This document shows positions 1-64,000 of a DNA stretch of 64,000 nt, piece after piece. Below the pieces are notes generated by a model, which worked only from the letters and a program-made list of their open reading frames with translations, did not search any database and was not told where the DNA came from. Source of the DNA: Hanleya hanleyi (taxonomy: Eukaryota > Mollusca > Polyplacophora > Lepidopleurida > Hanleyidae); NCBI GenBank assembly GCA_036873755.1, contig JAVTVY010047934.1:1-64000 (forward strand), read 5' to 3'. Numbering within the stretch: position 1 is the first letter of the stretch; each line of letters begins with the position of its first letter. The position numbers and the translations under genes are program-made.

Positions 1-1
1 T

Positions 2-1243
2 GTCACTTGTGTTCGAAGTCATTTTCCACGCCATTTAATCTACGTAGACATACAGCGAAGCCATCTCAAGGAACGGAGTCCCGATAACGTGCAAATTCAA
101 AGTACGCGCGAGGAACGATCAACACCTACGTCACACACGACAGTATTAGAGCACCCTTATACGATGACGGTGAGCGGCCCTACGGGGTGTGGAAAGACGT
201 CCTGGGTGATGAAGTTCTTAGAGGAAGGTGTGGCAACCCCAGCTCCGACACGTGTTGTTTGGTGTTATAGCCAATGGCAGCCCGCCTACGAAACTGCACG
301 ACTACAGAATGTGAGCTTTGTTCCAGGAATTCCTCACGACATAGACGAACCCTATTACTTCGATTCCGAGCAGACCAACGTGGTAGTGCTCGATGATCTG
401 ATGAGTGCGGCCAAGGACAATTCGAAAATCGCCGACCTATTCACCAAAGGGTCCCATCATCGAAATCTGTCCGTCATCTATTTGACTCAGAATCTCTTTC
501 CTCAAGGGAAGGCGTCCAGAGATATTGCCTTGAACTGCCAATACTTTGTGTTGTTCTCCAATCCCATTGATAGAGCACAAATCCGTGTGTTTGGTAGTCG
601 AATTTATCCTCAGAACATTAACCATTTTATGCGGGCGTTTCAAGAAGCGACAATTCGTCCGTACGGCTACCTGTTCGTAGATTTAAAAGCCCATACCCCC
701 GAAGATCGTCGGCTGACGACCCACCTGTTACCCGGCGAGGAATCACCACAACGGCATATACCCCTACACCATCCGCCGAGTGCACTCCTGGCAGAGCAGC
801 AGCAGAAGCCCACCCCCATACAGCGGGCCCGCTTCATACCATCAGTCCTGGAATATCACCCAACCGTGAAGGCCCAACCCGAGGTTGAAGAACATAATGT
901 GAACTCGAGGCTATGGAAGGATTTGTTCAAAGAAAGTATGGACGCCGAGATGGGCGGGATGTTGGAGGCCACAGGAAACAAGTTTCAACGCAAAGGGTAT
1001 TCGAAAGAGGAAGCTGCAATTTTAGCCCATAACAGATTGGCACCCAGACTACGACGGGCTTTACGTCAGCAGTATGTCGACTTACTGACCCATATGAAAT
1101 TGTTGGATAAGGACCCAGTCCATATGGAAATTGAAAGAACAGCGTCGATGTTGAAAACCTCGGGCATGAACTGGAAAGCGGCGTATGTCAGAGCAATAGC
1201 ACAAAAGAAACATTTGTTCGAACGCATCATTAAACAACGTTAA
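2..1243 (+). CDS. Packaging-ATPase-like P-loop protein (polinton/adintovirus type), 5'-partial
   Basis: The frame is open from base 2 with no stop and no ATG before the GTG at 89, so the gene starts left of the window. Counting from that GTG as residue 1, a Walker A motif GPTGCGKT lies at 30-37 and a Walker B VVVLDD at 98-103. A sensor-like YLTQNLF lies near 133 and a basic, charged C-terminal tail follows. Known of the family: A32/FtsK-HerA type ATPases of Mavericks/polintons and adintoviruses pump DNA into capsids and have this motif order. The QNLF...NCQYFVLFSNP stretch and the RPYGYLFVDL stretch are what I recognise. The residues before the GTG include Cys and His spaced loosely like a damaged C2H2 finger; this is tentative. 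It is intronless, and the next gene starts 226 bp downstream. It is probably an integrated viral or large-transposon gene; no capsid or polymerase gene is visible, so the parent element is unproven. Confidence 0.72.
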   Translation, partial: VTCVRSHFPRHLIYVDIQRSHLKERSPDNVQIQSTREERSTPTSHTTVLEHPYTMTVSGPTGCGKTSWVMKFLEEGVATPAPTRVVWCYSQWQPAYETARLQNVSFVPGIPHDIDEPYYFDSEQTNVVVLDDLMSAAKDNSKIADLFTKGSHHRNLSVIYLTQNLFPQGKASRDIALNCQYFVLFSNPIDRAQIRVFGSRIYPQNINHFMRAFQEATIRPYGYLFVDLKAHTPEDRRLTTHLLPGEESPQRHIPLHHPPSALLAEQQQKPTPIQRARFIPSVLEYHPTVKAQPEVEEHNVNSRLWKDLFKESMDAEMGGMLEATGNKFQRKGYSKEEAAILAHNRLAPRLRRALRQQYVDLLTHMKLLDKDPVHMEIERTASMLKTSGMNWKAAYVRAIAQKKHLFERIIKQR

Positions 1244-1416
1244 AGCATTAAGAAAGTGTGTTAAAGCGTTGAGACGAGCGTTAAGGCGTAACGACGGGCG
1301 CTGACGGGCGTCACTGCATTTCGATGAATTGGTGTCAATTCCATGAAATCAGAGCTTCTGAGCTAATTCACCAGGGCGTTGAAGCGTTGAGCTAAGCGTT
1401 GATGGGCGTTACTGTC

Positions 1417-1423
1417 TATAAAA
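1417..1423 (+). promoter_or_regulatory. TATA box of the zinc-finger gene
   Basis: TATAAAA stands 53 bp before the ATG at 1470. The region between the two genes (1244-1416) is rich in the degenerate word GCGTTGA/GCGTTAA, repeated about ten times. That word could be a regulatory repeat. A start site about 30 bp downstream, near 1447, would leave a very short leader. Confidence 0.55.
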
Positions 1424-1469
1424 GCGAGCGTATTCCCAAAACACGCACAGTCGACGTTCAACCGTCAAC

Positions 1470-2042
1470 ATGGCTTATACTTGTTCTGAGTGTGAACGCA
1501 CGTTCACCAGACATTACGATATGATGCGACACCAGAAAAATATACATGGGACTGAAGACGCCGAGGAGCCCGTTGAGGCAGATACTGATACAGAGATTGA
1601 TGAGAGTGCATCGACTGATACCGAATCCAAGATGGCTGACAGTCTATCTACTGATATGGAGAGCTTGACCTCAGAGAATCAGCCTTCATCCCAGGAAAGT
1701 GAGGCAGAACCTACCTTCTGGGATCGTATTGTGACAGCGGCTATCAATACTCACGCTGAAGCGATCGAGGACGCCGGAGAGGATAATTTACAACAGACGT
1801 ACACCCAAATGCGCCCCCGCATCAGGAAAACAGCCATGGCGATCTATGAACAGTATACCTTACTACCGCTTGAAATGAAAGGGGACCCCACGCACAGGTC
1901 CATCATGAAGACCAAGCGTCACTTGGAAGAGGATATGGGTTTACCACCCACCGAGGCCCTGGAAAATGCGATCAGAATGCGCAAACAACTGTTTCAGGAC
2001 ATGCTGCCCGAAGAATATCCAGGCCTGGTCGACGATGATTAG
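1470..2042 (+). CDS. Small C2H2 zinc-finger protein of the virus-like gene pair
   Basis: A 190-aa intronless reading frame. Residues 4-25 form one C2H2 finger (C-x2-C ... H-x4-H). Residues 30-75 are acidic and rich in Thr/Ser/Asp. Residues 80-190 look alpha-helical, with a pattern of short charged helices resembling the C-terminal third of the upstream ATPase (both carry 'R...R+A...YE/QQY...LL...' followed by 'K...L...G'). I do not recognise a named family. It lies directly after the ATPase in the same direction, with its own TATA box upstream and AATAAA directly after the stop. The ATG at 1470 is the first in the frame after the TATA box. Function is unknown; DNA or RNA binding is inferred from the finger only. 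Confidence 0.7.
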   Translation: MAYTCSECERTFTRHYDMMRHQKNIHGTEDAEEPVEADTDTEIDESASTDTESKMADSLSTDMESLTSENQPSSQESEAEPTFWDRIVTAAINTHAEAIEDAGEDNLQQTYTQMRPRIRKTAMAIYEQYTLLPLEMKGDPTHRSIMKTKRHLEEDMGLPPTEALENAIRMRKQLFQDMLPEEYPGLVDDD

Positions 2043-2048
2043 AATAAA
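2043..2048 (+). terminator. Polyadenylation signal AATAAA
   Basis: AATAAA begins at the base directly after the TAG stop of the zinc-finger gene. Such compactness is more like a viral than a cellular gene. A second AATAAA lies at 2243-2248. Confidence 0.5.
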
Positions 2049-2264
2049 CGGTTCAGAATGAACATGACCGAAGAAGGAACTCTCTGAAATGGCGACTTCT
2101 GATTGGACAAGAATACATCTAACGGACAGGAACGAATAGGACAGATGCAAATGGCGGTCTCTGATTGGACAAGAGTCTTTCTTGAATTGTAAACATACCC
2201 AACGCGGCTCCCCCAGCGTGGGTATGTTATGATGGAGGGGAAAATAAACTATATGAAAAAAAAC

Positions 2265-2324
2265 TTGTTGTTGTTGTTGTTCCCTCATGTGTCATCCTTG
2301 TTGTTGTTGTTTTCTCTCTCTCTC
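2265..2324 (+). repeat. Microsatellite (TTG)n and (CT)n
   Basis: TTG repeats at 2265-2281 and again at 2298-2311, followed by CT repeats at about 2313-2324. The stretch from 2325 to 2560 has no gene. It holds two copies of TGCCGCCATCTTG (about 2430-2468) and a short near-duplication of 'tactcgcttctgattgg' at about 2502 and 2539. Confidence 0.8.
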
Positions 2325-2559
2325 CGGTCTATATCATGGCGTCAAAACGTCTAGCAGGACCCATACAAGGTCCAGTTTTCGACACTAGGTGACCACATCA
2401 CGACGAAATGGCCAGTTTTCGACATCGGATGTGCCGCCATCTTGAACATACGTGCCGCCATCTTGGATATGGCCCATAATGCACCGGGTCAAAATACTCG
2501 CTTCTGATTGGCTGAGAGCTCTGTGACGGATTTGAAATACTCGCTTCTGATTGGACGAG

Positions 2560-3930
2560 AGCTCCGCATTGTGTCTGCGCATGCGCAGAATGATATTCCT
2601 ATCGCACACCCAACCCATCAGATGCCCCTTCACGAATGCTTCACATGGATACCTCATACAACTCCATCGGTCCATTAGGGGCTCCCCTAGATACCAAAAC
2701 GTCTATTTCCATACCCTTGGGCCACAGCGCATGCGCAGAATGCCGATATTTCAACCCCACACCCAGTCCATGAGATGCCCCCTCACGAATGCTTCACATG
2801 GATACCTCATATGACCCCACTGGACTATTAGTGGCTCCCCTAGCTCTCAAAACGTCTATTTCCATACCCTTGGGCCACCGCGCATGCGCAGAATGTCGAT
2901 ATTTCAACCCCACGCCCAGTCCATCAGATGCCCCTTCACGAATGCTTCACGTTGATACCTCACTCGACCCCATCGGCCCACTAGGGACTCACCTAGCTCC
3001 AACACGGCTATTTCCATACCCTTGGGCCACCGCGCATGCGCAGAATGCCGATAGTTCAACCCCATACCCAACCCATCAGATGCCCCTTCACGAATGCTTC
3101 ACTTTGATACCTCACTCGATCCCATTGGACCATTTGTGGCTCCCCTAGCTCCAACACGGCTATTTCCATACCCTTGGGCCATCGCGCATGCGCAGAATGC
3201 CGATAGTTCAAACCCACACCCAGCCCATTAGATGCCCCTTCACGAATGCTTCACTTTGATACCTCACTCGATACCATTGGACCATTTGTGGCTCCCCTAG
3301 CTCCAACACGGCTATTTCCATACCCTTGGGCCACCGCGCATGCGCAGAATGCCGATAGTTCAACCCCACACCCACCCCATCAGATGCCCCTTCACATAAG
3401 CTTCACTTTGATACCTCACTCGATCCCATTGGACCATTTGTGGCTCCCCTAGCTCCAACACGGCTATGGGATAAAGTCCGTATTCCGTATTTTTTCAGGA
3501 AAAATTTTACATACACCCACCCTGGAACTAGGGGGAGATAATTCTATTGATATACAAGCCCCGTTAAGCCCGGCGACCTATATACCCCCATACCCCATAT
3601 AGGCATTTTCCCAGGTTTTTCGATAAAGTCCGTGTTCCGTATTTTTTTTTTTCAGGAAAAATTTTACATGCACCCACCCAGCCATCAAATACCCCTTCAC
3701 CTAGGCTCACTTTGATACCTCACTCGACCCCATTCAACCATTAAGGGCTCCCCTAGCTCCAAAACGGCTATTTCCATACCCTTGGGCCACCGCGCATGAG
3801 CACAATGCCGATATTTCAATCCCACACCCAGCCCATTAGATGCCCCTTCACCTAAGCTTCACTTTGATACCTCACTCGACCCCATTGGTCCATTAGTGGC
3901 TCCCCTAGCTTCAACACGGCTATTTCCACA
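2560..3930 (+). repeat. 152-bp satellite array, each unit with a GCGCATGCGCA palindrome
   Basis: The landmark GCGCATGCGCA occurs at 2577, 2727, 2880, 3032, 3184 and 3336 (spacings 150, 153, 152, 152, 152), with a mutated copy at 3792. Units share 'catacccttgggccac', 'cagatgccccttcac' and 'tggctcccctagct'. Two divergent units that begin 'gataaagtccgt' at 3470 and 3622 are also 152 bp apart. The small reading frames here are repeat translations, not genes. The array ends near 3930. Confidence 0.9.
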
Positions 3931-4127
3931 CGGTTGGTGCACACGAGTTGTCTCCCTTGTGTCAATGTGTGCAGATGGCGCTACGGTCGACGCCGTGATG
4001 TGGGAAGGGCGTCCCCACACCATCCTGGAGCCGCCATTTTGTTTGTTGATTTTCTGCGGAGATACACGGGACAATAAACACTCGACCCTAGGGTGGTACA
4101 GATGCTAGACTGATCTATTAACATGGT

Positions 4128-4211
4128 ACAACACCTATAGATTATGTTTATTACTAGGACGTCAGCGAAATACTAGTACCCATCCTCCGCATGGCAGAAC
4201 TGTACAACCCA
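4128..4211 (+). repeat. 84-bp direct repeat, left copy flanking a minisatellite
   Basis: This 84-bp block recurs at 4627-4710 with only two mismatches (at the 'catcctccgcatgg' versus 'catactccgtatgg' part). The two copies bracket the 37-41-bp minisatellite exactly. This looks like either a local duplication with array expansion or short terminal repeats of an unknown small element. Confidence 0.85.
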
Positions 4212-4212
4212 T

Positions 4213-4624
4213 AGCCGCCATCTTAAACCCACCATCCACCACCCACCACAGCCGCCATCTTAAACCCACCATCCACCACCCACCACAGCCGCCATCTTAA
4301 ACCCACCATCCACCACCCACCACACCCGCCATCTTAAACCCACCATCCACCACCCACCACAGCCGCCATCTTAAACCCACCATCCACCACCACCTCCCAC
4401 ATCCGCCATCTTAAACCCACCATCCACCACCACCTCCCACAGGCCGCCATCTTAAACCCACCATCCACCACCACCTCCCACAAATAAGCCGCCATCTTAA
4501 ACCCACCACCCACCACCCACCACCACCTCCCACATCAGCCGCCATCTTAAACCCACCATCCACCACCACCTCCCACAGCCGCCATCTTAAACCCACCATC
4601 CACCACCACCTCACACATCAGCCG
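4213..4624 (+). repeat. 37-41-bp minisatellite with GCCGCCATCTTAAACCC
   Basis: About eleven tandem units, each starting GCCGCCATCTT followed by 'aaacccaccatccacca' and variable ccacc/cctccca spacers. Period is 37 bp at first (4214, 4251, 4288, 4325, 4362) and 40-41 bp afterwards. Each unit contains a YY1-like core (CCGCCATnTT). The translations rich in W/G on the minus strand are repeat artefacts. Confidence 0.9.
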
Positions 4625-4626
4625 CC

Positions 4627-4710
4627 ACAACACCTATAGATTATGTTTATTACTAGGACGTCAGCGAAATACTAGTACCCATACTCCGTATGGCAGAACT
4701 GTACAACCCA
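4627..4710 (+). repeat. 84-bp direct repeat, right copy
   Basis: Partner of 4128-4211; see that entry. From 4711 to about 5020 I see no gene. There is a local near-repeat 'gtgagcaaagt[c/t]acgt' at about 4881 and 4932. Confidence 0.85.
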
Positions 4711-5023
4711 GAACAAGTCTAGACATGCCTTGATCACGTGATCGTCATTGGGAAACCCCCACTGGGGAATCCCCCGACCCTCCACACTTCCTCCACAAAT
4801 CTGCACAGAAACACCTGCGCACTCGTCAAAATGCGGTCTGTAATAGCCTTACACTACTACTTAGATTGCTGAACCCAGAGTGAGCAAAGTCACGTAGTCC
4901 AGGCAGCTCAGACGAAGCATTTCAAAGGGAACGTGAGCAAAGTTACGTTAAATGCACAAAATGTCATTTGTCACGTTGTCCTAGTTCACAGTGTTAGCCT
5001 CCATTTTGTTTTCCTTTTTCATA

Positions 5024-5336
5024 TCATTTAATTTTGCGAGTGGTAGTTGATTCTCCACATGTCCTGGATTTTTTGTGTGGAGAACTTATACCCAGCACAA
5101 TGAATTCATTTACCTGGTCAAGCCTAATTTCATGACATATCTTTAGATCTGATTCAGATAATGAGCCTATCCAAACTGCCTTTGTTTTTTTCAACATTAC
5201 TTTTGAGGCCTGAGTACCCATAAAATATGCCGAGATAATTTATTGTTTCCCCCAATGAGTGTTCTGAACCGTCAAGTGCTGTATACCCACTGTTGAAATT
5301 GACCATAAACTGTTTTGGAATACATTTTGCTCTCAA
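5024..5336 (-). pseudogene. L1/Tx1-like LINE reverse transcriptase remnant
   Basis: Read from 5336 downwards, the frame contains 'TALDGSEHSLGETINYLG', then 'SGLKSNVEK'. After a frame change it continues 'KAVWIGS' and 'IRLDQVNEFIVLGI'. This order is the stretch just after the catalytic F/YADD box of L1-clade reverse transcriptases. The YADD itself is lost and the frame is shifted near 5200. It is a dead fragment with no flanking ORF. The stretch 5340-6280 is AT-rich and shows no gene. Confidence 0.6.
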
Positions 5337-6284
5337 CGGATTTTGACACTATTGAAAAGGTTACCACACGATTATACACATATTGTACATTACGAACACA
5401 ACTAAAAATCACGTAATATTTTTCAATCAGGCTATTTAGCCAAATTTCCTGAGAAGTCCAAATAATGAAAATCGGAAAATTGTATGAACTAGCGTAACTT
5501 TTAATTTAATTGACCTGCCGGCATTCGACAATTAACCGATTCCTTGTGCATTTACCAAGATAACAATGGGTAAAGCAAATGTGGCGTACCATACTTGAGG
5601 TTGGTAGGTCAAAAGTCAAGATCACTATCGTATAAAAATCTTAAATTACTGAAAATCGCAAGTTGTGAAGGGCGGATATATAACGGTAAAACGATGTATC
5701 TCAAAGCAAAATTGGGGCCATATGTCAAGATCATTTGGCCTAAAAATCGGAAAATTTTGAGTGGATACATCCGTGGAAGAAGATTTGCCAGGTAACGAAA
5801 TCCTCAAAGGTCAAAGGTTAACTTCACGGTGGCTCCTCAAACAGGAAATTATGGAAACATTTCCAGTACACGATATCAGGAATATCACGCTTATGGCAAA
5901 CAATAACTTATTGAGGTCGAAAAATCAAAGGTCAAGGCCACCGAGATATCCAAATCAATAAACCATTGAAATCAGATTCTTGTGAATGGATGCATTATAT
6001 ATTAGAGCGGAAATGATGTGTCGGGTACCATGATTGAGATAAAAAAAATAGGTCAAGGTTACTGACCACAGCATCACATGAATGCCGAAAGACTTGTCAG
6101 CTTAAGATATACTAAAATTATAGTAACGTACCTTTATTGATATACCTGCGTGGAAACTAAGATAATGATTTAATCACCACAAACATTACGCACACGTAAA
6201 TTCATCCCTTTAGGTTTTTTTTAATTAAATAAAACAACCTTAGAATATAAAAAAAATCGTGAAAATAAACGACTCGTTACGAAC

Positions 6285-6760
6285 ATGATTAGCCCTATCA
6301 GGACTGGGGACCATTATGCCGCTCCTACGAAACTAAACGAACAAAAATGAGAGCTGACATTCGGTGACTTTGTACTTAACCACAATCAATTCATTTGTAG
6401 GCCATTTCCATAACCCCCGACCAGAGGAGCATGGTTAAATTCAAAATGGCGGTCATGTATGGTTCCAGAAAAAAAGATGTTTTCGTCTGCTTTCCTAGAA
6501 GGAAAAATGGACAAATACTATTTTATCTCACATCAGATTATTATTTAATTTATCATGCAGTTTTCGGCGAAGAAAACACGGACAGAAATCTCAGAGAAAA
6601 ATCTACCCAAAAAACCCTTTCTGAAAAGCGGGCATCTTGTATTTTACAACATATTCTGGTGGAGTTATTGTTTCATCTCCCTAGCTCGAGGGGTAGAAAC
6701 AATATTTAGTTGGGGCCGAAATGCTTCAGCCCCCGACATGGACAGGTCCCGAACAACAGG
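6285..6760 (+). repeat. Dispersed repeat family, copy A
   Basis: Recognised by comparison with 16860-17640 and 36064-36400. Shared landmarks in order are 'gattagccctatcagg', 'gagagctga', 'ggagcatg..aaattcaaaatggcgg', 'gatgttttcgtc', 'tcatatcagattattattta', 'tcatgcagt', and 'agctcgaggggtagaaa..taatt..'. There is no long ORF, so it is probably a non-autonomous element. All copies face the same way. Confidence 0.65.
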
Positions 6761-6944
6761 TAATGTAGGATGAGAGCATTATTGTTGTTTTCAGTGAGGA
6801 AGCGTTAAAAGTACGTATTTCAGTCCTCAATTTGGTGACGTTATTGAAATTCGTTGTTTACTGGAGTTATGACAGAGAATGTCGAACGCACTGATTCCAA
6901 GCGGATGAATAATCTATAGTCAGTTCAAGTTATTTCTATTTCAG

Positions 6945-7084
6945 GTTGTCCCTGGTGGAGGAACGGTTCGATTTCTGGAGTGATAAACGAACGAACTGAT
7001 ATGCCGAACTTCCTTCTGAAGCTCGTGGAGAACCTCCATTGGCAAAAACTTGTCTTGCACACTGATGATCGATCAGGTAGAGTG
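6945..7084 (+). CDS. Candidate exon, receptor ligand-binding-like (ANF-receptor fold), partial gene
   Basis: A clean acceptor (tttctatttcag) precedes the only open frame, which starts at 6947. It ends at one of two donors: GT at 7077, or GT at 7085 (GTG|GTATGC), which would end in phase 0. The peptide includes 'FLLKLVENLHWQKLVLHTDD'. That resembles the beta-strand/helix of receptor ligand-binding domains (natriuretic-peptide or glutamate receptor type, '...fnW..v.liy.DD'). The next related exon is at 15539. Start, upstream exons and identity are unknown. It may be part of a decayed gene. Confidence 0.35.
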
Positions 7085-8550
7085 GTATGCTTAGGCTTCT
7101 GTCGTGTTTACGTGCAATCTTGCATGTAGGTGTTCAATTATGAAACAACGTACATTCTGGGTAGTATCTTGATCGAACATGTGATGTGGACTAGCCATTA
7201 TAGCGTTCATTAGGCACAGAAAGTCCATGGGGGTTAGTTCGTAAATATATGTCAATTTAGGGAATGACTTTATTGCATTTTAGTATTTGTGGGCGTTAAT
7301 GTTGGTTTTACTGCCGCAAATGAATATGCGACAGTAACACCAGCATTGACCTTCGTAAATACAAAAATACAACATAGTTATTCCCATTCTAATTCCACAT
7401 CTTTCTTTCCAAAGTAATTAATTAACATTACTTAGAAATTCGATATGACATAAGGCATGGTCGTTCATGCAGATGTGACATTCGCGGCTTCCTTGGAAAC
7501 CAGGTGTTCACCAGGTGTTAATGAAACAGACGACCACATGCAATCGTTTTGCCCGTTAAGACAGTTTGTGGATGTTAAAGTAAATTGTTTTTAGGTGACC
7601 AATCCCGTGCACCGATTAAATCGGATTGTATTATTAGAAATTCGACTTATTAACAGAATGTTGCTTTATGTGCGAAGCAGAACGTGACGGTCAACCACGT
7701 TGGTATTCTATTTGTAATATAATGTGGCGACTGATCATGCTGTCTATTTTTCCATCACATAATTTCAATGATACTTTTTGCATATGTTAGTACTGAAATA
7801 CACAACGGAATCCAAACCGGGATCACCATATCACCTTTAGTTATGGGTTTCCATCAACATGGCTGTCTGTTATTTTTGATTAAAACAGAAAAAAATGAAT
7901 TTATATCATACATGTAGGTAATGCACATAGATTTCCCCAAATTTGCGAATAACACGTAACTCTGTTTCATGTGATTGTTTTTCACTATGTTTTCTTTGTA
8001 ATGCATACACACATTTTCTATCCATTTCCAGGTTATATCTATTTAATTGAGATGGTTAATATGGCAGCAAGTTGAGTCATATTCAAATAAACCGCCATAT
8101 ATTAGATTATTTAAGCGAAATCATTTTTTTCTTTATTTGAAATGCATTATATAAAATATATTTGCCTTCGAATATTCCAACGATATAAATGATATATATC
8201 CTTGTAAGAAATAACTGATAGTTCAGATGGAACATAAAACTTTGATATGTATATGTATGTCCAAATCAACGAGAATGTTTTCCTCTCACGTCGACTCTAC
8301 GACGAGAAAGGCAAATGCGACATTGCCAACTGCCTGGTTTAAGGCCGGAATTCACAGTGAAACAAACTGTATAATTCCCGTGCATGCTCACACAACATCA
8401 AACAGGGCCATACAGGATGTTTTGTCCATCACCGTTTTTGTCTTTGTATTTCTATCAATTTATTCCACATCCGGTCTCGATTAACCGTAACGATATATTA
8501 TTTTTCTAATATACATAGCAATAAATGCAGAGTGCATGGTGTCGCGTGTG
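7085..8550. other. Gene-free AT-rich intron-like stretch
   Basis: No coding signal. An imperfect inverted repeat at about 7277-7370 pairs 'ttttagtatttgtggg..' with '..taaatacaaaaata'. Nothing else stands out. Confidence 0.4.
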
Positions 8551-8556
8551 GTGCAG

Positions 8557-8921
8557 GATCGTTGGAAGGAGACTACAGAAATTTGAAATATGGGGAAGTA
8601 GTGAACTATAGAGGAGGCGCTACATACACATGTAATTCAATGGGCACTCGTTAGCACTTTGGATACAAGTGTGAGCGAAGACTTAAATCTATGCTTTCAG
8701 ATGAACTGGTGAACGCTTTCATGTTTGAACTCACTGATAGCGACGAGCCTCGATTGTATCAGATATTAACATGGACAGACGGGAAACATTGCGATTTGTG
8801 GGACACTCGTGCAAGTCAAGAAGAGGACACAGAACCCGTATATAATCACTTGGTTATGTGCAACCCGAAATGTGCAAAACAGGTTCTGCAAACTGTAGGA
8901 TCGATGTTTTGCTTTAAATAG
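8557..8921 (+). pseudogene. Degraded duplicate of the receptor-like exon at 15539
   Basis: After the acceptor-like 'gtggtgcag' at 8556, the DNA aligns with the exon at 15539. Both start 'gcaggat', and both have 'atgctt....gatga' followed by '..gc.ttc' (8691 here, about 15590 there). The peptides share L-x-D-E-x-x-x-A-F-x-F-x-L and a later 'HLVMCN...' versus 'CVMLYC...'. Here an in-frame stop occurs early (near 8585), and the rest reads through to a stop at 8921. An alternative acceptor at 8700 (gctttcag) would keep 8701-8921 open. I judge it a decaying tandem exon copy. Confidence 0.35.
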
Positions 8922-9293
8922 GCAGCCCTATAGGCATCCCTAGAGATGCCTTATGTTTTAGTCAGTTTATTATTTATTCTTCGGCTTTTCTCCACCTTTC
9001 TTTTCGCCATGTAACTTTCGAATGCTTTCGTCCATCAACTTCAAACCTGCGGCGCATGCTGCTCCTATCTAGGGAAACGCACTTATGAAACAGGGATGCG
9101 TTTTCCAACAATTTCCTTTTTATGTAATTTTATTTCATTTGGCAATGTACATGTAGCTATAAAAATAGCGGCTGACAATTGGTTCAATGTAACTCCCCTG
9201 TGACGATTTGACTAATTTATTTGCATCTACAGCACTTTCCGTAGCTAACAGCCATGGCCCATTATTGCTCATTCATTTATGTGTGCACGTGGC

Positions 9294-9750
9294 CATTTAC
9301 CATCACACAGACACGCATAGTACAAGAAGTGGACAAAGTTGCAATGATAGATTAAATGATATTTATTTGGCGCATACGGGGGACACTCTTGTCTCCAAAT
9401 GAATGTTCGCATCATCAATGATATTGTACATAATATTGAAGTTAATTAACTGAGCTGCGGAATGAGAGAACGTGATTGTCTGCATTCCCTGAGGCCTCAT
9501 GCGGTACCGTCAGTGACGTCAGATTATATACATGTATGTTACGAGAAATGACTGAGGCATCGTGAATGTGAGCAGTCTGTGTGGCGTTGCCGACACCGTA
9601 CTGAGATAAAACATAACTGGCGTAGCCGTATTAAAAAATGCTATATAGACGATCATGTATATAAACAGTGTAAACAATGGAACATTTAATGATAAATTTT
9701 GGGGGGAAATGAGTCCAATCAGTGCGAGTTGATGGACTAAAAGCCCCTGG
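9294..9750 (-). repeat. Split direct repeat B2 (3' end of the Ngaro-like element)
   Basis: About 450 bp from 'catttac[c]atcacacag' to 'ggactaaaagcccc', matching 9992-10450 at an offset of 698-702 bp with scattered substitutions. The sequence 9751-9810 between B2 and A2 is unique. Confidence 0.85.
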
Positions 9751-9810
9751 CAGATAGCATGAAAGAAACTTAATACGTCCGAGTGGAGGCTTGATGAGGG
9801 GAAGATGGTG

Positions 9811-9992
9811 GGATAAAAAAACACGTGTTGAGACTAACGGGGCGAAAGACTGAATGAATCTGAGCCGAGAGAAGCCGAAAAAGTTAACTGAGTTAAACAA
9901 AGGACTTGGCGGGAATCTTAACTACCAATGGACAGTTAGTGGGCGTATTCTGTATTCTTCCAAACCAAATTTAGCCATAGTACTAAATAAAC
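9811..9992 (-). repeat. Split direct repeat A2
   Basis: About 182 bp ('ggataaaaaaacac[g/a]tgttgag' to 'gtactaaataaac'), nearly identical to 14652-14836. The few differences suggest recent insertion. Confidence 0.85.
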
Positions 9993-10450
9993 ATTTACAA
10001 TCACACAGACACGCATAGTACAAGAAGTGGACAAAGTTGCAATGATAGATTAAATGATATTTATTTGGCACAAACGGGGGACACTCTTGTCCCCAAATGA
10101 ATGTTCGCATCATTAATGATATTGTATATAATATTGAAGTTAATTAACTGAGCTGCGGAATGAGAGAACGTGATTGTCTGCATTCCCCGAGGCCTCATGC
10201 GGTACCGTCAGTGACGTCAGACAGGCACATGTATGTTACGAGAAATGACTGAGGCATCGTGGGAAGTGAGCAGAGCCCGTGTGGGGCGCCGTCGACACCG
10301 TACTGAGATGAAACATAACTGGCGTAGCCGTATTAAAAAATGCTATATAGACGATCATGTATATAAACAGTGTAAACAATGGAACATTTAATGATAAATT
10401 TTGGAGGGAAATGAGTCCAATCAGTGCGAGTTGATGGACTAAAAGCCCCC
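9992..10450 (-). repeat. Split direct repeat B1
   Basis: Partner of B2. It follows the recombinase gene in element orientation. Bases 10451-10636 between B1 and the recombinase stop look like 3' untranslated sequence. Confidence 0.85.
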
Positions 10451-10636
10451 AAGCGAGGATTAAGCCGAGTGTCCCCCAAAATGAATGATACCACCACCTT
10501 TGTTCTGCAAAACATAATACCATATAAAAAGTCTGCTAAATATGAAATTATACTATTCTTGTTATAGTCTCCGCCTAAAGCGTAACTGATACAAACGTTA
10601 CAAGTGAGTGCAAAACTAAGTTAGGGTAATAGCTTA

Positions 10637-11656
10637 TCAGTTACACATGGCGTGTTGTGCCTTTCTAAGTGTCTCCAGCGTCGTACGCGTGTACCGACAA
10701 TAACTGTCAGACGACCATCGACCCAAAGTCTTAATTATGTGGTCCTGGACGCCATTGGCTGAACATGAGCTAGCTCCGCCCACACGAAATGAATGAGTCG
10801 TGTATTTACAAGAGTCATACCCAAGCCTTTGCAGAAAACATTTTAGTTTCTCGACAAAATATGCCCTCGTTAAGGGTTGGCCACTGGCCTCGATAAAAAG
10901 TGGGCCAGTAGGACTTTTGGTGTGAAATAAAGTTCTACATATCAGATATCGCTGCATGCTAGCAACTGGGCATAAGGAGTTATTTTTGAACAAGTGAACG
11001 GTAGTTCCTTTCCTAAAGGGATCGGTCTTGGAAGATTTTAGAGAGATAGAAACTCCAGATAAATCGGGGAAAAAACACGCATCTTCCAGACAGAGATGAA
11101 CGGACGAGTCAAAAATATCTTTGTTACGGACAGTGAACTCACTACATCGAAACAGCCCCAGAAACGCTACAGTAAAAACGGTTTCTAACAAAATGTCAGT
11201 AAATGGTGAAAACATACCACTGCGCAGAGTGGAGCACATTTGTGACACAATTTGAAATGTAATAGGTAGTCTTTCTAGTGTTGATTGGCCTTGTCGCTTT
11301 TTTATGCCCCTCAGTATGAGATTGAGACCGGCATATGGTGTACCATATACATCACATAGCGGACTTCTGAATCCTCTCCGTATGTACATGAACCGTATCC
11401 CACATAGATATAATTTTATCGTGCTCGCTTTCAACTTAAGAAAACAAGAACAGTGTGAAACGAAACGTATCAGTAAGTCTTCATCAAGCATGGGTAATAA
11501 ATTCCTGTCCCACATTATACCATATTGATCCAGGAATCTTAGGAGAGCTCTTTGACCCGTTAAATAACTATCTCTTGTAGCTGGGGCTAATGCATTATCC
11601 CAAAGATTTTCCACCTCATTGTTCAGATCATTATTGTTTCTTCGTATGGTGGACAC
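10637..11656 (-). CDS. Tyrosine recombinase of the Ngaro-like element
   Basis: A 339-aa uninterrupted frame. An N-terminal SAM-like core-binding region (residues about 25-110) precedes the catalytic domain. The catalytic pieces are visible in order: Arg in 'LFRCSEF' near residue 171, HSFR at 288-291, Trp in 'GRW' at 314, and Tyr candidates at 319/322 in 'SYCRY'. This enzyme cuts and rejoins DNA to insert the circular reverse-transcribed copy. Its start overlaps the 3' end of the RNase H frame by 34 bp in another frame, a normal arrangement in YR retroelements. All key residues are present, so this protein may still be active. Confidence 0.9.
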   Translation of the reverse strand: MSTIRRNNNDLNNEVENLWDNALAPATRDSYLTGQRALLRFLDQYGIMWDRNLLPMLDEDLLIRFVSHCSCFLKLKASTIKLYLCGIRFMYIRRGFRSPLCDVYGTPYAGLNLILRGIKKRQGQSTLERLPITFQIVSQMCSTLRSGMFSPFTDILLETVFTVAFLGLFRCSEFTVRNKDIFDSSVHLCLEDACFFPDLSGVSISLKSSKTDPFRKGTTVHLFKNNSLCPVASMQRYLICRTLFHTKSPTGPLFIEASGQPLTRAYFVEKLKCFLQRLGYDSCKYTTHSFRVGGASSCSANGVQDHIIKTLGRWSSDSYCRYTRTTLETLRKAQHAMCN

Positions 11657-12150
11657 GGTTGGGGCTGGCTGTTGGCCTGTGGAGCGAGCTGGCGAAATCT
11701 CTGAAACTGAAAACGTGAAAGACTGTCAGCTATTTCATTTTTTACCCCCGCCACGTGTCGGGCACGCACAATAAAATTACATTGCATGGAGCACAAGGCG
11801 AGACGACGCATCAATTTCATGATTTCTGCACATTTAGAACGGCCTTTTTGAATGATTTGCACCGTAGCTTGGTTGTCGCACATGAACACGATTTTTTTAC
11901 AAGACCACATCTCACCCCACAGTAAACAGGCAATTACTATAGGATACAGCTCCAATAAGGCCATCGATAGCTTCTGAGTATAGGCCTTGGTTAATTCCTT
12001 TGGCCAAGAACCGGCAAACCACATTCCCTGGAAATAACCACCGTAACCTCTATTTAGAGCTGCATCCGTGAATAGCATCATATCCGACGCGGCAGTAACT
12101 TCCAGATCAAGAAATACTGAAACACCGTTCCACGATTCTAAGAAATACTG
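11623..12150 (-). CDS. RNase H region of the Ngaro-like element, cut off by an in-frame stop
   Basis: It shares the frame of the upstream RT and is separated from it only by one TGA at 12153-12151. RNase H signatures are 'LFTDAA' (first catalytic Asp), 'LLELYPIV' (Glu), 'FMCDNQATV' (Asp) and 'RHVAGVKNEIADSLSR' (His/Asp end). The first ATG is at 12081, but similarity runs straight back to the TGA ('WNGVSVFL' precedes it). So RT and RNase H were one protein, and the stop is a point mutation or a read-through codon. Confidence 0.8.
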   Translation of the reverse strand, partial: QYFLESWNGVSVFLDLEVTAASDMMLFTDAALNRGYGGYFQGMWFAGSWPKELTKAYTQKLSMALLELYPIVIACLLWGEMWSCKKIVFMCDNQATVQIIQKGRSKCAEIMKLMRRLALCSMQCNFIVRARHVAGVKNEIADSLSRFQFQRFRQLAPQANSQPQPCPPYEETIMI

Positions 12151-13230
12151 TCACATTTTTAATTCCAATTGACAGGCTTTTGTGATGGTAACATGGTGAT
12201 GTAATTTTTTTACTGACTTTGCCAATGTTATTAGATAGGACACAAATGAGCGACCCAGCCTAATTGCCTTCGAAGCAAAGTTCATGTGACCGACCAAGCT
12301 AAGGATTTCACGTTTGGTACAAGATTTTCTACCCATAGTACTGGACAGGATTTCACAAATACGAGCTAGTTTCTCACGAGGAAGGCGAGCTTCCATCTTA
12401 TCAGAATCAAGGGTTATCCCCAGGTAATCCAGTTCCGTCACTGGACCCACAGTTTTGTGGGACGCTAAGGGAACGCCAAGTCGGCGGAAAACCATAGTAA
12501 TAATGGCCATTGTCCTCCATGCGATACGCCCAGATGGTTCCAAACTCAGGAAATCGTCCAGTAGATGATCCACACTCAAGACATCATAGTTGTTAGTCAA
12601 AATCCAGCAAATAGCACGAGGGAGAAGGTCGAATATCTTTGGACTTGAACGACAGCCGAACACTAGCCTTGTGTAAAAGTAATATCTGTCACGCCATTTA
12701 ATACCGTGTATGTGCCAAACACTAGGGTGCAGTGGTATTTGTTTAAATGCATCCGAAATGTCAACTTTACACATCAGTGTTCCCCTGCCGTACTCGGCTA
12801 TTTTTTCAATAGCATCATCCACTCTTGTGTAGGTGAGTGAATACTCCTTTTTGTCTATGAGATTGTTAATACTGTCTATAGTGCTATCGTGTGGGGCAGA
12901 AAGATCTACAATTAATCTCTTCTTGTTAGAGTATTTTCCTGTAGCAATCCCTAGTGGATTGACACGATAAACGTCGTATGGCGGAGTATCATAAGGGCCA
13001 ATAAGATAACCCTTCTCAAGTTCCTGGGATAGTAAATAATCCACGGTCTCGGGGTCACAGCGTGCACTCTTATTATTTTTGCTTTCGAACGATTCACTGG
13101 GGAACTCGCGAACCCCTGTCAAAAAACCGGTCCGTAATCCTGAACAGAGTGTGCGAACAAAATCTTTATCGGGATGAAATTCAAGCTCCCTTTCGAGGGC
13201 GTCCACGTTTATTGGGGTGGATACAAACAT
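12151..13230 (-). CDS. Reverse transcriptase of the Ngaro-like element
   Basis: A 359-aa frame with RT blocks in order: 'RLIVDLSAPH', 'MCKVDISDAFKQIPLHP' (first catalytic Asp), 'YFYTRLVFGCRSSPKIF', 'HLLDDFL' (the YxDD box, with Leu-Leu in front of Asp-Asp), and 'LDYLGITLD'. The LLDD form is typical of DIRS/Ngaro-type enzymes rather than Gypsy. It starts 10 bp after the gag stop and ends at the TGA discussed under RNase H. Confidence 0.88.
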   Translation of the reverse strand: MFVSTPINVDALERELEFHPDKDFVRTLCSGLRTGFLTGVREFPSESFESKNNKSARCDPETVDYLLSQELEKGYLIGPYDTPPYDVYRVNPLGIATGKYSNKKRLIVDLSAPHDSTIDSINNLIDKKEYSLTYTRVDDAIEKIAEYGRGTLMCKVDISDAFKQIPLHPSVWHIHGIKWRDRYYFYTRLVFGCRSSPKIFDLLPRAICWILTNNYDVLSVDHLLDDFLSLEPSGRIAWRTMAIITMVFRRLGVPLASHKTVGPVTELDYLGITLDSDKMEARLPREKLARICEILSSTMGRKSCTKREILSLVGHMNFASKAIRLGRSFVSYLITLAKSVKKLHHHVTITKACQLELKM

Positions 13231-13239
13231 CTCCGGCAG

Positions 13240-13764
13240 TCACTGATTGACTGGAGCCGGCGCAGATTGCCTGGGCCTTTGAACAGTGCACCTCGCAGCA
13301 CTGTGTTCTTTTTTGCAAATGAGGCAAATGTGAGCGAAATAGCAACGTGGTCTAGGGCATCCACGCTCGCCATTGAAATTGTTACAAATCTCACGGCCCT
13401 GATGGTTAACGCGCTTTCTGCCCTGTATATCAGTGGTGGACGATGCAGAGCGTTCGTCGGATGACCGGAATCTCGCATATGTACGTTCCGTTGCACGCAT
13501 GGGGCAGAAATCGGTCAGATGAAGCACGCTGTGGCATAGACTACACGACATAGCTCGACGACCAGCTGACAATGTCGTAAATAACATCTGATCTCGTACC
13601 GACCAGTCCACTTTCTTGTTATATCTGGTAAATAGAGTAGCGGCTCTCATGGTGAAGGCTTTATGGTAGTCGTAGAATAAAGAGCCGGGAAATTGAGCTG
13701 CCATTTCAGCTGTATCAGCCTGATAAAGATCCAGCGTCTTCTCGTGACAGGGGATGTTCTTCAC
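13240..13764 (-). CDS. Gag-like protein of the Ngaro-like element, C-terminal half
   Basis: Residues about 110-160 hold a CCCH-type finger (C-x8-C-x4-C-x3-H) followed by C-x2-C-x3-H-x4-C, a usual pair at the end of DIRS/Ngaro Gag. The middle carries an 'FYDYHKAFT.RAA' block typical of these Gag proteins. The frame has no ATG at its head. It starts with GTG inside a GTGA overlap with the upstream half, so it is really the continuation of the 13761-14459 frame after a one-base frame change. Confidence 0.7.
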   Translation of the reverse strand: MKNIPCHEKTLDLYQADTAEMAAQFPGSLFYDYHKAFTMRAATLFTRYNKKVDWSVRDQMLFTTLSAGRRAMSCSLCHSVLHLTDFCPMRATERTYARFRSSDERSASSTTDIQGRKRVNHQGREICNNFNGERGCPRPRCYFAHICLICKKEHSAARCTVQRPRQSAPAPVNQ

Positions 13765-14459
13765 AATAAAGTCTTGTACCGAGAGAAAGCCAACTGAAAC
13801 TCTAAGAGAGTAAGAGTTTTGTTACGTCTCGGATCATTAGAGCCCTTAATTTGAATTTGATTTCCCGCTATGTCAGTGATAGTTCTGAAGTCTGAGTTGT
13901 CAAGAGCAGGGGTTATAAGCGCTGCAAGGTTAACATATTTACCTTCTGTTATGCTCTTCCTCAAAGGTTCAGGAATTTCCACCACTTTGGGCAGATCATG
14001 GGAAGGAATGCCAAAACGGCCAGTTGTCCTCGCTTGTACTGGCTCGATAGCTGGAGGAAGGATGTTTGCCAAACCAACGGCAGTATTAGTAGGCTCGGTT
14101 GAGCATTGGAAAGGCTGATGTTGGTGTTGTTGTTGGTGTTGCTGCTCTTGCCTAGAAATGAATAGCTGTAGCGTGTTTTTCAGTTCGTCAAGCTCTCCAC
14201 GTAGTGAACGGATTTCACTGGGGGGTGTTATAGTAGGAGACATTGCCTCTTCTGTAGAGTGCAGGTCCGCATAGGTCATTCCTTCCGTACTAGAAATCGG
14301 CTGCGTATCTCCATCGGTCTCTCGAGTACATTGCATTGTAGAGAGAGGCGAAGTCAGTTTATTAGCTTCAGTGAGTTTTTGTAGCTCCTTCCTGCCGAAA
14401 GAACTCGGAACTTTCATTCCTCGATCACATAAGAAATGTCTCATCTGCTGGGTGTCCAA
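13761..14459 (-). CDS. Gag-like protein of the Ngaro-like element, N-terminal half
   Basis: A 232-aa frame that starts at an ATG shortly after A1. It has an N-terminal SAP-like helix pair ('MRHFLCDRGM...GRKELQKL'), a low-complexity Gln/His stretch near residues 105-120, and a conserved end 'LTLLEFQLAFSRYKTLL'. In related Gag proteins that end would continue directly into the next frame. The stop at 13763-13761 overlaps the downstream frame. A programmed frameshift or a simple indel are both possible; no classical slippery heptamer is evident. Confidence 0.7.
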   Translation of the reverse strand: MDTQQMRHFLCDRGMKVPSSFGRKELQKLTEANKLTSPLSTMQCTRETDGDTQPISSTEGMTYADLHSTEEAMSPTITPPSEIRSLRGELDELKNTLQLFISRQEQQHQQQHQHQPFQCSTEPTNTAVGLANILPPAIEPVQARTTGRFGIPSHDLPKVVEIPEPLRKSITEGKYVNLAALITPALDNSDFRTITDIAGNQIQIKGSNDPRRNKTLTLLEFQLAFSRYKTLL

Positions 14460-14651
14460 CTAGTAACGGTAGATGGCGCACGTTTGCAACTTTGTGTTTT
14501 TGAAGTTTCCAACTTTCTCTTTCGGCCCCTTTGTGAGCGTCCATTTTGTTGATCCATGGCTATATCTGATGATGACGAACAATACAGTGTAAATCCAATG
14601 TCCGTAATAATGACGAAAGTCTTGAAGATGAGAAGGGCGATGCAACCAGAA

Positions 14652-14836
14652 GGATAAAAAAACACATGTTGAGACTAACGGGGCGAAAGACTGAATGAAT
14701 CTGAGCCGAGAGAAGCCGAAAAAGTTAACTGAGTTAAACAAAGGACTTGGCGGGAATCTTAACTACCAATGGACAGTTAGTGGGCGTGTTCTGTATTCTT
14801 CCAAACCAAATTTAGCCATAGTACTAAATAAACAAT
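14652..14836 (-). repeat. Split direct repeat A1 (5' end of the Ngaro-like element)
   Basis: Nearly identical to A2 at 9811-9992. The outer border is where the two copies diverge, just after 'tactaaataaaca'. From 14837 to 15530 the DNA is AT-rich and I see no gene; it may be intron of the receptor-like gene. Confidence 0.85.
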
Positions 14837-15538
14837 CATTTTGATCATAATTGTGATATCATAGAGACAAAAGACCATGGGTAAATTCATAATGGCTAGG
14901 ACGAGAGATACCCGGGAAGGAAGCCTTATATTAGAATACTAATGTCCCTCCGCAGGTGGACTTGTTTGCTGAACATTTTTTAAACGTAGAAATTTCCCAA
15001 CTTGTGTAAATGAATAGGACAGATAGTGTTTTGTCATTCTGCGAGAACCTGTTTGCATGAAATGCACGTGAGTTTTATCAAAAGCAGACAAAATATGATA
15101 AATATCTTATTTTGGCAATTGTTAGTATTTCGCGCGAGGAATTTTCTATCAGAGCAAAAATATGATTAAAAGTAATAATCGTGATCCAAATGATTAAATA
15201 ATAGTAATGAAGAGGCATGCTAAGTTTGTTGTTATTGGTTCAATACTAATGACGGTGAACTGTTTTTGTTTCTCTAAAACCTGTCAAACATGTGCTTTTT
15301 CGATGATTATTTAATGAATTTCGGCATCAAAATAATCGAGATGGTCACGTGTTCAAATACAGATTGAGGGGGGTCGAAATGTGCTCTCCTGCATTATTGA
15401 ATGATTTACTTGAATTTTTTTATCTTATATATATATATTCAAAATGGAGATTTTTTTATGAAAAATGTCTTAATCATTAGGTCATTTATAATAGGTGTTA
15501 CGAATTAATAATTCAGGATTGGTCGTTTTATGTTGCAG

Positions 15539-15874
15539 GATTCGGCAGATGCAGAAGTGTACAGTCAGTGGGATGTGATTTTGCGGACTATGCTTCTGGA
15601 TGAGGATTTACATGCCTTCCATTTCAAATTACACAGAACTTCCGAAAAGAACACAGACTGGATCACTTCATGTGTGATGTTATATTGTGCAGGATACTCG
15701 CGCATATTACGCCTGTCTTCCAGGGTGAAGAATTTTAACAGAGCTGAGTTACTAATATCCTACATGTCTGACTTGAATTTCACCAAAATGTATCCCCTGT
15801 ACATGTGTTCATGGGACGAAAGGCAAGTAACATTTGGGGAACAGTTTAACGTTGTGGGAACTTGGCAATTGTGA
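15539..15874 (+). CDS. Candidate terminal exon of a receptor ligand-binding-like gene
   Basis: The acceptor 'tttatgttgcag' ends at 15538 and the frame is open for 111 codons to a TGA at 15872-15874. The pattern 'D-A-E-V-Y-x-Q-W', then 'LLDEDLHAFHFKL', then 'CVMLYCAGYSRILRLSS' resembles the middle of ANF-receptor-type ligand-binding domains ('...vvimca....ir.im..a...gm'). Phase 0 at its start fits the exon at 6945-7084 if the GT at 7085 is used. AATAAA lies near 16086. The early stop relative to a full receptor suggests a truncated or soluble form, or a pseudogene. Confidence 0.4.
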   Translation, partial: DSADAEVYSQWDVILRTMLLDEDLHAFHFKLHRTSEKNTDWITSCVMLYCAGYSRILRLSSRVKNFNRAELLISYMSDLNFTKMYPLYMCSWDERQVTFGEQFNVVGTWQL

Positions 15875-16139
15875 CGGTACGGGGCGGCATGTACAGGTTT
15901 GTCTGATGTTGGTTTATTCTATTAGTTGTATACGGATGTCCTTTTTCACTTGTCTGTAATCTTGTCCAGAAATTTTCTAGTATAATGTATATTGAGAAAT
16001 CTGATTTGACCAATGCAGCTTGGTGATTTTTTGCAGGTTGATTGTGAATACAATTAAATATGTCTCAACATCTTGAATGATTTAAAATAAATATATAAGT
16101 TATACTCAGTTTGTTTGTTATTTTATTTGCATGAATTTG

Positions 16140-16520
16140 AAAGTACTTTGATTAAAACGCTAGTGTTTTAATTATAAACACCTTTTCAAAGTGTTTTGTT
16201 TTTCAAAGTGTTTTGATTATAAACATTTAACAAGTTTTTAAAGTTGGGACAAGCTCATAAATACGTCAAGTGATTTATTTTAAAACAATTTTGAGTGTTT
16301 AATTATAAAACAGTTTAAGTGTTTTGTTTTGAAACACTTGAATTGTATTGCATTGAGACACTTCACGTGTTTTATTTTAAATCACTACTGTTTTAGGGTA
16401 AAGCACTGCTGTTTTAAGGCAAAACACTGTATTGGTTTTAAAATAGAACACTTCATATGTTTTTTAAAGTGGGGACAAATATGTGATTATAAAGTGTTTT
16501 GCTTTAAATCACTTTCAGTT
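16140..16520 (+). repeat. Degenerate AAGTGTTTT / AAAACACTT repeat
   Basis: The word 'gtgttttg..ttaaaacac' and its reverse complement recur about ten times with irregular spacing. There is no coding sense in any frame. It directly precedes the N gap, so the assembly here may be collapsed. Confidence 0.55.
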
Positions 16521-16569
16521 TACAGTGAAGATCAGAATGGGCCCGATTTTGTCCGCCTTCCTCGTAGTC

Positions 16570-16592
16570 NNNNNNNNNNNNNNNNNNNNNNN
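16570..16592. other. Assembly gap (23 Ns)
   Basis: A run of N. Reading frames crossing it are meaningless. Confidence 0.99.
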
Positions 16593-16859
16593 TTTACATG
16601 GCGGGAATTTTTTTTTCCAATGCACCAGCCATTGTGACCGAGACTGTATTTGTACGCCATGGACGGATTCCATCGGAATATTGCTCTCCAGAAAGAGACA
16701 GTTTACGATGTCGAAATTGTGACAGGAAAACTCTGTCACGGGAACACTCTTCCTATTCTACAAACCTAAACGGTCCCAGAGACGTCTACCTGGTGATACA
16801 GATTGAATAAGCTTTCTTACGTCGGAGAGTACTTGCAAGATATAAAACACAAGCGCCTA

Positions 16860-17640
16860 GTCCGTCATTCGATATTCAGTCGTCGTACATTTAATAATTT
16901 CCCCGTCCATAATCCGAAGGCCTAATTCATATGATAACATTAGCACAAAATTAGCCCTACCAGGCCCAGGGGAAAATGCTCCTCCCCACCGAACTTTCTG
17001 CGATATCTCCGGAACAACAAAAAATGGAGAGCTGAAACTCCGCATCTTTACAATTTATCATACTGGGGTCATTTTGAGCTTATTTGCATAACGCCCCGGG
17101 CAGGGGATCATGAAAAATTCAAGATGGCGGCCACATGGGATGCCAGTATGTTTTCGTCATTTTTTTTCAAAATTTCTGCTTTTCCGCGATATAAATTGGA
17201 CAAAAACTATTTTATGTCATATCAGATTAATATTTACTAATTTATCATGCAGTATTTGCGGAGAAATTGCATGAATAAAAAATATGCCCGAATAATCGAC
17301 CAAAAAATGCCGTTTTCTGAAAATGACGCCACTGAGACGTCATCAGGGCGACCATCTTGGACTGTTGACATTTTCTGGTGGTATAGTGTGGTCAGTTTCA
17401 GCTCCCTAGCTCAAGGGGTAAGAAAGATAATTAGGGGGGCCATTACGACCCCCAAGGCCTGGATAGGTCCCAAAATGTCCAGGCCAGATACGTTTAAACA
17501 CATAAATCATGGTATACCAAAAACTACGCTAATTTCCTGCAAGACAGTTTTCACTGATGCCAGCAAGACATCATGATATTTCAAAGATATCAAATCTGTA
17601 TCGCTGATGAGTATTCTTTATACATATGATATACGTTGTA
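16860..17640 (+). repeat. Dispersed repeat family, copy B (most complete)
   Basis: It runs from 'ccgtcattcgatattcag' through 'aaattcaagatggcggcc' and 'tcatatcagattaatatttac' to 'caaatctgtat..gagtattctt'. Copies A (6285), C (36064) and D (59430) match different parts in the same order, so this copy defines the family. No ORF above 110 aa. Bases 17641-17955 hold nothing recognisable. Confidence 0.7.
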
Positions 17641-17955
17641 AAGTCGTTATCTAAAGTATGATTTATCCCATTCACGCTTTGATTGTGACTGTTCTTATCA
17701 ACATTAGAAGAATCTTGAAATACATAGGTGCATGCGGCTGCTGGCCCCGTTAGGCGGAATTAGACATAAGTTACGAAACTTACCGCTATAGATCTTGACT
17801 GCTACGCTCGTATATTTCTATCATCATGCGATATGTATCGCCAAATTTGAGAAATTTCGAGTGAAGGCGATTGATGACATAGCCCAGCTTTACGAGTTTC
17901 TGCAATAAGGTTTCGTGGCGTTCATTAAAATAACACATGGTAAAGCAAATGCTAC

Positions 17956-18830
17956 TGTTACGTCTAAACGATAACAGAAAAACGCAACAGAAAGACTTGT
18001 GAAGTCGAGAATTAATAATCAACTATTTATTTGCAATACTAAAATCATACACAAATTAAGTTAGGTCAATATAGCAAACAAATGTCAAATAAAATCTTAC
18101 TGTTCAATGTTATACCGGTATATCTCTCAGAGTCCGTATCAACGTGCTAATCTCTATACAGTCCGTGGTGAAATCGCGTTCCTGTATTTCCACAGTCAAT
18201 AACGCTCAGCTGTTGTCCAGTTTTCGTCAGTTCAATCACGTAGATAATACACAGCGGTCGAACACAGCCAACAGGAATATATAATCCAGCAGTCAGTTAT
18301 CTCAGGCAAATGTTAGTCAATAGTGACTAAGTCGTTCGAATCTCCTCCTCGATCACTAAACTTCGAGCAATTTATAGTCTATTGGGGCATTCGGGATTAT
18401 TCTATCAGATATAGAAATTTCCATCGGTACAACAATGACGTGAGATTTAACCCAGATACGATTACAACAACTAGAGAAAGTTCGACATAATTAACCCAGA
18501 TAAACAAGTGCTTTCTCATTCCAGAAACGTCCATAGTAAACAACTATTTGACAGTCTATATATGCAGATGGCGCTCAAGTATAACTAACAGTATCATACG
18601 GGGTCTGTTGATGAATAAGTAGATGGCGCTGTTTAATACAGATCTTTCGTACAGCGGCCATTTGCAATATAGAATCTTCGAGAAAACAGGAGACACATAA
18701 TTCACTCACGATAAATCGGTCACGATTACGAGAAAATTCCAGATCATAACCACAGAACAGAAGGTTAACAAGTCCACCTCAGTTCCACAATTCTATAACT
18801 ATCTTCAGTGTCTAACTTTATAATGCAATA
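17956..18830 (-). repeat. 3' LTR of the Gmr1-like element (intact, about 875 bp)
   Basis: From 'tgttacgtctaaacg' to 'ctttataatgcaata'. It matches 27023-27226 plus 53227-54340 piecewise. Because it is uninterrupted, it shows the pre-insertion sequence at 18154-18159 (single CTATAC) and at 18553-18561 (single AGTCTATAT). A purine-rich tract lies just inside (minus-strand AAGAGGGGGAG near 18850). Confidence 0.88.
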
Positions 18831-18956
18831 TTACCATGCCACTCCCCCTCTTAAAAGAAGAAAGTTTCAAACTTGGAACTTTCTTGACAATTCAAAACAT
18901 TATTACAAAACCAAATCTATATTACAACAGCAAAAATATTGACAAACATATGTACA

Positions 18957-19523
18957 TTATATGCGAGGCAAACAATCAGCGATCAAATTGTCCTTACCCT
19001 TAATATGTTTGGTTTCAATATTGTATTCTTGTAACACCAAACTCCATCTCAACAATCTTTGATTTTTGTTTTTCATCTTACTTATGAAAACAAGTGGATT
19101 GTGATCACTGAATACAGTAATTGGCAACGATGAAGAAGTAACATAAACATCAAAATGTTGTAAAGCCAATATCATTGCCAAACATTCTTTCTCAATTGTA
19201 GAATAATTTCTCTGATGTTTGTCAAATTTACGTGAAAAATAACATATTGGGTGGTCTACACCGTCTATACCTTCTTGTAACAAAACGGCACCAGCAGCAA
19301 CATCACTAGCATCTACAGCCAGTTTAAAAGGTGAACTAAAATCTGGTGCTGAAAGAACTGGCGCGCTCTTGAGTATGGTTTTCAGTTTTTCAAAAGCTGA
19401 TTCACATTCATCGATCCAAACAAAAGTTACCCTCTTTCTTAAGAGCCGAGTTAAAGGTTCAGTAATATCTGAAAAATTAGGACAAAATTTCCTGTAGTAA
19501 CAAGCCATACTCAAGAAACGCAT
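18957..19523 (-). CDS. Gypsy RNase H domain (end of pol) of the Gmr1-like element
   Basis: A 188-aa open frame. It begins with the RT connection region ('CYYRKFCPNFS') and continues with RNase H marks: 'LAVDASDVAAGAVL' (Asp), 'RNYSTIEKECLAM' (Glu), 'VFSDHNPLV' (Asp), and the end 'HIKGKDNLIADCLPR' (Asp). RNase H removes the RNA strand from the hybrid during reverse transcription. In this element it is the last pol domain. A stop and small shift at 19530-19523 separate it from RT, so the polyprotein is broken. Confidence 0.85.
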   Translation of the reverse strand: MRFLSMACYYRKFCPNFSDITEPLTRLLRKRVTFVWIDECESAFEKLKTILKSAPVLSAPDFSSPFKLAVDASDVAAGAVLLQEGIDGVDHPICYFSRKFDKHQRNYSTIEKECLAMILALQHFDVYVTSSSLPITVFSDHNPLVFISKMKNKNQRLLRWSLVLQEYNIETKHIKGKDNLIADCLPRI

Positions 19524-19529
19524 CAGTTG

Positions 19530-20530
19530 TCACTTACATGTTGGTTTTGGAAATAGCGAGATAGCACTGACCTTAGCATCTACATGCTTTACCTGACCCT
19601 GACCTACAACATGACCCAAGAATGTCACACGTGCATGTCCAAATTCACTTTTTCCAAGATTGACTGTCAGCTTGGCAGCCGATTGAACAGTGCGCGAATT
19701 CTCTGTAGATGATCTTCCCATGTATTGCTGTGGACAATGACGTCATCAATGTAAGTCTCACATCCTTCCAAACCGGAAGTAACACGGTTGATGAGACGCT
19801 GGAACGTGGCTGGAGAATTTTTCATACCAAATGGCATAACTTTGTACTGGAACAGAGCCCCCCCCCCGGAGTGACGAATGCTGATATCTCCTTCGCACGA
19901 TCTGTCAGTGGAACTTGCCAAAATCCTTTCAGCAGATCAAACTTTGACACGAACTTGGCACTTCCCACTTTATCAATGCAATCGCCAATGCGTGGAATAG
20001 GGAATGTGTCTGTTTTGGTCAATGTGTTCACATTTCTGTAGTCAGTACTCATCCTGTAACTGCCATCTGGCTTTGGAACGAGGATACAAGGTGAACTCCA
20101 TTTACTATTACTTGGTTCAATGAAGTCATTGTCCAATAAATACTGAATCTCTTTTTTCAGGTAGTTTTGTTTAAAGGGATTCAAACGATATGGGAGCTGC
20201 TTCACTGGATTAGAATCTCCGACATCGACGTCATGTGAAATTGTATCAGTCCGTGTAGGAATGTCGGGAAACAAATGTTTATATTGCCTGAGCAGAGTTC
20301 GAAGTTCTTCCTGACGCGCTGGCTCGAGATGACAGAACTTGGAATCCAAATTAAGTAGAATGTCAGAGTTCTGTAATTTCGCCGCTGTCATGGGCTCTTC
20401 ACAGGTATCATTAGTATCAGGGTCAGAACTAACTATACTTACAGGATGGACAGTACTGTTAGTGCTATCTCTGTCAATGTATAACTTTAACATATTTACA
20501 TGGCATAACTGTTTGCTTTTACGCCTGTCA
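19530..20530 (-). pseudogene. Gypsy reverse transcriptase of the Gmr1-like element, frameshifted
   Basis: Blocks read in order: 'LDNDFIEPSNSKWSSP', 'DYRNVNTLTK', 'FVSKFDLLKGFWQVPL' (Asp), 'MPFGMKNSPATFQRL', 'YIDDVIVHS' (catalytic YxDD) and 'TFLGHVV'. Three breaks are seen: one at a run of ten C/G at about 19858-19867, one near 19680, and a stop near 19530. The head of this frame also carries the integrase end 'QLCHVNMLK' just before RT, which proves that INT precedes RT in one polyprotein. Confidence 0.85.
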
Positions 20531-20564
20531 GGAGTCTGAACTACATAATTAAGGTCACTTAGGC

Positions 20565-22629
20565 ACCGTTTCCAATTATCGTTCGCGAATGAATCGTTTA
20601 TTTCGTCAAATTTTCTCGAAGTCGCGATTTTCCAAGGCGCGAGGGAATGGTTTTTTTTCTTCAAAATAAACGATTCATTCGCGATCGCTGTTCGAATGGT
20701 TTTTTTTTCTGTTGGCAATCGTTTTTCAATCGAGAAAATTCTCGCGAATAAAAAGCGATATCGCGATTCAATCGCTTTTTAATCGAGAAAATATAAACGA
20801 TTGAAAAAAAAAAACGATTGAGGATTATAGCCGAAAGTAGTACGCCATTGGTTCAGCCTGACTGACCCGCATACACGTTCGAGTTTCTAACACTTCAGTC
20901 AGACTATATAAAGTTCGATCATTTTTTCTTCTTCCTTTTCCATTCTTTGCCTAGTGTAAAACTATAGCGTGTTTCTGTACAGTTGGCGGTTATATAGATA
21001 CGATGGGGATATTGAAAGAAATTGAAAAAAAATATCTATATATATACATAGGAATAATGGTTATGCATATAATTATAACTTCATATTTACATATATTTTG
21101 TACCGGACACAGACCCGGATATGGTCAGATTGGGTCATTTGCACTTGCAATTTCGTCTATTATTTTGGGTATTTCTGTGTTTTAAAGCTGGTATTATTCC
21201 AGATTTCTTGTGTAGTATTTTTCGTGAACGATTTTGGCATCTGTGCGGGCTGACTTTTTGAGTTGATTCGTCAGATTTTCGCTGCACGCGTGGTTTTTTG
21301 TCCTACGATCACCATTTTCCTTGTGTAGATAGATGGCGCTGTATTGAATATAACATTGTCATACGGGGTTTTGAGTCTTCGAAAGCACTTAATTATTAAT
21401 ATATAGCGCGGGCTATTTGTAAAAATTTTCACAACTGGTTAATCCAGTAAGAGATGAAATTATATACTATTCAGTTGGTTTTTGGCTTGAGCTTCCCTTT
21501 GGAAGCATTCATAGTTCATTTATCAAAATATAAAATTAAAATAAAAAGTATTGTACATATGCGAATCCAACCGTTATATGCGATTCAATCACCATTGTGA
21601 TATGTATTTGATATAAATATGAAATCACTGCCGCGAATATTCTTATAATAAATAAAATTAACTTGATGGTGATTTTTTGAACTTATTCACATCTCAATAG
21701 TTTAAAAACTGTACCAACACATGAATGGATACCATTTCCTAATGTATGTTTTACTGTAACAAAATATACATATTCAATTACACTATTTCTCACCTTAATT
21801 AACCTAGAAATTCTCGGCTGGAGGGCTAAGCTGTTCTGGGTTATCGCCATGCGCCCATTCACACCTCTATCAAGCCTGTGTCGTAATCATTCTGATAATG
21901 CAATCAACGACAAACTCAAATCCACTTATGACCTGTACCCGGTATTTACAAAACAAGATATTGTGACTATCATCCTGTATTGTTTATACCAAGTTGCATG
22001 AATATATGAGGAAATTATCGAAAGTATGAAGGGAATGACTGAACATTAATACATTGTCGACTCACACGATTATTGAATAAACATGTAATTTTGTCATTTA
22101 CGCTTCGCCAGAGTAAATCTGAGCGCGAACGTCACAGGAAGCATGGTACAGGTATATGTATAGATATTTCCAGCATACGCCCTACTTCGGCTTGTAGGAG
22201 ACTATAGATCGTGAATCATATATATTATTCGGTTATCTTGCGCATTTATACAGTATAGTATAGTAATATAGGTTTTTCCATCGACAAATCCGCAATCAAC
22301 ATTACATGTAGTTCCCAGTTCACGGATAGAGCGGCGTACGATGGCAAAACGGCCTATGTGTCAAATATCACTCCGCCTCACGATTCTCTCGCGCCTTGAA
22401 AAAAAACGATTCTCTCGCGATTGAAGATTCGCGATCAAGAACGGATCGCGCATGGGTAAACGATTCAAAAACGATATCGCGAGAGAATGGTTTTTTCCAG
22501 AAAAGGTTCAATCGTTTTTTCTCATTTTTTTTCTCGATATCCTCGCGACTGATTCGCGACTGATCGTTTTTCAATCGAGAAAATTGAAGAAAAATCGCGA
22601 CTGAAGAAAAACCGATTAATGGAAACGAT
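20565..22629. mobile_element. About 2.06-kb DNA transposon-like insertion with TCGCGA/CGATT subterminal repeats
   Basis: It splits the pol gene between the integrase end ('VIEKKLRDR') and 'CLSDLNYVV'. The ends are imperfect inverted repeats around 'CCGTTTCCAATTATCG' (left) and 'CGATTAATGGAAACG' (right). The first 260 and last 260 bp are packed with TCGCGA, AATCG/CGATT and 'aattttctcga' words. Short shared flanks (TAAG) suggest a 4-5-bp duplication. A TATATAAAG at 20905-20913 stands upstream of a 60-aa frame at 21003-21185. No transposase is visible, so it is probably non-autonomous. Confidence 0.55.
21003..21185 (+). CDS. Possible small membrane protein inside the 2.06-kb insertion
   Basis: 60 codons. 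Two hydrophobic stretches (residues about 11-30 and 42-60) are separated by 'CTGHRPGYGQ'. It lies 90 bp downstream of a TATATAAAG box. I do not recognise it, and it may be chance in AT-rich DNA. Confidence 0.2.
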   Translation: MGILKEIEKKYLYIYIGIMVMHIIITSYLHIFCTGHRPGYGQIGSFALAISSIILGISVF

Positions 22630-24907
22630 CCCTTAGTTTCTTTTCAATGACATAAGAACCATAATATCTAGCCTTAAGTGGATTACCAGGAATAGGCAGA
22701 AAAGCCAGAACCTTCTCACCAGGTTTGAAACTTCGTTTAAGGACATGTTTATCATAGGTTATTTTCATACCTTTTTGAGCTGACTTTAAATTTGACATGG
22801 CCAAGTCACGTGCTTTGGTCAACCTGGTGCGAAAGTCCGACACATATTGTAAGAGACTACATCAGGCAAGCTCACTGTCTAGGAACTTTTCCTTTAGCAG
22901 TTTAAGGGGTCCTCTAACTGTATGACCAAAGACTAATTCAAATGGACTGAAGCCTAAAGACTCTTGAACAGACTCTCCAACAGCAAACAATAGCAATTAT
23001 TATACCTCTTGAATATTCATGAGGGTTTTCTGATATTTCATTGGTCAAACTGTACCCAGCCACGAGTCAATATTTTTCAATCACTGATCCAGCTGTTTAT
23101 GTGTCAGGCGGAGCGCCTGAGGTCCGGAGTCAATATTGTGATCACGTGGTCATTGTTTACAAGTACCGTCTGTCTGCAACATGGCTGACGGTGGTCGCTT
23201 CGTAGATTGTACGATGACAATCTACAAGAACTTTTACAAAATAGGGACAGTAAGAACGCAAAAAATGCTATAAAGGCGTCTCAATATTACGGGTCTACTG
23301 TCAAGCAAAAGACATTAATTTCGATATTCTTTCGTCGATAACGAAAGAACAACTAATTGGTGAATTCCTCTTCAAACTCTTTGCTGAGTTGAGAAAGAAG
23401 GATGAAGATAAATACTCTCGTTCGTCGATGGTAAGCATACGTTTCGGTCTCCTGAATATTCAAGAGGTAGAATAATTTGTTATATGTAATTTCTGTCTGC
23501 ACTGCCCGAGTAATCCATTTCATTCTCATCTCAAAACTGGGGTAAATTTACGCTGTCGATGTCACCCAATCAAATGAGTTCACCATGACCTAAATAGGAT
23601 TTATGAATGAAGTGTGTGAAGCCAGTGGCTACATTGTATCAAAACACCCAGGGTTTGTGAAACGCTGTGAAACTTTAAATTCTCAGTATTATTCTAGTCA
23701 GATTGGAAGCAGCTTTGTAGATTTATCCATGAACTATTCATAAAATTGTATCTGTGTGTCTTATTTCCGATAACACACAGCTGCACGACAGAAAGTATTC
23801 GCCAAACAGCGTTTTTGAAAAGGAGTAATAATAGTACCATGCGCTAGACTGGCGTCATAGCGATAATTCACTGCATTTAATAAATTCGGTATAATAAAAC
23901 ACTTATAAACTTGTGACGGAGTCAATATCATGAAACCTGGACCCTTGGCCAGACTTGGCCAAAGGTACCCGACCTCGGCCTGCGGCCTCGGTCAGGTCTG
24001 CTTTGCCAAGTCTGACCTCGGGTCCAGGTTTCATGATATTGACTCCGTCACAATTTAATAAGTGTATAATGTATGCCTTCATCCCAGTCTTTTTCAGTGT
24101 CAAAACAATAAGTCCTAATCATGTTCTTTAATGTGTGCTGGAATCTTTCTAATGCGCCTTGGCTTTCTGGGTAGTATACAGATGATTTGTACTGCTTTAT
24201 TCCCAATTCATGCAGGACTTGTTGAAAGATTGCTGACATGAAATTCGATCCCTGATCAGACTGAACAGACTGGGGTAGGCCGACAAGTGTGAAAAACTTA
24301 ACTAAGGCCTTAACAATAGTTTTAGCCTTAATATTCCGTAAAGGAATGGCCCCAGGGAACCTGGTTGAAGCACATGATTGTTAACATGTATTGATTGCCT
24401 GACTTTGTTTTTGGTAATGGACCAACACAATCTATAATCACCCTACTAAAGGCTTCCCCAAATGCAGGGATTGGTTGTAGAGGGGCCTTTGGTATGGTTT
24501 GGTTAGGTTTTCCTACCATTTGACATGTGTGGCATGACCTACAAAATTCCGCAACATCTTTCTGTAAATTTGGCCAATAGAAATGATTTAGAATTTTGTA
24601 GTATGTTAACACCTGAATGGCCTGAAAGAGGTGTTTCATGGGCTAGTCTCAGAATATCTAAACGATATGAGTTTGATACAACAATCTGATACTTAACTGC
24701 CCACTCATCATCAGGTGACACATCTGGCGGTCGCCATTTGCGCATAAGAACACCATTCTTACAAAAGTAACACACAGGCTCTTGAGTTACATCACACTCA
24801 TCTACTGCCTTGTCAAATAACTTGGAAATGTCCTTGTCACTATGTTGTTCATTAACCAGCTGTGATTTTGAAATTTTGTCATTAGAACATTCCAATTTGC
24901 TATCCAA
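22616..24907 (-). pseudogene. Gypsy integrase of the Gmr1-like element, broken by insertion and frameshifts
   Basis: In order on the minus strand: the HHCC zinc-binding part ('SGHSG' near 24640, 'CRSCHTC' near 24540), core Asp in 'VIIDCVGPLP' (about 24425), core Asp in 'SDQGSNF' (about 24255), core Glu in 'PESQGALERF' (about 24165), then a gap. After the gap come 'SLGFSPFELVFGH' (about 22945) and the C-terminal SH3-like part (22843-22616, 'PGEKVLAFLPIPGNPL...ARYYGSYVI'). An insertion at about 22999-24060 splits the core. Frameshifts near 24600 and 24300 and a stop near 22870 add to the damage. All three catalytic positions can still be recognised. Confidence 0.82.
22999..24060. mobile_element. 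Non-coding insertion(s) inside the integrase gene, with two inverted-repeat structures
   Basis: Integrase similarity stops on both sides. 'ttatacctcttgaatattc' at about 23003 reappears inverted as 'gaatattcaagaggta' at about 23455. A separate hairpin at 23897-24068 pairs 'ttgtgacggagtcaatatc' with 'gatattgactccgtcacaa' around a GC-rich loop. This may be two nested small elements. No ORF. Confidence 0.55.
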
Positions 24908-24926
24908 ATGAGGCTTATCAGCCTCA

Positions 24927-26552
24927 TCATTTAAAGGTGTCGGTCAAACAAACGTCATCGATGACGTCATCTTTAAGAGCCTTTTCGGACTCCTCAGCCA
25001 ATTTACTCATGGCTCTAGTAACTGCACAAGCAGGATACAAACTTTGAATTTCGTCTTCAACTGGATCATGAATCTGATCCAAACAAGGCTTGTCAATTAC
25101 AATCGGATTAACCCCGACCTTTTCTCCCGCAAGATCATTGCCAAGAAGTAATTGAACACCCTCAAACGGTAAACTACCTTTAATACCCACCGTAACAGGT
25201 CCAGAAATCAAGTCGGAAGACAGATGAATGTTATGGAGCGGAACGGGTGTATAATTGACAGAATCTACCCCTTTAATCAGGACATTACTGCCTGCAGATG
25301 AAGAATCAGAAAACGGCAAAATATCTGCCAACAAAAGCGACTGGGACGCGCCCGTATCTCGCAAAATCTTCACAGGAGTAGCATTAGAAAAATCACTTGA
25401 AAGTGACACAAAACCATTGTGGATAAATGGTTCAAAAATCCCCATAACAGGATTTGAAAAACTGTCAACCTTATCCTTGATAGAACTAATAGGAACAGTA
25501 TCCTTCGCCATCTTAACGTCATATACATGAACGTCACTAACCTGCTTGGGTAAAGATCTTGAAGTGAGGAAACCACTAGGCTTTTGAAAGGCTTGATCTT
25601 GTCTTCTTTTCAATTTAAAACAATTCGCCATCAAATGGTCGTCCTTTTTACAGTAGCTGCAAACGATTTTGAGTGTTAAAAGTGGGTGACTGAGACTTTG
25701 ACCTTTGTAACTGGGGTTAAAAGTTTTAAGTCCTGAGAAAGAACTGGATTTGTTACCTGAAATGTTAGACTGGAATGAACTGGGCTTAACAGCATTGACA
25801 AATGATAATTTGTGTGTCAGAGCGTATTCATCAGCAAATCGGGCTGCTTCGTCTAAAGTGTTGGCATTCTTTTCACCAAGAAATGTTCTAATATCATCAT
25901 GGATACACCTTTTAAATTCCTCTACTAGGATAAGCTGTCTGAGGTTTTCAAAGTTGTTGTCAATTTTAACCGAAGCACACCACCTATCAAATAACTGTTC
26001 TTTTGAACTAGCAAATTCTACATGAGTCTGAGAGTTTTCTTTTTCACAACTACGAAACTTTTGTCTGTAGGCTTCAGGAACTAATTCATAACCTTTGAGG
26101 ATTAAATCCTTCACCATATCATAATTTGATGCTTGCTCTACTGTCAATTGAGTGTAAATGTCCCTTGCCTTGCCGATCAACACACTTTGAAGAAGTAAAC
26201 TCCAATTTTCTGTCGGCCAGTTTAAATTTTCAGCAATTTTCTCAAAATGCAGAAAATATTTATCAACTTCTTTTTCCTGAAATGGTGGGACGAGACGTAT
26301 TTGTCGGGCTGCATCAAATTTTGATTGTGATTGTACAGGATCATGTGTAAGAGGACTTGTTCGTGACTGTAATTCCATATGCTTCAATTCTAACTGAAAC
26401 TCTTTCTCTCTTTCCTCTTTTTCTAATTCTAACTGTTCTCTCTCTAATTGAAACTGTCTTTCTTTTTCTTCTCTCTCTAATTTTTCCTCTTTTTCTAATT
26501 CTAATTTCTTCAATTCCAGCTCATTTTGCAATTCTAATTTCTTTAATTCCAA
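24927..26552 (-). CDS. Gag-protease polyprotein of the Gmr1-like element
   Basis: A 541-aa open frame. Residues 1-65 are a Glu/Lys/Leu coiled coil. Residues about 75-250 are a SCAN/retro-Gag-like helical capsid region ('VPPFQEKEVDKYFLHFEKIA', then 'PEAYRQKFR'). A zinc knuckle C-x2-C-x4-H-x4-C lies near residue 300, and an aspartic protease active site DTGAS near 400. The original start is probably upstream: an ATG at 26913-26911 opens 'MSFDPAQFASKPGQEEF', but that frame is interrupted near 26830 and resumes before 26552. So the N-terminus is damaged while capsid, knuckle and protease remain open. Confidence 0.85.
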   Translation of the reverse strand: MELKKLELQNELELKKLELEKEEKLEREEKERQFQLEREQLELEKEEREKEFQLELKHMELQSRTSPLTHDPVQSQSKFDAARQIRLVPPFQEKEVDKYFLHFEKIAENLNWPTENWSLLLQSVLIGKARDIYTQLTVEQASNYDMVKDLILKGYELVPEAYRQKFRSCEKENSQTHVEFASSKEQLFDRWCASVKIDNNFENLRQLILVEEFKRCIHDDIRTFLGEKNANTLDEAARFADEYALTHKLSFVNAVKPSSFQSNISGNKSSSFSGLKTFNPSYKGQSLSHPLLTLKIVCSYCKKDDHLMANCFKLKRRQDQAFQKPSGFLTSRSLPKQVSDVHVYDVKMAKDTVPISSIKDKVDSFSNPVMGIFEPFIHNGFVSLSSDFSNATPVKILRDTGASQSLLLADILPFSDSSSAGSNVLIKGVDSVNYTPVPLHNIHLSSDLISGPVTVGIKGSLPFEGVQLLLGNDLAGEKVGVNPIVIDKPCLDQIHDPVEDEIQSLYPACAVTRAMSKLAEESEKALKDDVIDDVCLTDTFK

Positions 26553-27022
26553 ATCACCAGCTGTTTCCTCAGTTGAATCAAGATCACTTTCATCCCAAAA
26601 TTGTTTGCTAACAAAATGTTTAATAATGAGTTTCTTAATTTCTTGCTTTCTCCAAGCCTATTTTTATGTATACAATGATTATCTTTTGAATTTGGTGCTA
26701 ATACTGTTATATGGAGTGTGGAGTGGGTCTTTGGATTGTGGACGCGGATGTTCTCTAATGGACGACGGCTGGATTGTGAATGACGGACTAGACGTTTGTA
26801 ATTTTAACTTTAATTTGTGGGAATTTACACAGCGCGAACAAATCCTCTTTGAGTAGTTCGTCAAATTCCTCCTGACCAGGCTTTGAAGCAAACTGAGCAG
26901 GGTCAAAAGACATGCTGATAATATACTACTACTCGACTTCACAAATTCAGACAATGTATCAATTTAGAACTATGTTCCAAGCTTGGAATGTAAACACAGC
27001 TCGCGGACAGGCCCCCAATTTC

Positions 27023-27226
27023 TGTTACGTATAAACGATAATAGAAAAACGCAACAGAAAGATTTGTGAAGTCGATAATTAATAATCAACTATTTATTTA
27101 CAATATTAAAATCATACACAAATTAAGTTAGGTCAATATAGCAAACAAATGTCAAATAAAATCTTACTGTTCAATGTTATACCGGTATATCTCTCAGAGT
27201 CCGTATCAACGTGCTAATCTCTATAC
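27023..27226 (-). repeat. 5' LTR of the Gmr1-like element, inner fragment
   Basis: Matches 17956-18159 with few substitutions. It stops exactly after CTATAC, where the 26-kb transposon begins, and resumes at 53227. The bases just inside (minus strand GAAATTGGGGGCC) are the expected primer-binding-site position; I cannot assign the tRNA. Confidence 0.9.
27221..27226 (+). repeat. 6-bp target site duplication CTATAC, left
   Basis: It occurs again at 53227-53232 on the other side of the transposon. The sister LTR has a single copy at 18154-18159 followed by 'agtccgtgg', exactly the sequence after 53232. This is direct proof of insertion with a 6-bp duplication. Confidence 0.93.
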
Positions 27227-27282
27227 TATGGTGGCCGAGAGGGGCCATCGTCACTTCGCCATCGTGCCATAGGGCGATAGAG

Positions 27283-27667
27283 CGATAGAGCGATGGCGAT
27301 AGAGCGATAGAGCGATGGCGATAGAGCGATAGAGCGATAGAGCGATAGAGCGATGGCGATAGAGCGATAGAGCGATGGCGATAGAGCGATAGAGCGATGG
27401 CGATAGAGCGATAGAGCGATAGAGCGATGGCGATAGAGCGATAGAGCGATGGCGATAGAGCGATGGCGATAGAGCGATAGAGCGATAGAGCGATGGCGAT
27501 AGAGCGATGGCGATAGAGCGATAGAGCGATGGCGATAGAGCGATAGAGCGATGGCGATAGAGCGATAGAGCGATGGCGATAGAGCGATAGAGCGATGGCG
27601 ATAGAGCGATGGCGATAGAGCGATAGAGCGATGGCGATAGAGCGATAGAGCGATGGCGATAGAGCGA
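27283..27667 (+). repeat. Subterminal minisatellite CGATAGAG/CGATGG, left
   Basis: An irregular array of CGATAGAG (8 bp) and CGATGG (6 bp), mostly two or three of the former then one of the latter (a roughly 22-bp superunit). The 150-176-aa reading frames across it ('SLYRHRSIAL...') exist only because the repeat has no stop in any minus frame; they are not genes. It could be transposase binding sites. Confidence 0.92.
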
Positions 27668-27757
27668 AGTACATGACTGCGCATGACTACACCAAAACGA
27701 GACGAGTCGCCATTTTGCCTTTGTGTGCACGGTGTTTTGTTGCTGCCAGTTATTCAG
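27668..27757 (+). promoter_or_regulatory. TIR-embedded promoter and leader exon of the transposase gene
   Basis: Between the minisatellite and the consensus-like donor TTATTCAG|GTAATT at 27757/27758 lies 'cgagtcgccattttgcc', whose reverse complement carries a YY1-like AAAATGGCGAC. The next acceptor is at 28047-28048, 21 bp before the ATG. The identical block in the other TIR serves the opposite gene. No TATA box is seen; start site not determined. Confidence 0.55.
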
Positions 27758-28069
27758 GTAATTTGACTTGATCTGGGTCAATTATAGTGGTATGAAACAC
27801 GCCACGCTTTTACTATAAATATATAATCTGACGTTATAAGTTTAGGCGATGTGACTAGCCCACAATCCGTCACTTTTGCAAAGACACGGACATCGAATCG
27901 AAGCAAGGGGAATGTCAGTAGAACGGTAACCATTGTTACAATAGGGAGAGCTAAGAATACACTCGGTCTTTAAAGCTTTGAAAATTACTATAAAGGCTTA
28001 GAAATATCCAATATATTAATCTAAAGGTATCGTTTTATCTATTTACAGAAAAGCCTCAACCACTGTACT

Positions 28070-31000
28070 ATGTCCAGGCTCATGCACACGCGTATTTCTA
28101 ATCCTGGGGATGTGACAGAAGAAGAAAGTGAGCATTATCTATTGTAAAATTTCCGTGCAATAATTCAACTGTACTAACTCAGCTAGATTTATGTTATCAT
28201 TACATTTTTGCATTGAATTCCATAATAGTATTACTGTATTATCTAACAAATGAATTTTACATATGAATTATAGGTGTTAATGTTATGCGACAGTATGTTG
28301 ACGCTGGGTACACAAACAAGGAAATATCTGCAGTATTGTGTCATAACCATAATATGTGCATGAGGTGAGCTATATTTCTCTTTGCTATTGTAAGTTTTGA
28401 AATGTTTATTCAACATATGGATTTAAATTTGAAATTAGAATTCACAGAGCACAAATTGTTCAGTATTCATGGGCGTCGCTAGGATTTTTCAAGGGGGGGG
28501 GGGGTCGATTATCATACCACTTTAGGCGAGGGTCCAGGGGCCGCCTAGGCCCCGGAAGCTCCGGGGTCCTAGATGGCCGGAGATGCGTTCTAAGCGTTTT
28601 CCCGGAATTAAATCTGAACATAATGTATGCAGACTTAGGGTTATATTATACAGCTCTGAGACCTTAGGTGGCCTGAGATGCATTCTGAGTGATTTCCAAC
28701 AGTTAAACTAACACATCATTTGTCAAATATCAGTGTTATATTTTATTCTCTTATCTTGAAAACACAATAATAATGCTTTGGACCGATATATCTCGTAGGC
28801 TAACCCAGTGGCGTCTGAACGTAATTGAAAGTGGAGGGCCCACTATCACAGCCCAACAGGCGGGGGTCCAGGGGCCGCCTAGGCCCCGGAAGCTCCGAAG
28901 TCCTATAGATTGCCGGAGATGCGTTCTGAACGCTTTTTCGGAAATAAAACTGATCATACTGCATGCACATTTATGATTCTATTTTCACGATTTATGATTC
29001 TATTTTCACGCAATTATAAGCATGCATCGATATTGAAAAAAATCGCACCTCATGTCTGCATTCATTTGACGTTCTAGGTATATTTATAACTTTCAAAACG
29101 ATGACGTTTAGTTCTTGGGAGGGAAACCAATATGCCTACCGATACGATTCATTCACACAAAGATAAAACAAGAAAATCCTCACAACCCAACAGGCGAGGG
29201 TCCACGGGCCGCTTAGGCCCGGAAGCTCCGAAGTTCCAGATCTCCAGAGATGCGTTCTAAGCGTTTTCCCAGAAATAAATTCGAACATAATGTATGCAGA
29301 TTTATGGTTCTATTTTCACGTATGTTTCGCATTTTTAAGCACATATCGATATTGAAAAAATCATACTTCATGCCTGAATCCATTTGACTTTCTAGTTATA
29401 TTTAACACATGAAAAAAAACATATAAAAAACGGCCATCATGGAACATTATAGAACCAATATGATAGCGATTCATTCACACAAAGCTAAGCGATCCTGACA
29501 GGCGAGGGTCCAGGGGCCGCCTAGGTCCCGGAAGCCCCGGAGTCTCCGGTTGCCGGAGATGCGTTTTTCGCGTTTTCCTGAAACAAATCTGAACACAATG
29601 TAGTTCTTTTTTCACATCTGTTTCGCATAAACCCGCATCGATATTGAAGAATATGCCGGACTCCATTTGACTTCCTGAGGTGGAGTCTCATGAACAGAGA
29701 TACAGCTCTTTCATAATCCACTTTATGACCATCATGAGCGCCAAAGCGTATATTCATGAGCGCCAAAGCGGAAATTCATGAGCGCCAAAGCGAAAAGTCG
29801 CGGTGAACCCATTGTTGAGCGAACTGACGCGTCACTACTGGAACGAAGCATGCTTACGTTTCTGGAGACGGACTTGTAACATTTGTTATTTCTTTCTTTT
29901 CCCTTTTGTTTGTTTTGTTTTCGTTTTCTGTTTTTAGCTTTTTCTTCTTCTTTTTTTGGCGCGTCCAAGGGGGGGGGTCGTTCGCACCTGACGACCCCCC
30001 CCCCCTAGCGACGCCCCTGGTATTTGGTGGTTCACAAGAATGGTTCTTTGATTGCGTTTGTTCGCTTTGAACGTGGGATATTCTTTTCTATTTGATCTGT
30101 CCTCCAGTACCCGAACGTTAAAGAGAAGACTTCGCCAACATAGGATACGTCGAAGTAGGCACACAGATATGGATGACAGAATAATTGAAGCAATCCAGGT
30201 AAATAGCTGTTCTGTAGGATTTGTTACTAGAATTATGTACTTGTCCATCATATCGACAAGGGAAGACATCCAGGAATGTCCAAATGACCGAGAGCCTGTA
30301 TGCATTGTGCTCTTTATGCAACATGTAAGCTGCTAGCTAACTTAGGAAGTCTTTTCAATATTGCAACACTCTTACACATATTATGATTATTTTCAAGCTT
30401 GAATGAAATAAACTGTTTCATTACAGCAAGAACTGCGTGGTAGTGGTTCGTGCCTGGGCTATCGAGGGATGACTGCTCGCTTAAGAACTTCGTACGGCAT
30501 TAAAGTAACAAGGTAGGTCTTCAAGGGTATGGGGGGAGGGGTGATGAAATGAAAGTGATAAAGACGTTCCAGAATAAATGAAGACATGTCCAAGGAGGAA
30601 TGAGTTTTTGAATTGAATAATGTGTTTTCCAAATTTTGAGGCGACACGACCTAAAGGAAGAATCGCTGAAAAACTGAGGGTAATTTGGCCTCATGAACAT
30701 GGTTTTTCATTTTGCCATCCTACTGTCTTTTAGAGAAGCCTGATAACCCCTCATTTTTATTAGATTTTCTCATTCAGCAAAGTTCCAGAATATTACTGAA
30801 GCATTTGGGAGAAATAGCATTTTAACATCTTAGAAAATATTTCTATCCAATCCCATATATTATAGTAGGATTAAACAACTATAGTACACCATATGAATGC
30901 CTATATTATGCAAAATGAAGCCTGGTCGCCCCTGAATGTTATGCTTTATTTTCAGTGTTGAACGTTTGTTCCGCATCTTCTTAAAATATAAGAAAAAATG

Positions 31001-34000
31001 ACTTTTTATTTTCAAATTGTCTGGAACCTCCTTAAGTGTGTCTTATCACCACAAAGTATCAAAATAACTAAGTACAAAATATTACATAAGTGTCTGTTTT
31101 GTGCAGAGATACAGTGATGTTCCTTTTAAAGGAACTGGATCCTGATCGATCGTCTAGCCGGCGTCATGCAAGATTTACCAGAAGAAATTATCACAGCAAA
31201 GGCCCAAACTATCTGGTGCACTTAGATGGCTATGACAAGCTCAAACCATACGGGTTTGCCATCCATGGTGCTATCTGTGGGTAAGTTTTCCTTTCTTGCA
31301 ACGTAATTTCATCAGCGTTTAATGATTGCCACTTTAGAAACTGCCATTTCATAATAAAAATCATCTAAGATTCTCAAGCCTATTCACGAGATGGCGTGAT
31401 CGAGAAAAGGTATCAACAAAGACGGGATCATGTATGTTTCAACTATTGCATAATATTTCACAAATAAGTGTATTGTTATGTAGATAAAAGCGTGAAAACT
31501 AAAAAAAAAAATACTAAAAATAGCATGCAGTTTTGGTACTGATTTATTATTTTGCTTTTGACTTAGAGCGTAAATCTATGAATTGAAGTTGCTATTTATA
31601 CAAATGTAGATTCTCAAGAAGAATTTTATGGCTAAAAGTTGGGCGGACGAACAACGACCCATATGTTGTCGCTGATTACTTCATGGATTTCATCGAAGAG
31701 ATAGGAGGTATGTAAAGCCTAGCACACTCGAATGATTATTGTTGCTGGTAACAGGATATTTTGTTGCTTACGACAAAATATTCTCGAGAATTCCTCTCGC
31801 GGATAACAGAACAATATTTATTGACGCCGGCAATAGGATGCAAATATTCCGTATAGTTAATATTTCAGATATAAAAACCATGATTCCAGAAGCGCCCATG
31901 TGCGGGCAATGCGGATTTCTGGAACCTGCTGCTGGCCGCGTCGGTCAATCACGACAGATCTTTTCTAAGAATTATTATCCGGAGATGCTTTTTGGTGTGT
32001 GGCCAAGGGCGTCAAGGTGTGTATTCGTCTGTATTCGTTGCCATGTTCTTCTTGTTCGTTGATATGGACACCATGTCTAACATTACCCGACCCGGTGGAA
32101 AGGGGGAGGGGGGTTACTTTCCGCTCCCTCTACTAAACTTTTTCAGGATGCTCGATAACGGCAAAACAGGACAGCAGGGGTACAGACTACTTTTGTTCTC
32201 CATTAATTAATCCTTTATCTATCCAGGTGTTCCTCGTTGTCTTCGTATGGATCGTGGGACAGAGAATGTCTTCATTGAAGACATCCAGAAGGCTTTTCGC
32301 TGGGACGACACAGACGAAATGGCTGGCGAGAAAAGTGTTGTTTTGGGGAGTTCGATGAGAAACCAGGTTGGTGATATTACACAATATCTTCAAATGTTTT
32401 GCCAAATTGAGATGACGTAATTCCAGGTCTGTGATAATGACAGAAATTCCCTTTCACAAGCAAGCTAAATGTTGATAAACACATTTCAAAACACTTTTAA
32501 CATATCTCCAGACCAAATTCGTCATAGTCCTTTCAGACAAAGCCCTAATAATATAATATATGTGAATATTACTATTGCCGAGTCCTGGTTGAGAAGTTAA
32601 GCGTTATGTTCGGCGTCTTGAATTTACTGTGGACGATGCGATTGAGAAGCATAGCGCGTTTCTCAAGAAAAAGGGTGTTCCCTAACCAACCACAGAAACG
32701 GACATACCAAAACTCAACATGCATAAGACACCATATAGGCCAGATTTACAGCTGGTCCTAAAACTTGCAAATCCAAACTCAAATCTATGTATTTTGTTAA
32801 CAAAAGCACTGCAGGACGTTAAAGCTTCTTGGGGAACGATACTGTGCAGCCATTTCGAAAAACTCTAACTTAGGATGAATGCGGATATGGAAAAAAATGT
32901 CTTTCGGATGAACTGGATAATATGGGCCACATGCCGTATAAACAAGTATCCACATGGGATTTCTCGACCTAAGTTACTGGATATGGCGTTAACCATGAAA
33001 GTGTGTTGCTTCATGTAAACTAACGCGTTTCATCGTTAACAAGACATGCTATTTCTATGGTGGCCGATAAGGGACATCGCTAGGTATGTGGTTTGGTAAC
33101 ACGAAGGCAGAATGCGAAGCGCGAAGGCAGGATGCGAAGCGCGAAGTCCAAACACGAAGGCAGGATGCGAAGTGCAAAGGCAGGATGCGAAGTGCGAAGG
33201 AAGGATGCGAAGCGCGAAGGCAGGATGCGAAGCGCGAAGTCCAAACACGACTTCGCGCTTCGCATCCTGCCTTCGTGTTTGAACTTCGCGCTTCGCATCC
33301 TGCATTCGCGCTTCGCATCCTGTCTTCGTGTTTGAACTTCGCGCTTCGCATCCTGCCTTCGCGCTTCGCATCCTGCCTTCGTGTTTGGACTTCGCGCTTC
33401 GCATCCTGCCTTCGTGTTACCAAACCACATACCTGAAACAATACAGCGATGTCCCTTATCGGCCATCATATATTTCAGCTGTATAAGGTAGAGAATATGA
33501 CAGTTTCCATTTGTTGAAGTTGTATATGTTTAGATAACTGTAACAATCAAAGTTTCATGTTTATTTTTTGCGTTTGATGTGTTCAACATTTCAGAGAATA
33601 GAGCGCTGGTGGTTGACCTTGAGACAGAGCGGTGGAGATTTTTGGATAAACCTCTTTAAGGATTTGGAATCACAAGGGCTGTTGGAGACAGATAACCTTA
33701 TTCACAAGTAAGAAATAACTGCATGATGATCTTCTAGTCTTGATTTCGCTTCTATGTCGCAACGTATAGGATCATCCAGGTCACCTTTCTCCGCTCTGAT
33801 GACCGACAGGGGACATCGCTGTATTGTGTTATGAATTGGATGTGAAGTCAGGATGCGAAGGACGAAGGCAGGATGCGAAGCGCGAAGTCAGGATGCGAAG
33901 TACGAAATCAGGATGCGAAGCGCGAAGTCAGGATGCGAAGGAAGAAGCCAGGATGCGAAGCACGAAGTCAATATGCGAATGCAGAATGCGAAGGACGAAT

Positions 34001-37000
34001 GCAGAATGCGAAGCACAATGCAAAGACTGGAAGCGAAGCGCGAAGTCAGGATGCGAAGGCAGAATGCGAAGCATGAAATCACCGAACCTGCCTTCGCGTC
34101 CTGACTCCGCGCTTCGCATCCTGGCTTCACACTTCGCAGCCTGACTTTGCATCCTGAGTTCGCGCTTCGCATCCTGCCTTCGTCATTCGCATCCTGCCTT
34201 CGCATCATGACTTCGCGCTTCGCATCTGCCTTCGTCCTTCGCATTCTTTTTCCTGGCTGTTTTTTCTTCTCTTTACTTCTTTTATACCCTCGATCTCTCC
34301 CGCACTTTCATCCCTTGCACATTTCACCGTCTTTCGCCGCTCTACCAGAATGGACCCCAGCTTCGGTAGGCTTGTAGTAGAAGGCGAGTGATGTAGCATT
34401 GTTGTGGTGTTGCCGAAATATTCAGAGCAACATTAAAACTATACTGTCTTCACTGTCAGAAGAATATGATACAGACGTGACCGTTGGAAATTAATCAAGC
34501 AGAACCCTGCGACCATATAAATGCTTGTCAGGTTGACCATATTCTTCTGGCAGTATTATATAGCGATTCATCCTACCACGTCGAATTTGATAGTTTTTAT
34601 AGACGCTTTGTGGGATTTAAGAATTGGTAGGGTTGGCGCAGATACATAGCAGTTAATTATTCAACGCTCCTATTTGTCGCTCCGATCTGAGAGCTGTAGA
34701 AGTGCTTGTCCAGTATTTGAGAGTTTCACTCCGGAATTTGAAGCTGTAGTCAAAGATACATACGCATCGTTTGTATTACCACTGATAAATTATTCAAAAC
34801 ATTATTATAAATTCTTGTTGTTCAGCGTGTATAAACATTATACAAGTAACATTTGTAGAATGAAATGGCAGGATGGTTATATTTGTTAAGTGCGATATAA
34901 ATCAAAACTCCAGATCACAGAAATGTTGTAATCTATTACAGGGAATGCGTAAGGTTCTGTTTTACTGAACTGATTCAAGCAGAACTTGACCAGATTGCCA
35001 GTGAGTGGAACCAGCATCGTTTATGTACAAGGAGTCACTCTGATGGCAGGGTATATGGAAAACCAGATGTCCTTTTTCACCTACCACATCTCTATGGTAA
35101 GGGCTCTGGTGAAGCTAACCTAGCCAGTCCATGACTGTATAATTGAGTCTACCATAGCTTCGAGGTGGGTGTCAGGGTTGAGGCTGGTTTGCAGCTGATA
35201 CTATATTCCATATGGTCAACTTAATTCCATCGGTATTAATTTTTTACATAATTATCAAGTTGAACGAAGATTTTTAACATCAATCAAAAAGTGCCATTTC
35301 CTTCATGAATGACCGCGGTCGGGTACCTCAGTGATAGATTCTCCGCCTGGGCGCAGTAGGCCGGGGTTCGAATCCCGGTCTGGTCATATCGAAGACTTTA
35401 AAAATTGTAGTTACTGCTTCTTCGCTTGGCATTCTGCAATAAGGCATAGTCGCAACACAACGAAAAAAGACAGATTCTCTTCCTGATATACCGTGGCGCC
35501 TGGCCTCGTTTTGTCCTGAAACCAGGGCAATGTCACAGCGACTGAGCAACTGGCGATGCGAACCAAATTTATCCGCACTGACGTTCAGCGATGGAGTCTT
35601 GCCCGTTCAAAAGAAAAAACAAGGTCACCCGGCTCAAGTGAGCCACGGTATGTTAGGAAGAGTATCGGCATTGTTTTCCAGAATATGGTAGGATTCTGCT
35701 GGTGGACTGTTAGTCCCCGAGACACTCCATCTGTAACTAGTCTCGACAATGTTTACCCCATGTTGAAGCGTTTACTCTATCAGACGTCCACGATGCTCAT
35801 CCATTAACATCAGATGAGTTGTTTGAGCTGATCTGTCATCACAGCTCCCGATCTAGTGTATCTAATTCCGCTTAAGCCGGTGCTAGGGGCCGTGTGGATA
35901 CTTCATAGTATCCACATGAACATCTGCAATAAAAGTGCGGCTGAGATACTGAGGCTACGTCCGAGAATCCAGGTGTCGAATTCTTTCCTGTAGAATGATA
36001 TTGTTGCTCTTTAGTCGCCAGACGTCGTCAATTTTTCCCACCTCTTGCATATCGCTCCAATTTACAGTGGCGTTTTGCGACTATGGCATTAACCCTACCT
36101 GGCTTGGGGGGACCCCCGTTGTTGTTTTTTTTCTCCTATCTCTGGAACGAGAAAAAAATTGAGAGACAACTCCATGACTTTTTAGAATATCATATTAAGG
36201 TTAATTTCAGCCTATTGGCATGACCCTCCGAGCAGAGGATCATGAGCAAATTCAAAATGGCGACCATGTGGGGTAGAAAGAAAAGTGATGTTTTCGTCAG
36301 ATTTTTTCCTTTTGTTTTTATTTTCTGGATGGAAAAGTGGGTAAAACATATGTTATTTCATATCAGGTTATTATTTACTAAATTATCACGCAGTTAAGGG
36401 GGCAGAGAAACGACTGGTGTCAGGATAATGTGACCCTTGTCTACTGCCTGGTACCTCGGTGTGTAACAACACTTTCAAATGCATCATCTGGACTGCCATG
36501 TCGCAAGAAGTGGCCGTCGATATATGCCTGAATACCTTTGAAAGCGACGTTGAGCTCATCTTCCCTAACCAAGTCGACTGAATCACAATGTTTCCTACGC
36601 CGCCTTGGCGTACTTCGCTAGTGAAGTTCAAACGCCGACACTGATGAATGGAATGCCGCTGGCCATAGCTGCAGCGGTACCGATCTACTGGCGCGTGATA
36701 GGCCAACGTGGGGAAAAATGGGATATATGTTCTCGGCTATCTGTTCCAACCGGTGATCAAGATTTCTCTAAGTGCACACGACTGCCTTTATTATCAGCTT
36801 ATTTCTGTGTGGAATACACTGAATATATTGTATGTGGCGTATTCCTTTATATTGCCCTAGATATCATATGGTGCCTCAGCTAAACTAATATCGAATTGCA
36901 GTAACCGGGACTACATGCAGGTCTACCTCGTTTGCCCGGAGATGCATCAAGTTCATATTCAAGTCTGTCATTTTACATAACACCGACGGCTTAATTTGAA

Positions 37001-37431
37001 AATGAAGGAGAGAAACGCTGGTTGAATAACTCACACAAAATATAGACTCCCGCCAGGTGGCGTGGTGAAAAACTCGCATTACACTAGCGAAATACAATAA
37101 GGTGACGTAGAGAACATCAAGTATATAGTCGACCTGGTTAGCGAAGATGCGTTGGACCCTACATCTGTCACTGTTACGTTGCTGTAATTTCGTTTGATGT
37201 TGTCAATGAACAGGTGCTGTCGATTACAAATTCGGAGTGGACTCTGGCGATATTTGGCAAATTAAGCTCATGTGCAAGGGTTCTCGAGCTTCTGGATGCG
37301 AGCAGGACTTTGAACACCTTTGCCTAACGACGCTCAGAGAGAACGGCAAGACCAAACCAACGTCAGTGGACGGGGCCATAGATCTGTATGGCTGGCTGAA
37401 TGGAAAACTTCGGCAAAATGATACAACGTAA
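28070..37431 (+). CDS. DDE (rve-fold) integrase-type transposase, 407 aa, 10 coding exons
   Basis: Coding exons: 28070-28127, 28274-28364, 30108-30198, 30427-30512, 31107-31280, 31610-31707, 32227-32366, 33595-33707, 34942-35096, 37214-37431. All introns are GT-AG. Lengths sum to 1224 nt and every junction keeps phase, giving 407 aa and TAA. Residues about 20-65 form a helix-turn-helix-like region ('YVDAGYTNKEISAVL', then 'TLKRRLRQHRIRR'). The integrase core carries Asp149 (HLDGYDK), Asp208 (RMDRGTEN) and Glu249 (NQRIE), a D-x58-D-x40-E triad. The C-terminal part has 'WNQHRL' and 'GRVYGKPDVLF', common in this family of animal integrase-core proteins. It should cut and join transposon ends in the nucleus. 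A leader exon lies in the left TIR (donor 27757/27758). Introns hold nested elements at 28468-30019, 33056-33470 and 35313-36600. Confidence 0.88.
28468..30019. mobile_element. 1.55-kb non-autonomous element in transposase intron (5-bp duplication GTATT)
   Basis: Terminal inverted repeats CATGGGCGTCGCTAGG... and ...CCTAGCGACGCCCCTG, with G/C homopolymer tracts just inside. GTATT flanks both sides (28463-28467, 30020-30024). Inside are four tandem units beginning 'ggcg[a/g]gggtccaggggccgcctagg' at about 28525, 28858, 29189 and 29497 (period about 310-330 bp). No transposase; the superfamily is uncertain. Confidence 0.7.
33056..33470. mobile_element. 415-bp non-autonomous relative of the 26-kb transposon
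   Basis: It starts TATGGTGGCCGATAAGGGAC and ends with the inverse ('...CCCTTATCGGCCATCATA'), sharing the terminal 12 bp with the large element. It is flanked by a 6-bp duplication TATTTC (33050-33055, 33471-33476). The interior is a near palindrome of 'gaagcgcgaaggcaggatgc' words. It lies in the intron between transposase exons 7 and 8. The 116-129-aa frames here are repeat artefacts. Confidence 0.85.
33797..34245. repeat. Second, decayed relative of the 415-bp element
   Basis: The left end 'gaccgacaggggacatcgctg' resembles the MITE terminus, and 'gaagcgcgaagtcaggatgc' words fill the interior in both directions. No matching right end is found, so it is truncated or rearranged. It lies in the intron between transposase exons 8 and 9. 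Confidence 0.6.
35313..35570 (+). repeat. tRNA-derived SINE
   Basis: The head has a Pol III A-box-like TACCTCAGTGATAG (35324) and a canonical B box GGTTCGAATCC (35365-35375). A SINE body follows ('actgcttcttcgcttggcattctgcaataaggc'). It is not a working tRNA because the acceptor stem does not pair well. It lies in the last intron of the transposase gene. Confidence 0.6.
35690..36060 (-). repeat. Dispersed repeat family R, copy 1
   Basis: The same sequence recurs inverted at 54545-54900 and 55330-55720. Landmarks: 'tctaattccgcttaagccggtgctaggggcc', 'atccacatgaaca', 'gctgagatactgaggct'. No coding sense. Confidence 0.65.
36064..36400 (+). repeat. Dispersed repeat family, copy C
   Basis: Matches copies A and B ('attaaccctacctgg', 'gaggatcatgagcaaattcaaaatggcgacc', 'gatgttttcgtcagat', 'tatttcatatcaggttattatttac'). 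It is followed to about 36600 by a SINE-like tail ending '..cctttgaaagcgacgttgagc'. Confidence 0.65.
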
Positions 37432-37454
37432 AGTTTACTGCCTCTGGTATAATT

Positions 37455-38062
37455 CAGAAAGGACTTTGATCACCTTTGCCTAATTACTCTTAGATAGAGC
37501 GGTAGAACCTACCCACAACTGTTCCTATCAATAATACCTTCATTGATCTCCGTGTGCTATAACCCGTACCGTATAAAAGTTCATTTTGATGCTCCTTACC
37601 TGTTATTTTCGGGAAGCTAATTCCTTCTTTTCCACGCTTGTCGCTTTTATTAAAGTTTTCGGCGCTGCTGATCAGCCGTACAAGAGCCGTTTTCACATCG
37701 AACCTAACTTTCCCCGTGTTACGGTAGACGTCATATTGTCTACCTGCGCATGCGTAGTGGCCCAAATACACGCAATATGGCGTCTACCGTAACATGGGGA
37801 AAGTCAGGGTGGATGTGAAAACGGCTCTTGTACAGCTGATCAGCAGCGCCGGAAACTTTAATAAAAGCGACAAGCGTGGAAAAGAAGGAATTAGCTTCCC
37901 GAAAATAACAGGAAAGGAGCATCAAAATGAACTTTATACGGTACGGGTTATAGCACACGGAGATCAATGAACGCCATGTGTGACTATCATCCGAAGGTAT
38001 TATTGAAAGGAACAGTTGTGGCTAGGTAAAACCAAACCAACGACGGTGGAAGGCGCCATAGT
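37455..38062 (+). repeat. Partial duplicate of the last transposase exon, split by a foldback element
   Basis: 37458-37489 ('ggactttgatcacctttgcctaa') copies part of exon 37214-37431, and 38031-38062 ('accaaaccaacgacggtgg') copies the next part. Between them sits a near-perfect palindrome (37495-38030, arms about 230 bp, centre about 37760) pairing 'acaactgttcctatcaataa' with its complement. The palindrome evidently inserted into a duplicated exon piece. Confidence 0.7.
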
Positions 38063-38439
38063 ATGATAATACAGAGAGAGGGGATCACAACACAAAAACA
38101 GAAACGTTGTCAGCATACTGTAAATTTTATTTTATCTGTAACTCTTATACTTTGTTCATTAAAAATATCAAATTACTTGGAATGATCTTGAAATACATTC
38201 ACTGTGATCACCAGAGGGACATATCCCATGTTGTGCGTTATACACAGTATACAATTACATGCAAATCATTTTGTCTGAAACATTGTAAAAACATCAATGA
38301 TACATTGAAAATAAAATTCCTTAAAATCTAAGGAATATTCCCCGACTATTGCATCAGCGGAATATTCCTTTAAATTCCCTAAAAAAAATCGTCAGAGCAT
38401 GTCACGGAATTTCCTGAACATGGTAAGGTATGTTCCTTA

Positions 38440-39225
38440 GTTATGCTATGGAATATTCCGTTGGTGCAATAGCCGGGAAATATTTCTTAACTTCTTAAGA
38501 TTTCAGTGTACAAACGTTTCATCACAGCACCTTTCGGGTTCACTAACTAAAGACACCCATTTAACAAACAGAATACTTGAAATGACTAGCTTTCAAACAC
38601 GATTGATTATATCATGCCCTTCTCTCGTTCTTTGGCACTGTATAAAATTGGAATAATTTTTATCATTTGCATTATGTGAATAACTTGACAGTACAATACA
38701 GATTAGTATCAATATACTCCCGATAACCTTTCATTAAAACACCAATGTGATTCACCAAACTATGGAGCTTACTGTGAACCTTGTAGCTCCACGTAAATAC
38801 TAAATATAGCAAATGACCAAACACATCGCGGTATCCTGCATCCAATCTTTAACACAGTATGAAAGTACTCACAGTTATGTGCAATAACCGGAGAATATTC
38901 CTTAATTTTTTAAGAATATTTTTTTCAGTGTACAAACGTTTCATTGCAGCATCTTGTGGGTTCACCAAGACTAAAGACACCAAATTAACAAACAGAATGC
39001 TTGAAATGACTAGCTTTCAAAAACAATTGATTATATATATCATGCCCTTCTCTCGTTCTGTGGCACTGTATAAAATTGGAATAATTTTTATCATTTGCAA
39101 AATGTAAATAACTTGACAGTAAAATACAAATTATTATCAATTATGCGTCCGATAACCTTTCATGAAAACACCATTGTGGTTCACAAAGCTATGAAGATTA
39201 CCTGTGAACCTTGAAGCTCCATGCA
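38440..39225 (+). repeat. Two-copy tandem duplication, offset 422 bp
   Basis: About 38440-38800 is repeated at about 38865-39225. Shared strings include 'gaaatgactagctttcaaa' and 'ttggaataatttttatcat'. It is non-coding and lies between the 3' ends of the two convergent genes. Confidence 0.8.
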
Positions 39226-39477
39226 AAATTTAAAGATATCTCATTACCGCAAATACCCCGTTAACCAGAGTTGCACCTTCAACATGATATAAAGTATAAA
39301 ATTATTCAAACTCCTCCGTCTTTTTAAAATATTATATGTAAAAAAAAGATAATAATATGAAAATAACTGTACATAAACACGATTTTTGCCTAAATGTTGT
39401 TTAAGATCGATGATGCAGACCTTTAATTGCAGCACATGTCTGCCATTAAACTGACGAATCCAAATTAAAGTGATACC

Positions 39478-40122
39478 CTCAAGAGGAAACCCTCAAGTAA
39501 AATTTCCATCAAATGAAAGACCATTGCAAATAGTGTGAGAAAATGTTTATTGTAATTGTTTACGATTTTATTACACAGAGTAAACTGCAAATAAAGCATG
39601 GTATTCTATGGTGGCCTGTTGCAATCATATTTAAGTCCACTGACGTCACACTACCTTAATACATATATTTGTAACTATGTATGCACTTTCCAATGCTTGA
39701 TTCAAGCTTAACGTGTGTATACATTGAGTTTCGACACAGACTCACTGTTTCAATGTGCATGTTTCACCCAAATCTGTGAGATGGTAATTCATAAGTGTTA
39801 AGTGAATTTGAATCTTGCATTTAATTTCCGCGATTTTTGTGAAACATGCACATTGGAACAGTGATTCTGTGTCGAAATTCAAAGTATACACACCTTAAGC
39901 TTGAATCAAGCATTGGAAGGCGCATATACTGTTTGAAATATATGTATTAAGGCACGTCACTGGACCTAAATATGATTGCAACAGACCATAGTAGAATACC
40001 ATGCTTTATTTACAGTTTACTCTAATAAAATTGTGTACAAAAATCATAAAAACTTACAATGAATATTTTCCGACACTGCTTGCAATGGTCTTTCATTTGA
40101 TGGAAACTACACTTGAGGGTTT
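39478..40122. repeat. 640-bp palindrome (arms about 300 bp) near the HECT gene stop
   Basis: 'gaccattgcaaatagtg' and 'ccatcaaatgaaaga' at the left recur inverted near 40080-40110. 'tgcttgattcaagcttaa' and 'gtgcatgtttcac' pair across the centre near 39800. Arms carry scattered mismatches. The right arm ends about 50 bp before the HECT stop codon, so it may overlap the 3' UTR. Confidence 0.8.
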
Positions 40123-40170
40123 ACGATGATTTTAAGAGAAGTCAGAAGATGTGAACAACATGACAAACTT

Positions 40171-43100
40171 TTACTCGCTGGTGAACAGTTGGAAACTGAT
40201 TGCGGCAGTCATGTTCTTCTTAAACAGCTCGTAGTCTGTGATAACAGGGATATCTATACTGTTTGCACAAGTATTTCCGAAAGGAAAGTTTTCTCGATCC
40301 TCTTCTCCTTTGTCCTGTAGATGATGGAATCTCAGTACCGGTTCTGGGTTGAAACCAAGTGGTGGAATAGAATCTGCACCGGTGGCAAAGATGAGCATTT
40401 TCTGGAGTGTGGTATCCTCAGTTCCGTCTGCAGGACAAAATACACAACTTTCAGACTTTCGAATGAGTTAAAATTTTAACGTGAAAGTTAATCCTGACTG
40501 ATAATCCCACACCCCACTACAGCAAGCCGCCAGACGCATGTGGCTATTCGTTATGTCTAAGTCATGAACTCCACTTTCTCCTTCGAAATTCGTTACTCTG
40601 AGAATGACGACATCAACAAGAACGAAACACGATATGTTGATTGGCCCATGTCGGCTATTTGAAATTGACGGAGTTGACGTCCATGACTTGGACGAAGGAT
40701 CACACATGAGCTTTCACAATAATTCCCCAAAACAACATAATGATATAAGATCTGAAACCGATATAATCTGTATTATATCTGTATCTGTATTTCCTGTCCA
40801 AATCCATTACCTGAAAATCTAACTTCTTTTCTTCTAACAATCTTTTGATTGGTCCATGGAGACCACCATGGAGAATTTTACCGAAAATAGAATTTCGAGA
40901 AACCTTGAACCATCGATAAAGCAACCAAGTTTCGCGTAAATCGGTTCAGTGGTTCCTCTGCAGAAAAGCTAGGACTGTTTAATTAATAGAAAATTTGGAC
41001 AAAAAATGAAAAGAATAACTTGCGTTTGGGAAATGATAAACATGGACAGACAGGGATGGCCTAATGAACCATGTTCATAAAGCGTACTTAAATGAATTTC
41101 ACACAATTTCCTAATAGATCTGTATGTTTTATAGTGGTACTATAACATAACCTTCAATGTCGAGTAGATAATCCCTCCAGTTAGTCATGGTAACCTCTTC
41201 TCGCCTTCTCCGGTTACTTCCGGGCTCGGAAAATTCGGCCACAAAGAGGTTGTCTATCACGGCCGAAGTGAGTCGACGATCACCGATGAAACAAAGAAGC
41301 TCTTTCATTGCCTCTTTGGATTCTCTAATGGCCGATAGGACACCGAGCACAGCTAGTCCATCGCAAAATCTAAACATGAAACAAATCGTTAACATTTATA
41401 ATTCTGATGACATCCACTGCAACAGCTTTCATTTTTTTTGGGTGAAATTCATTTTCATGTTTGCTATACCTTTGTGGTCATGCATGAACAAAAACAATCT
41501 TTAATCAGATAAAGATAGCCCCCTATATTTTGTCATATACAATATCCAAAACTGATGTATACAGACATGACTTTTATGGCTATAGATTGCTAAATGGTTA
41601 AATTATTTGTGGGGGTCGTTGTGAGGTGTGTTGTTGGTCAGTTGGTGACTAGTAGATCCGTTATGGATCCGTTGTGGTGCTCAGTAGACCCATTGTAGGT
41701 CAATTCTGATCAGTTGTGTGTCCGTTTCGGTGATTAGGCCCATTGTGGGTCCATTCTGGTCAGTTGTGAGTCCGTTGTGGTCATTAGTAGACCCATTGTG
41801 GGTCCATTCTGGTCAGTTGTGGGTCCGTTGTGGTGATTAGTAGATCCGTTATGGATCCGTTGTGGTGATTAGTAGACCCATTGTGAGTCCATTCTGGTCA
41901 GATGTGAGTCCGTTGTGGTGATTAGTAGATCCGTTGTCGTGATTAGTACACCCATTGTGGGTCCATTCTGGTCAGTTGTGAGTCCGTTGTGGTGATTGGT
42001 AGATCCGTTGTGGTGATTAGTAGACCCATTGTGAGTCCATTCTGGTCAGATGTGAGTCCGTTGTGGTGATTAGTAGACCCATTGTGAGTCCATTCTGGTC
42101 AGATGTGAGTCCGTTGTGGTGATTAGTAGATCCGTTGTGGTGATTAGTACACCCATTGTGGGTCCATTCTGGTCAGTTGTGAGTCCGTTGTGGTGATTGG
42201 TAGATCCGTTGTGGTGATTAGTAGACCCATTGTGAGTCCATTCTGGTCAGATGTGAGTCCGTTGTGGTGATTAGTAGACCCATTGTGAGTCCATTCTGGT
42301 CAGATGTGAGTCCGTTGTGGTGATTAGTAGATCCATTCTGATCAGTTGTGGGTCCATTGTGGTGATTAGTAGAACCGTTGTGGTCCGTCGTGCATCCGTT
42401 GTGATGATTAGTATATGTACACTTGGGTGTTTAGTAGGACCCCTTATCAGTTCATTTCAATTCATGCTACCGTGAACTTACTGATCAAAACATTCCTTCA
42501 CACGTCCGATAACGAGGAAATGGACCAGAGCAGCCACAAGCGAGTCTTTTTTCCTTACATCTATTGTCAAATGGTAGCAACCTGCGACCTCTATTAGGGT
42601 TTCCGCCTCTTCGACAGCTTTGTCGAAGGATGGAGCATCCAAAGCATCGGCAACCTGTACAATAACCCGTGGCGGGGGACAAAGATTATGTGAAAAATCA
42701 AAGACATACAACGTTTGGCTGTATTGAAAAGGCAGTTTTGTGAATGAATGGCAGTATTGAAAAGGCAGTTTTGTGAATGAATGGCAGTATTTTGATCTAT
42801 GCATAGAAGTGATTGAAGTATTTGATAACTGTTTTGTAAAGTGGTTTGACTCACATCGACATGTTATTTTTGCCTTTGCTTTCTGTACATTTGCTTTGTT
42901 TACCTTCTGGACTTTGTTTCTGTGGCTATGATCTGCAATGTGGTCAATCTCCGGATGTAAATTTTCAATCCCATCAGCCAGGGCTCTGTACATCAGAGGA
43001 CTTAAAAATTGTGGCAACGGGCCCTGGTGAACAATGGAATAAGCCATCATTTTACCTACGGTAGCATATGATCCGGTCTGCAGAGCTGAAACATATACAA

Positions 43101-46100
43101 CATTTAAATATAAGGTATTTTGAGTGTGATGCAGCTTTTCACAGCCAATACGTACTCTTACCCCCGACACCCACCCCATCTCACCCCTTCCACTTCACTA
43201 AATGTTAGCCTTCTATGGTGATAGGATTGAATGTTATCGCATTATACGTGGAGTTGAAGATTGGCGCAAACCACAGAAAGTGCAAAATCGCAATCTTGAT
43301 GCGACAGTGGGCATCGTTCCCCAGGAACCGTTTTCGAGAACCAGGTCGAGTTTTCGAAACTATTTTTTTTTCTAAATATTAATGAAATAGAGCAAAACCG
43401 AATATTACTAAATAAAATTGCACTTTCGGAGACAATAATGCTATTAAATTGTTTTTCACTTAAAAGCGAGAAAAGCTGTAACCTTCTACATTTCTGAATG
43501 CGGTGCATGCATATGGCAAGCCGTTTCGGTATTTAATCGGTTATTTCATATATGTGGAAAAGTTCTTCACATATTTAAAATAAATTAACTATTTTTATTC
43601 TTGTGTAAAAGAATTTTGCATGTTTATAAAACTTTTCAACATATGTATACAACTTTTCAACATATGTATAAAACTTTTTAACATTAGTGTAATAAATACG
43701 CACTTTTGTACATATTTTGAAATATTTTTGACATATGTGCAAAAATGTTCAACATATTTGGAATAACCGATTAAATACCGAAACGACTTTCCATATGCAT
43801 GCACCGCATTCAGAAATGCGTTACAAAGTTTGATAGTAAGTCATAAGGTCACCTTCTCTACCTCTCTCGACCTCCCTCCCCCCTCCCCACCCCCACCCCC
43901 ACCGATCCAGGTGCTAAAGAATGAGCAGTTTTAATTGGATATTGACCAAACGGCTGGAATGAATTTGACAGTTGGTTATGCGAAGTACAAAGAATAAACT
44001 ACGACGGCTTATAAGTTCGCTACACAGCCATCTTGCCCTCCACTAGGAGCCATGATAGATTTTAATTTAATCTGACTGCCATCTTTGCCATCTTCGTACA
44101 CCAATTCAATTTCCACACTCGCGTTCTTCAGAACTGACTTGGTGTACGACGATGAGTGTGCCTGAGTAGTTGTAAAGCTGACCCAAGCGTATATTGAGCA
44201 CTTCATCGTCTCGGGGAGAGTTTCATACCTGTGCAGTTCAAATCGAGGAAACGCTCGTTTTCAGGACCTGTGAATATGGGCATTTTCTGAATCTGCTTCA
44301 TAAGGAGACGCAAGAATTCTCTGGTTGGACCGCCATCGTCTATGGCCACTTCCCCGCTGAACTTTACAGACAGTTGGTAATGAGGATCAAACCCCTTCCT
44401 TTGGAAACCACGAAGAGCGCCAGTAAGAACACCCTCTCTAGTCACGTTCACTATATTCTTTCGTTCTGTAACCACGCTTGCAGAGAGCCTTGTGAGGATG
44501 GCATGGACTGATTCTGGCATACTGGGAAGCACAAATTTCAACGAAAGTTATTTTCGGTGCTTTTGAAAGTCGATACAGAGGTGCACAGATACACAAAATA
44601 ATCTCGAAACAATTAATTTACATTTAATTACGATGTATAGTGGATTGACTTGGTTAAGCAATGAACCCTCTGATGGAAGATTAAGGACAAGTAATTGCAA
44701 TGAACATCTGAACAAAGACTGTACTTGTATCATCTTATGAGTAAAAGACATCGCTCCATTCTCATTATACGTGTACTTAAAAATTAGTTTGTCCTCTTCC
44801 AGTTGTCTATATCTTTCTACGGCGCCAACAGAACAGGTGCAATGGTTTTATCAAGCGAATTTCTACGTTCCCACTTCGAACTGGGAAAGTAGAAATTGGC
44901 TGGATGAAATGAAGATGCGGAATGACTAGCTGACCAAACACATGTACGGAATAACATAAAGAGAATAAATTATTTACCTGCTTGGTTGATCCATTAACGA
45001 TTGTAGAGCTTCACTCTCGGTTTCATCGTTGTCGCTGTCTGAAAGGAGCACGAACATATCTCCGGGATAGTGCTCATTGCCTGTGGTAGACATACGGTCG
45101 CCAGGGACGCCTTGTGAAGTAGATGGTACTGGTTCGCCTGTGACACCCTGTGAGGAATATGAGCTTGGCTCATCAAAGGCGCCTTGCGAAGTAGATTGGA
45201 CTGGCTCACCAGATGCACCTTGTGAGCAGGAAGGAATAGCTAACGAACGAGCACCACTTGTTCGTGGTCGTCTCTGAAAGAAAATGGTCGAGAAAGGTTT
45301 CACTTCACTTCGAAAAACACAAGCAAAGAAAACGTGAAACGATCTTCGGCGAAAAAAGTTCCTGGAGCCGAGCGAAACATTCTGCGACAGATACGGACAG
45401 GTTAAAAGCTGCTGACACACGGCGCACCTGTAGATCATAATATGATCGAGCAAAACATCAGCAAATTTGGTGAGTATTGTTTTTTCTGATATAGACCATT
45501 ACAATTTAAAGATGTTATGGCAGGACTAGGGGAAATTAATGGATATTATACAAAATATATATAGTCTGTCGAAAATTGTTGAAAAATGCATTAATTTTTC
45601 CTTGTCCTGCCACAACATGTTTAAATTTTATGAATGGTCTATATTAGAAAAACATGAATACTCACCATATTTGCTGATGTTTGCTCGATCATATTATGAT
45701 CTACAGGTGCGCCGTGTGTCAGCAGCTTTCTACCTGTCGGTATCTGTCGGCCTATCGCAGAATGCTCGAGCTCCGCTCGGCTCCAGGAACTTTTTCGTTG
45801 AAGAGCGTTTACATGTTTTCTTTTAAACATTACAAGAAAACAGCCGAAGGTACAGAAATGAGATTCATATCTTCATAGTCCTATAACATTCTAGATGAGA
45901 AATATATACATGGATTTTTATTTTATGGAGACGCTTTTAACAAAAACGATAAAAAATAAACGGGTGTGAGTATATCTAAAAAAATTCCGGCGAATTGACA
46001 GCATCGTTTTAGTTAAATATTTCGCCATGATGTAAAAGGAAATATTTTTCAACCTATATATTTTCGAAACGGCAGGTCTAATTATCCCTAAACCGAATGA

Positions 46101-49100
46101 AAATCGGATATATATACGGGCAGAGTTATGCCCGATTATAAAACAAAATGAAAATCGTATGTATATGGGCAGAGATTTGCTCGATTATACACTGATATGT
46201 GTGCAGTTTGCATTGAGTTAAGAAGTGTCAGTTCCGGGAGCAGACCCCACTTGACGTCACTAGCCAGTTCCCGCGCAAAACAGCAGGGGTTATGAAAATG
46301 GTCTATGAGTTTCGAACTAATATACTGGTGTCGTGACGATGTTAGCTTATTCGCCTTTTACGACAAGCTTGCATGAGGAACAGGGGATCTATTCTGGTTT
46401 AAACATTATTTTATTTCTTCTGAAGAGAAATTGGGGTTGGCGAACAGGCAATGCCTATATTAACGCCTCTCCCCGTACAATCAGTGACTGATTTAGTGCA
46501 AGATGACAAACGTATATACATGTACAAAAAATCAATTCTAACCTGGAATCCCCACAGAGGTGATAAATATTTAGTACACTAATAAGGAAGATAGTAAATA
46601 AGTTGCCACAATGTCTGATTACAGCATTGAACATAAAACATACATTGTATATTACCAGAATTCTGTTACAAGTTCATAGATATGACTTACAAGCGATAGG
46701 CGTGTGGACCTAACATGACTAGTGGCGTTAAAGGATATTGTTGGTGTGCCGGTGTCTGATGGCAAGTCTGGCAGTTCGTCTGTGTCAAAGTTTGCTGGGG
46801 ACAACTCTGGCTGGGACGTGCCACCCTCTAATGGAGGACTGTCTGTAGTGACAATATCTGCACGAACGTCCTGTTGTGAAACATTGCCACCCTCTGATGG
46901 AGGACTGTCTGATGTGACAATATCTGCTCGAACGTCCTGTTGTGAAACATTGTAATACGTTTAATACTTATACTGAGAATGTTCATTAATGATAAATGAC
47001 GTGGAAGCATTTAAGGATGAACACTAGATGTACCGAAAAAAAATTGTGCGAATTACATGCAAATACTCATATTCACAAGTCAATCATCAAACTTCGTTTA
47101 AACGTTTGCCTTGACATTTTTGATGCTGCCACAGTAGCTGGGTGTCTTCGTCGACGTTGTTGTTAATATATATATTTTTTTTCTTCATCAAGAATATAAT
47201 TATTTCCCATCTTTTCCTTTACCACAATGACAGTGGAGATCATAAAAATGCTTACTATACGACCTACACCGATTGTGATATATAAAAGAGTGGCAAATAA
47301 TTATATTCTTGGTGAACAAAATTATTTAAAAAATATTAACAACACTAACATCGACGAAGACACCCACTGCTAATCAAGCCACTGTGCCTCGACCTCATTA
47401 TTGTTGACATCATAATTCATGAACCAACCGGAGGGCTTGGAAGATAGGCTCCTTCCGCTTCCAATTTTTGCTCTAACGACTACATTGCTATCGCTTAATA
47501 AACACCCTCGATCGCATTTGCCCATAGTTTGACCAATTTAGCTGTGTTTAGAAGAGTGTGTCTGGTTGGTTCTACGGAACTGCAAATAAACTCGCTGGAT
47601 GATTCGTCTATTAATTCTCTCCCCCCAGAGTTTCGGTCCTGCATGACTGGATATGGCTTGTGAGGATGGAAAGTACTGTAAATCTGGCTGTTAACAGATT
47701 GGTTCAGGTTAACTAAGATTCGTCGATCGATCGGCTTGAAACCTAAAATGGCGTCGTCACACATCAAAAGCGTCGGAGTACATGTTAAAGTGTGGGGGTG
47801 GGGGTGGGGGAGGGGTGGCTGAACTCTATATCGGCCATTTTAAATGCTAGACTGGTGCTATCTAAGATAGGACTTATAACATTGCGGTTTTAAAAAGTGT
47901 GGGGGGGGAGCTGTAGCTAACGATCGTTTGTTGAAAACATATCAGCAATGTTTGTTTTTCAGAATCAATTAATGCTCAAGCACATCCACATCTGCAAAAT
48001 TAAATATCTCAGTATTTAGTATGCTGATAAGGACTGTTTGGATGATAAGATTCAGATTTTGTGAAATGATGTTTTGCGGGATATATGTAATGTATATGTA
48101 TTCAAAGCCAGATCGACTGACAGAAGGGGAGATAGCCCTGTTTGGAGGTTGACGTCGGTGGTCTCGTTTTCGCGTTTGCGCATTGCAGTCTGGACACAAG
48201 TTTGTGTTGTGTCAACACAAGTTTGTGTGTAATGGAAAATGACACAAGATTTTGTGTTGACTCACATCATAGGTTTTTTTTAAAACAAAAATATGCATTG
48301 TATCAACACAAGTTTGTGCATGGAAATAACACAGGATCTTGTGTTGACTCACAACACAAGTGTTGTCTTTTTGTAAATTAAAATGATTGGCCAGTCCAAT
48401 GATGGACATAGGTGACAGATTCTTTGAACTTCAAATCGTTTACCTGGTCTGTATTAAGTCGTGAATGAAGGTACACTCTGACTGGATACGTGGATACACC
48501 GAAGAAGAGCTCCACTGTGAAAGGTTTCCCCTGTATAGACTCCGGAAGCTGGTTTCCTTGAAAACTGGCCACATATGTCTCCAGGTCTCTCAAATTCAGC
48601 TGTTGTACTTCATTTCTGCCACCTGGGAAATACCGATGCTGTATCCTGTCCTTTAAATCAGGCAGAGACATGCTCTTGGGAACGTCATCAATCTGTTGAC
48701 CCCCGCCTCTACTTGGGTGTACCAAGCAAAACGTGTCCCTGTTCTTGCTCTTGTGTTTCCACCCTAAATAAATTCGTCTTGTCGGCTTGATACTTTTCCC
48801 ACCTCGGCTGCTATGTGCTTCAGAAGCATGCTGTTCAAGAAAACAAAATAATTCAAAGTAATATTATAATTAAAATGTATTAAATGACACGCTCTCACGC
48901 TCTTCTGCGTGCAGCTATCTAACATACATGATATATGCATATCTTGGTCAGGTCTATATCTTTGTGACGATACAGTTGACAGGTAAAGTTATATCATATT
49001 GGTCAAACCATACAAATTCAAATAATTACCCTGTTTTGTCTTTGTGAGTGCTGACAGCGAAGCCGTTTCACGACTGGAGATTCTTCCAATGCTTCATCTT

Positions 49101-50470
49101 CATAAAAAAAGATATGTAAACCACTTTTCGATTATACTCATAGAATAATTTTTGTTAACAATGTTGACATATGTATCGACTGTGCATACAACCTCCATCT
49201 CTCCATTCGTATTTTCGTTATCTCCTGGGCTATATTATACATTTCCGTCAGCTGTATCGGGTGCTGCAACAATCCAATACGGCGGACACGATGGCACCAC
49301 AATGGCCTCTTCAGTAGTATAGTGAGTGGAGTGAATACTCACTAGATATGAATACTCCAGATATGGTCAATCGCGGTGATTTGTGGGATAGCTTCAGGGA
49401 AAATAAATCAGCGATCCCATCTAGTGAAAACCCTATGGCCCTCCCCTACTGCTTCTCTGTAATACCTGAGGTCACCGGAAATGCCCTCTTACTGCAGCCA
49501 CTATCTTGGCCTGACCTTTGACCTCGGTCATCTTAAACCGGAAGTGACTTTTGACCTGTCCGCCAACTTGGACCGGAAGTGTCGCCATCTCCGTTTAACA
49601 GTTGACCTTGTGGCGTCATCCAACACTTCCGTATCTCCGCCACCACCTCCCCACGTCAATACTACACTTCCACTCACTATACTACTCTCTTCGCAAGAAG
49701 TGTTACTTTCCAGCCGACTTCGGGAAATTTCAAGAATTTATTTCAACCAGGTAGATACTCCGTTTGGTGAAGCATTGAAATGGTTTATAAATATATATTG
49801 CACGACTTCACCTACTGTGTTCAGAATACGCTTGTCTTACAATTGCCTCACTCTGAAAAAACAATTGTGTACAGAATTGCACATCTACAAATAATGTGTA
49901 TCAGAAGTACACAATTTGTGTACTTTTTCTACACAAATTGTGTATCTGAGCTACAGCGTCATTGTGGATGTTCAATCAGTTACAGCAGTGTACTTTTAAT
50001 ACACAGTTGTTTTCAAAGAGTAGTTCGCCCATACCTCCAATAAACGCTTTACATCGTTGTCTTATGGCAATACGTTGCCCAATCGTCTGGATGCCAAGTT
50101 TTGAGAACTCAGTCTCCGTTAAATTGCAAAGGAACTCTTTTGGTCCAACCTGCAAGACAAAAACCATACAGTCACTAGATGGCATAAAATATAAAGTTAC
50201 ACATATCAACCAAATATCCTATGTGAAAGAATAGAGTAAGAATGAAGAGCCAGAGATGAAAATTATTATACATTCACTGCATCACTATCTCTTGAAAAGA
50301 TTGTTTCATAACACTGAAATTGGAGAGCCATCTACAATATAAATGTAGCTTATCTGAATGGATTACTAGCTTGCAATCATTGACCTGTATTTTATGGATT
50401 ATTTTACCCCGTTTTCCCGAAAAGTCTCTTTCAAGTGGCCCAGGCCGAGGTCTTCAAGAATTTCATCCAT
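40171..50470 (-). CDS. SAM-HECT E3 ubiquitin ligase, 765 aa, 11 coding exons
   Basis: Coding exons (high to low): 50470-50408, 50149-50035, 49097-49030, 48830-48444, 46936-46691, 45273-44978, 44521-44229, 43085-42904, 42654-42482, 41369-41152, 40427-40171. They sum to 2298 nt with all phases consistent and one stop at 40173-40171. Residues about 1-58 form a SAM-like domain ('EDLGLGHLKETF', 'LTETEFSKLGI'). Residues 95-200 are a Gly-rich conserved block ('GGGQQIDDV', 'YFPGGRNEV'). Residues 212-250 hold a 22-aa tandem repeat and 310-350 four 12-aa SQG repeats. A SUMO-interaction-like VLLSDSDND lies at 368-376. HECT spans about 395-765 with Cys734 (GNTC) as catalytic residue. HECT ligases take ubiquitin on this Cys and pass it to substrates. 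It resembles G2E3-like proteins. The ATG in the SAM exon is my choice; an upstream exon may exist (see 50580-50768). Confidence 0.85.
41620..42410 (+). repeat. Minisatellite 'gttgtggtgattagtagacccattgtg' in HECT gene intron
   Basis: About 790 bp of mixed units built from 'gagtccattctggtcag', 'tgtgagtccgttgtggtgatt' and 'agtagatccgttgtgg'. A higher-order unit of roughly 170-180 bp recurs. It lies in the intron between exons 42482 and 41369. A smaller 'aaaggcagttttgtgaatgaatgg' doublet lies at 42728-42790. Confidence 0.88.
43491..43821. mobile_element. MITE-like element with about 65-bp inverted ends
   Basis: 'tttctgaatgcggtgcatgcatatgg' and 'gtttcggtatttaatcggttatt' at the left recur inverted at 43750-43821. 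The interior is AT-rich with three 'aacttttcaacatatgtata' repeats. It lies in a HECT gene intron. Confidence 0.7.
45330..45815. repeat. 480-bp foldback (palindrome) beside HECT exon 6
   Basis: 'gcgcacctgtagatcataatatgatcgagc' at 45422 pairs with its complement at 45680-45710. The arms extend outward through 'gctgctgacacacgg' and inward through 'gtggcaggaca' style sequence to a centre near 45570. Arms are about 230 bp with small indels. It lies in the intron just upstream of the exon 45273-44978, and its left arm begins near that exon's acceptor. Confidence 0.8.
46300..46480 (-). repeat. Short interspersed element fragment
   Basis: 'tcgccttttacgacaagctt' is the inverse of the 'gcttgtcgtaagaggcgact' in the repeat at 59745. 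It is a common animal short-repeat end. In a HECT gene intron. Confidence 0.4.
47135..47370. mobile_element. MITE-like palindromic element
   Basis: 'gggtgtcttcgtcgacgttgttgttaata' pairs with 'tattaacaacactaacatcgacgaagacaccc', and 'aagaatataattattt' with 'aaataattatattctt'. Arms about 80-90 bp. In a HECT gene intron. Confidence 0.7.
47495..47767 (-). other. Orphan 90-codon open frame in HECT intron
   Basis: Open for 90 codons ('DDAILGFKPIDRRILVNLNQ...'). I see no matching splice sites and no domain, and the HECT exons on each side already join in phase without it. Probably intronic chance or a fossil. Confidence 0.2.
49313..49687. mobile_element. MITE-like element with perfect 18-bp inverted ends
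   Basis: AGTAGTATAGTGAGTGGA at 49313-49330 and its exact complement at 49670-49687. The interior has 'ccggaagtg' repeats. It lies in the HECT gene intron between exons 50035 and 49097. Confidence 0.65.
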
Positions 50471-50579
50471 TCTGGAACACGTGATGACGTTCCCCCCTCT
50501 GAAAAGTCTACAATTAACATTGAAGTTGATGAGATTTATCATAAGAAAGTACAACTCAATTACCATTCTAACATATATG

Positions 50580-50768
50580 TTGGGGAGCTAAGATATATTC
50601 TGCGTCTGAAAGTTTGGTAATTTTCTCATATTTAGTTCTATAATCCAGAGCAAAAATAGTGTCCCGTCCTATCTGCCTCCATGTTATCTGACCCCCAGTT
50701 GAATTTCCGCTGGAGGCTAACAGATTAGCCAAATCTTTTGTTCTCTGTGAGACCCGTGTTCCTCTATC
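50580..50768 (-). CDS. Possible additional 5' coding exon of the HECT gene
   Basis: An acceptor 'ttaccag' ends at 50769. One frame is then open for about 60 codons ('DRGTRVSQRTKDLANLLASS', then 'GGQITWRQIGRDTIFALDYR') before a stop near 50575. The composition looks coding, but I find no donor whose phase joins it to the SAM exon at 50498. It could be an alternative 5' exon. Confidence 0.35.
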
Positions 50769-50769
50769 C

Positions 50770-52540
50770 TGGTAAAATAAACTATTATTACATAGATAAA
50801 GCTTAACTCAAGACGCATAACTACAAACTGCACACTTTACATGTTCGAGGAACTTGGCGATAAAGGCCAATTGATAGATTCTACAAGTACATATAGCAGT
50901 TATCTATGCCGTGTGAATGGGTGACGATATCGGTTAAAGGTGAAGGTTGGCGGTTAAATATGAATGTTGATCCTATTGAAATAAGAGCATCTGACTGCTA
51001 ATTGGTAGGCAAAGATGTCTGTCATGCATGTAATGCCAGATTATAATCAGCATAACTGAGCCCAGCCTCGACACTTAATACTCGCTAATAATGAAGTACT
51101 GAATATTGGTCAACAGCTTGTCTACCAGCTGGCCGCCAGCTGGCCTTTGTCATTTCAAAGAATCCCCGGATGAAAACATGAACAAGAAATCTAGCTGTTT
51201 CATCAATACGGTAGTTTTGTGGGTTCCGAACCACGGGGAGCTAAGAATCGCTTTCCTAAATGAGCGCCTGATATTTCTTGCAATAAAGCATATGTGTAAA
51301 TATTTTCTAACCTTATTCAAACGACTTTTTCTGTGAATTCAAATAAATGCCAAACAACCGACCTGCGTTGTTTGTTTCTCGGTCAATTCGGCATGGCGCT
51401 GCCTTCGGTACTACGCAATGAAAAATTTACGCTGGGTCAAAAAACGAGTGTGATTTCTTCCGTGTTAAATCTATGCGAAATAAGGTGGCTTTAAGTGGTA
51501 ATTTCAGTACATAATTCAGTGATAGAATCATATCAATTGTCAGACAAAATATCTAATGATTTGCGATATATCTTAACTCACTAGCATCTCAACATAATGC
51601 CCCAGTAGAGATGTCAACTCTGAATCAACGAAATACGCGCCGTTATTCCGTGTCATTATACGTGATCAAAAATTGAGAACAAATATCTATGTATTCTTTC
51701 TTCTATATTCTTTCAAACAGTCAAATAATAAATGGACAGATTATAGAGTTTATATATTGTAGTCTTGATGATGGGAGTAGAATTCTGCTATCCGAAACTG
51801 TACACATTGGAAACTTTGGTGTAACTTTCTTAGCAATTTTGAATCTGAATTCCATGCATTATAAGGAAGGAGTCCATATCAGGTCCCATGAGGAAACATT
51901 TTATACAGGTTTCTATTGAACTAGGTATGTTAGGTTCGATATATAATGAATCTGAGTAATAATAAAATTGTTCGAACTACCGAAATGCTGAGAGAATTAA
52001 TTTAATTGGTGGGGATATTTGCCGTATATGCAATGGTCAGACAGATTGGGCCGTCGTTGTCTAAGAATTTCGCTTATAATAGTGGCAATGCAACAACGTC
52101 CGGGTATGTTATACACCATTATTTTCCTATTGAGATATTGGCTGGTAAAAAAAAAAATAAAAAAAAATACAAAAAACCCCATTCTCAGTAGCTGTATCGA
52201 CCGCTAGATGGCATGATCCCCTTCTCACCAAAGTGCACTGAGACGAACGTCATTTTTTCATTGTTTCGACCATTTCGACCACAAATCTGCGTCGAAAATA
52301 ACACAATGAGTCACTCTCAACTCCCAACAAGACAAGCGCTAGCAGTCCAGACGTAAAAAGTGATTTGGATCTCTCCTATTAACTGTACATTGAAATTCCG
52401 ATTTCCTCGTTGGTTAATTTTCAATGCATTGAAAGAATAATTCAATGAAAACCATATGATGCAGATAGCATCATCAGTGTGGATGCGGGCAATTTCTGTC
52501 TGTCATGTTCTAGTGCATTCTTATATTTCTCTGCTTTGTC
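50770..52540. other. Long 5' intron region of the HECT gene
   Basis: No convincing coding exon between the TIR leader and 50768. It is AT-rich with small unrelated reading frames. Confidence 0.4.
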
Positions 52541-52690
52541 TCGGTGTCCGTGTCTTTGCAAAAGTGATGAATTGTCGGGTAGTCACATCACCTAAACTTA
52601 TAAAGGTAGATTATATATTCATGGTATTCTCCGCTTTTAAGCGTGGCGTGTTTCATACCAGTATAATTGACCCAGATCAAGTCAAATTAC

Positions 52691-52785
52691 CTGAATAATT
52701 GGCAGCAACAAAACACCGTGCACACAAACGTAGGCAAAATGGCGACTCGTCTCGTTTTGATGTAGTCATGCGCAGTCATGTACTT
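52691..52785 (-). promoter_or_regulatory. TIR-embedded promoter and leader exon of the HECT gene
   Basis: Inverted copy of the left leader: the minus strand reads ..AATTATTCAG|GTAATTTGAC with donor GT at 52690-52689. It contains AAAATGGCGAC (52738 region) and CGAGACGAGT. It would splice to a HECT gene exon near 50.5-50.8 kb. Confidence 0.5.
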
Positions 52786-53175
52786 CGCTCTATCGCTCTA
52801 TCGCCATCGCTCTATCGCTCTATCGCCATCGCTCTATCGCTCTATCGCCATCGCTCTATCGCTCTATCGCCATCGCTCTATCGCTCTATCGCTCTATCGC
52901 CATCGCTCTATCGCTTTATCGCCATCGCTCTATCGCTCTATCGCCATCGCTCTATCGCTCTATCGCCATCGCTCTATCGCTCTATCGCCATCGCTCTATC
53001 GCCATCGCTCTATCGCTCTATCGCTCTATCGCCATCGCTCTATCGCTCTATCGCCATCGCTCTATCGCTCTATCGCCATCGCTCTATCGCTCTATCGCCA
53101 TAGCTCTATCGCTCTATCGCCATCGCTCTATCGCTCTATCGCCATCGCTCTATCGCTCTATCGCTCCATCGCTCT
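52786..53175 (+). repeat. Subterminal minisatellite, right
   Basis: Same words as the left array, inverted (CTCTATCG / CCATCG). The long reading frames across it are artefacts. Confidence 0.92.
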
Positions 53176-53226
53176 GTTTTTTGACGTACGATGGCGCAGT
53201 GACGATGGCCCCTCTCGGCCACCATA

Positions 53227-54340
53227 CTATACAGTCCGTGGTGAAATCGCGTTCCTGTATTTCCACAGTCAATAACGCTCAGCTGTTGTCCAGTTTTCGT
53301 CAGTTCAATCACGTAGATAATACACAGCGGTCGAACACAGCCAACAGGAATATATAATCCAGCAGTCAGTTATCTCAGGGAAATGTTAGTCAATAGTAAT
53401 AATGATGATGCACCCACGTAAGTCGTTCGAATCTTCTCCTCGATCACTAAACTTCGAGCAATTTATAGTCTGTTGGGGCATTCGAGATTGTTCTATCAGA
53501 TCTAGAAATTTCCATCGGTACAACAATGACGTAAGATTTAACCCAGATACGATTACAACAACTAGAGAAAGTTCGACATATTTAACCCAGATAAACAAGT
53601 GCTTTCTCATTCCAGAAACGTCCACAGTAAACAACTATTTGACAGTCTATATCAACCTCCCCACAGCGCATGCTCCATTTCGCAGGCTCCAATAACATCC
53701 CTGCCTCCAATAGCGGAAGTTGACCTTTATTACGTTGCTATGACGTATAGGGGAAACCAACCAACGCACGGTTCAGTTTGAATCCGACCGAACAACTCCT
53801 TTAATGTTGCACATGAGCGAACTACTTTTCATATGCTCTGTCCAGATAAACAGGGAAAATTATCTCCAGATAATTCTTTTTTAACGCTAGGTCAACGGAG
53901 GTATTATGCAGACTTGAAAAGTAATCAAAATTTTCGTTAAACATCTATTTTACTATATATGATGTCACTGCCGGCGATGTGCGCGAAGGCCCCGAATCCG
54001 GTCCAAAAATCTGACTGGTGGCTGGGGTGTTATTAGACCCCCAGCGAGGTGGTTGAGTCTATATGTGCAGATGGCGCTCTAGTATAACTAACAATATCAT
54101 ACGGGGTCTGTTGATGAATAAGTAGATGGCGCTGTTTAATACAGATCTTTCGTACATCGGCCATTTGCAATATAGAATCTTCGAGAAAACAGGAGACGGA
54201 TGACACATAATTCACTCACGATAAATCGGTCACGATTACGAGAAAATTCCAGATCATAACCACAGAACAGAAGGTTAACAAGTCCACCTCAGTTCCACAA
54301 TTCTAGAACTATCTTCAGTGTCTAACTTTATAATGCAATA
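53227..54340 (-). repeat. 5' LTR of the Gmr1-like element, outer fragment
   Basis: Begins with the second CTATAC and continues 'agtccgtggtgaaatcgcg', matching 18154-18830. It is itself interrupted by a 403-bp element at 53653-54055. It ends 'ctttataatgcaata' like the left LTR. Confidence 0.9.
53653..54055. mobile_element. 403-bp MITE in the LTR with 9-bp duplication AGTCTATAT
   Basis: Ends CAACCTCCCC... and ...GAGGTGGTTG (imperfect inverted repeats). AGTCTATAT occurs at 53644-53652 and 54056-54064 and only once in the sister LTR at 18553-18561. No ORF. A 9-bp duplication suggests a Mutator- or hAT-like mobiliser. Confidence 0.8.
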
Positions 54341-54544
54341 CCTTGACACTACAAGGAGAGATATGTATACGCTATATGCATGTCACTGGTATTTTACTGT
54401 CCAGATAGGGATAGTTTACGATGTCGAAATTTCAAACATCTCTTTTGTTGTAAAGTCGACGAGAGAGGAGGCCCGCTTCATTTTTATTGAGGAATAGGTT
54501 TAAATAAAACGTGCCGCTATGGCCATCTGTAGTTTGCTTCAAAT

Positions 54545-55720
54545 CCAGTGAAGGTGAATATATATCCCTCACTAAAAAAAAATGACGACGTCTGGTGACT
54601 AAAAAGCAACCATATGAGAGGAAAGCATCCCTCGGCACGCAACATTCAGATCCGAGAATACAATGGATTCTCGGACGTGGCCTTAGTATCTCAGCCGATC
54701 TTTTATTGCAGTCGTTCATGTGGAGACTATGAAGTATCCACACGGTTCCCAGCACCGGCTTAAGCGGAATTAGATACGCTAGCTGGGGAGCTGTGATGAT
54801 ATACCAGCTTAAACAAGTCATCTGGTGTTAATGTATGAGCATCGTGGACGTCTGATGGAGAAAACGCCTCAATATGGGGTAAACCTGGTATATGCAAGAA
54901 TTACAACACATATAAGGGAAGTGGGAAGAGGTGCCAACATACTGACTGCGTCACATGACTTCACAGAATAGTCTTCTGGTAAACCTATTCTAAAGCACAT
55001 ACCAAGAATCTAACGATTCGTGATATGTGTTGTATCTCAGGTACGCTTTTATTGTACCTGTTCATGTGGCAACTTGGATGATATGACGGCACGGCCCCTA
55101 GCACCGGCATAAGCGGTATTAGATACAAATATAGAGAGCTATGATGGAAATGCTCTGACAACTCGTATACTGGTAATTGGTGAGCTGTTTCGCTGTGACA
55201 ACTCGTACATTGGAGATTGGTAATACCCAGGAAAACTAACCTACAATGCTCAACGTCGTACGGCTTAAATTTCCCATCAAAGCAATGAACCTACATATAT
55301 TTGCCGAATGGCATGTTCAGAGAATGGGCCTCGAGGACTAACAGTCCACAAGCAGAATCATGCCATATAAAGGCAATAAATTGATGCGATATGCAAGAGA
55401 TGAGAAAAATTGACGACGATTGATTGACTAAAAAGCAACCATATGACCCTCGGCACAATACATCCAGATCCAAAACTACATTGGCTTCTCTGACGTAGCC
55501 TGAGTATCTCAGCCGCGCTTTTATTGCAGCTGTTCATGTGGAGATTATGAAGTATCGGCACGGCCCCTAGGACCGGCTTAAGCGGAATTAGATACGATAG
55601 CTGGTGAGCTGTGCTGATAGACCAGCTCAACTCATCTGGCGTTAATGGATGAGAATCGTGGACGTCTAAGGGAAAAAACGCCTCAATATAGGGTAAACCT
55701 GGTAAATGCAAGAATACAGA
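54545..55720 (+). repeat. Dispersed repeat family R, three head-to-tail partial copies
   Basis: 'gtatctcagccg[a/c][t/g]cttttattgcag' and 'ggcttaagcggaattagatac' occur at about 54690-54780, 55030-55130 (diverged) and 55507-55600. The same family is at 35690-36060, inverted. The two open frames on the minus strand share a peptide only because the repeats match. Confidence 0.7.
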
Positions 55721-55809
55721 GAAAAACTAACCTGCAATTTCCAACGTCCTACGACTTAATATCCCACCAAAACAATGAACCTACATATATTTATCGAGTA
55801 ACATTTAGC

Positions 55810-56100
55810 TTATGCCACCTGGTGAATGAGAAATAATCTGTTTTTGAAAGCGTCTGCATATAGTCGTATAACCAGAAGGGGTGCGCACATGCTACCCATT
55901 GGAATACCAATATGCTGTCGAAATATTGTATTGCTAAATTTCCCATTGGCATTATTAATGAGACATTCGAGCAAATGGCTACTGACATTATTATATCGGC
56001 GATCAGTTTTCTTGAACGCCGATACGATTAATGAAGTACGACGGTTAATAAGGTCCCGGTGAGGGATTGTAGTACAGAGAGTCGACAAATCGCATGTAGA
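55810..56100 (-). pseudogene. Penelope-like reverse transcriptase remnant
   Basis: The minus frame reads 'MSTLCTTIPHRDLI' then 'SNTIFRQHIGIPMGSMCAPL'. These match the 'dlstlYTtIPH' and 'Q..GIPMGt.cAPLlA' blocks of this RT type (Penelope-like). Only about 90 codons remain, without the YxDD box. Confidence 0.6.
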
Positions 56101-56179
56101 TACATGTCTGTAAAAACAATGTGGCCTTAAACATCATGTTCTTCCGTTAGACGTTTTTGAGTTTTTTCAAATAGTTTGG

Positions 56180-57341
56180 TTTGGATTGGTATCATTTATT
56201 CACCATCCATAATACAACATATATAACGAAAAAAGCAGAAGTTACAATATATCACATTGTATGAGTTCCGTAAATATTAGGGTGGCGGGAGAAAACCCCA
56301 AAGGGCTTGTTATATCTCAAAGAATAAACAGAAAAGATGCATTGATTCAATCTCTGCGATGTTTGTGTGAGGCAACGAATTACAAAGTCTTATAAACAGA
56401 GCATAGTGGTAGAAAGTGAATAAGGATTAATATGATATTGGACTATGTATTTACTCATTATTATATTAGATATGGCTAATATGTGCAATAGTTATGATGC
56501 TAGTAGAAAGGCTTTAAGAAGGTATTTAGTGAGAAATTGATATGCAAATTTGTAGATGGGAGGGCAATTTATTCCATTCCCTAGGAGCCTTAATTTTAGC
56601 TGTGTGTAGAGAAAGACAAGACCGAAATGGATAGCGATATAATTTCGTAGCAGAACCTCTTGTGGGATACTGGTGTATGTCACTTAATCTGGTCAAGTAA
56701 TTATTAAATATTGATGGTAGAAGTGATCTATGATGGATAAATTTATGAGAAAGTTGCAAAATAAGATACTGATTCAAAACTAACAGAGGTAATATTTTAA
56801 GTCTGGAAAATAACGGAGCAGTATGCTCTAGAGGATGTACGAGAGATATAATTCTTATTGCTCGTTTTTGAAGGGTAATAAGAGACTTAAGGTGCGTGGA
56901 AAAAGTGTTGCCCCAAACAATATTACAATATGACAGATAGGGGAAAATAAGCGAGTAATAAAGTAGATATAAAGTTTTCTTATTGAGGCTGTGTTTAATT
57001 GTATTTATCAAACCCAAATTTCGTGATACCTTTTTACATATTTTGTTAATGTGTTTCGTCCAGGTTAGTTTTTCACTCAAATAAACTCCAAGAAATTTAA
57101 AATTGACAACATTTTCTATATCGTGCCCCATAATAGATAATACTGGATTGAAAGAACTATTAGTTCTACAGTTAGGTTTGATAAGCATAAATTTCGTTTT
57201 TGTTAAATTTAAAGAGAGCTTATTACTGGAAAGCCAATTATATAATAACAACAATTCTTCAGACATCATTTGAAAAAGTGCAGCAAGATTATGATGAGAT
57301 AACATTGTGCTTGTATCATCTGCGAATAATATAATTTTCAT
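56180..57341 (-). pseudogene. Non-LTR retrotransposon (CR1/L2/jockey-like) RT 3' part
   Basis: A 271-aa open frame (57341-56526) starts at the catalytic box 'LFADDTSTML'. It continues with 'LSLNLTKTKFMLI', 'FKFLGVYLSEKLTWTKHI', 'PYLSYCNIVWGNTF', 'LQKRAIRII', and ends 'WNKLPSHLQ'. A frameshift near 56600 moves the last 40 codons to another frame. The 5' half is missing (typical 5' truncation). The 3' end lies near 56180 in an AT-rich tail. Confidence 0.85.
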
Positions 57342-57429
57342 AGTGGCTTTCCCAAAATGTTTTTGCCTCCTGAAGGGCCCTCGTCAATAATGTTGAAAGA
57401 AGCCTGGTGACACAGCTTCTAGAGCCGGC

Positions 57430-58481
57430 TATGAATCTAGCTTTGGTTTAAACAAATTTATTGCAAACACTGTTTACAATGGAGGCACAATGAGCCCAAG
57501 GCTCGTTAGCGTGTCCCCCGATAGGTATAATATATGATATATGTTGTTTAAACGGAGACATTGATAATATAAAATGCGGAAGAGTCGGTACATTACTTGT
57601 TCAATTGCATACTTCTGTAACAGACGTAAGTAGCGAGAAAAAAAAAGAAATTGTGAGAGACAAACAAATGTGATAATATTATGAATATTTTAACTCTACA
57701 CAAATGAATGTCAGCAAGACAAAAGAACGAGGGAGCACCACTTGACGAGTGTACGCTCGACGTGAGCAGCCTGCATGCAACGGTCGCGATGTGATTATGA
57801 ACACTAAAATCGCTTAGTGTCTGTGATAAATGATCCTAAGCATTTTTGAATATCGATGTTTTTGGAAATTGTTTTGTCGTAAAACCCAAACAGTAGAGTG
57901 GGAATATCATAAATAGCGGGAGAATTAAAATCATTCAAGATAATTGTAGAGAGTTGTGCAAGGAACGAATGTCGTTGAATAGAAAAGAGGGGACAATGTT
58001 ATAAATAATGCTCGGCAGTTTCATTTGACAGCCCACAAATACATTTTGGTTCCGCTATTAAATGATTATTGAACAGATCCTGCTTCAGATTACTGCAACC
58101 ATTTCTTATACGACACAGGATTATATTATTTTCACGTGATCCGACATAATACCATGGAGGAGGGGTGGATGTGGGATACATGTGCATAACATTACGTTTG
58201 AACTCAATGAATGTGGCTGAATTTTTTACAGGGTCAGGCAGAGTATTCCAATCGCGCACAGTCGCTGGAAAGAATGAACTATGGTATAGCGTAGTTCTAC
58301 ACCGATATGGTGTGAATTGGTTAGTATTACGAATGCTGTATGGATTTCGATTGTGGGTTAGTAATGGGAGATAACTATGCAAATATGACGGAGCCATTCC
58401 ATGTACTATTTTGTATAACATAGTAAGGCGGTGTAGTTTGCGCCTTTGGGACAATTTTTCAAAACCAGCTTCAATATACAA
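57430..58481 (-). pseudogene. Non-LTR retrotransposon C-terminal remnant (second family)
   Basis: The frame 58481-57999 reads 'SQRRKLHRLTMLYKIVHG', 'APSYLHSYLPLL', 'FFPATVRDWNTLP', 'GSRENNIILCRIRNGCS', 'CICGLSNETAEHYL', the C-terminal pattern of LINEs abundant in molluscs. An in-frame TAA at about 58001 is followed by about 60 more in-frame codons of the same protein. The 3' region extends to about 57430. Confidence 0.8.
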
Positions 58482-59429
58482 AGTTTCTGAGGAACAACTA
58501 CGTGTAACTCCAGTAATTATCTAGCTTTGTATGCTGATTTATGCATTTTGGGAGTGCAGTACACTTTCGATATATCTTTATGAGTGGCTCGAAGACAAAT
58601 ACTTCTTTCTTAGAGAAATGTTTGTGACTGTTAAATAAATCTTCTCGAGTAATGCTGTTTGGGAGTAAGTAGACGTATTTGGGGAGGATGTGCTTATACT
58701 TAATTCCTCAACCGGTACCTGGTAATAGTAATATTTACACATATATATATACATATATTATATTATTTGGAGCTTTGTCTCCTAAGACTTGCTAGAACTT
58801 CTTGCGAATTGAAATTGACCCTCGTTGAAGAGAAAGGATTACCTAAAAGTCTTACGATATTGCTTCACCCACATACAGAACAAATTAATGAAATGTTGGT
58901 GATGAAATCATAATTGAATTGACTGGTAGCTCATCATTAGCAACATACATGGACAGAAGATTGTGACAGTCCTAGTGGTGGAAACAGCTGCCAAGCTTAT
59001 CAAAACCGACTTTGGTGGAAATATACAGTATGATACCCATCTAACCAACATAGATATAACATTATAAATAATCAGATCCCTGATCATAACAGTGGTTGGA
59101 TGGATATCAGACCATTTATCCAATGGTTTGAGCGCACTGCTTTGCAGCTGCTTTCACTATTGTGAGCTTTGACTTTGGGTCATGTTCGAAAACAACTACG
59201 GAATGGGACCACGTTTTACCTACAGTGCAATTCATTTACAATGATGTTATCTCCGATTCTTCCATTTATTGCTTTTCATGTGTGTAAAGCTATATGGCTG
59301 GGCTATCTGGTTTTCTAGATTTGATGAGCATGAAGTGATTCATAGTAAACATTACAACATGTGAAAGCGCTTTGAGTGATATACAGTTTCGATGTTATAT
59401 TCGTATAGCTTTTTTCTTTAAATATTTAC
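58482..59429. other. Gene-free stretch
   Basis: AT-rich, with an (AT)n-like patch near 58738-58765. No coding or RNA signal recognised. Confidence 0.4.
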
Positions 59430-59655
59430 TGTCCGTCATTCAATATTCAGACGCCGTTCTTTTAAGAATTCTCGCATCCACTATCCAAATACCCAATTCG
59501 CATATCAGCATTATGGCCAAATAAATATACAGTATACATAAATATAGGCTTTCTTCCTATGAGAGAGAAGAGGTCAACAGTTTTTAGTGATTCCGACAAA
59601 GACTTCATCACATTCCAGAAGTCAAATCTGTATAGCTAGTCAGTATTCTTAGCCC
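59430..59655 (+). repeat. Dispersed repeat family, copy D (internally deleted)
   Basis: Matches only the two ends of copy B: 'ccgtcattcaatattcag..' at 59433 and 'gtcaaatctgtat..agtattctt' at about 59618. The middle with 'aaattcaa[a/g]atggcg' is absent. Confidence 0.55.
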
Positions 59656-59659
59656 CGTT

Positions 59660-59940
59660 TGTCTCCCGGGTATCATCTAGGGTGTAGTTGTGCATACCCC
59701 AGATCATGGTAAGAATAGGCCGTATTCCCTCGGAGAGCTTGTCGTAAGAGGCGACTAACTGGGGCATCCGTGTGGTTCTCGAGTGTGAGAAAGAAATAAG
59801 ACCCCACCCATGAGATCCCGGGTGTTTAAAGGAATTGAACCATACCCGGTGGTTTCCGGGTGTGAAAAGGAATAGGAACCAGACGTAGCGATTTGAAATA
59901 GCCTTGAAAGCGACGTTAAATCACATTTACTCACTCACTC
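59660..59940 (+). repeat. Short interspersed element with 'gcgacgttaaa..actcactcactcag' tail
   Basis: Contains 'gcttgtcgtaagaggcgact', 'cctatt..ggt..gtgtgaaaagg' type words and a 3' tail of ACTC repeats. This style is frequent in gastropod genomes. Related inverted or partial copies: 46300, 60425, 63245. Confidence 0.6.
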
Positions 59941-60069
59941 AGTATTCTAAATAAATTTGATTTGCAAGTGTGGTGGTTCATATGAACACCATCCGAATCT
60001 TGAAATATTTGGTGTCCATAAGGTTCCTAGGTCGAGTTAAACGGCAGTAGATACGCATTTTGAAATAGA

Positions 60070-60324
60070 GTGTATTCATCCTTATGCATATATCTCAATG
60101 ATCAGACAAGAAAACCTATTGATGCAGACGCATCAATGCCGGCGGAAACGTTTATAGCTTATAATCTGCGCATTACAAGCCGATTACGTGTGCAACTGGT
60201 GAATGCAGGTCACGATGCACCATTATGGTTAAAAAACGTCGATTTGGTTGTTTTCGTTGAAGGTTTGACTAGTGTAGTTCGCGCAAGGATCCATCTGGAA
60301 AGTGTGGGGTTAGCCGGAAGTTAA
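60070..60324 (+). CDS. Unrecognised 84-codon open frame
   Basis: No family recognised. The peptide is moderately coding-like ('ADASMPAETFIAYNLRITSRLRVQLVNAG') and GC content is locally higher than around it. No clear splice sites or promoter. It could be an exon fragment of an unknown gene or TE. Confidence 0.2.
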   Translation: MYSSLCIYLNDQTRKPIDADASMPAETFIAYNLRITSRLRVQLVNAGHDAPLWLKNVDLVVFVEGLTSVVRARIHLESVGLAGS

Positions 60325-60424
60325 GTGCTTGCTGGCAAAATGTGCACATGAACCGCATGTCGAACTAGGACTTTGAAAGTAATGTTCTCTGGATGACGTA
60401 TTGAGTCATTTCACACAGCCTGAT

Positions 60425-60640
60425 GTAAGAGTGAGTGAGTGAGTGAATAGGGTTTAACGTCGCTTTCAACATTTTTTCAGCTATATCACGACGGGGAAGG
60501 GAAGGGAGGGGAGGGGGAGGGGCAGTGGTACCTACTTGTAACAGAGCAGATCTAATGCTGCCATTTTATAGTGCTCTCCCACTGAAATATCATGCCGTTG
60601 GCAGACATGACACCCCACTCAGTCACATTATGATGATGTA
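60425..60640 (-). repeat. Short interspersed element, inverted tail 'gtgagtgagtgagtg..ggtttaacgtcgc'
   Basis: The tail is the reverse complement of the 59660-59940 tail, followed by 'aacattttttcagctatatcacgacgg' and a G-rich stretch. The piece at 63245-63320 ('aaagtttaacgtcgc..cagcaatatttcagcgacat') is another copy. Confidence 0.6.
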
Positions 60641-61319
60641 AGAGTTGTGTAAGCGCTGTGGCATTATATGGGACCCATCACCAAGCCACTATTTCTTTAT
60701 TGATGTGTGTCATTGTAAATTAAGCCTAGATCGACTTTCTCTACACATCAATCCGATCCGCGTGTTTTACTGTTTCGAGTTTTTAGTGACTCGCAGTTCA
60801 ATCTCACACATTTTGCTGCAGGCGTACAGGGGAATAACTTGATCATGTATGGTCATCGATTTGGTCTCTCAGCCATAATAAGATAGTACTAAAGGACATT
60901 TACTCGATGAATTCATTATAACAGAATTAATATTAATGTGTTAACCGCGAACGGGTGATACAATCCTGTCGTTTTACGATACGAAACTAGTTGGATCTCT
61001 CCACGGCACGTCTGGGAAGTATAGCTCGAGAAAACACCTGTTACTCGTCCAATATCAAGCTGCCGCTGCCATGGTAAGTCAATTCAGATATCCGGCAGCG
61101 CTGCGCCGCCGGAAATAAACAGGAAATCTCCTTAATCACATACACAACAAGATATAGTCATTTAGGGTGTAAATGCAATAAGAAAGTGACCCGATCTAGT
61201 GATGCAATTAACTAAATTCTGGCCAATATGTCCACATGAAATACCTGAAAGGATTTGATGTCAATAAATTTAAACTCGAGGATTTCCAAGACGCTATTGA
61301 TCATCGTTACGTTTGAATT

Positions 61320-61990
61320 GGATTTGAATTGAATTTATTCACCAAATTTGAAACAAAAAAATACACCAATGGCATACAGAATAGATGAGTGGTAAATGAA
61401 CGTTCTTAAAATGTTGCCAATCGTACAATTTGGCAGGAATAAACTCGCAAGGAACTTGTTTTATCCCAAAACAACATATTAATGTATTGGGCAACGTGGC
61501 TTCGTATATACATGTATATACTGAAACAGGTGGGTTCTCAACCAGGTACTGTTTAATTTATGATTTAAATAATGAGATAGAATTGATACTTTTCATGGAT
61601 AGAGGCAATTTGTTCCATTCCCGATGTCCTTTTATTTTGAGATAATAGAATGAAAGATTTGACCGATAGATTGGGCTATATAGATTAAAAAGCTGTCCCC
61701 CAGTGTTGTATCTATGTACATCAGACTGTTTTTGATCTGGTTTTGACTGTTTATATCTGAAAATCGTACGGTGGTGGATCTAGATGGAGGACAAATTTAT
61801 GAACCACTAGTAGACAGGAATACAAGTTCAGCTTGTGTATTTGCAAAATATAAAACTTGGTGAATAATGATGATGTAAGATCTCTTTTTTGTGATAGCAT
61901 TATCACTCTTATGGCACCTTTTTGTAACAAAAATAAGAAATAAAAATGTGTAGTGAATGTGTTGGCCAATAGCACAATCAATACGACAAG
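61320..61990 (-). pseudogene. Heavily decayed copy of the 56-57 kb LINE
   Basis: The minus frame includes 'LLQKGAIRVIMLSQKRDLTS' and later 'VVHKFVLHLDPPPY'. This parallels 'LQKRAIRIISLVHPLEHTA' and 'LSHKFIHHRSLLPS' of the element at 56526-57341. The 3' end is near 61320 (AT-rich, 'gaattgaatttattcacc'). Confidence 0.6.
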
Positions 61991-61995
61991 TAAGG

Positions 61996-62086
61996 AAGTA
62001 TCATTGAATAGTAAAGAATATATAGTTTTAATGTGGGATGGCCAACCACATTAAAACTATATATTCTTTACTATTCAATGATACTT
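61996..62086. repeat. Perfect 41-bp inverted repeat with 9-nt loop
   Basis: 61996-62036 is the exact reverse complement of 62046-62086; the loop is 'gatggccaa'. It starts 'aagtatcattgaatagtaaa'. Either strand could fold into a fully paired hairpin. It sits just beyond the LINE remnant. Confidence 0.85.
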
Positions 62087-63240
62087 GCAGCAAATTCTAC
62101 GCAAATAGACTAGAAACAACTGCATTGCGATAAGACATGTGATCGGAAGGTTTCGACTCCATTCCGATATAGATCTGCTTCGGAAAAGTTTTCTAAGGAA
62201 GGGTCACGTAGCTGGCGTGTCACCAGGAAATTAATGCTAAACAATACAACTTTTTCCACTAAATATATTTTGGTAAACTTTCAATACCGGTATATTGTTC
62301 TGAAGGCCTATATTGCACCGGCGAAACGAATTATGTTGGAAATTTGTTATAGGTTAACTTAAAACATAAACTATATTGCCTGGAATAGTACTGGTTCGCT
62401 AGTTTAAAATATTGACCCATATTAAGTTATAATTATAAATGAGGGCTTACTCAACTGGGATACAGGAAAGAAGATAGACAGCTTAATTTGGATGAGTCAT
62501 TGAATGCGAGAAAGCGATATCCTTCCAGGGTGGGGGCCAGTCTGCACATGTGCGGGAAACCTGCTAGAAGCACCTATAGCGGATCCGGGAACTTGCCAAA
62601 AAAAACCCGATACCTCTAAACTTACAGGGTATCATTATGAAGGTATGTGTATGGGTGTTTGTATGGACGATTTATTTTGATTGGTCAAAGCTCGTTTGTT
62701 ATGTAGGTCATCACCTTCATTTTAGAGTACAAATTAGAGCATGTGTTTCATATTGTCAGCTGTGTAAACTAGAAAAAGACAATATAACCATAACAGCTGT
62801 AGATTTTCTACAGGCCACGTGCAAGTTTTTGACGAAATAGTTTTGTGATCTGCCTCCAACTACTTTTACGCAAGATTGTTCAAAGATCGAAACAATTTTA
62901 AATGGACATGAACTTTGTAGGTATGGTCCCCATACCTGAAGTTTAAAGAAATCTAAGGACTAATTATTGCAGTTAATGTATGTGTATGGGCTATGATCTA
63001 CATGGCTCAGATGTGTTTAATATTGCGGACAGGTGTCAGTTATGTAGATCAGTAGATCATCATTCTGTGTACAAAGCTCAATTAATGATACATGTATGCC
63101 TAAATTTTGCTAGCTAATACGCAGATGAAAGGACATCTGTGGCACATGTACTACTCTGTAATTCCATGAGAAAAGTCATTACAACTTATCAAGGAAAATC
63201 TGTTGAAAAGGTGACAAAATCACAGCGTCGCTTTGAGGCG
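62087..63240. other. Gene-free stretch with a weak internal duplication
   Basis: 'atgtgtatgggt/c..' and '..gtcagttatgtagatca' style segments at about 62640-62720 and 62970-63060 look like an old partial duplication. No gene. Confidence 0.35.
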
Positions 63241-63376
63241 AACATTAGGGGAGAGAGAGAATTAAAGTTTAACGTCGCATTCAGCAATATTTCAGCGACA
63301 TAGCGACGAGCAGACAAAATTCTAAGTTATCAATTCAAAAACTCGGTAAACTAATGCGTTAAAACAGGTACAAACA

Positions 63377-64000
63377 TTAAAATTTGTACAACAAACCAAT
63401 CTCTCTCAAATAACCGAAAATACAATCCTCTTTCACTCTGCTAAAAAGATCTTCCAGCGTAGCTGCTCGATAAAAAGTATCTCTTACAGTCTTAAAATCT
63501 ATGCAGTCTATGAGAATATGTTTCACCGTGAGATCTTCATGGCAAGGTATACACCTTGGAATCGGCTCCTGTTTTAGTAAATATTCATGAGTTAGTGTGT
63601 GACCGATCCTACATCGTCTAATCGTGGCCTGGTCGAAACGTTTATGACTGTTCAGGTGAGTATAACCAACCGTTTTTTTGAATTCGTGAAGTTTGTTATT
63701 ATCCATAGTATGCCATAAAGATTGAAACAGCTTTCTTACATAAGCACAGGTAGACAGGGTCAACTTCTTCATCTTGAGCTGCCTTAGCCAATCTATCAGC
63801 TTCAGTGTTGCCTTTGATGTCAACGTGACTAGGCACCCAGCAAAACACAATATCTATCTGTTGATCAAATCTGGTGTCATATAATTGTAGAATTTCCAAG
63901 ATGGTGGGATGAGTGGAATTTCCATTTTTAATTGCTTTAAGGCATGACAGCGAATCTGAGAACATGACATATTTTTTTCCTTCTAGTGGATTCAATACCT
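63377..64000 (-). pseudogene. LINE with RNase H domain (I/Nimb-like), C-terminal part, runs off the right edge
   Basis: The upper frame (from 63995) reads 'YVMFSDSLSCLKAI' (RNase H Asp) and 'FCWVPSHVDIKGNTEADRLA' (His/Asp end of RNase H). A one-base frame change at about 63700-63780 leads to the lower frame, which ends with 'RCRIGHTLTHEYLL', 'CIPCHEDLTVKHILIDC' (CCHC-like) and 'REIGLLYKF' at a stop at 63377. This order (RNase H, then CCHC) marks I-clade-like LINEs. The RT lies beyond the window. Confidence 0.82.

Follow-up and report, generated by a model that had tools for sequence, protein, structure and literature searches.

A 26-kb IS3EU-type transposon with an apparently intact HECT ubiquitin ligase gene in the mollusc Hanleya hanleyi

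The analysed window, a 64,000-nucleotide stretch of Hanleya hanleyi contig JAVTVY010047934.1, contains a mobile element with two predicted genes in opposite orientation, one for a transposase and one for a HECT E3 ubiquitin ligase (Table 1). The element begins with TATGGTGGCCGAGAGGGGCCATCGTCACT and finishes with the reverse complement of the same sequence; read from either strand, its ends are TATGGTGGCCGAGAGGGGCC, and any further copies would be bounded by TATGGTGGCCGA..TCGGCCACCATA. The termini TATGG..CCATA are flanked by a perfect 6-bp duplication. The terminal inverted repeats align over 692 bp on the left and 707 bp on the right (about 690 bp). Their outermost 39 bases differ by a single mismatch, in each arm about 390 bp consist of a 22-bp minisatellite, and the stretch beyond the minisatellite shows 18 differences in 239 compared positions. 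The 10-bp terminus, with up to one mismatch, has 7 matches in the window against 3.92 expected, a count reached by 12 of 100 shuffles; it is not significant alone, and the element is therefore not argued from it. The case for the element consists of the long inverted-repeat match, the duplication and an empty site in a sister LTR.

Table 1. Positions of the element, its genes and the associated repeats in the 64-kb window
Feature	Position	Strand	Remarks
IS3EU-type transposon	27227-53226		exactly 26,000 bp
Target site duplication, left copy	27221-27226	.	CTATAC
Target site duplication, right copy	53227-53232	.	CTATAC
Left terminal inverted repeat	27227-27918	+	contains minisatellite 27269-27667
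Right terminal inverted repeat	52520-53226	-	contains minisatellite 52785-53175
Putative untranslated first exon with promoter region, transposase gene	27668-27757	+	donor CAG|GTAATT; inferred
Putative untranslated first exon with promoter region, HECT gene	52691-52785	-	same donor, exon end 52691; inferred
Transposase gene	28070-37431	+	10 coding exons, 407 aa
Transposase exons	28070-28127, 28274-28364, 30108-30198, 30427-30512, 31107-31280, 31610-31707, 32227-32366, 33595-33707, 34942-35096, 37214-37431	+	
HECT E3 ligase gene	40171-50470	-	11 coding exons, 765 aa
HECT exons	50470-50408, 50149-50035, 49097-49030, 48830-48444, 46936-46691, 45273-44978, 44521-44229, 43085-42904, 42654-42482, 41369-41152, 40427-40171	-	
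Nested short element, related ends TATGGTGGCCGA..	33056-33470	+	transposase intron 7; duplication TATTTC (6 bp)
Sister LTR with unoccupied target site	17955-18830	.	single CTATAC at 18154-18159
LTR copy split by the element	27022-27226 and 53227-54340	.	pairs with 17955-18830

Self-comparison of the window reveals that the element interrupts one of the LTRs of a retrotransposon, whose two long direct repeats flank frames with reverse-transcriptase RNase H and integrase zinc-binding matches. The sister LTR matches the sequence to the left of the element and resumes at 53227-53652 and 54056-54340. It reads through the site with one CTATAC, so that the element ends and the duplication are exact. 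This empty site is the strongest evidence of insertion, and places the arrival of the DNA between the ends after the origin of the LTRs, later nested insertions excepted. The LTR pair displays 20 differences in 876 compared positions and 4 gaps (K2P 0.023, or 2.3%), and the insertion of the element is therefore not older than that divergence. The original prediction of a 26-kb transposon with a 6-bp duplication and long inverted repeats is borne out by the exact coordinates and the empty site. The same LTR copy carries a further insertion of about 403 bp (53653-54055) with ends CAACC..GGTTG, and the 9-bp sequence AGTCTATAT is found at both of its flanks and once in the sister LTR. The adjoining LTR retrotransposon contains a gag-like frame with a SCAN domain match (24927-26654; Pfam E = 8.3e-12). 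Elsewhere in the window, open frames with a reverse transcriptase and a weak, below cut-off match to tyrosine recombinases (10637-14459) possibly belong to a DIRS-like retroelement.

The coding exons of both genes join in phase with GT/AG borders, which upholds the claim that the two frames, of 407 and 765 amino acids, are intact. Homologues back eight of the nine junctions in the transposase model, with thinner support at one of these (82 of 113); the first junction is weakly or not backed (2 of 15). The predicted product is an IS3/IS481-type DDE transposase with D149, D208 and E249 as the DDE residues. Its NCBIfam matches fall below the NCBIfam cut-offs, and a search of its profile against proteins of solved structure found no sequence match (E cut-off 0.1), where a fold comparison served instead. 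The histidine and cysteine positions of residues 1-140 include no C-x2-C, and the protein therefore has no HHCC zinc motif. Abalone (Haliotis) proteins are the closest transposase relatives among the matches listed. In a tree of 30 rows, comprising the window transposase and 29 relatives chosen from 120 listed, it groups with two Haliotis rubra proteins with support 100/99.

The ends, the duplication and the transposase fit the IS3EU superfamily, as had been proposed on the basis of an rve-type transposase and the 6-bp duplication. Ginger1 elements end in TG..CA. Their duplications are of 4 bp according to PMC10045372, and a Ginger1 identity is ruled out by the 6-bp duplication and TA..TA ends of the present element. 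IS3EU elements have TA..TA termini and, in most cases, duplications of 6 bp (PMC10045372), and fungal IS3EU ends read TAYGG..CCRTA (PMC12730594); the fungal families described have terminal inverted repeats of more than 30 bp. The element resembles IS3EU (with GingerRoot) in its 6-bp duplication (CTATAC, single in the empty site, and TATTTC in the nested relative), its TATGG..CCATA termini, its long inverted repeats of about 690 bp and its IS3/IS481-like DDE transposase lacking HHCC. It is unlike them in its size of 26 kb, in the arrangement of its repeats around a minisatellite and in the presence of a HECT ligase gene. Judged from its sequence, the element is a structurally complete IS3EU-type transposon with an apparently intact HECT ligase gene.

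Smaller repeats are scattered through the interior. The nested element in the transposase gene has ends TATGGTGGCCGATAAGGGACATCG.. enclosing inverted minisatellite units, each of about 20 bp, and is probably a non-autonomous relative. A further minisatellite array of this type, now decayed, lies at 33800-34300, and its left flank GACCGACAGGGGACATCGCTG resembles that of the nested element. Three long imperfect palindromes (37507-38027, 39487-40122 and 45353-45795) are likely short inverted-repeat elements. The site at 39607 (TATGGTGGCC) was rejected as a further IS3EU end, since it sits within the longer unrelated inverted repeat 39487-40122.

The second gene is predicted to encode a HECT E3 ligase with an intact active site. 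The HECT domain is detected with Pfam E = 6.6e-14 (52.7 bits against a cut-off of 23.9), and both the catalytic C734 and F762, four residues from the C-terminus, are invariant in 8 aligned rows. A phenylalanine at this distance from the C-terminus has a role in HECT E3 ligases. The proposal of a SAM-HECT ligase holds for the HECT part; the SAM_1 match stays below the Pfam cut-off (E = 0.0011, 19.7 bits against 23). Four of the ten junctions, all within the HECT domain, are backed by homologues, and junctions 1-6 are weakly or not backed. Two weak matches of unknown function were found in PHROGs for the N-terminal part. The abalone relative P0122 lacks matches in PHROGs and, at E values of up to 1, to SAM; its N-terminus is modelled with low confidence, and its predicted structure is poor beyond the HECT domain (mean pLDDT 50.9). 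G2E3 proper carries N-terminal PHD/RING-like fingers. Pfam finds no such fingers in the HECT protein at E up to 1, and an identity as G2E3 proper was rejected for their absence. A retrocopy of a host HECT gene is excluded by the 10 introns of the model.

The ligase gene could in principle be part of another mobile element or duplication, nested in the transposon later or independently. The interior of the transposon is indeed rich in nested short repeats. Yet no inverted-repeat pair among the longest 25 of 57 brackets the gene, no direct repeat of at least 60 bp (E cut-off 1e-8) does so within the transposon, and its introns again speak against a retrocopied origin. We regard such a nested origin as highly improbable, and it is very probable that an IS3EU-type unit inserted with the ligase gene inside. 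Among nine open frames inside the element, two of which contain HECT exons 5 and 6, no Pfam domain reached cut-off, a STAG match (E = 0.0026) included. Rfam and tRNA scans of the 64-kb window returned nothing.

The two genes appear to be tied together by the inverted repeats. Immediately on the inner side of the minisatellite, both repeats carry an almost identical stretch that closes with CAG|GTAATT (at 27757 and 52691), and splice acceptors directly precede the start codons of both genes. This shared splice donor suggests that each repeat drives one gene, supplying it with a promoter and a first exon. The two ATGs in each stretch, which would lie ahead of the main start if exonic, count against this arrangement.

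The ligase gene might alternatively be a neutral host passenger, recently captured by one copy and useless to the element. Host-gene capture by DNA transposons is common, which lends this possibility weight. The identical donor in both inverted repeats, one facing each gene, argues against it, as do near-identical abalone proteins on different contigs among the nearest HECT relatives. The age of the insertion bears on it in both directions. With the transition bias set at 2 and indels taken to arise at the rate of the LTRs, unselected genes of LTR age would escape disabling changes with a probability of about 0.057 (transposase) and 0.0076 (HECT gene), the latter speaking against a passenger that dates back to the LTRs. 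For genes one-tenth as old the probabilities rise to 0.75 and 0.61, and a young insertion, as the low LTR divergence permits, is in keeping with a passenger. The insertion is thus either much younger than the LTRs or kept intact, and the data fit either; an element inserted long after LTR formation would appear intact even without selection. Overall, a neutral passenger seems unlikely, and we lean slightly towards retention of the ligase through selection on the element.

The closest HECT relatives among the matches listed are abalone (Haliotis) proteins. More broadly, the protein resembles animal "G2/M phase-specific E3 ubiquitin-protein ligase-like" proteins of Haliotis, sea cucumber, acorn worm and fish, with a HECT domain 35-55% identical and the catalytic cysteine and C-terminal phenylalanine in common; these proteins differ in their N-termini, P0129 (fish) and P0125 having a UBX domain. 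Two HECT proteins of H. rufescens are near-identical (545 of 546 aligned residues) and lie on contigs of 79.7 and 94.2 Mb, which suggests that the gene is dispersed in that species unless the contigs belong to two assemblies. In H. rubra, the best transposases and the HECT protein are listed on contigs of different length (818,840 and 1,130,809 against 115,369), which do not demonstrate linkage of transposase and HECT gene in that species.

Searches with the transposase and HECT alignments produced 53 and 45 pattern matches in viral contigs, none confirmed. Of 48 pattern matches in prokaryote genomes, two were confirmed; their contigs span 3,865 and 3,811 bases, which leaves no room for a HECT-sized second gene. 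Plasmids searched with one transposase exon (31107-31280) gave none. A transposase piece 48% identical was found on a contig binned to a sponge-symbiont bacterium (L002, 1985-2624), which is probably sponge DNA in a bacterial bin.

We consider it probable that the locus holds an IS3EU-type cut-and-paste transposon, younger than the neighbouring retrotransposon, with the HECT ligase as a regular second gene. No second copy was seen in the 64-kb window or in the viral, prokaryote and plasmid collections scanned, which counts against this reading and favours a passenger. The separate H. rubra contigs, the six HECT junctions of ten without firm homologue support, the SAM match below cut-off and the abalone relative without one count against it as well. 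Under the preferred reading, the transposase would bind both ends, excise the 26-kb unit and reinsert it with a 6-bp stagger, while the inverted repeats would each provide a promoter and first exon, such that the two genes would be expressed jointly and towards the interior. The ligase would serve the element, and would be retained because it helps it. In the version that we find likeliest, its N-terminal region would recruit a nuclear host protein, such as a silencing, repair or checkpoint factor, for ubiquitylation by the HECT domain; that the target is a host factor we rate as rather unlikely. The ligase might instead act on the element's own transposase, either to curb its activity or to take apart the complex bound to DNA. 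A self-regulator of this kind would be well served by joint expression from matching inverted repeats, and cellular unfoldases remove transposase complexes elsewhere, as ClpX does with those of MuA; binding or modification of the transposase by the ligase is hypothetical. This possibility, which we judge distinctly unlikely, overlaps the preferred reading and differs from it in the ligase target alone.

Ubiquitin-like pathway enzymes are found in other mobile elements: EnSpm, Ginger and KDZ DNA transposons encode ubiquitin/SUMO-type proteases. Those enzymes remove modifiers, whereas the present ligase would attach ubiquitin. The original prediction that a complete E3 ligase of the element's own is unusual does seem right, in that the wider literature searches, with several hits judged by description only, brought up no paper on a mobile element so equipped; passenger genes as such are known in IS3EU. 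PMC12730594 describes TET/JBP and alpha-kinase passenger genes in fungal IS3EU, where the TET/JBP gene has the transposase on one side and, on the other, an alpha-kinase gene of opposite orientation. The present element is similar in carrying another enzyme gene beside the transposase and in the opposite orientation of the second gene (alpha-kinase there, HECT here), and differs in that the fungal passengers are a dioxygenase and a kinase and the hosts are fungi, not animals. No paper with both HECT and IS3EU was found in the literature, and a HECT-bearing IS3EU may already stand in Repbase. HECT is absent from the main text of the coelacanth paper PMC4255032.

If the preferred reading is true, the element represents an animal DNA transposon that moves together with a complete E3 ligase with an intact active site, parallel to the fungal IS3EU with TET/JBP and kinase genes, and raises the testable question of whether ubiquitylation serves transposons as a means of overcoming the host or of regulating transposition. 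Such elements are a possible source of HECT gene expansions in aquatic animals; a G2E3 match among unclassified candidate repeats, reported in a sculpin study (PMC5638112), fits this and is no proof. A HECT ligase might be a permanent second gene in the IS3EU elements of many animals, and the mollusc, echinoderm, hemichordate and fish "G2/M phase-specific E3 ligase-like" genes might mostly be transposon genes, not host genes; these elements would then form a lineage equipped with a ubiquitin ligase of its own, directed at control of the host or of its transposase, a generalization that we offer tentatively and hold to be doubtful. At this locus, a cell-regulating enzyme appears to travel within a jumping gene.
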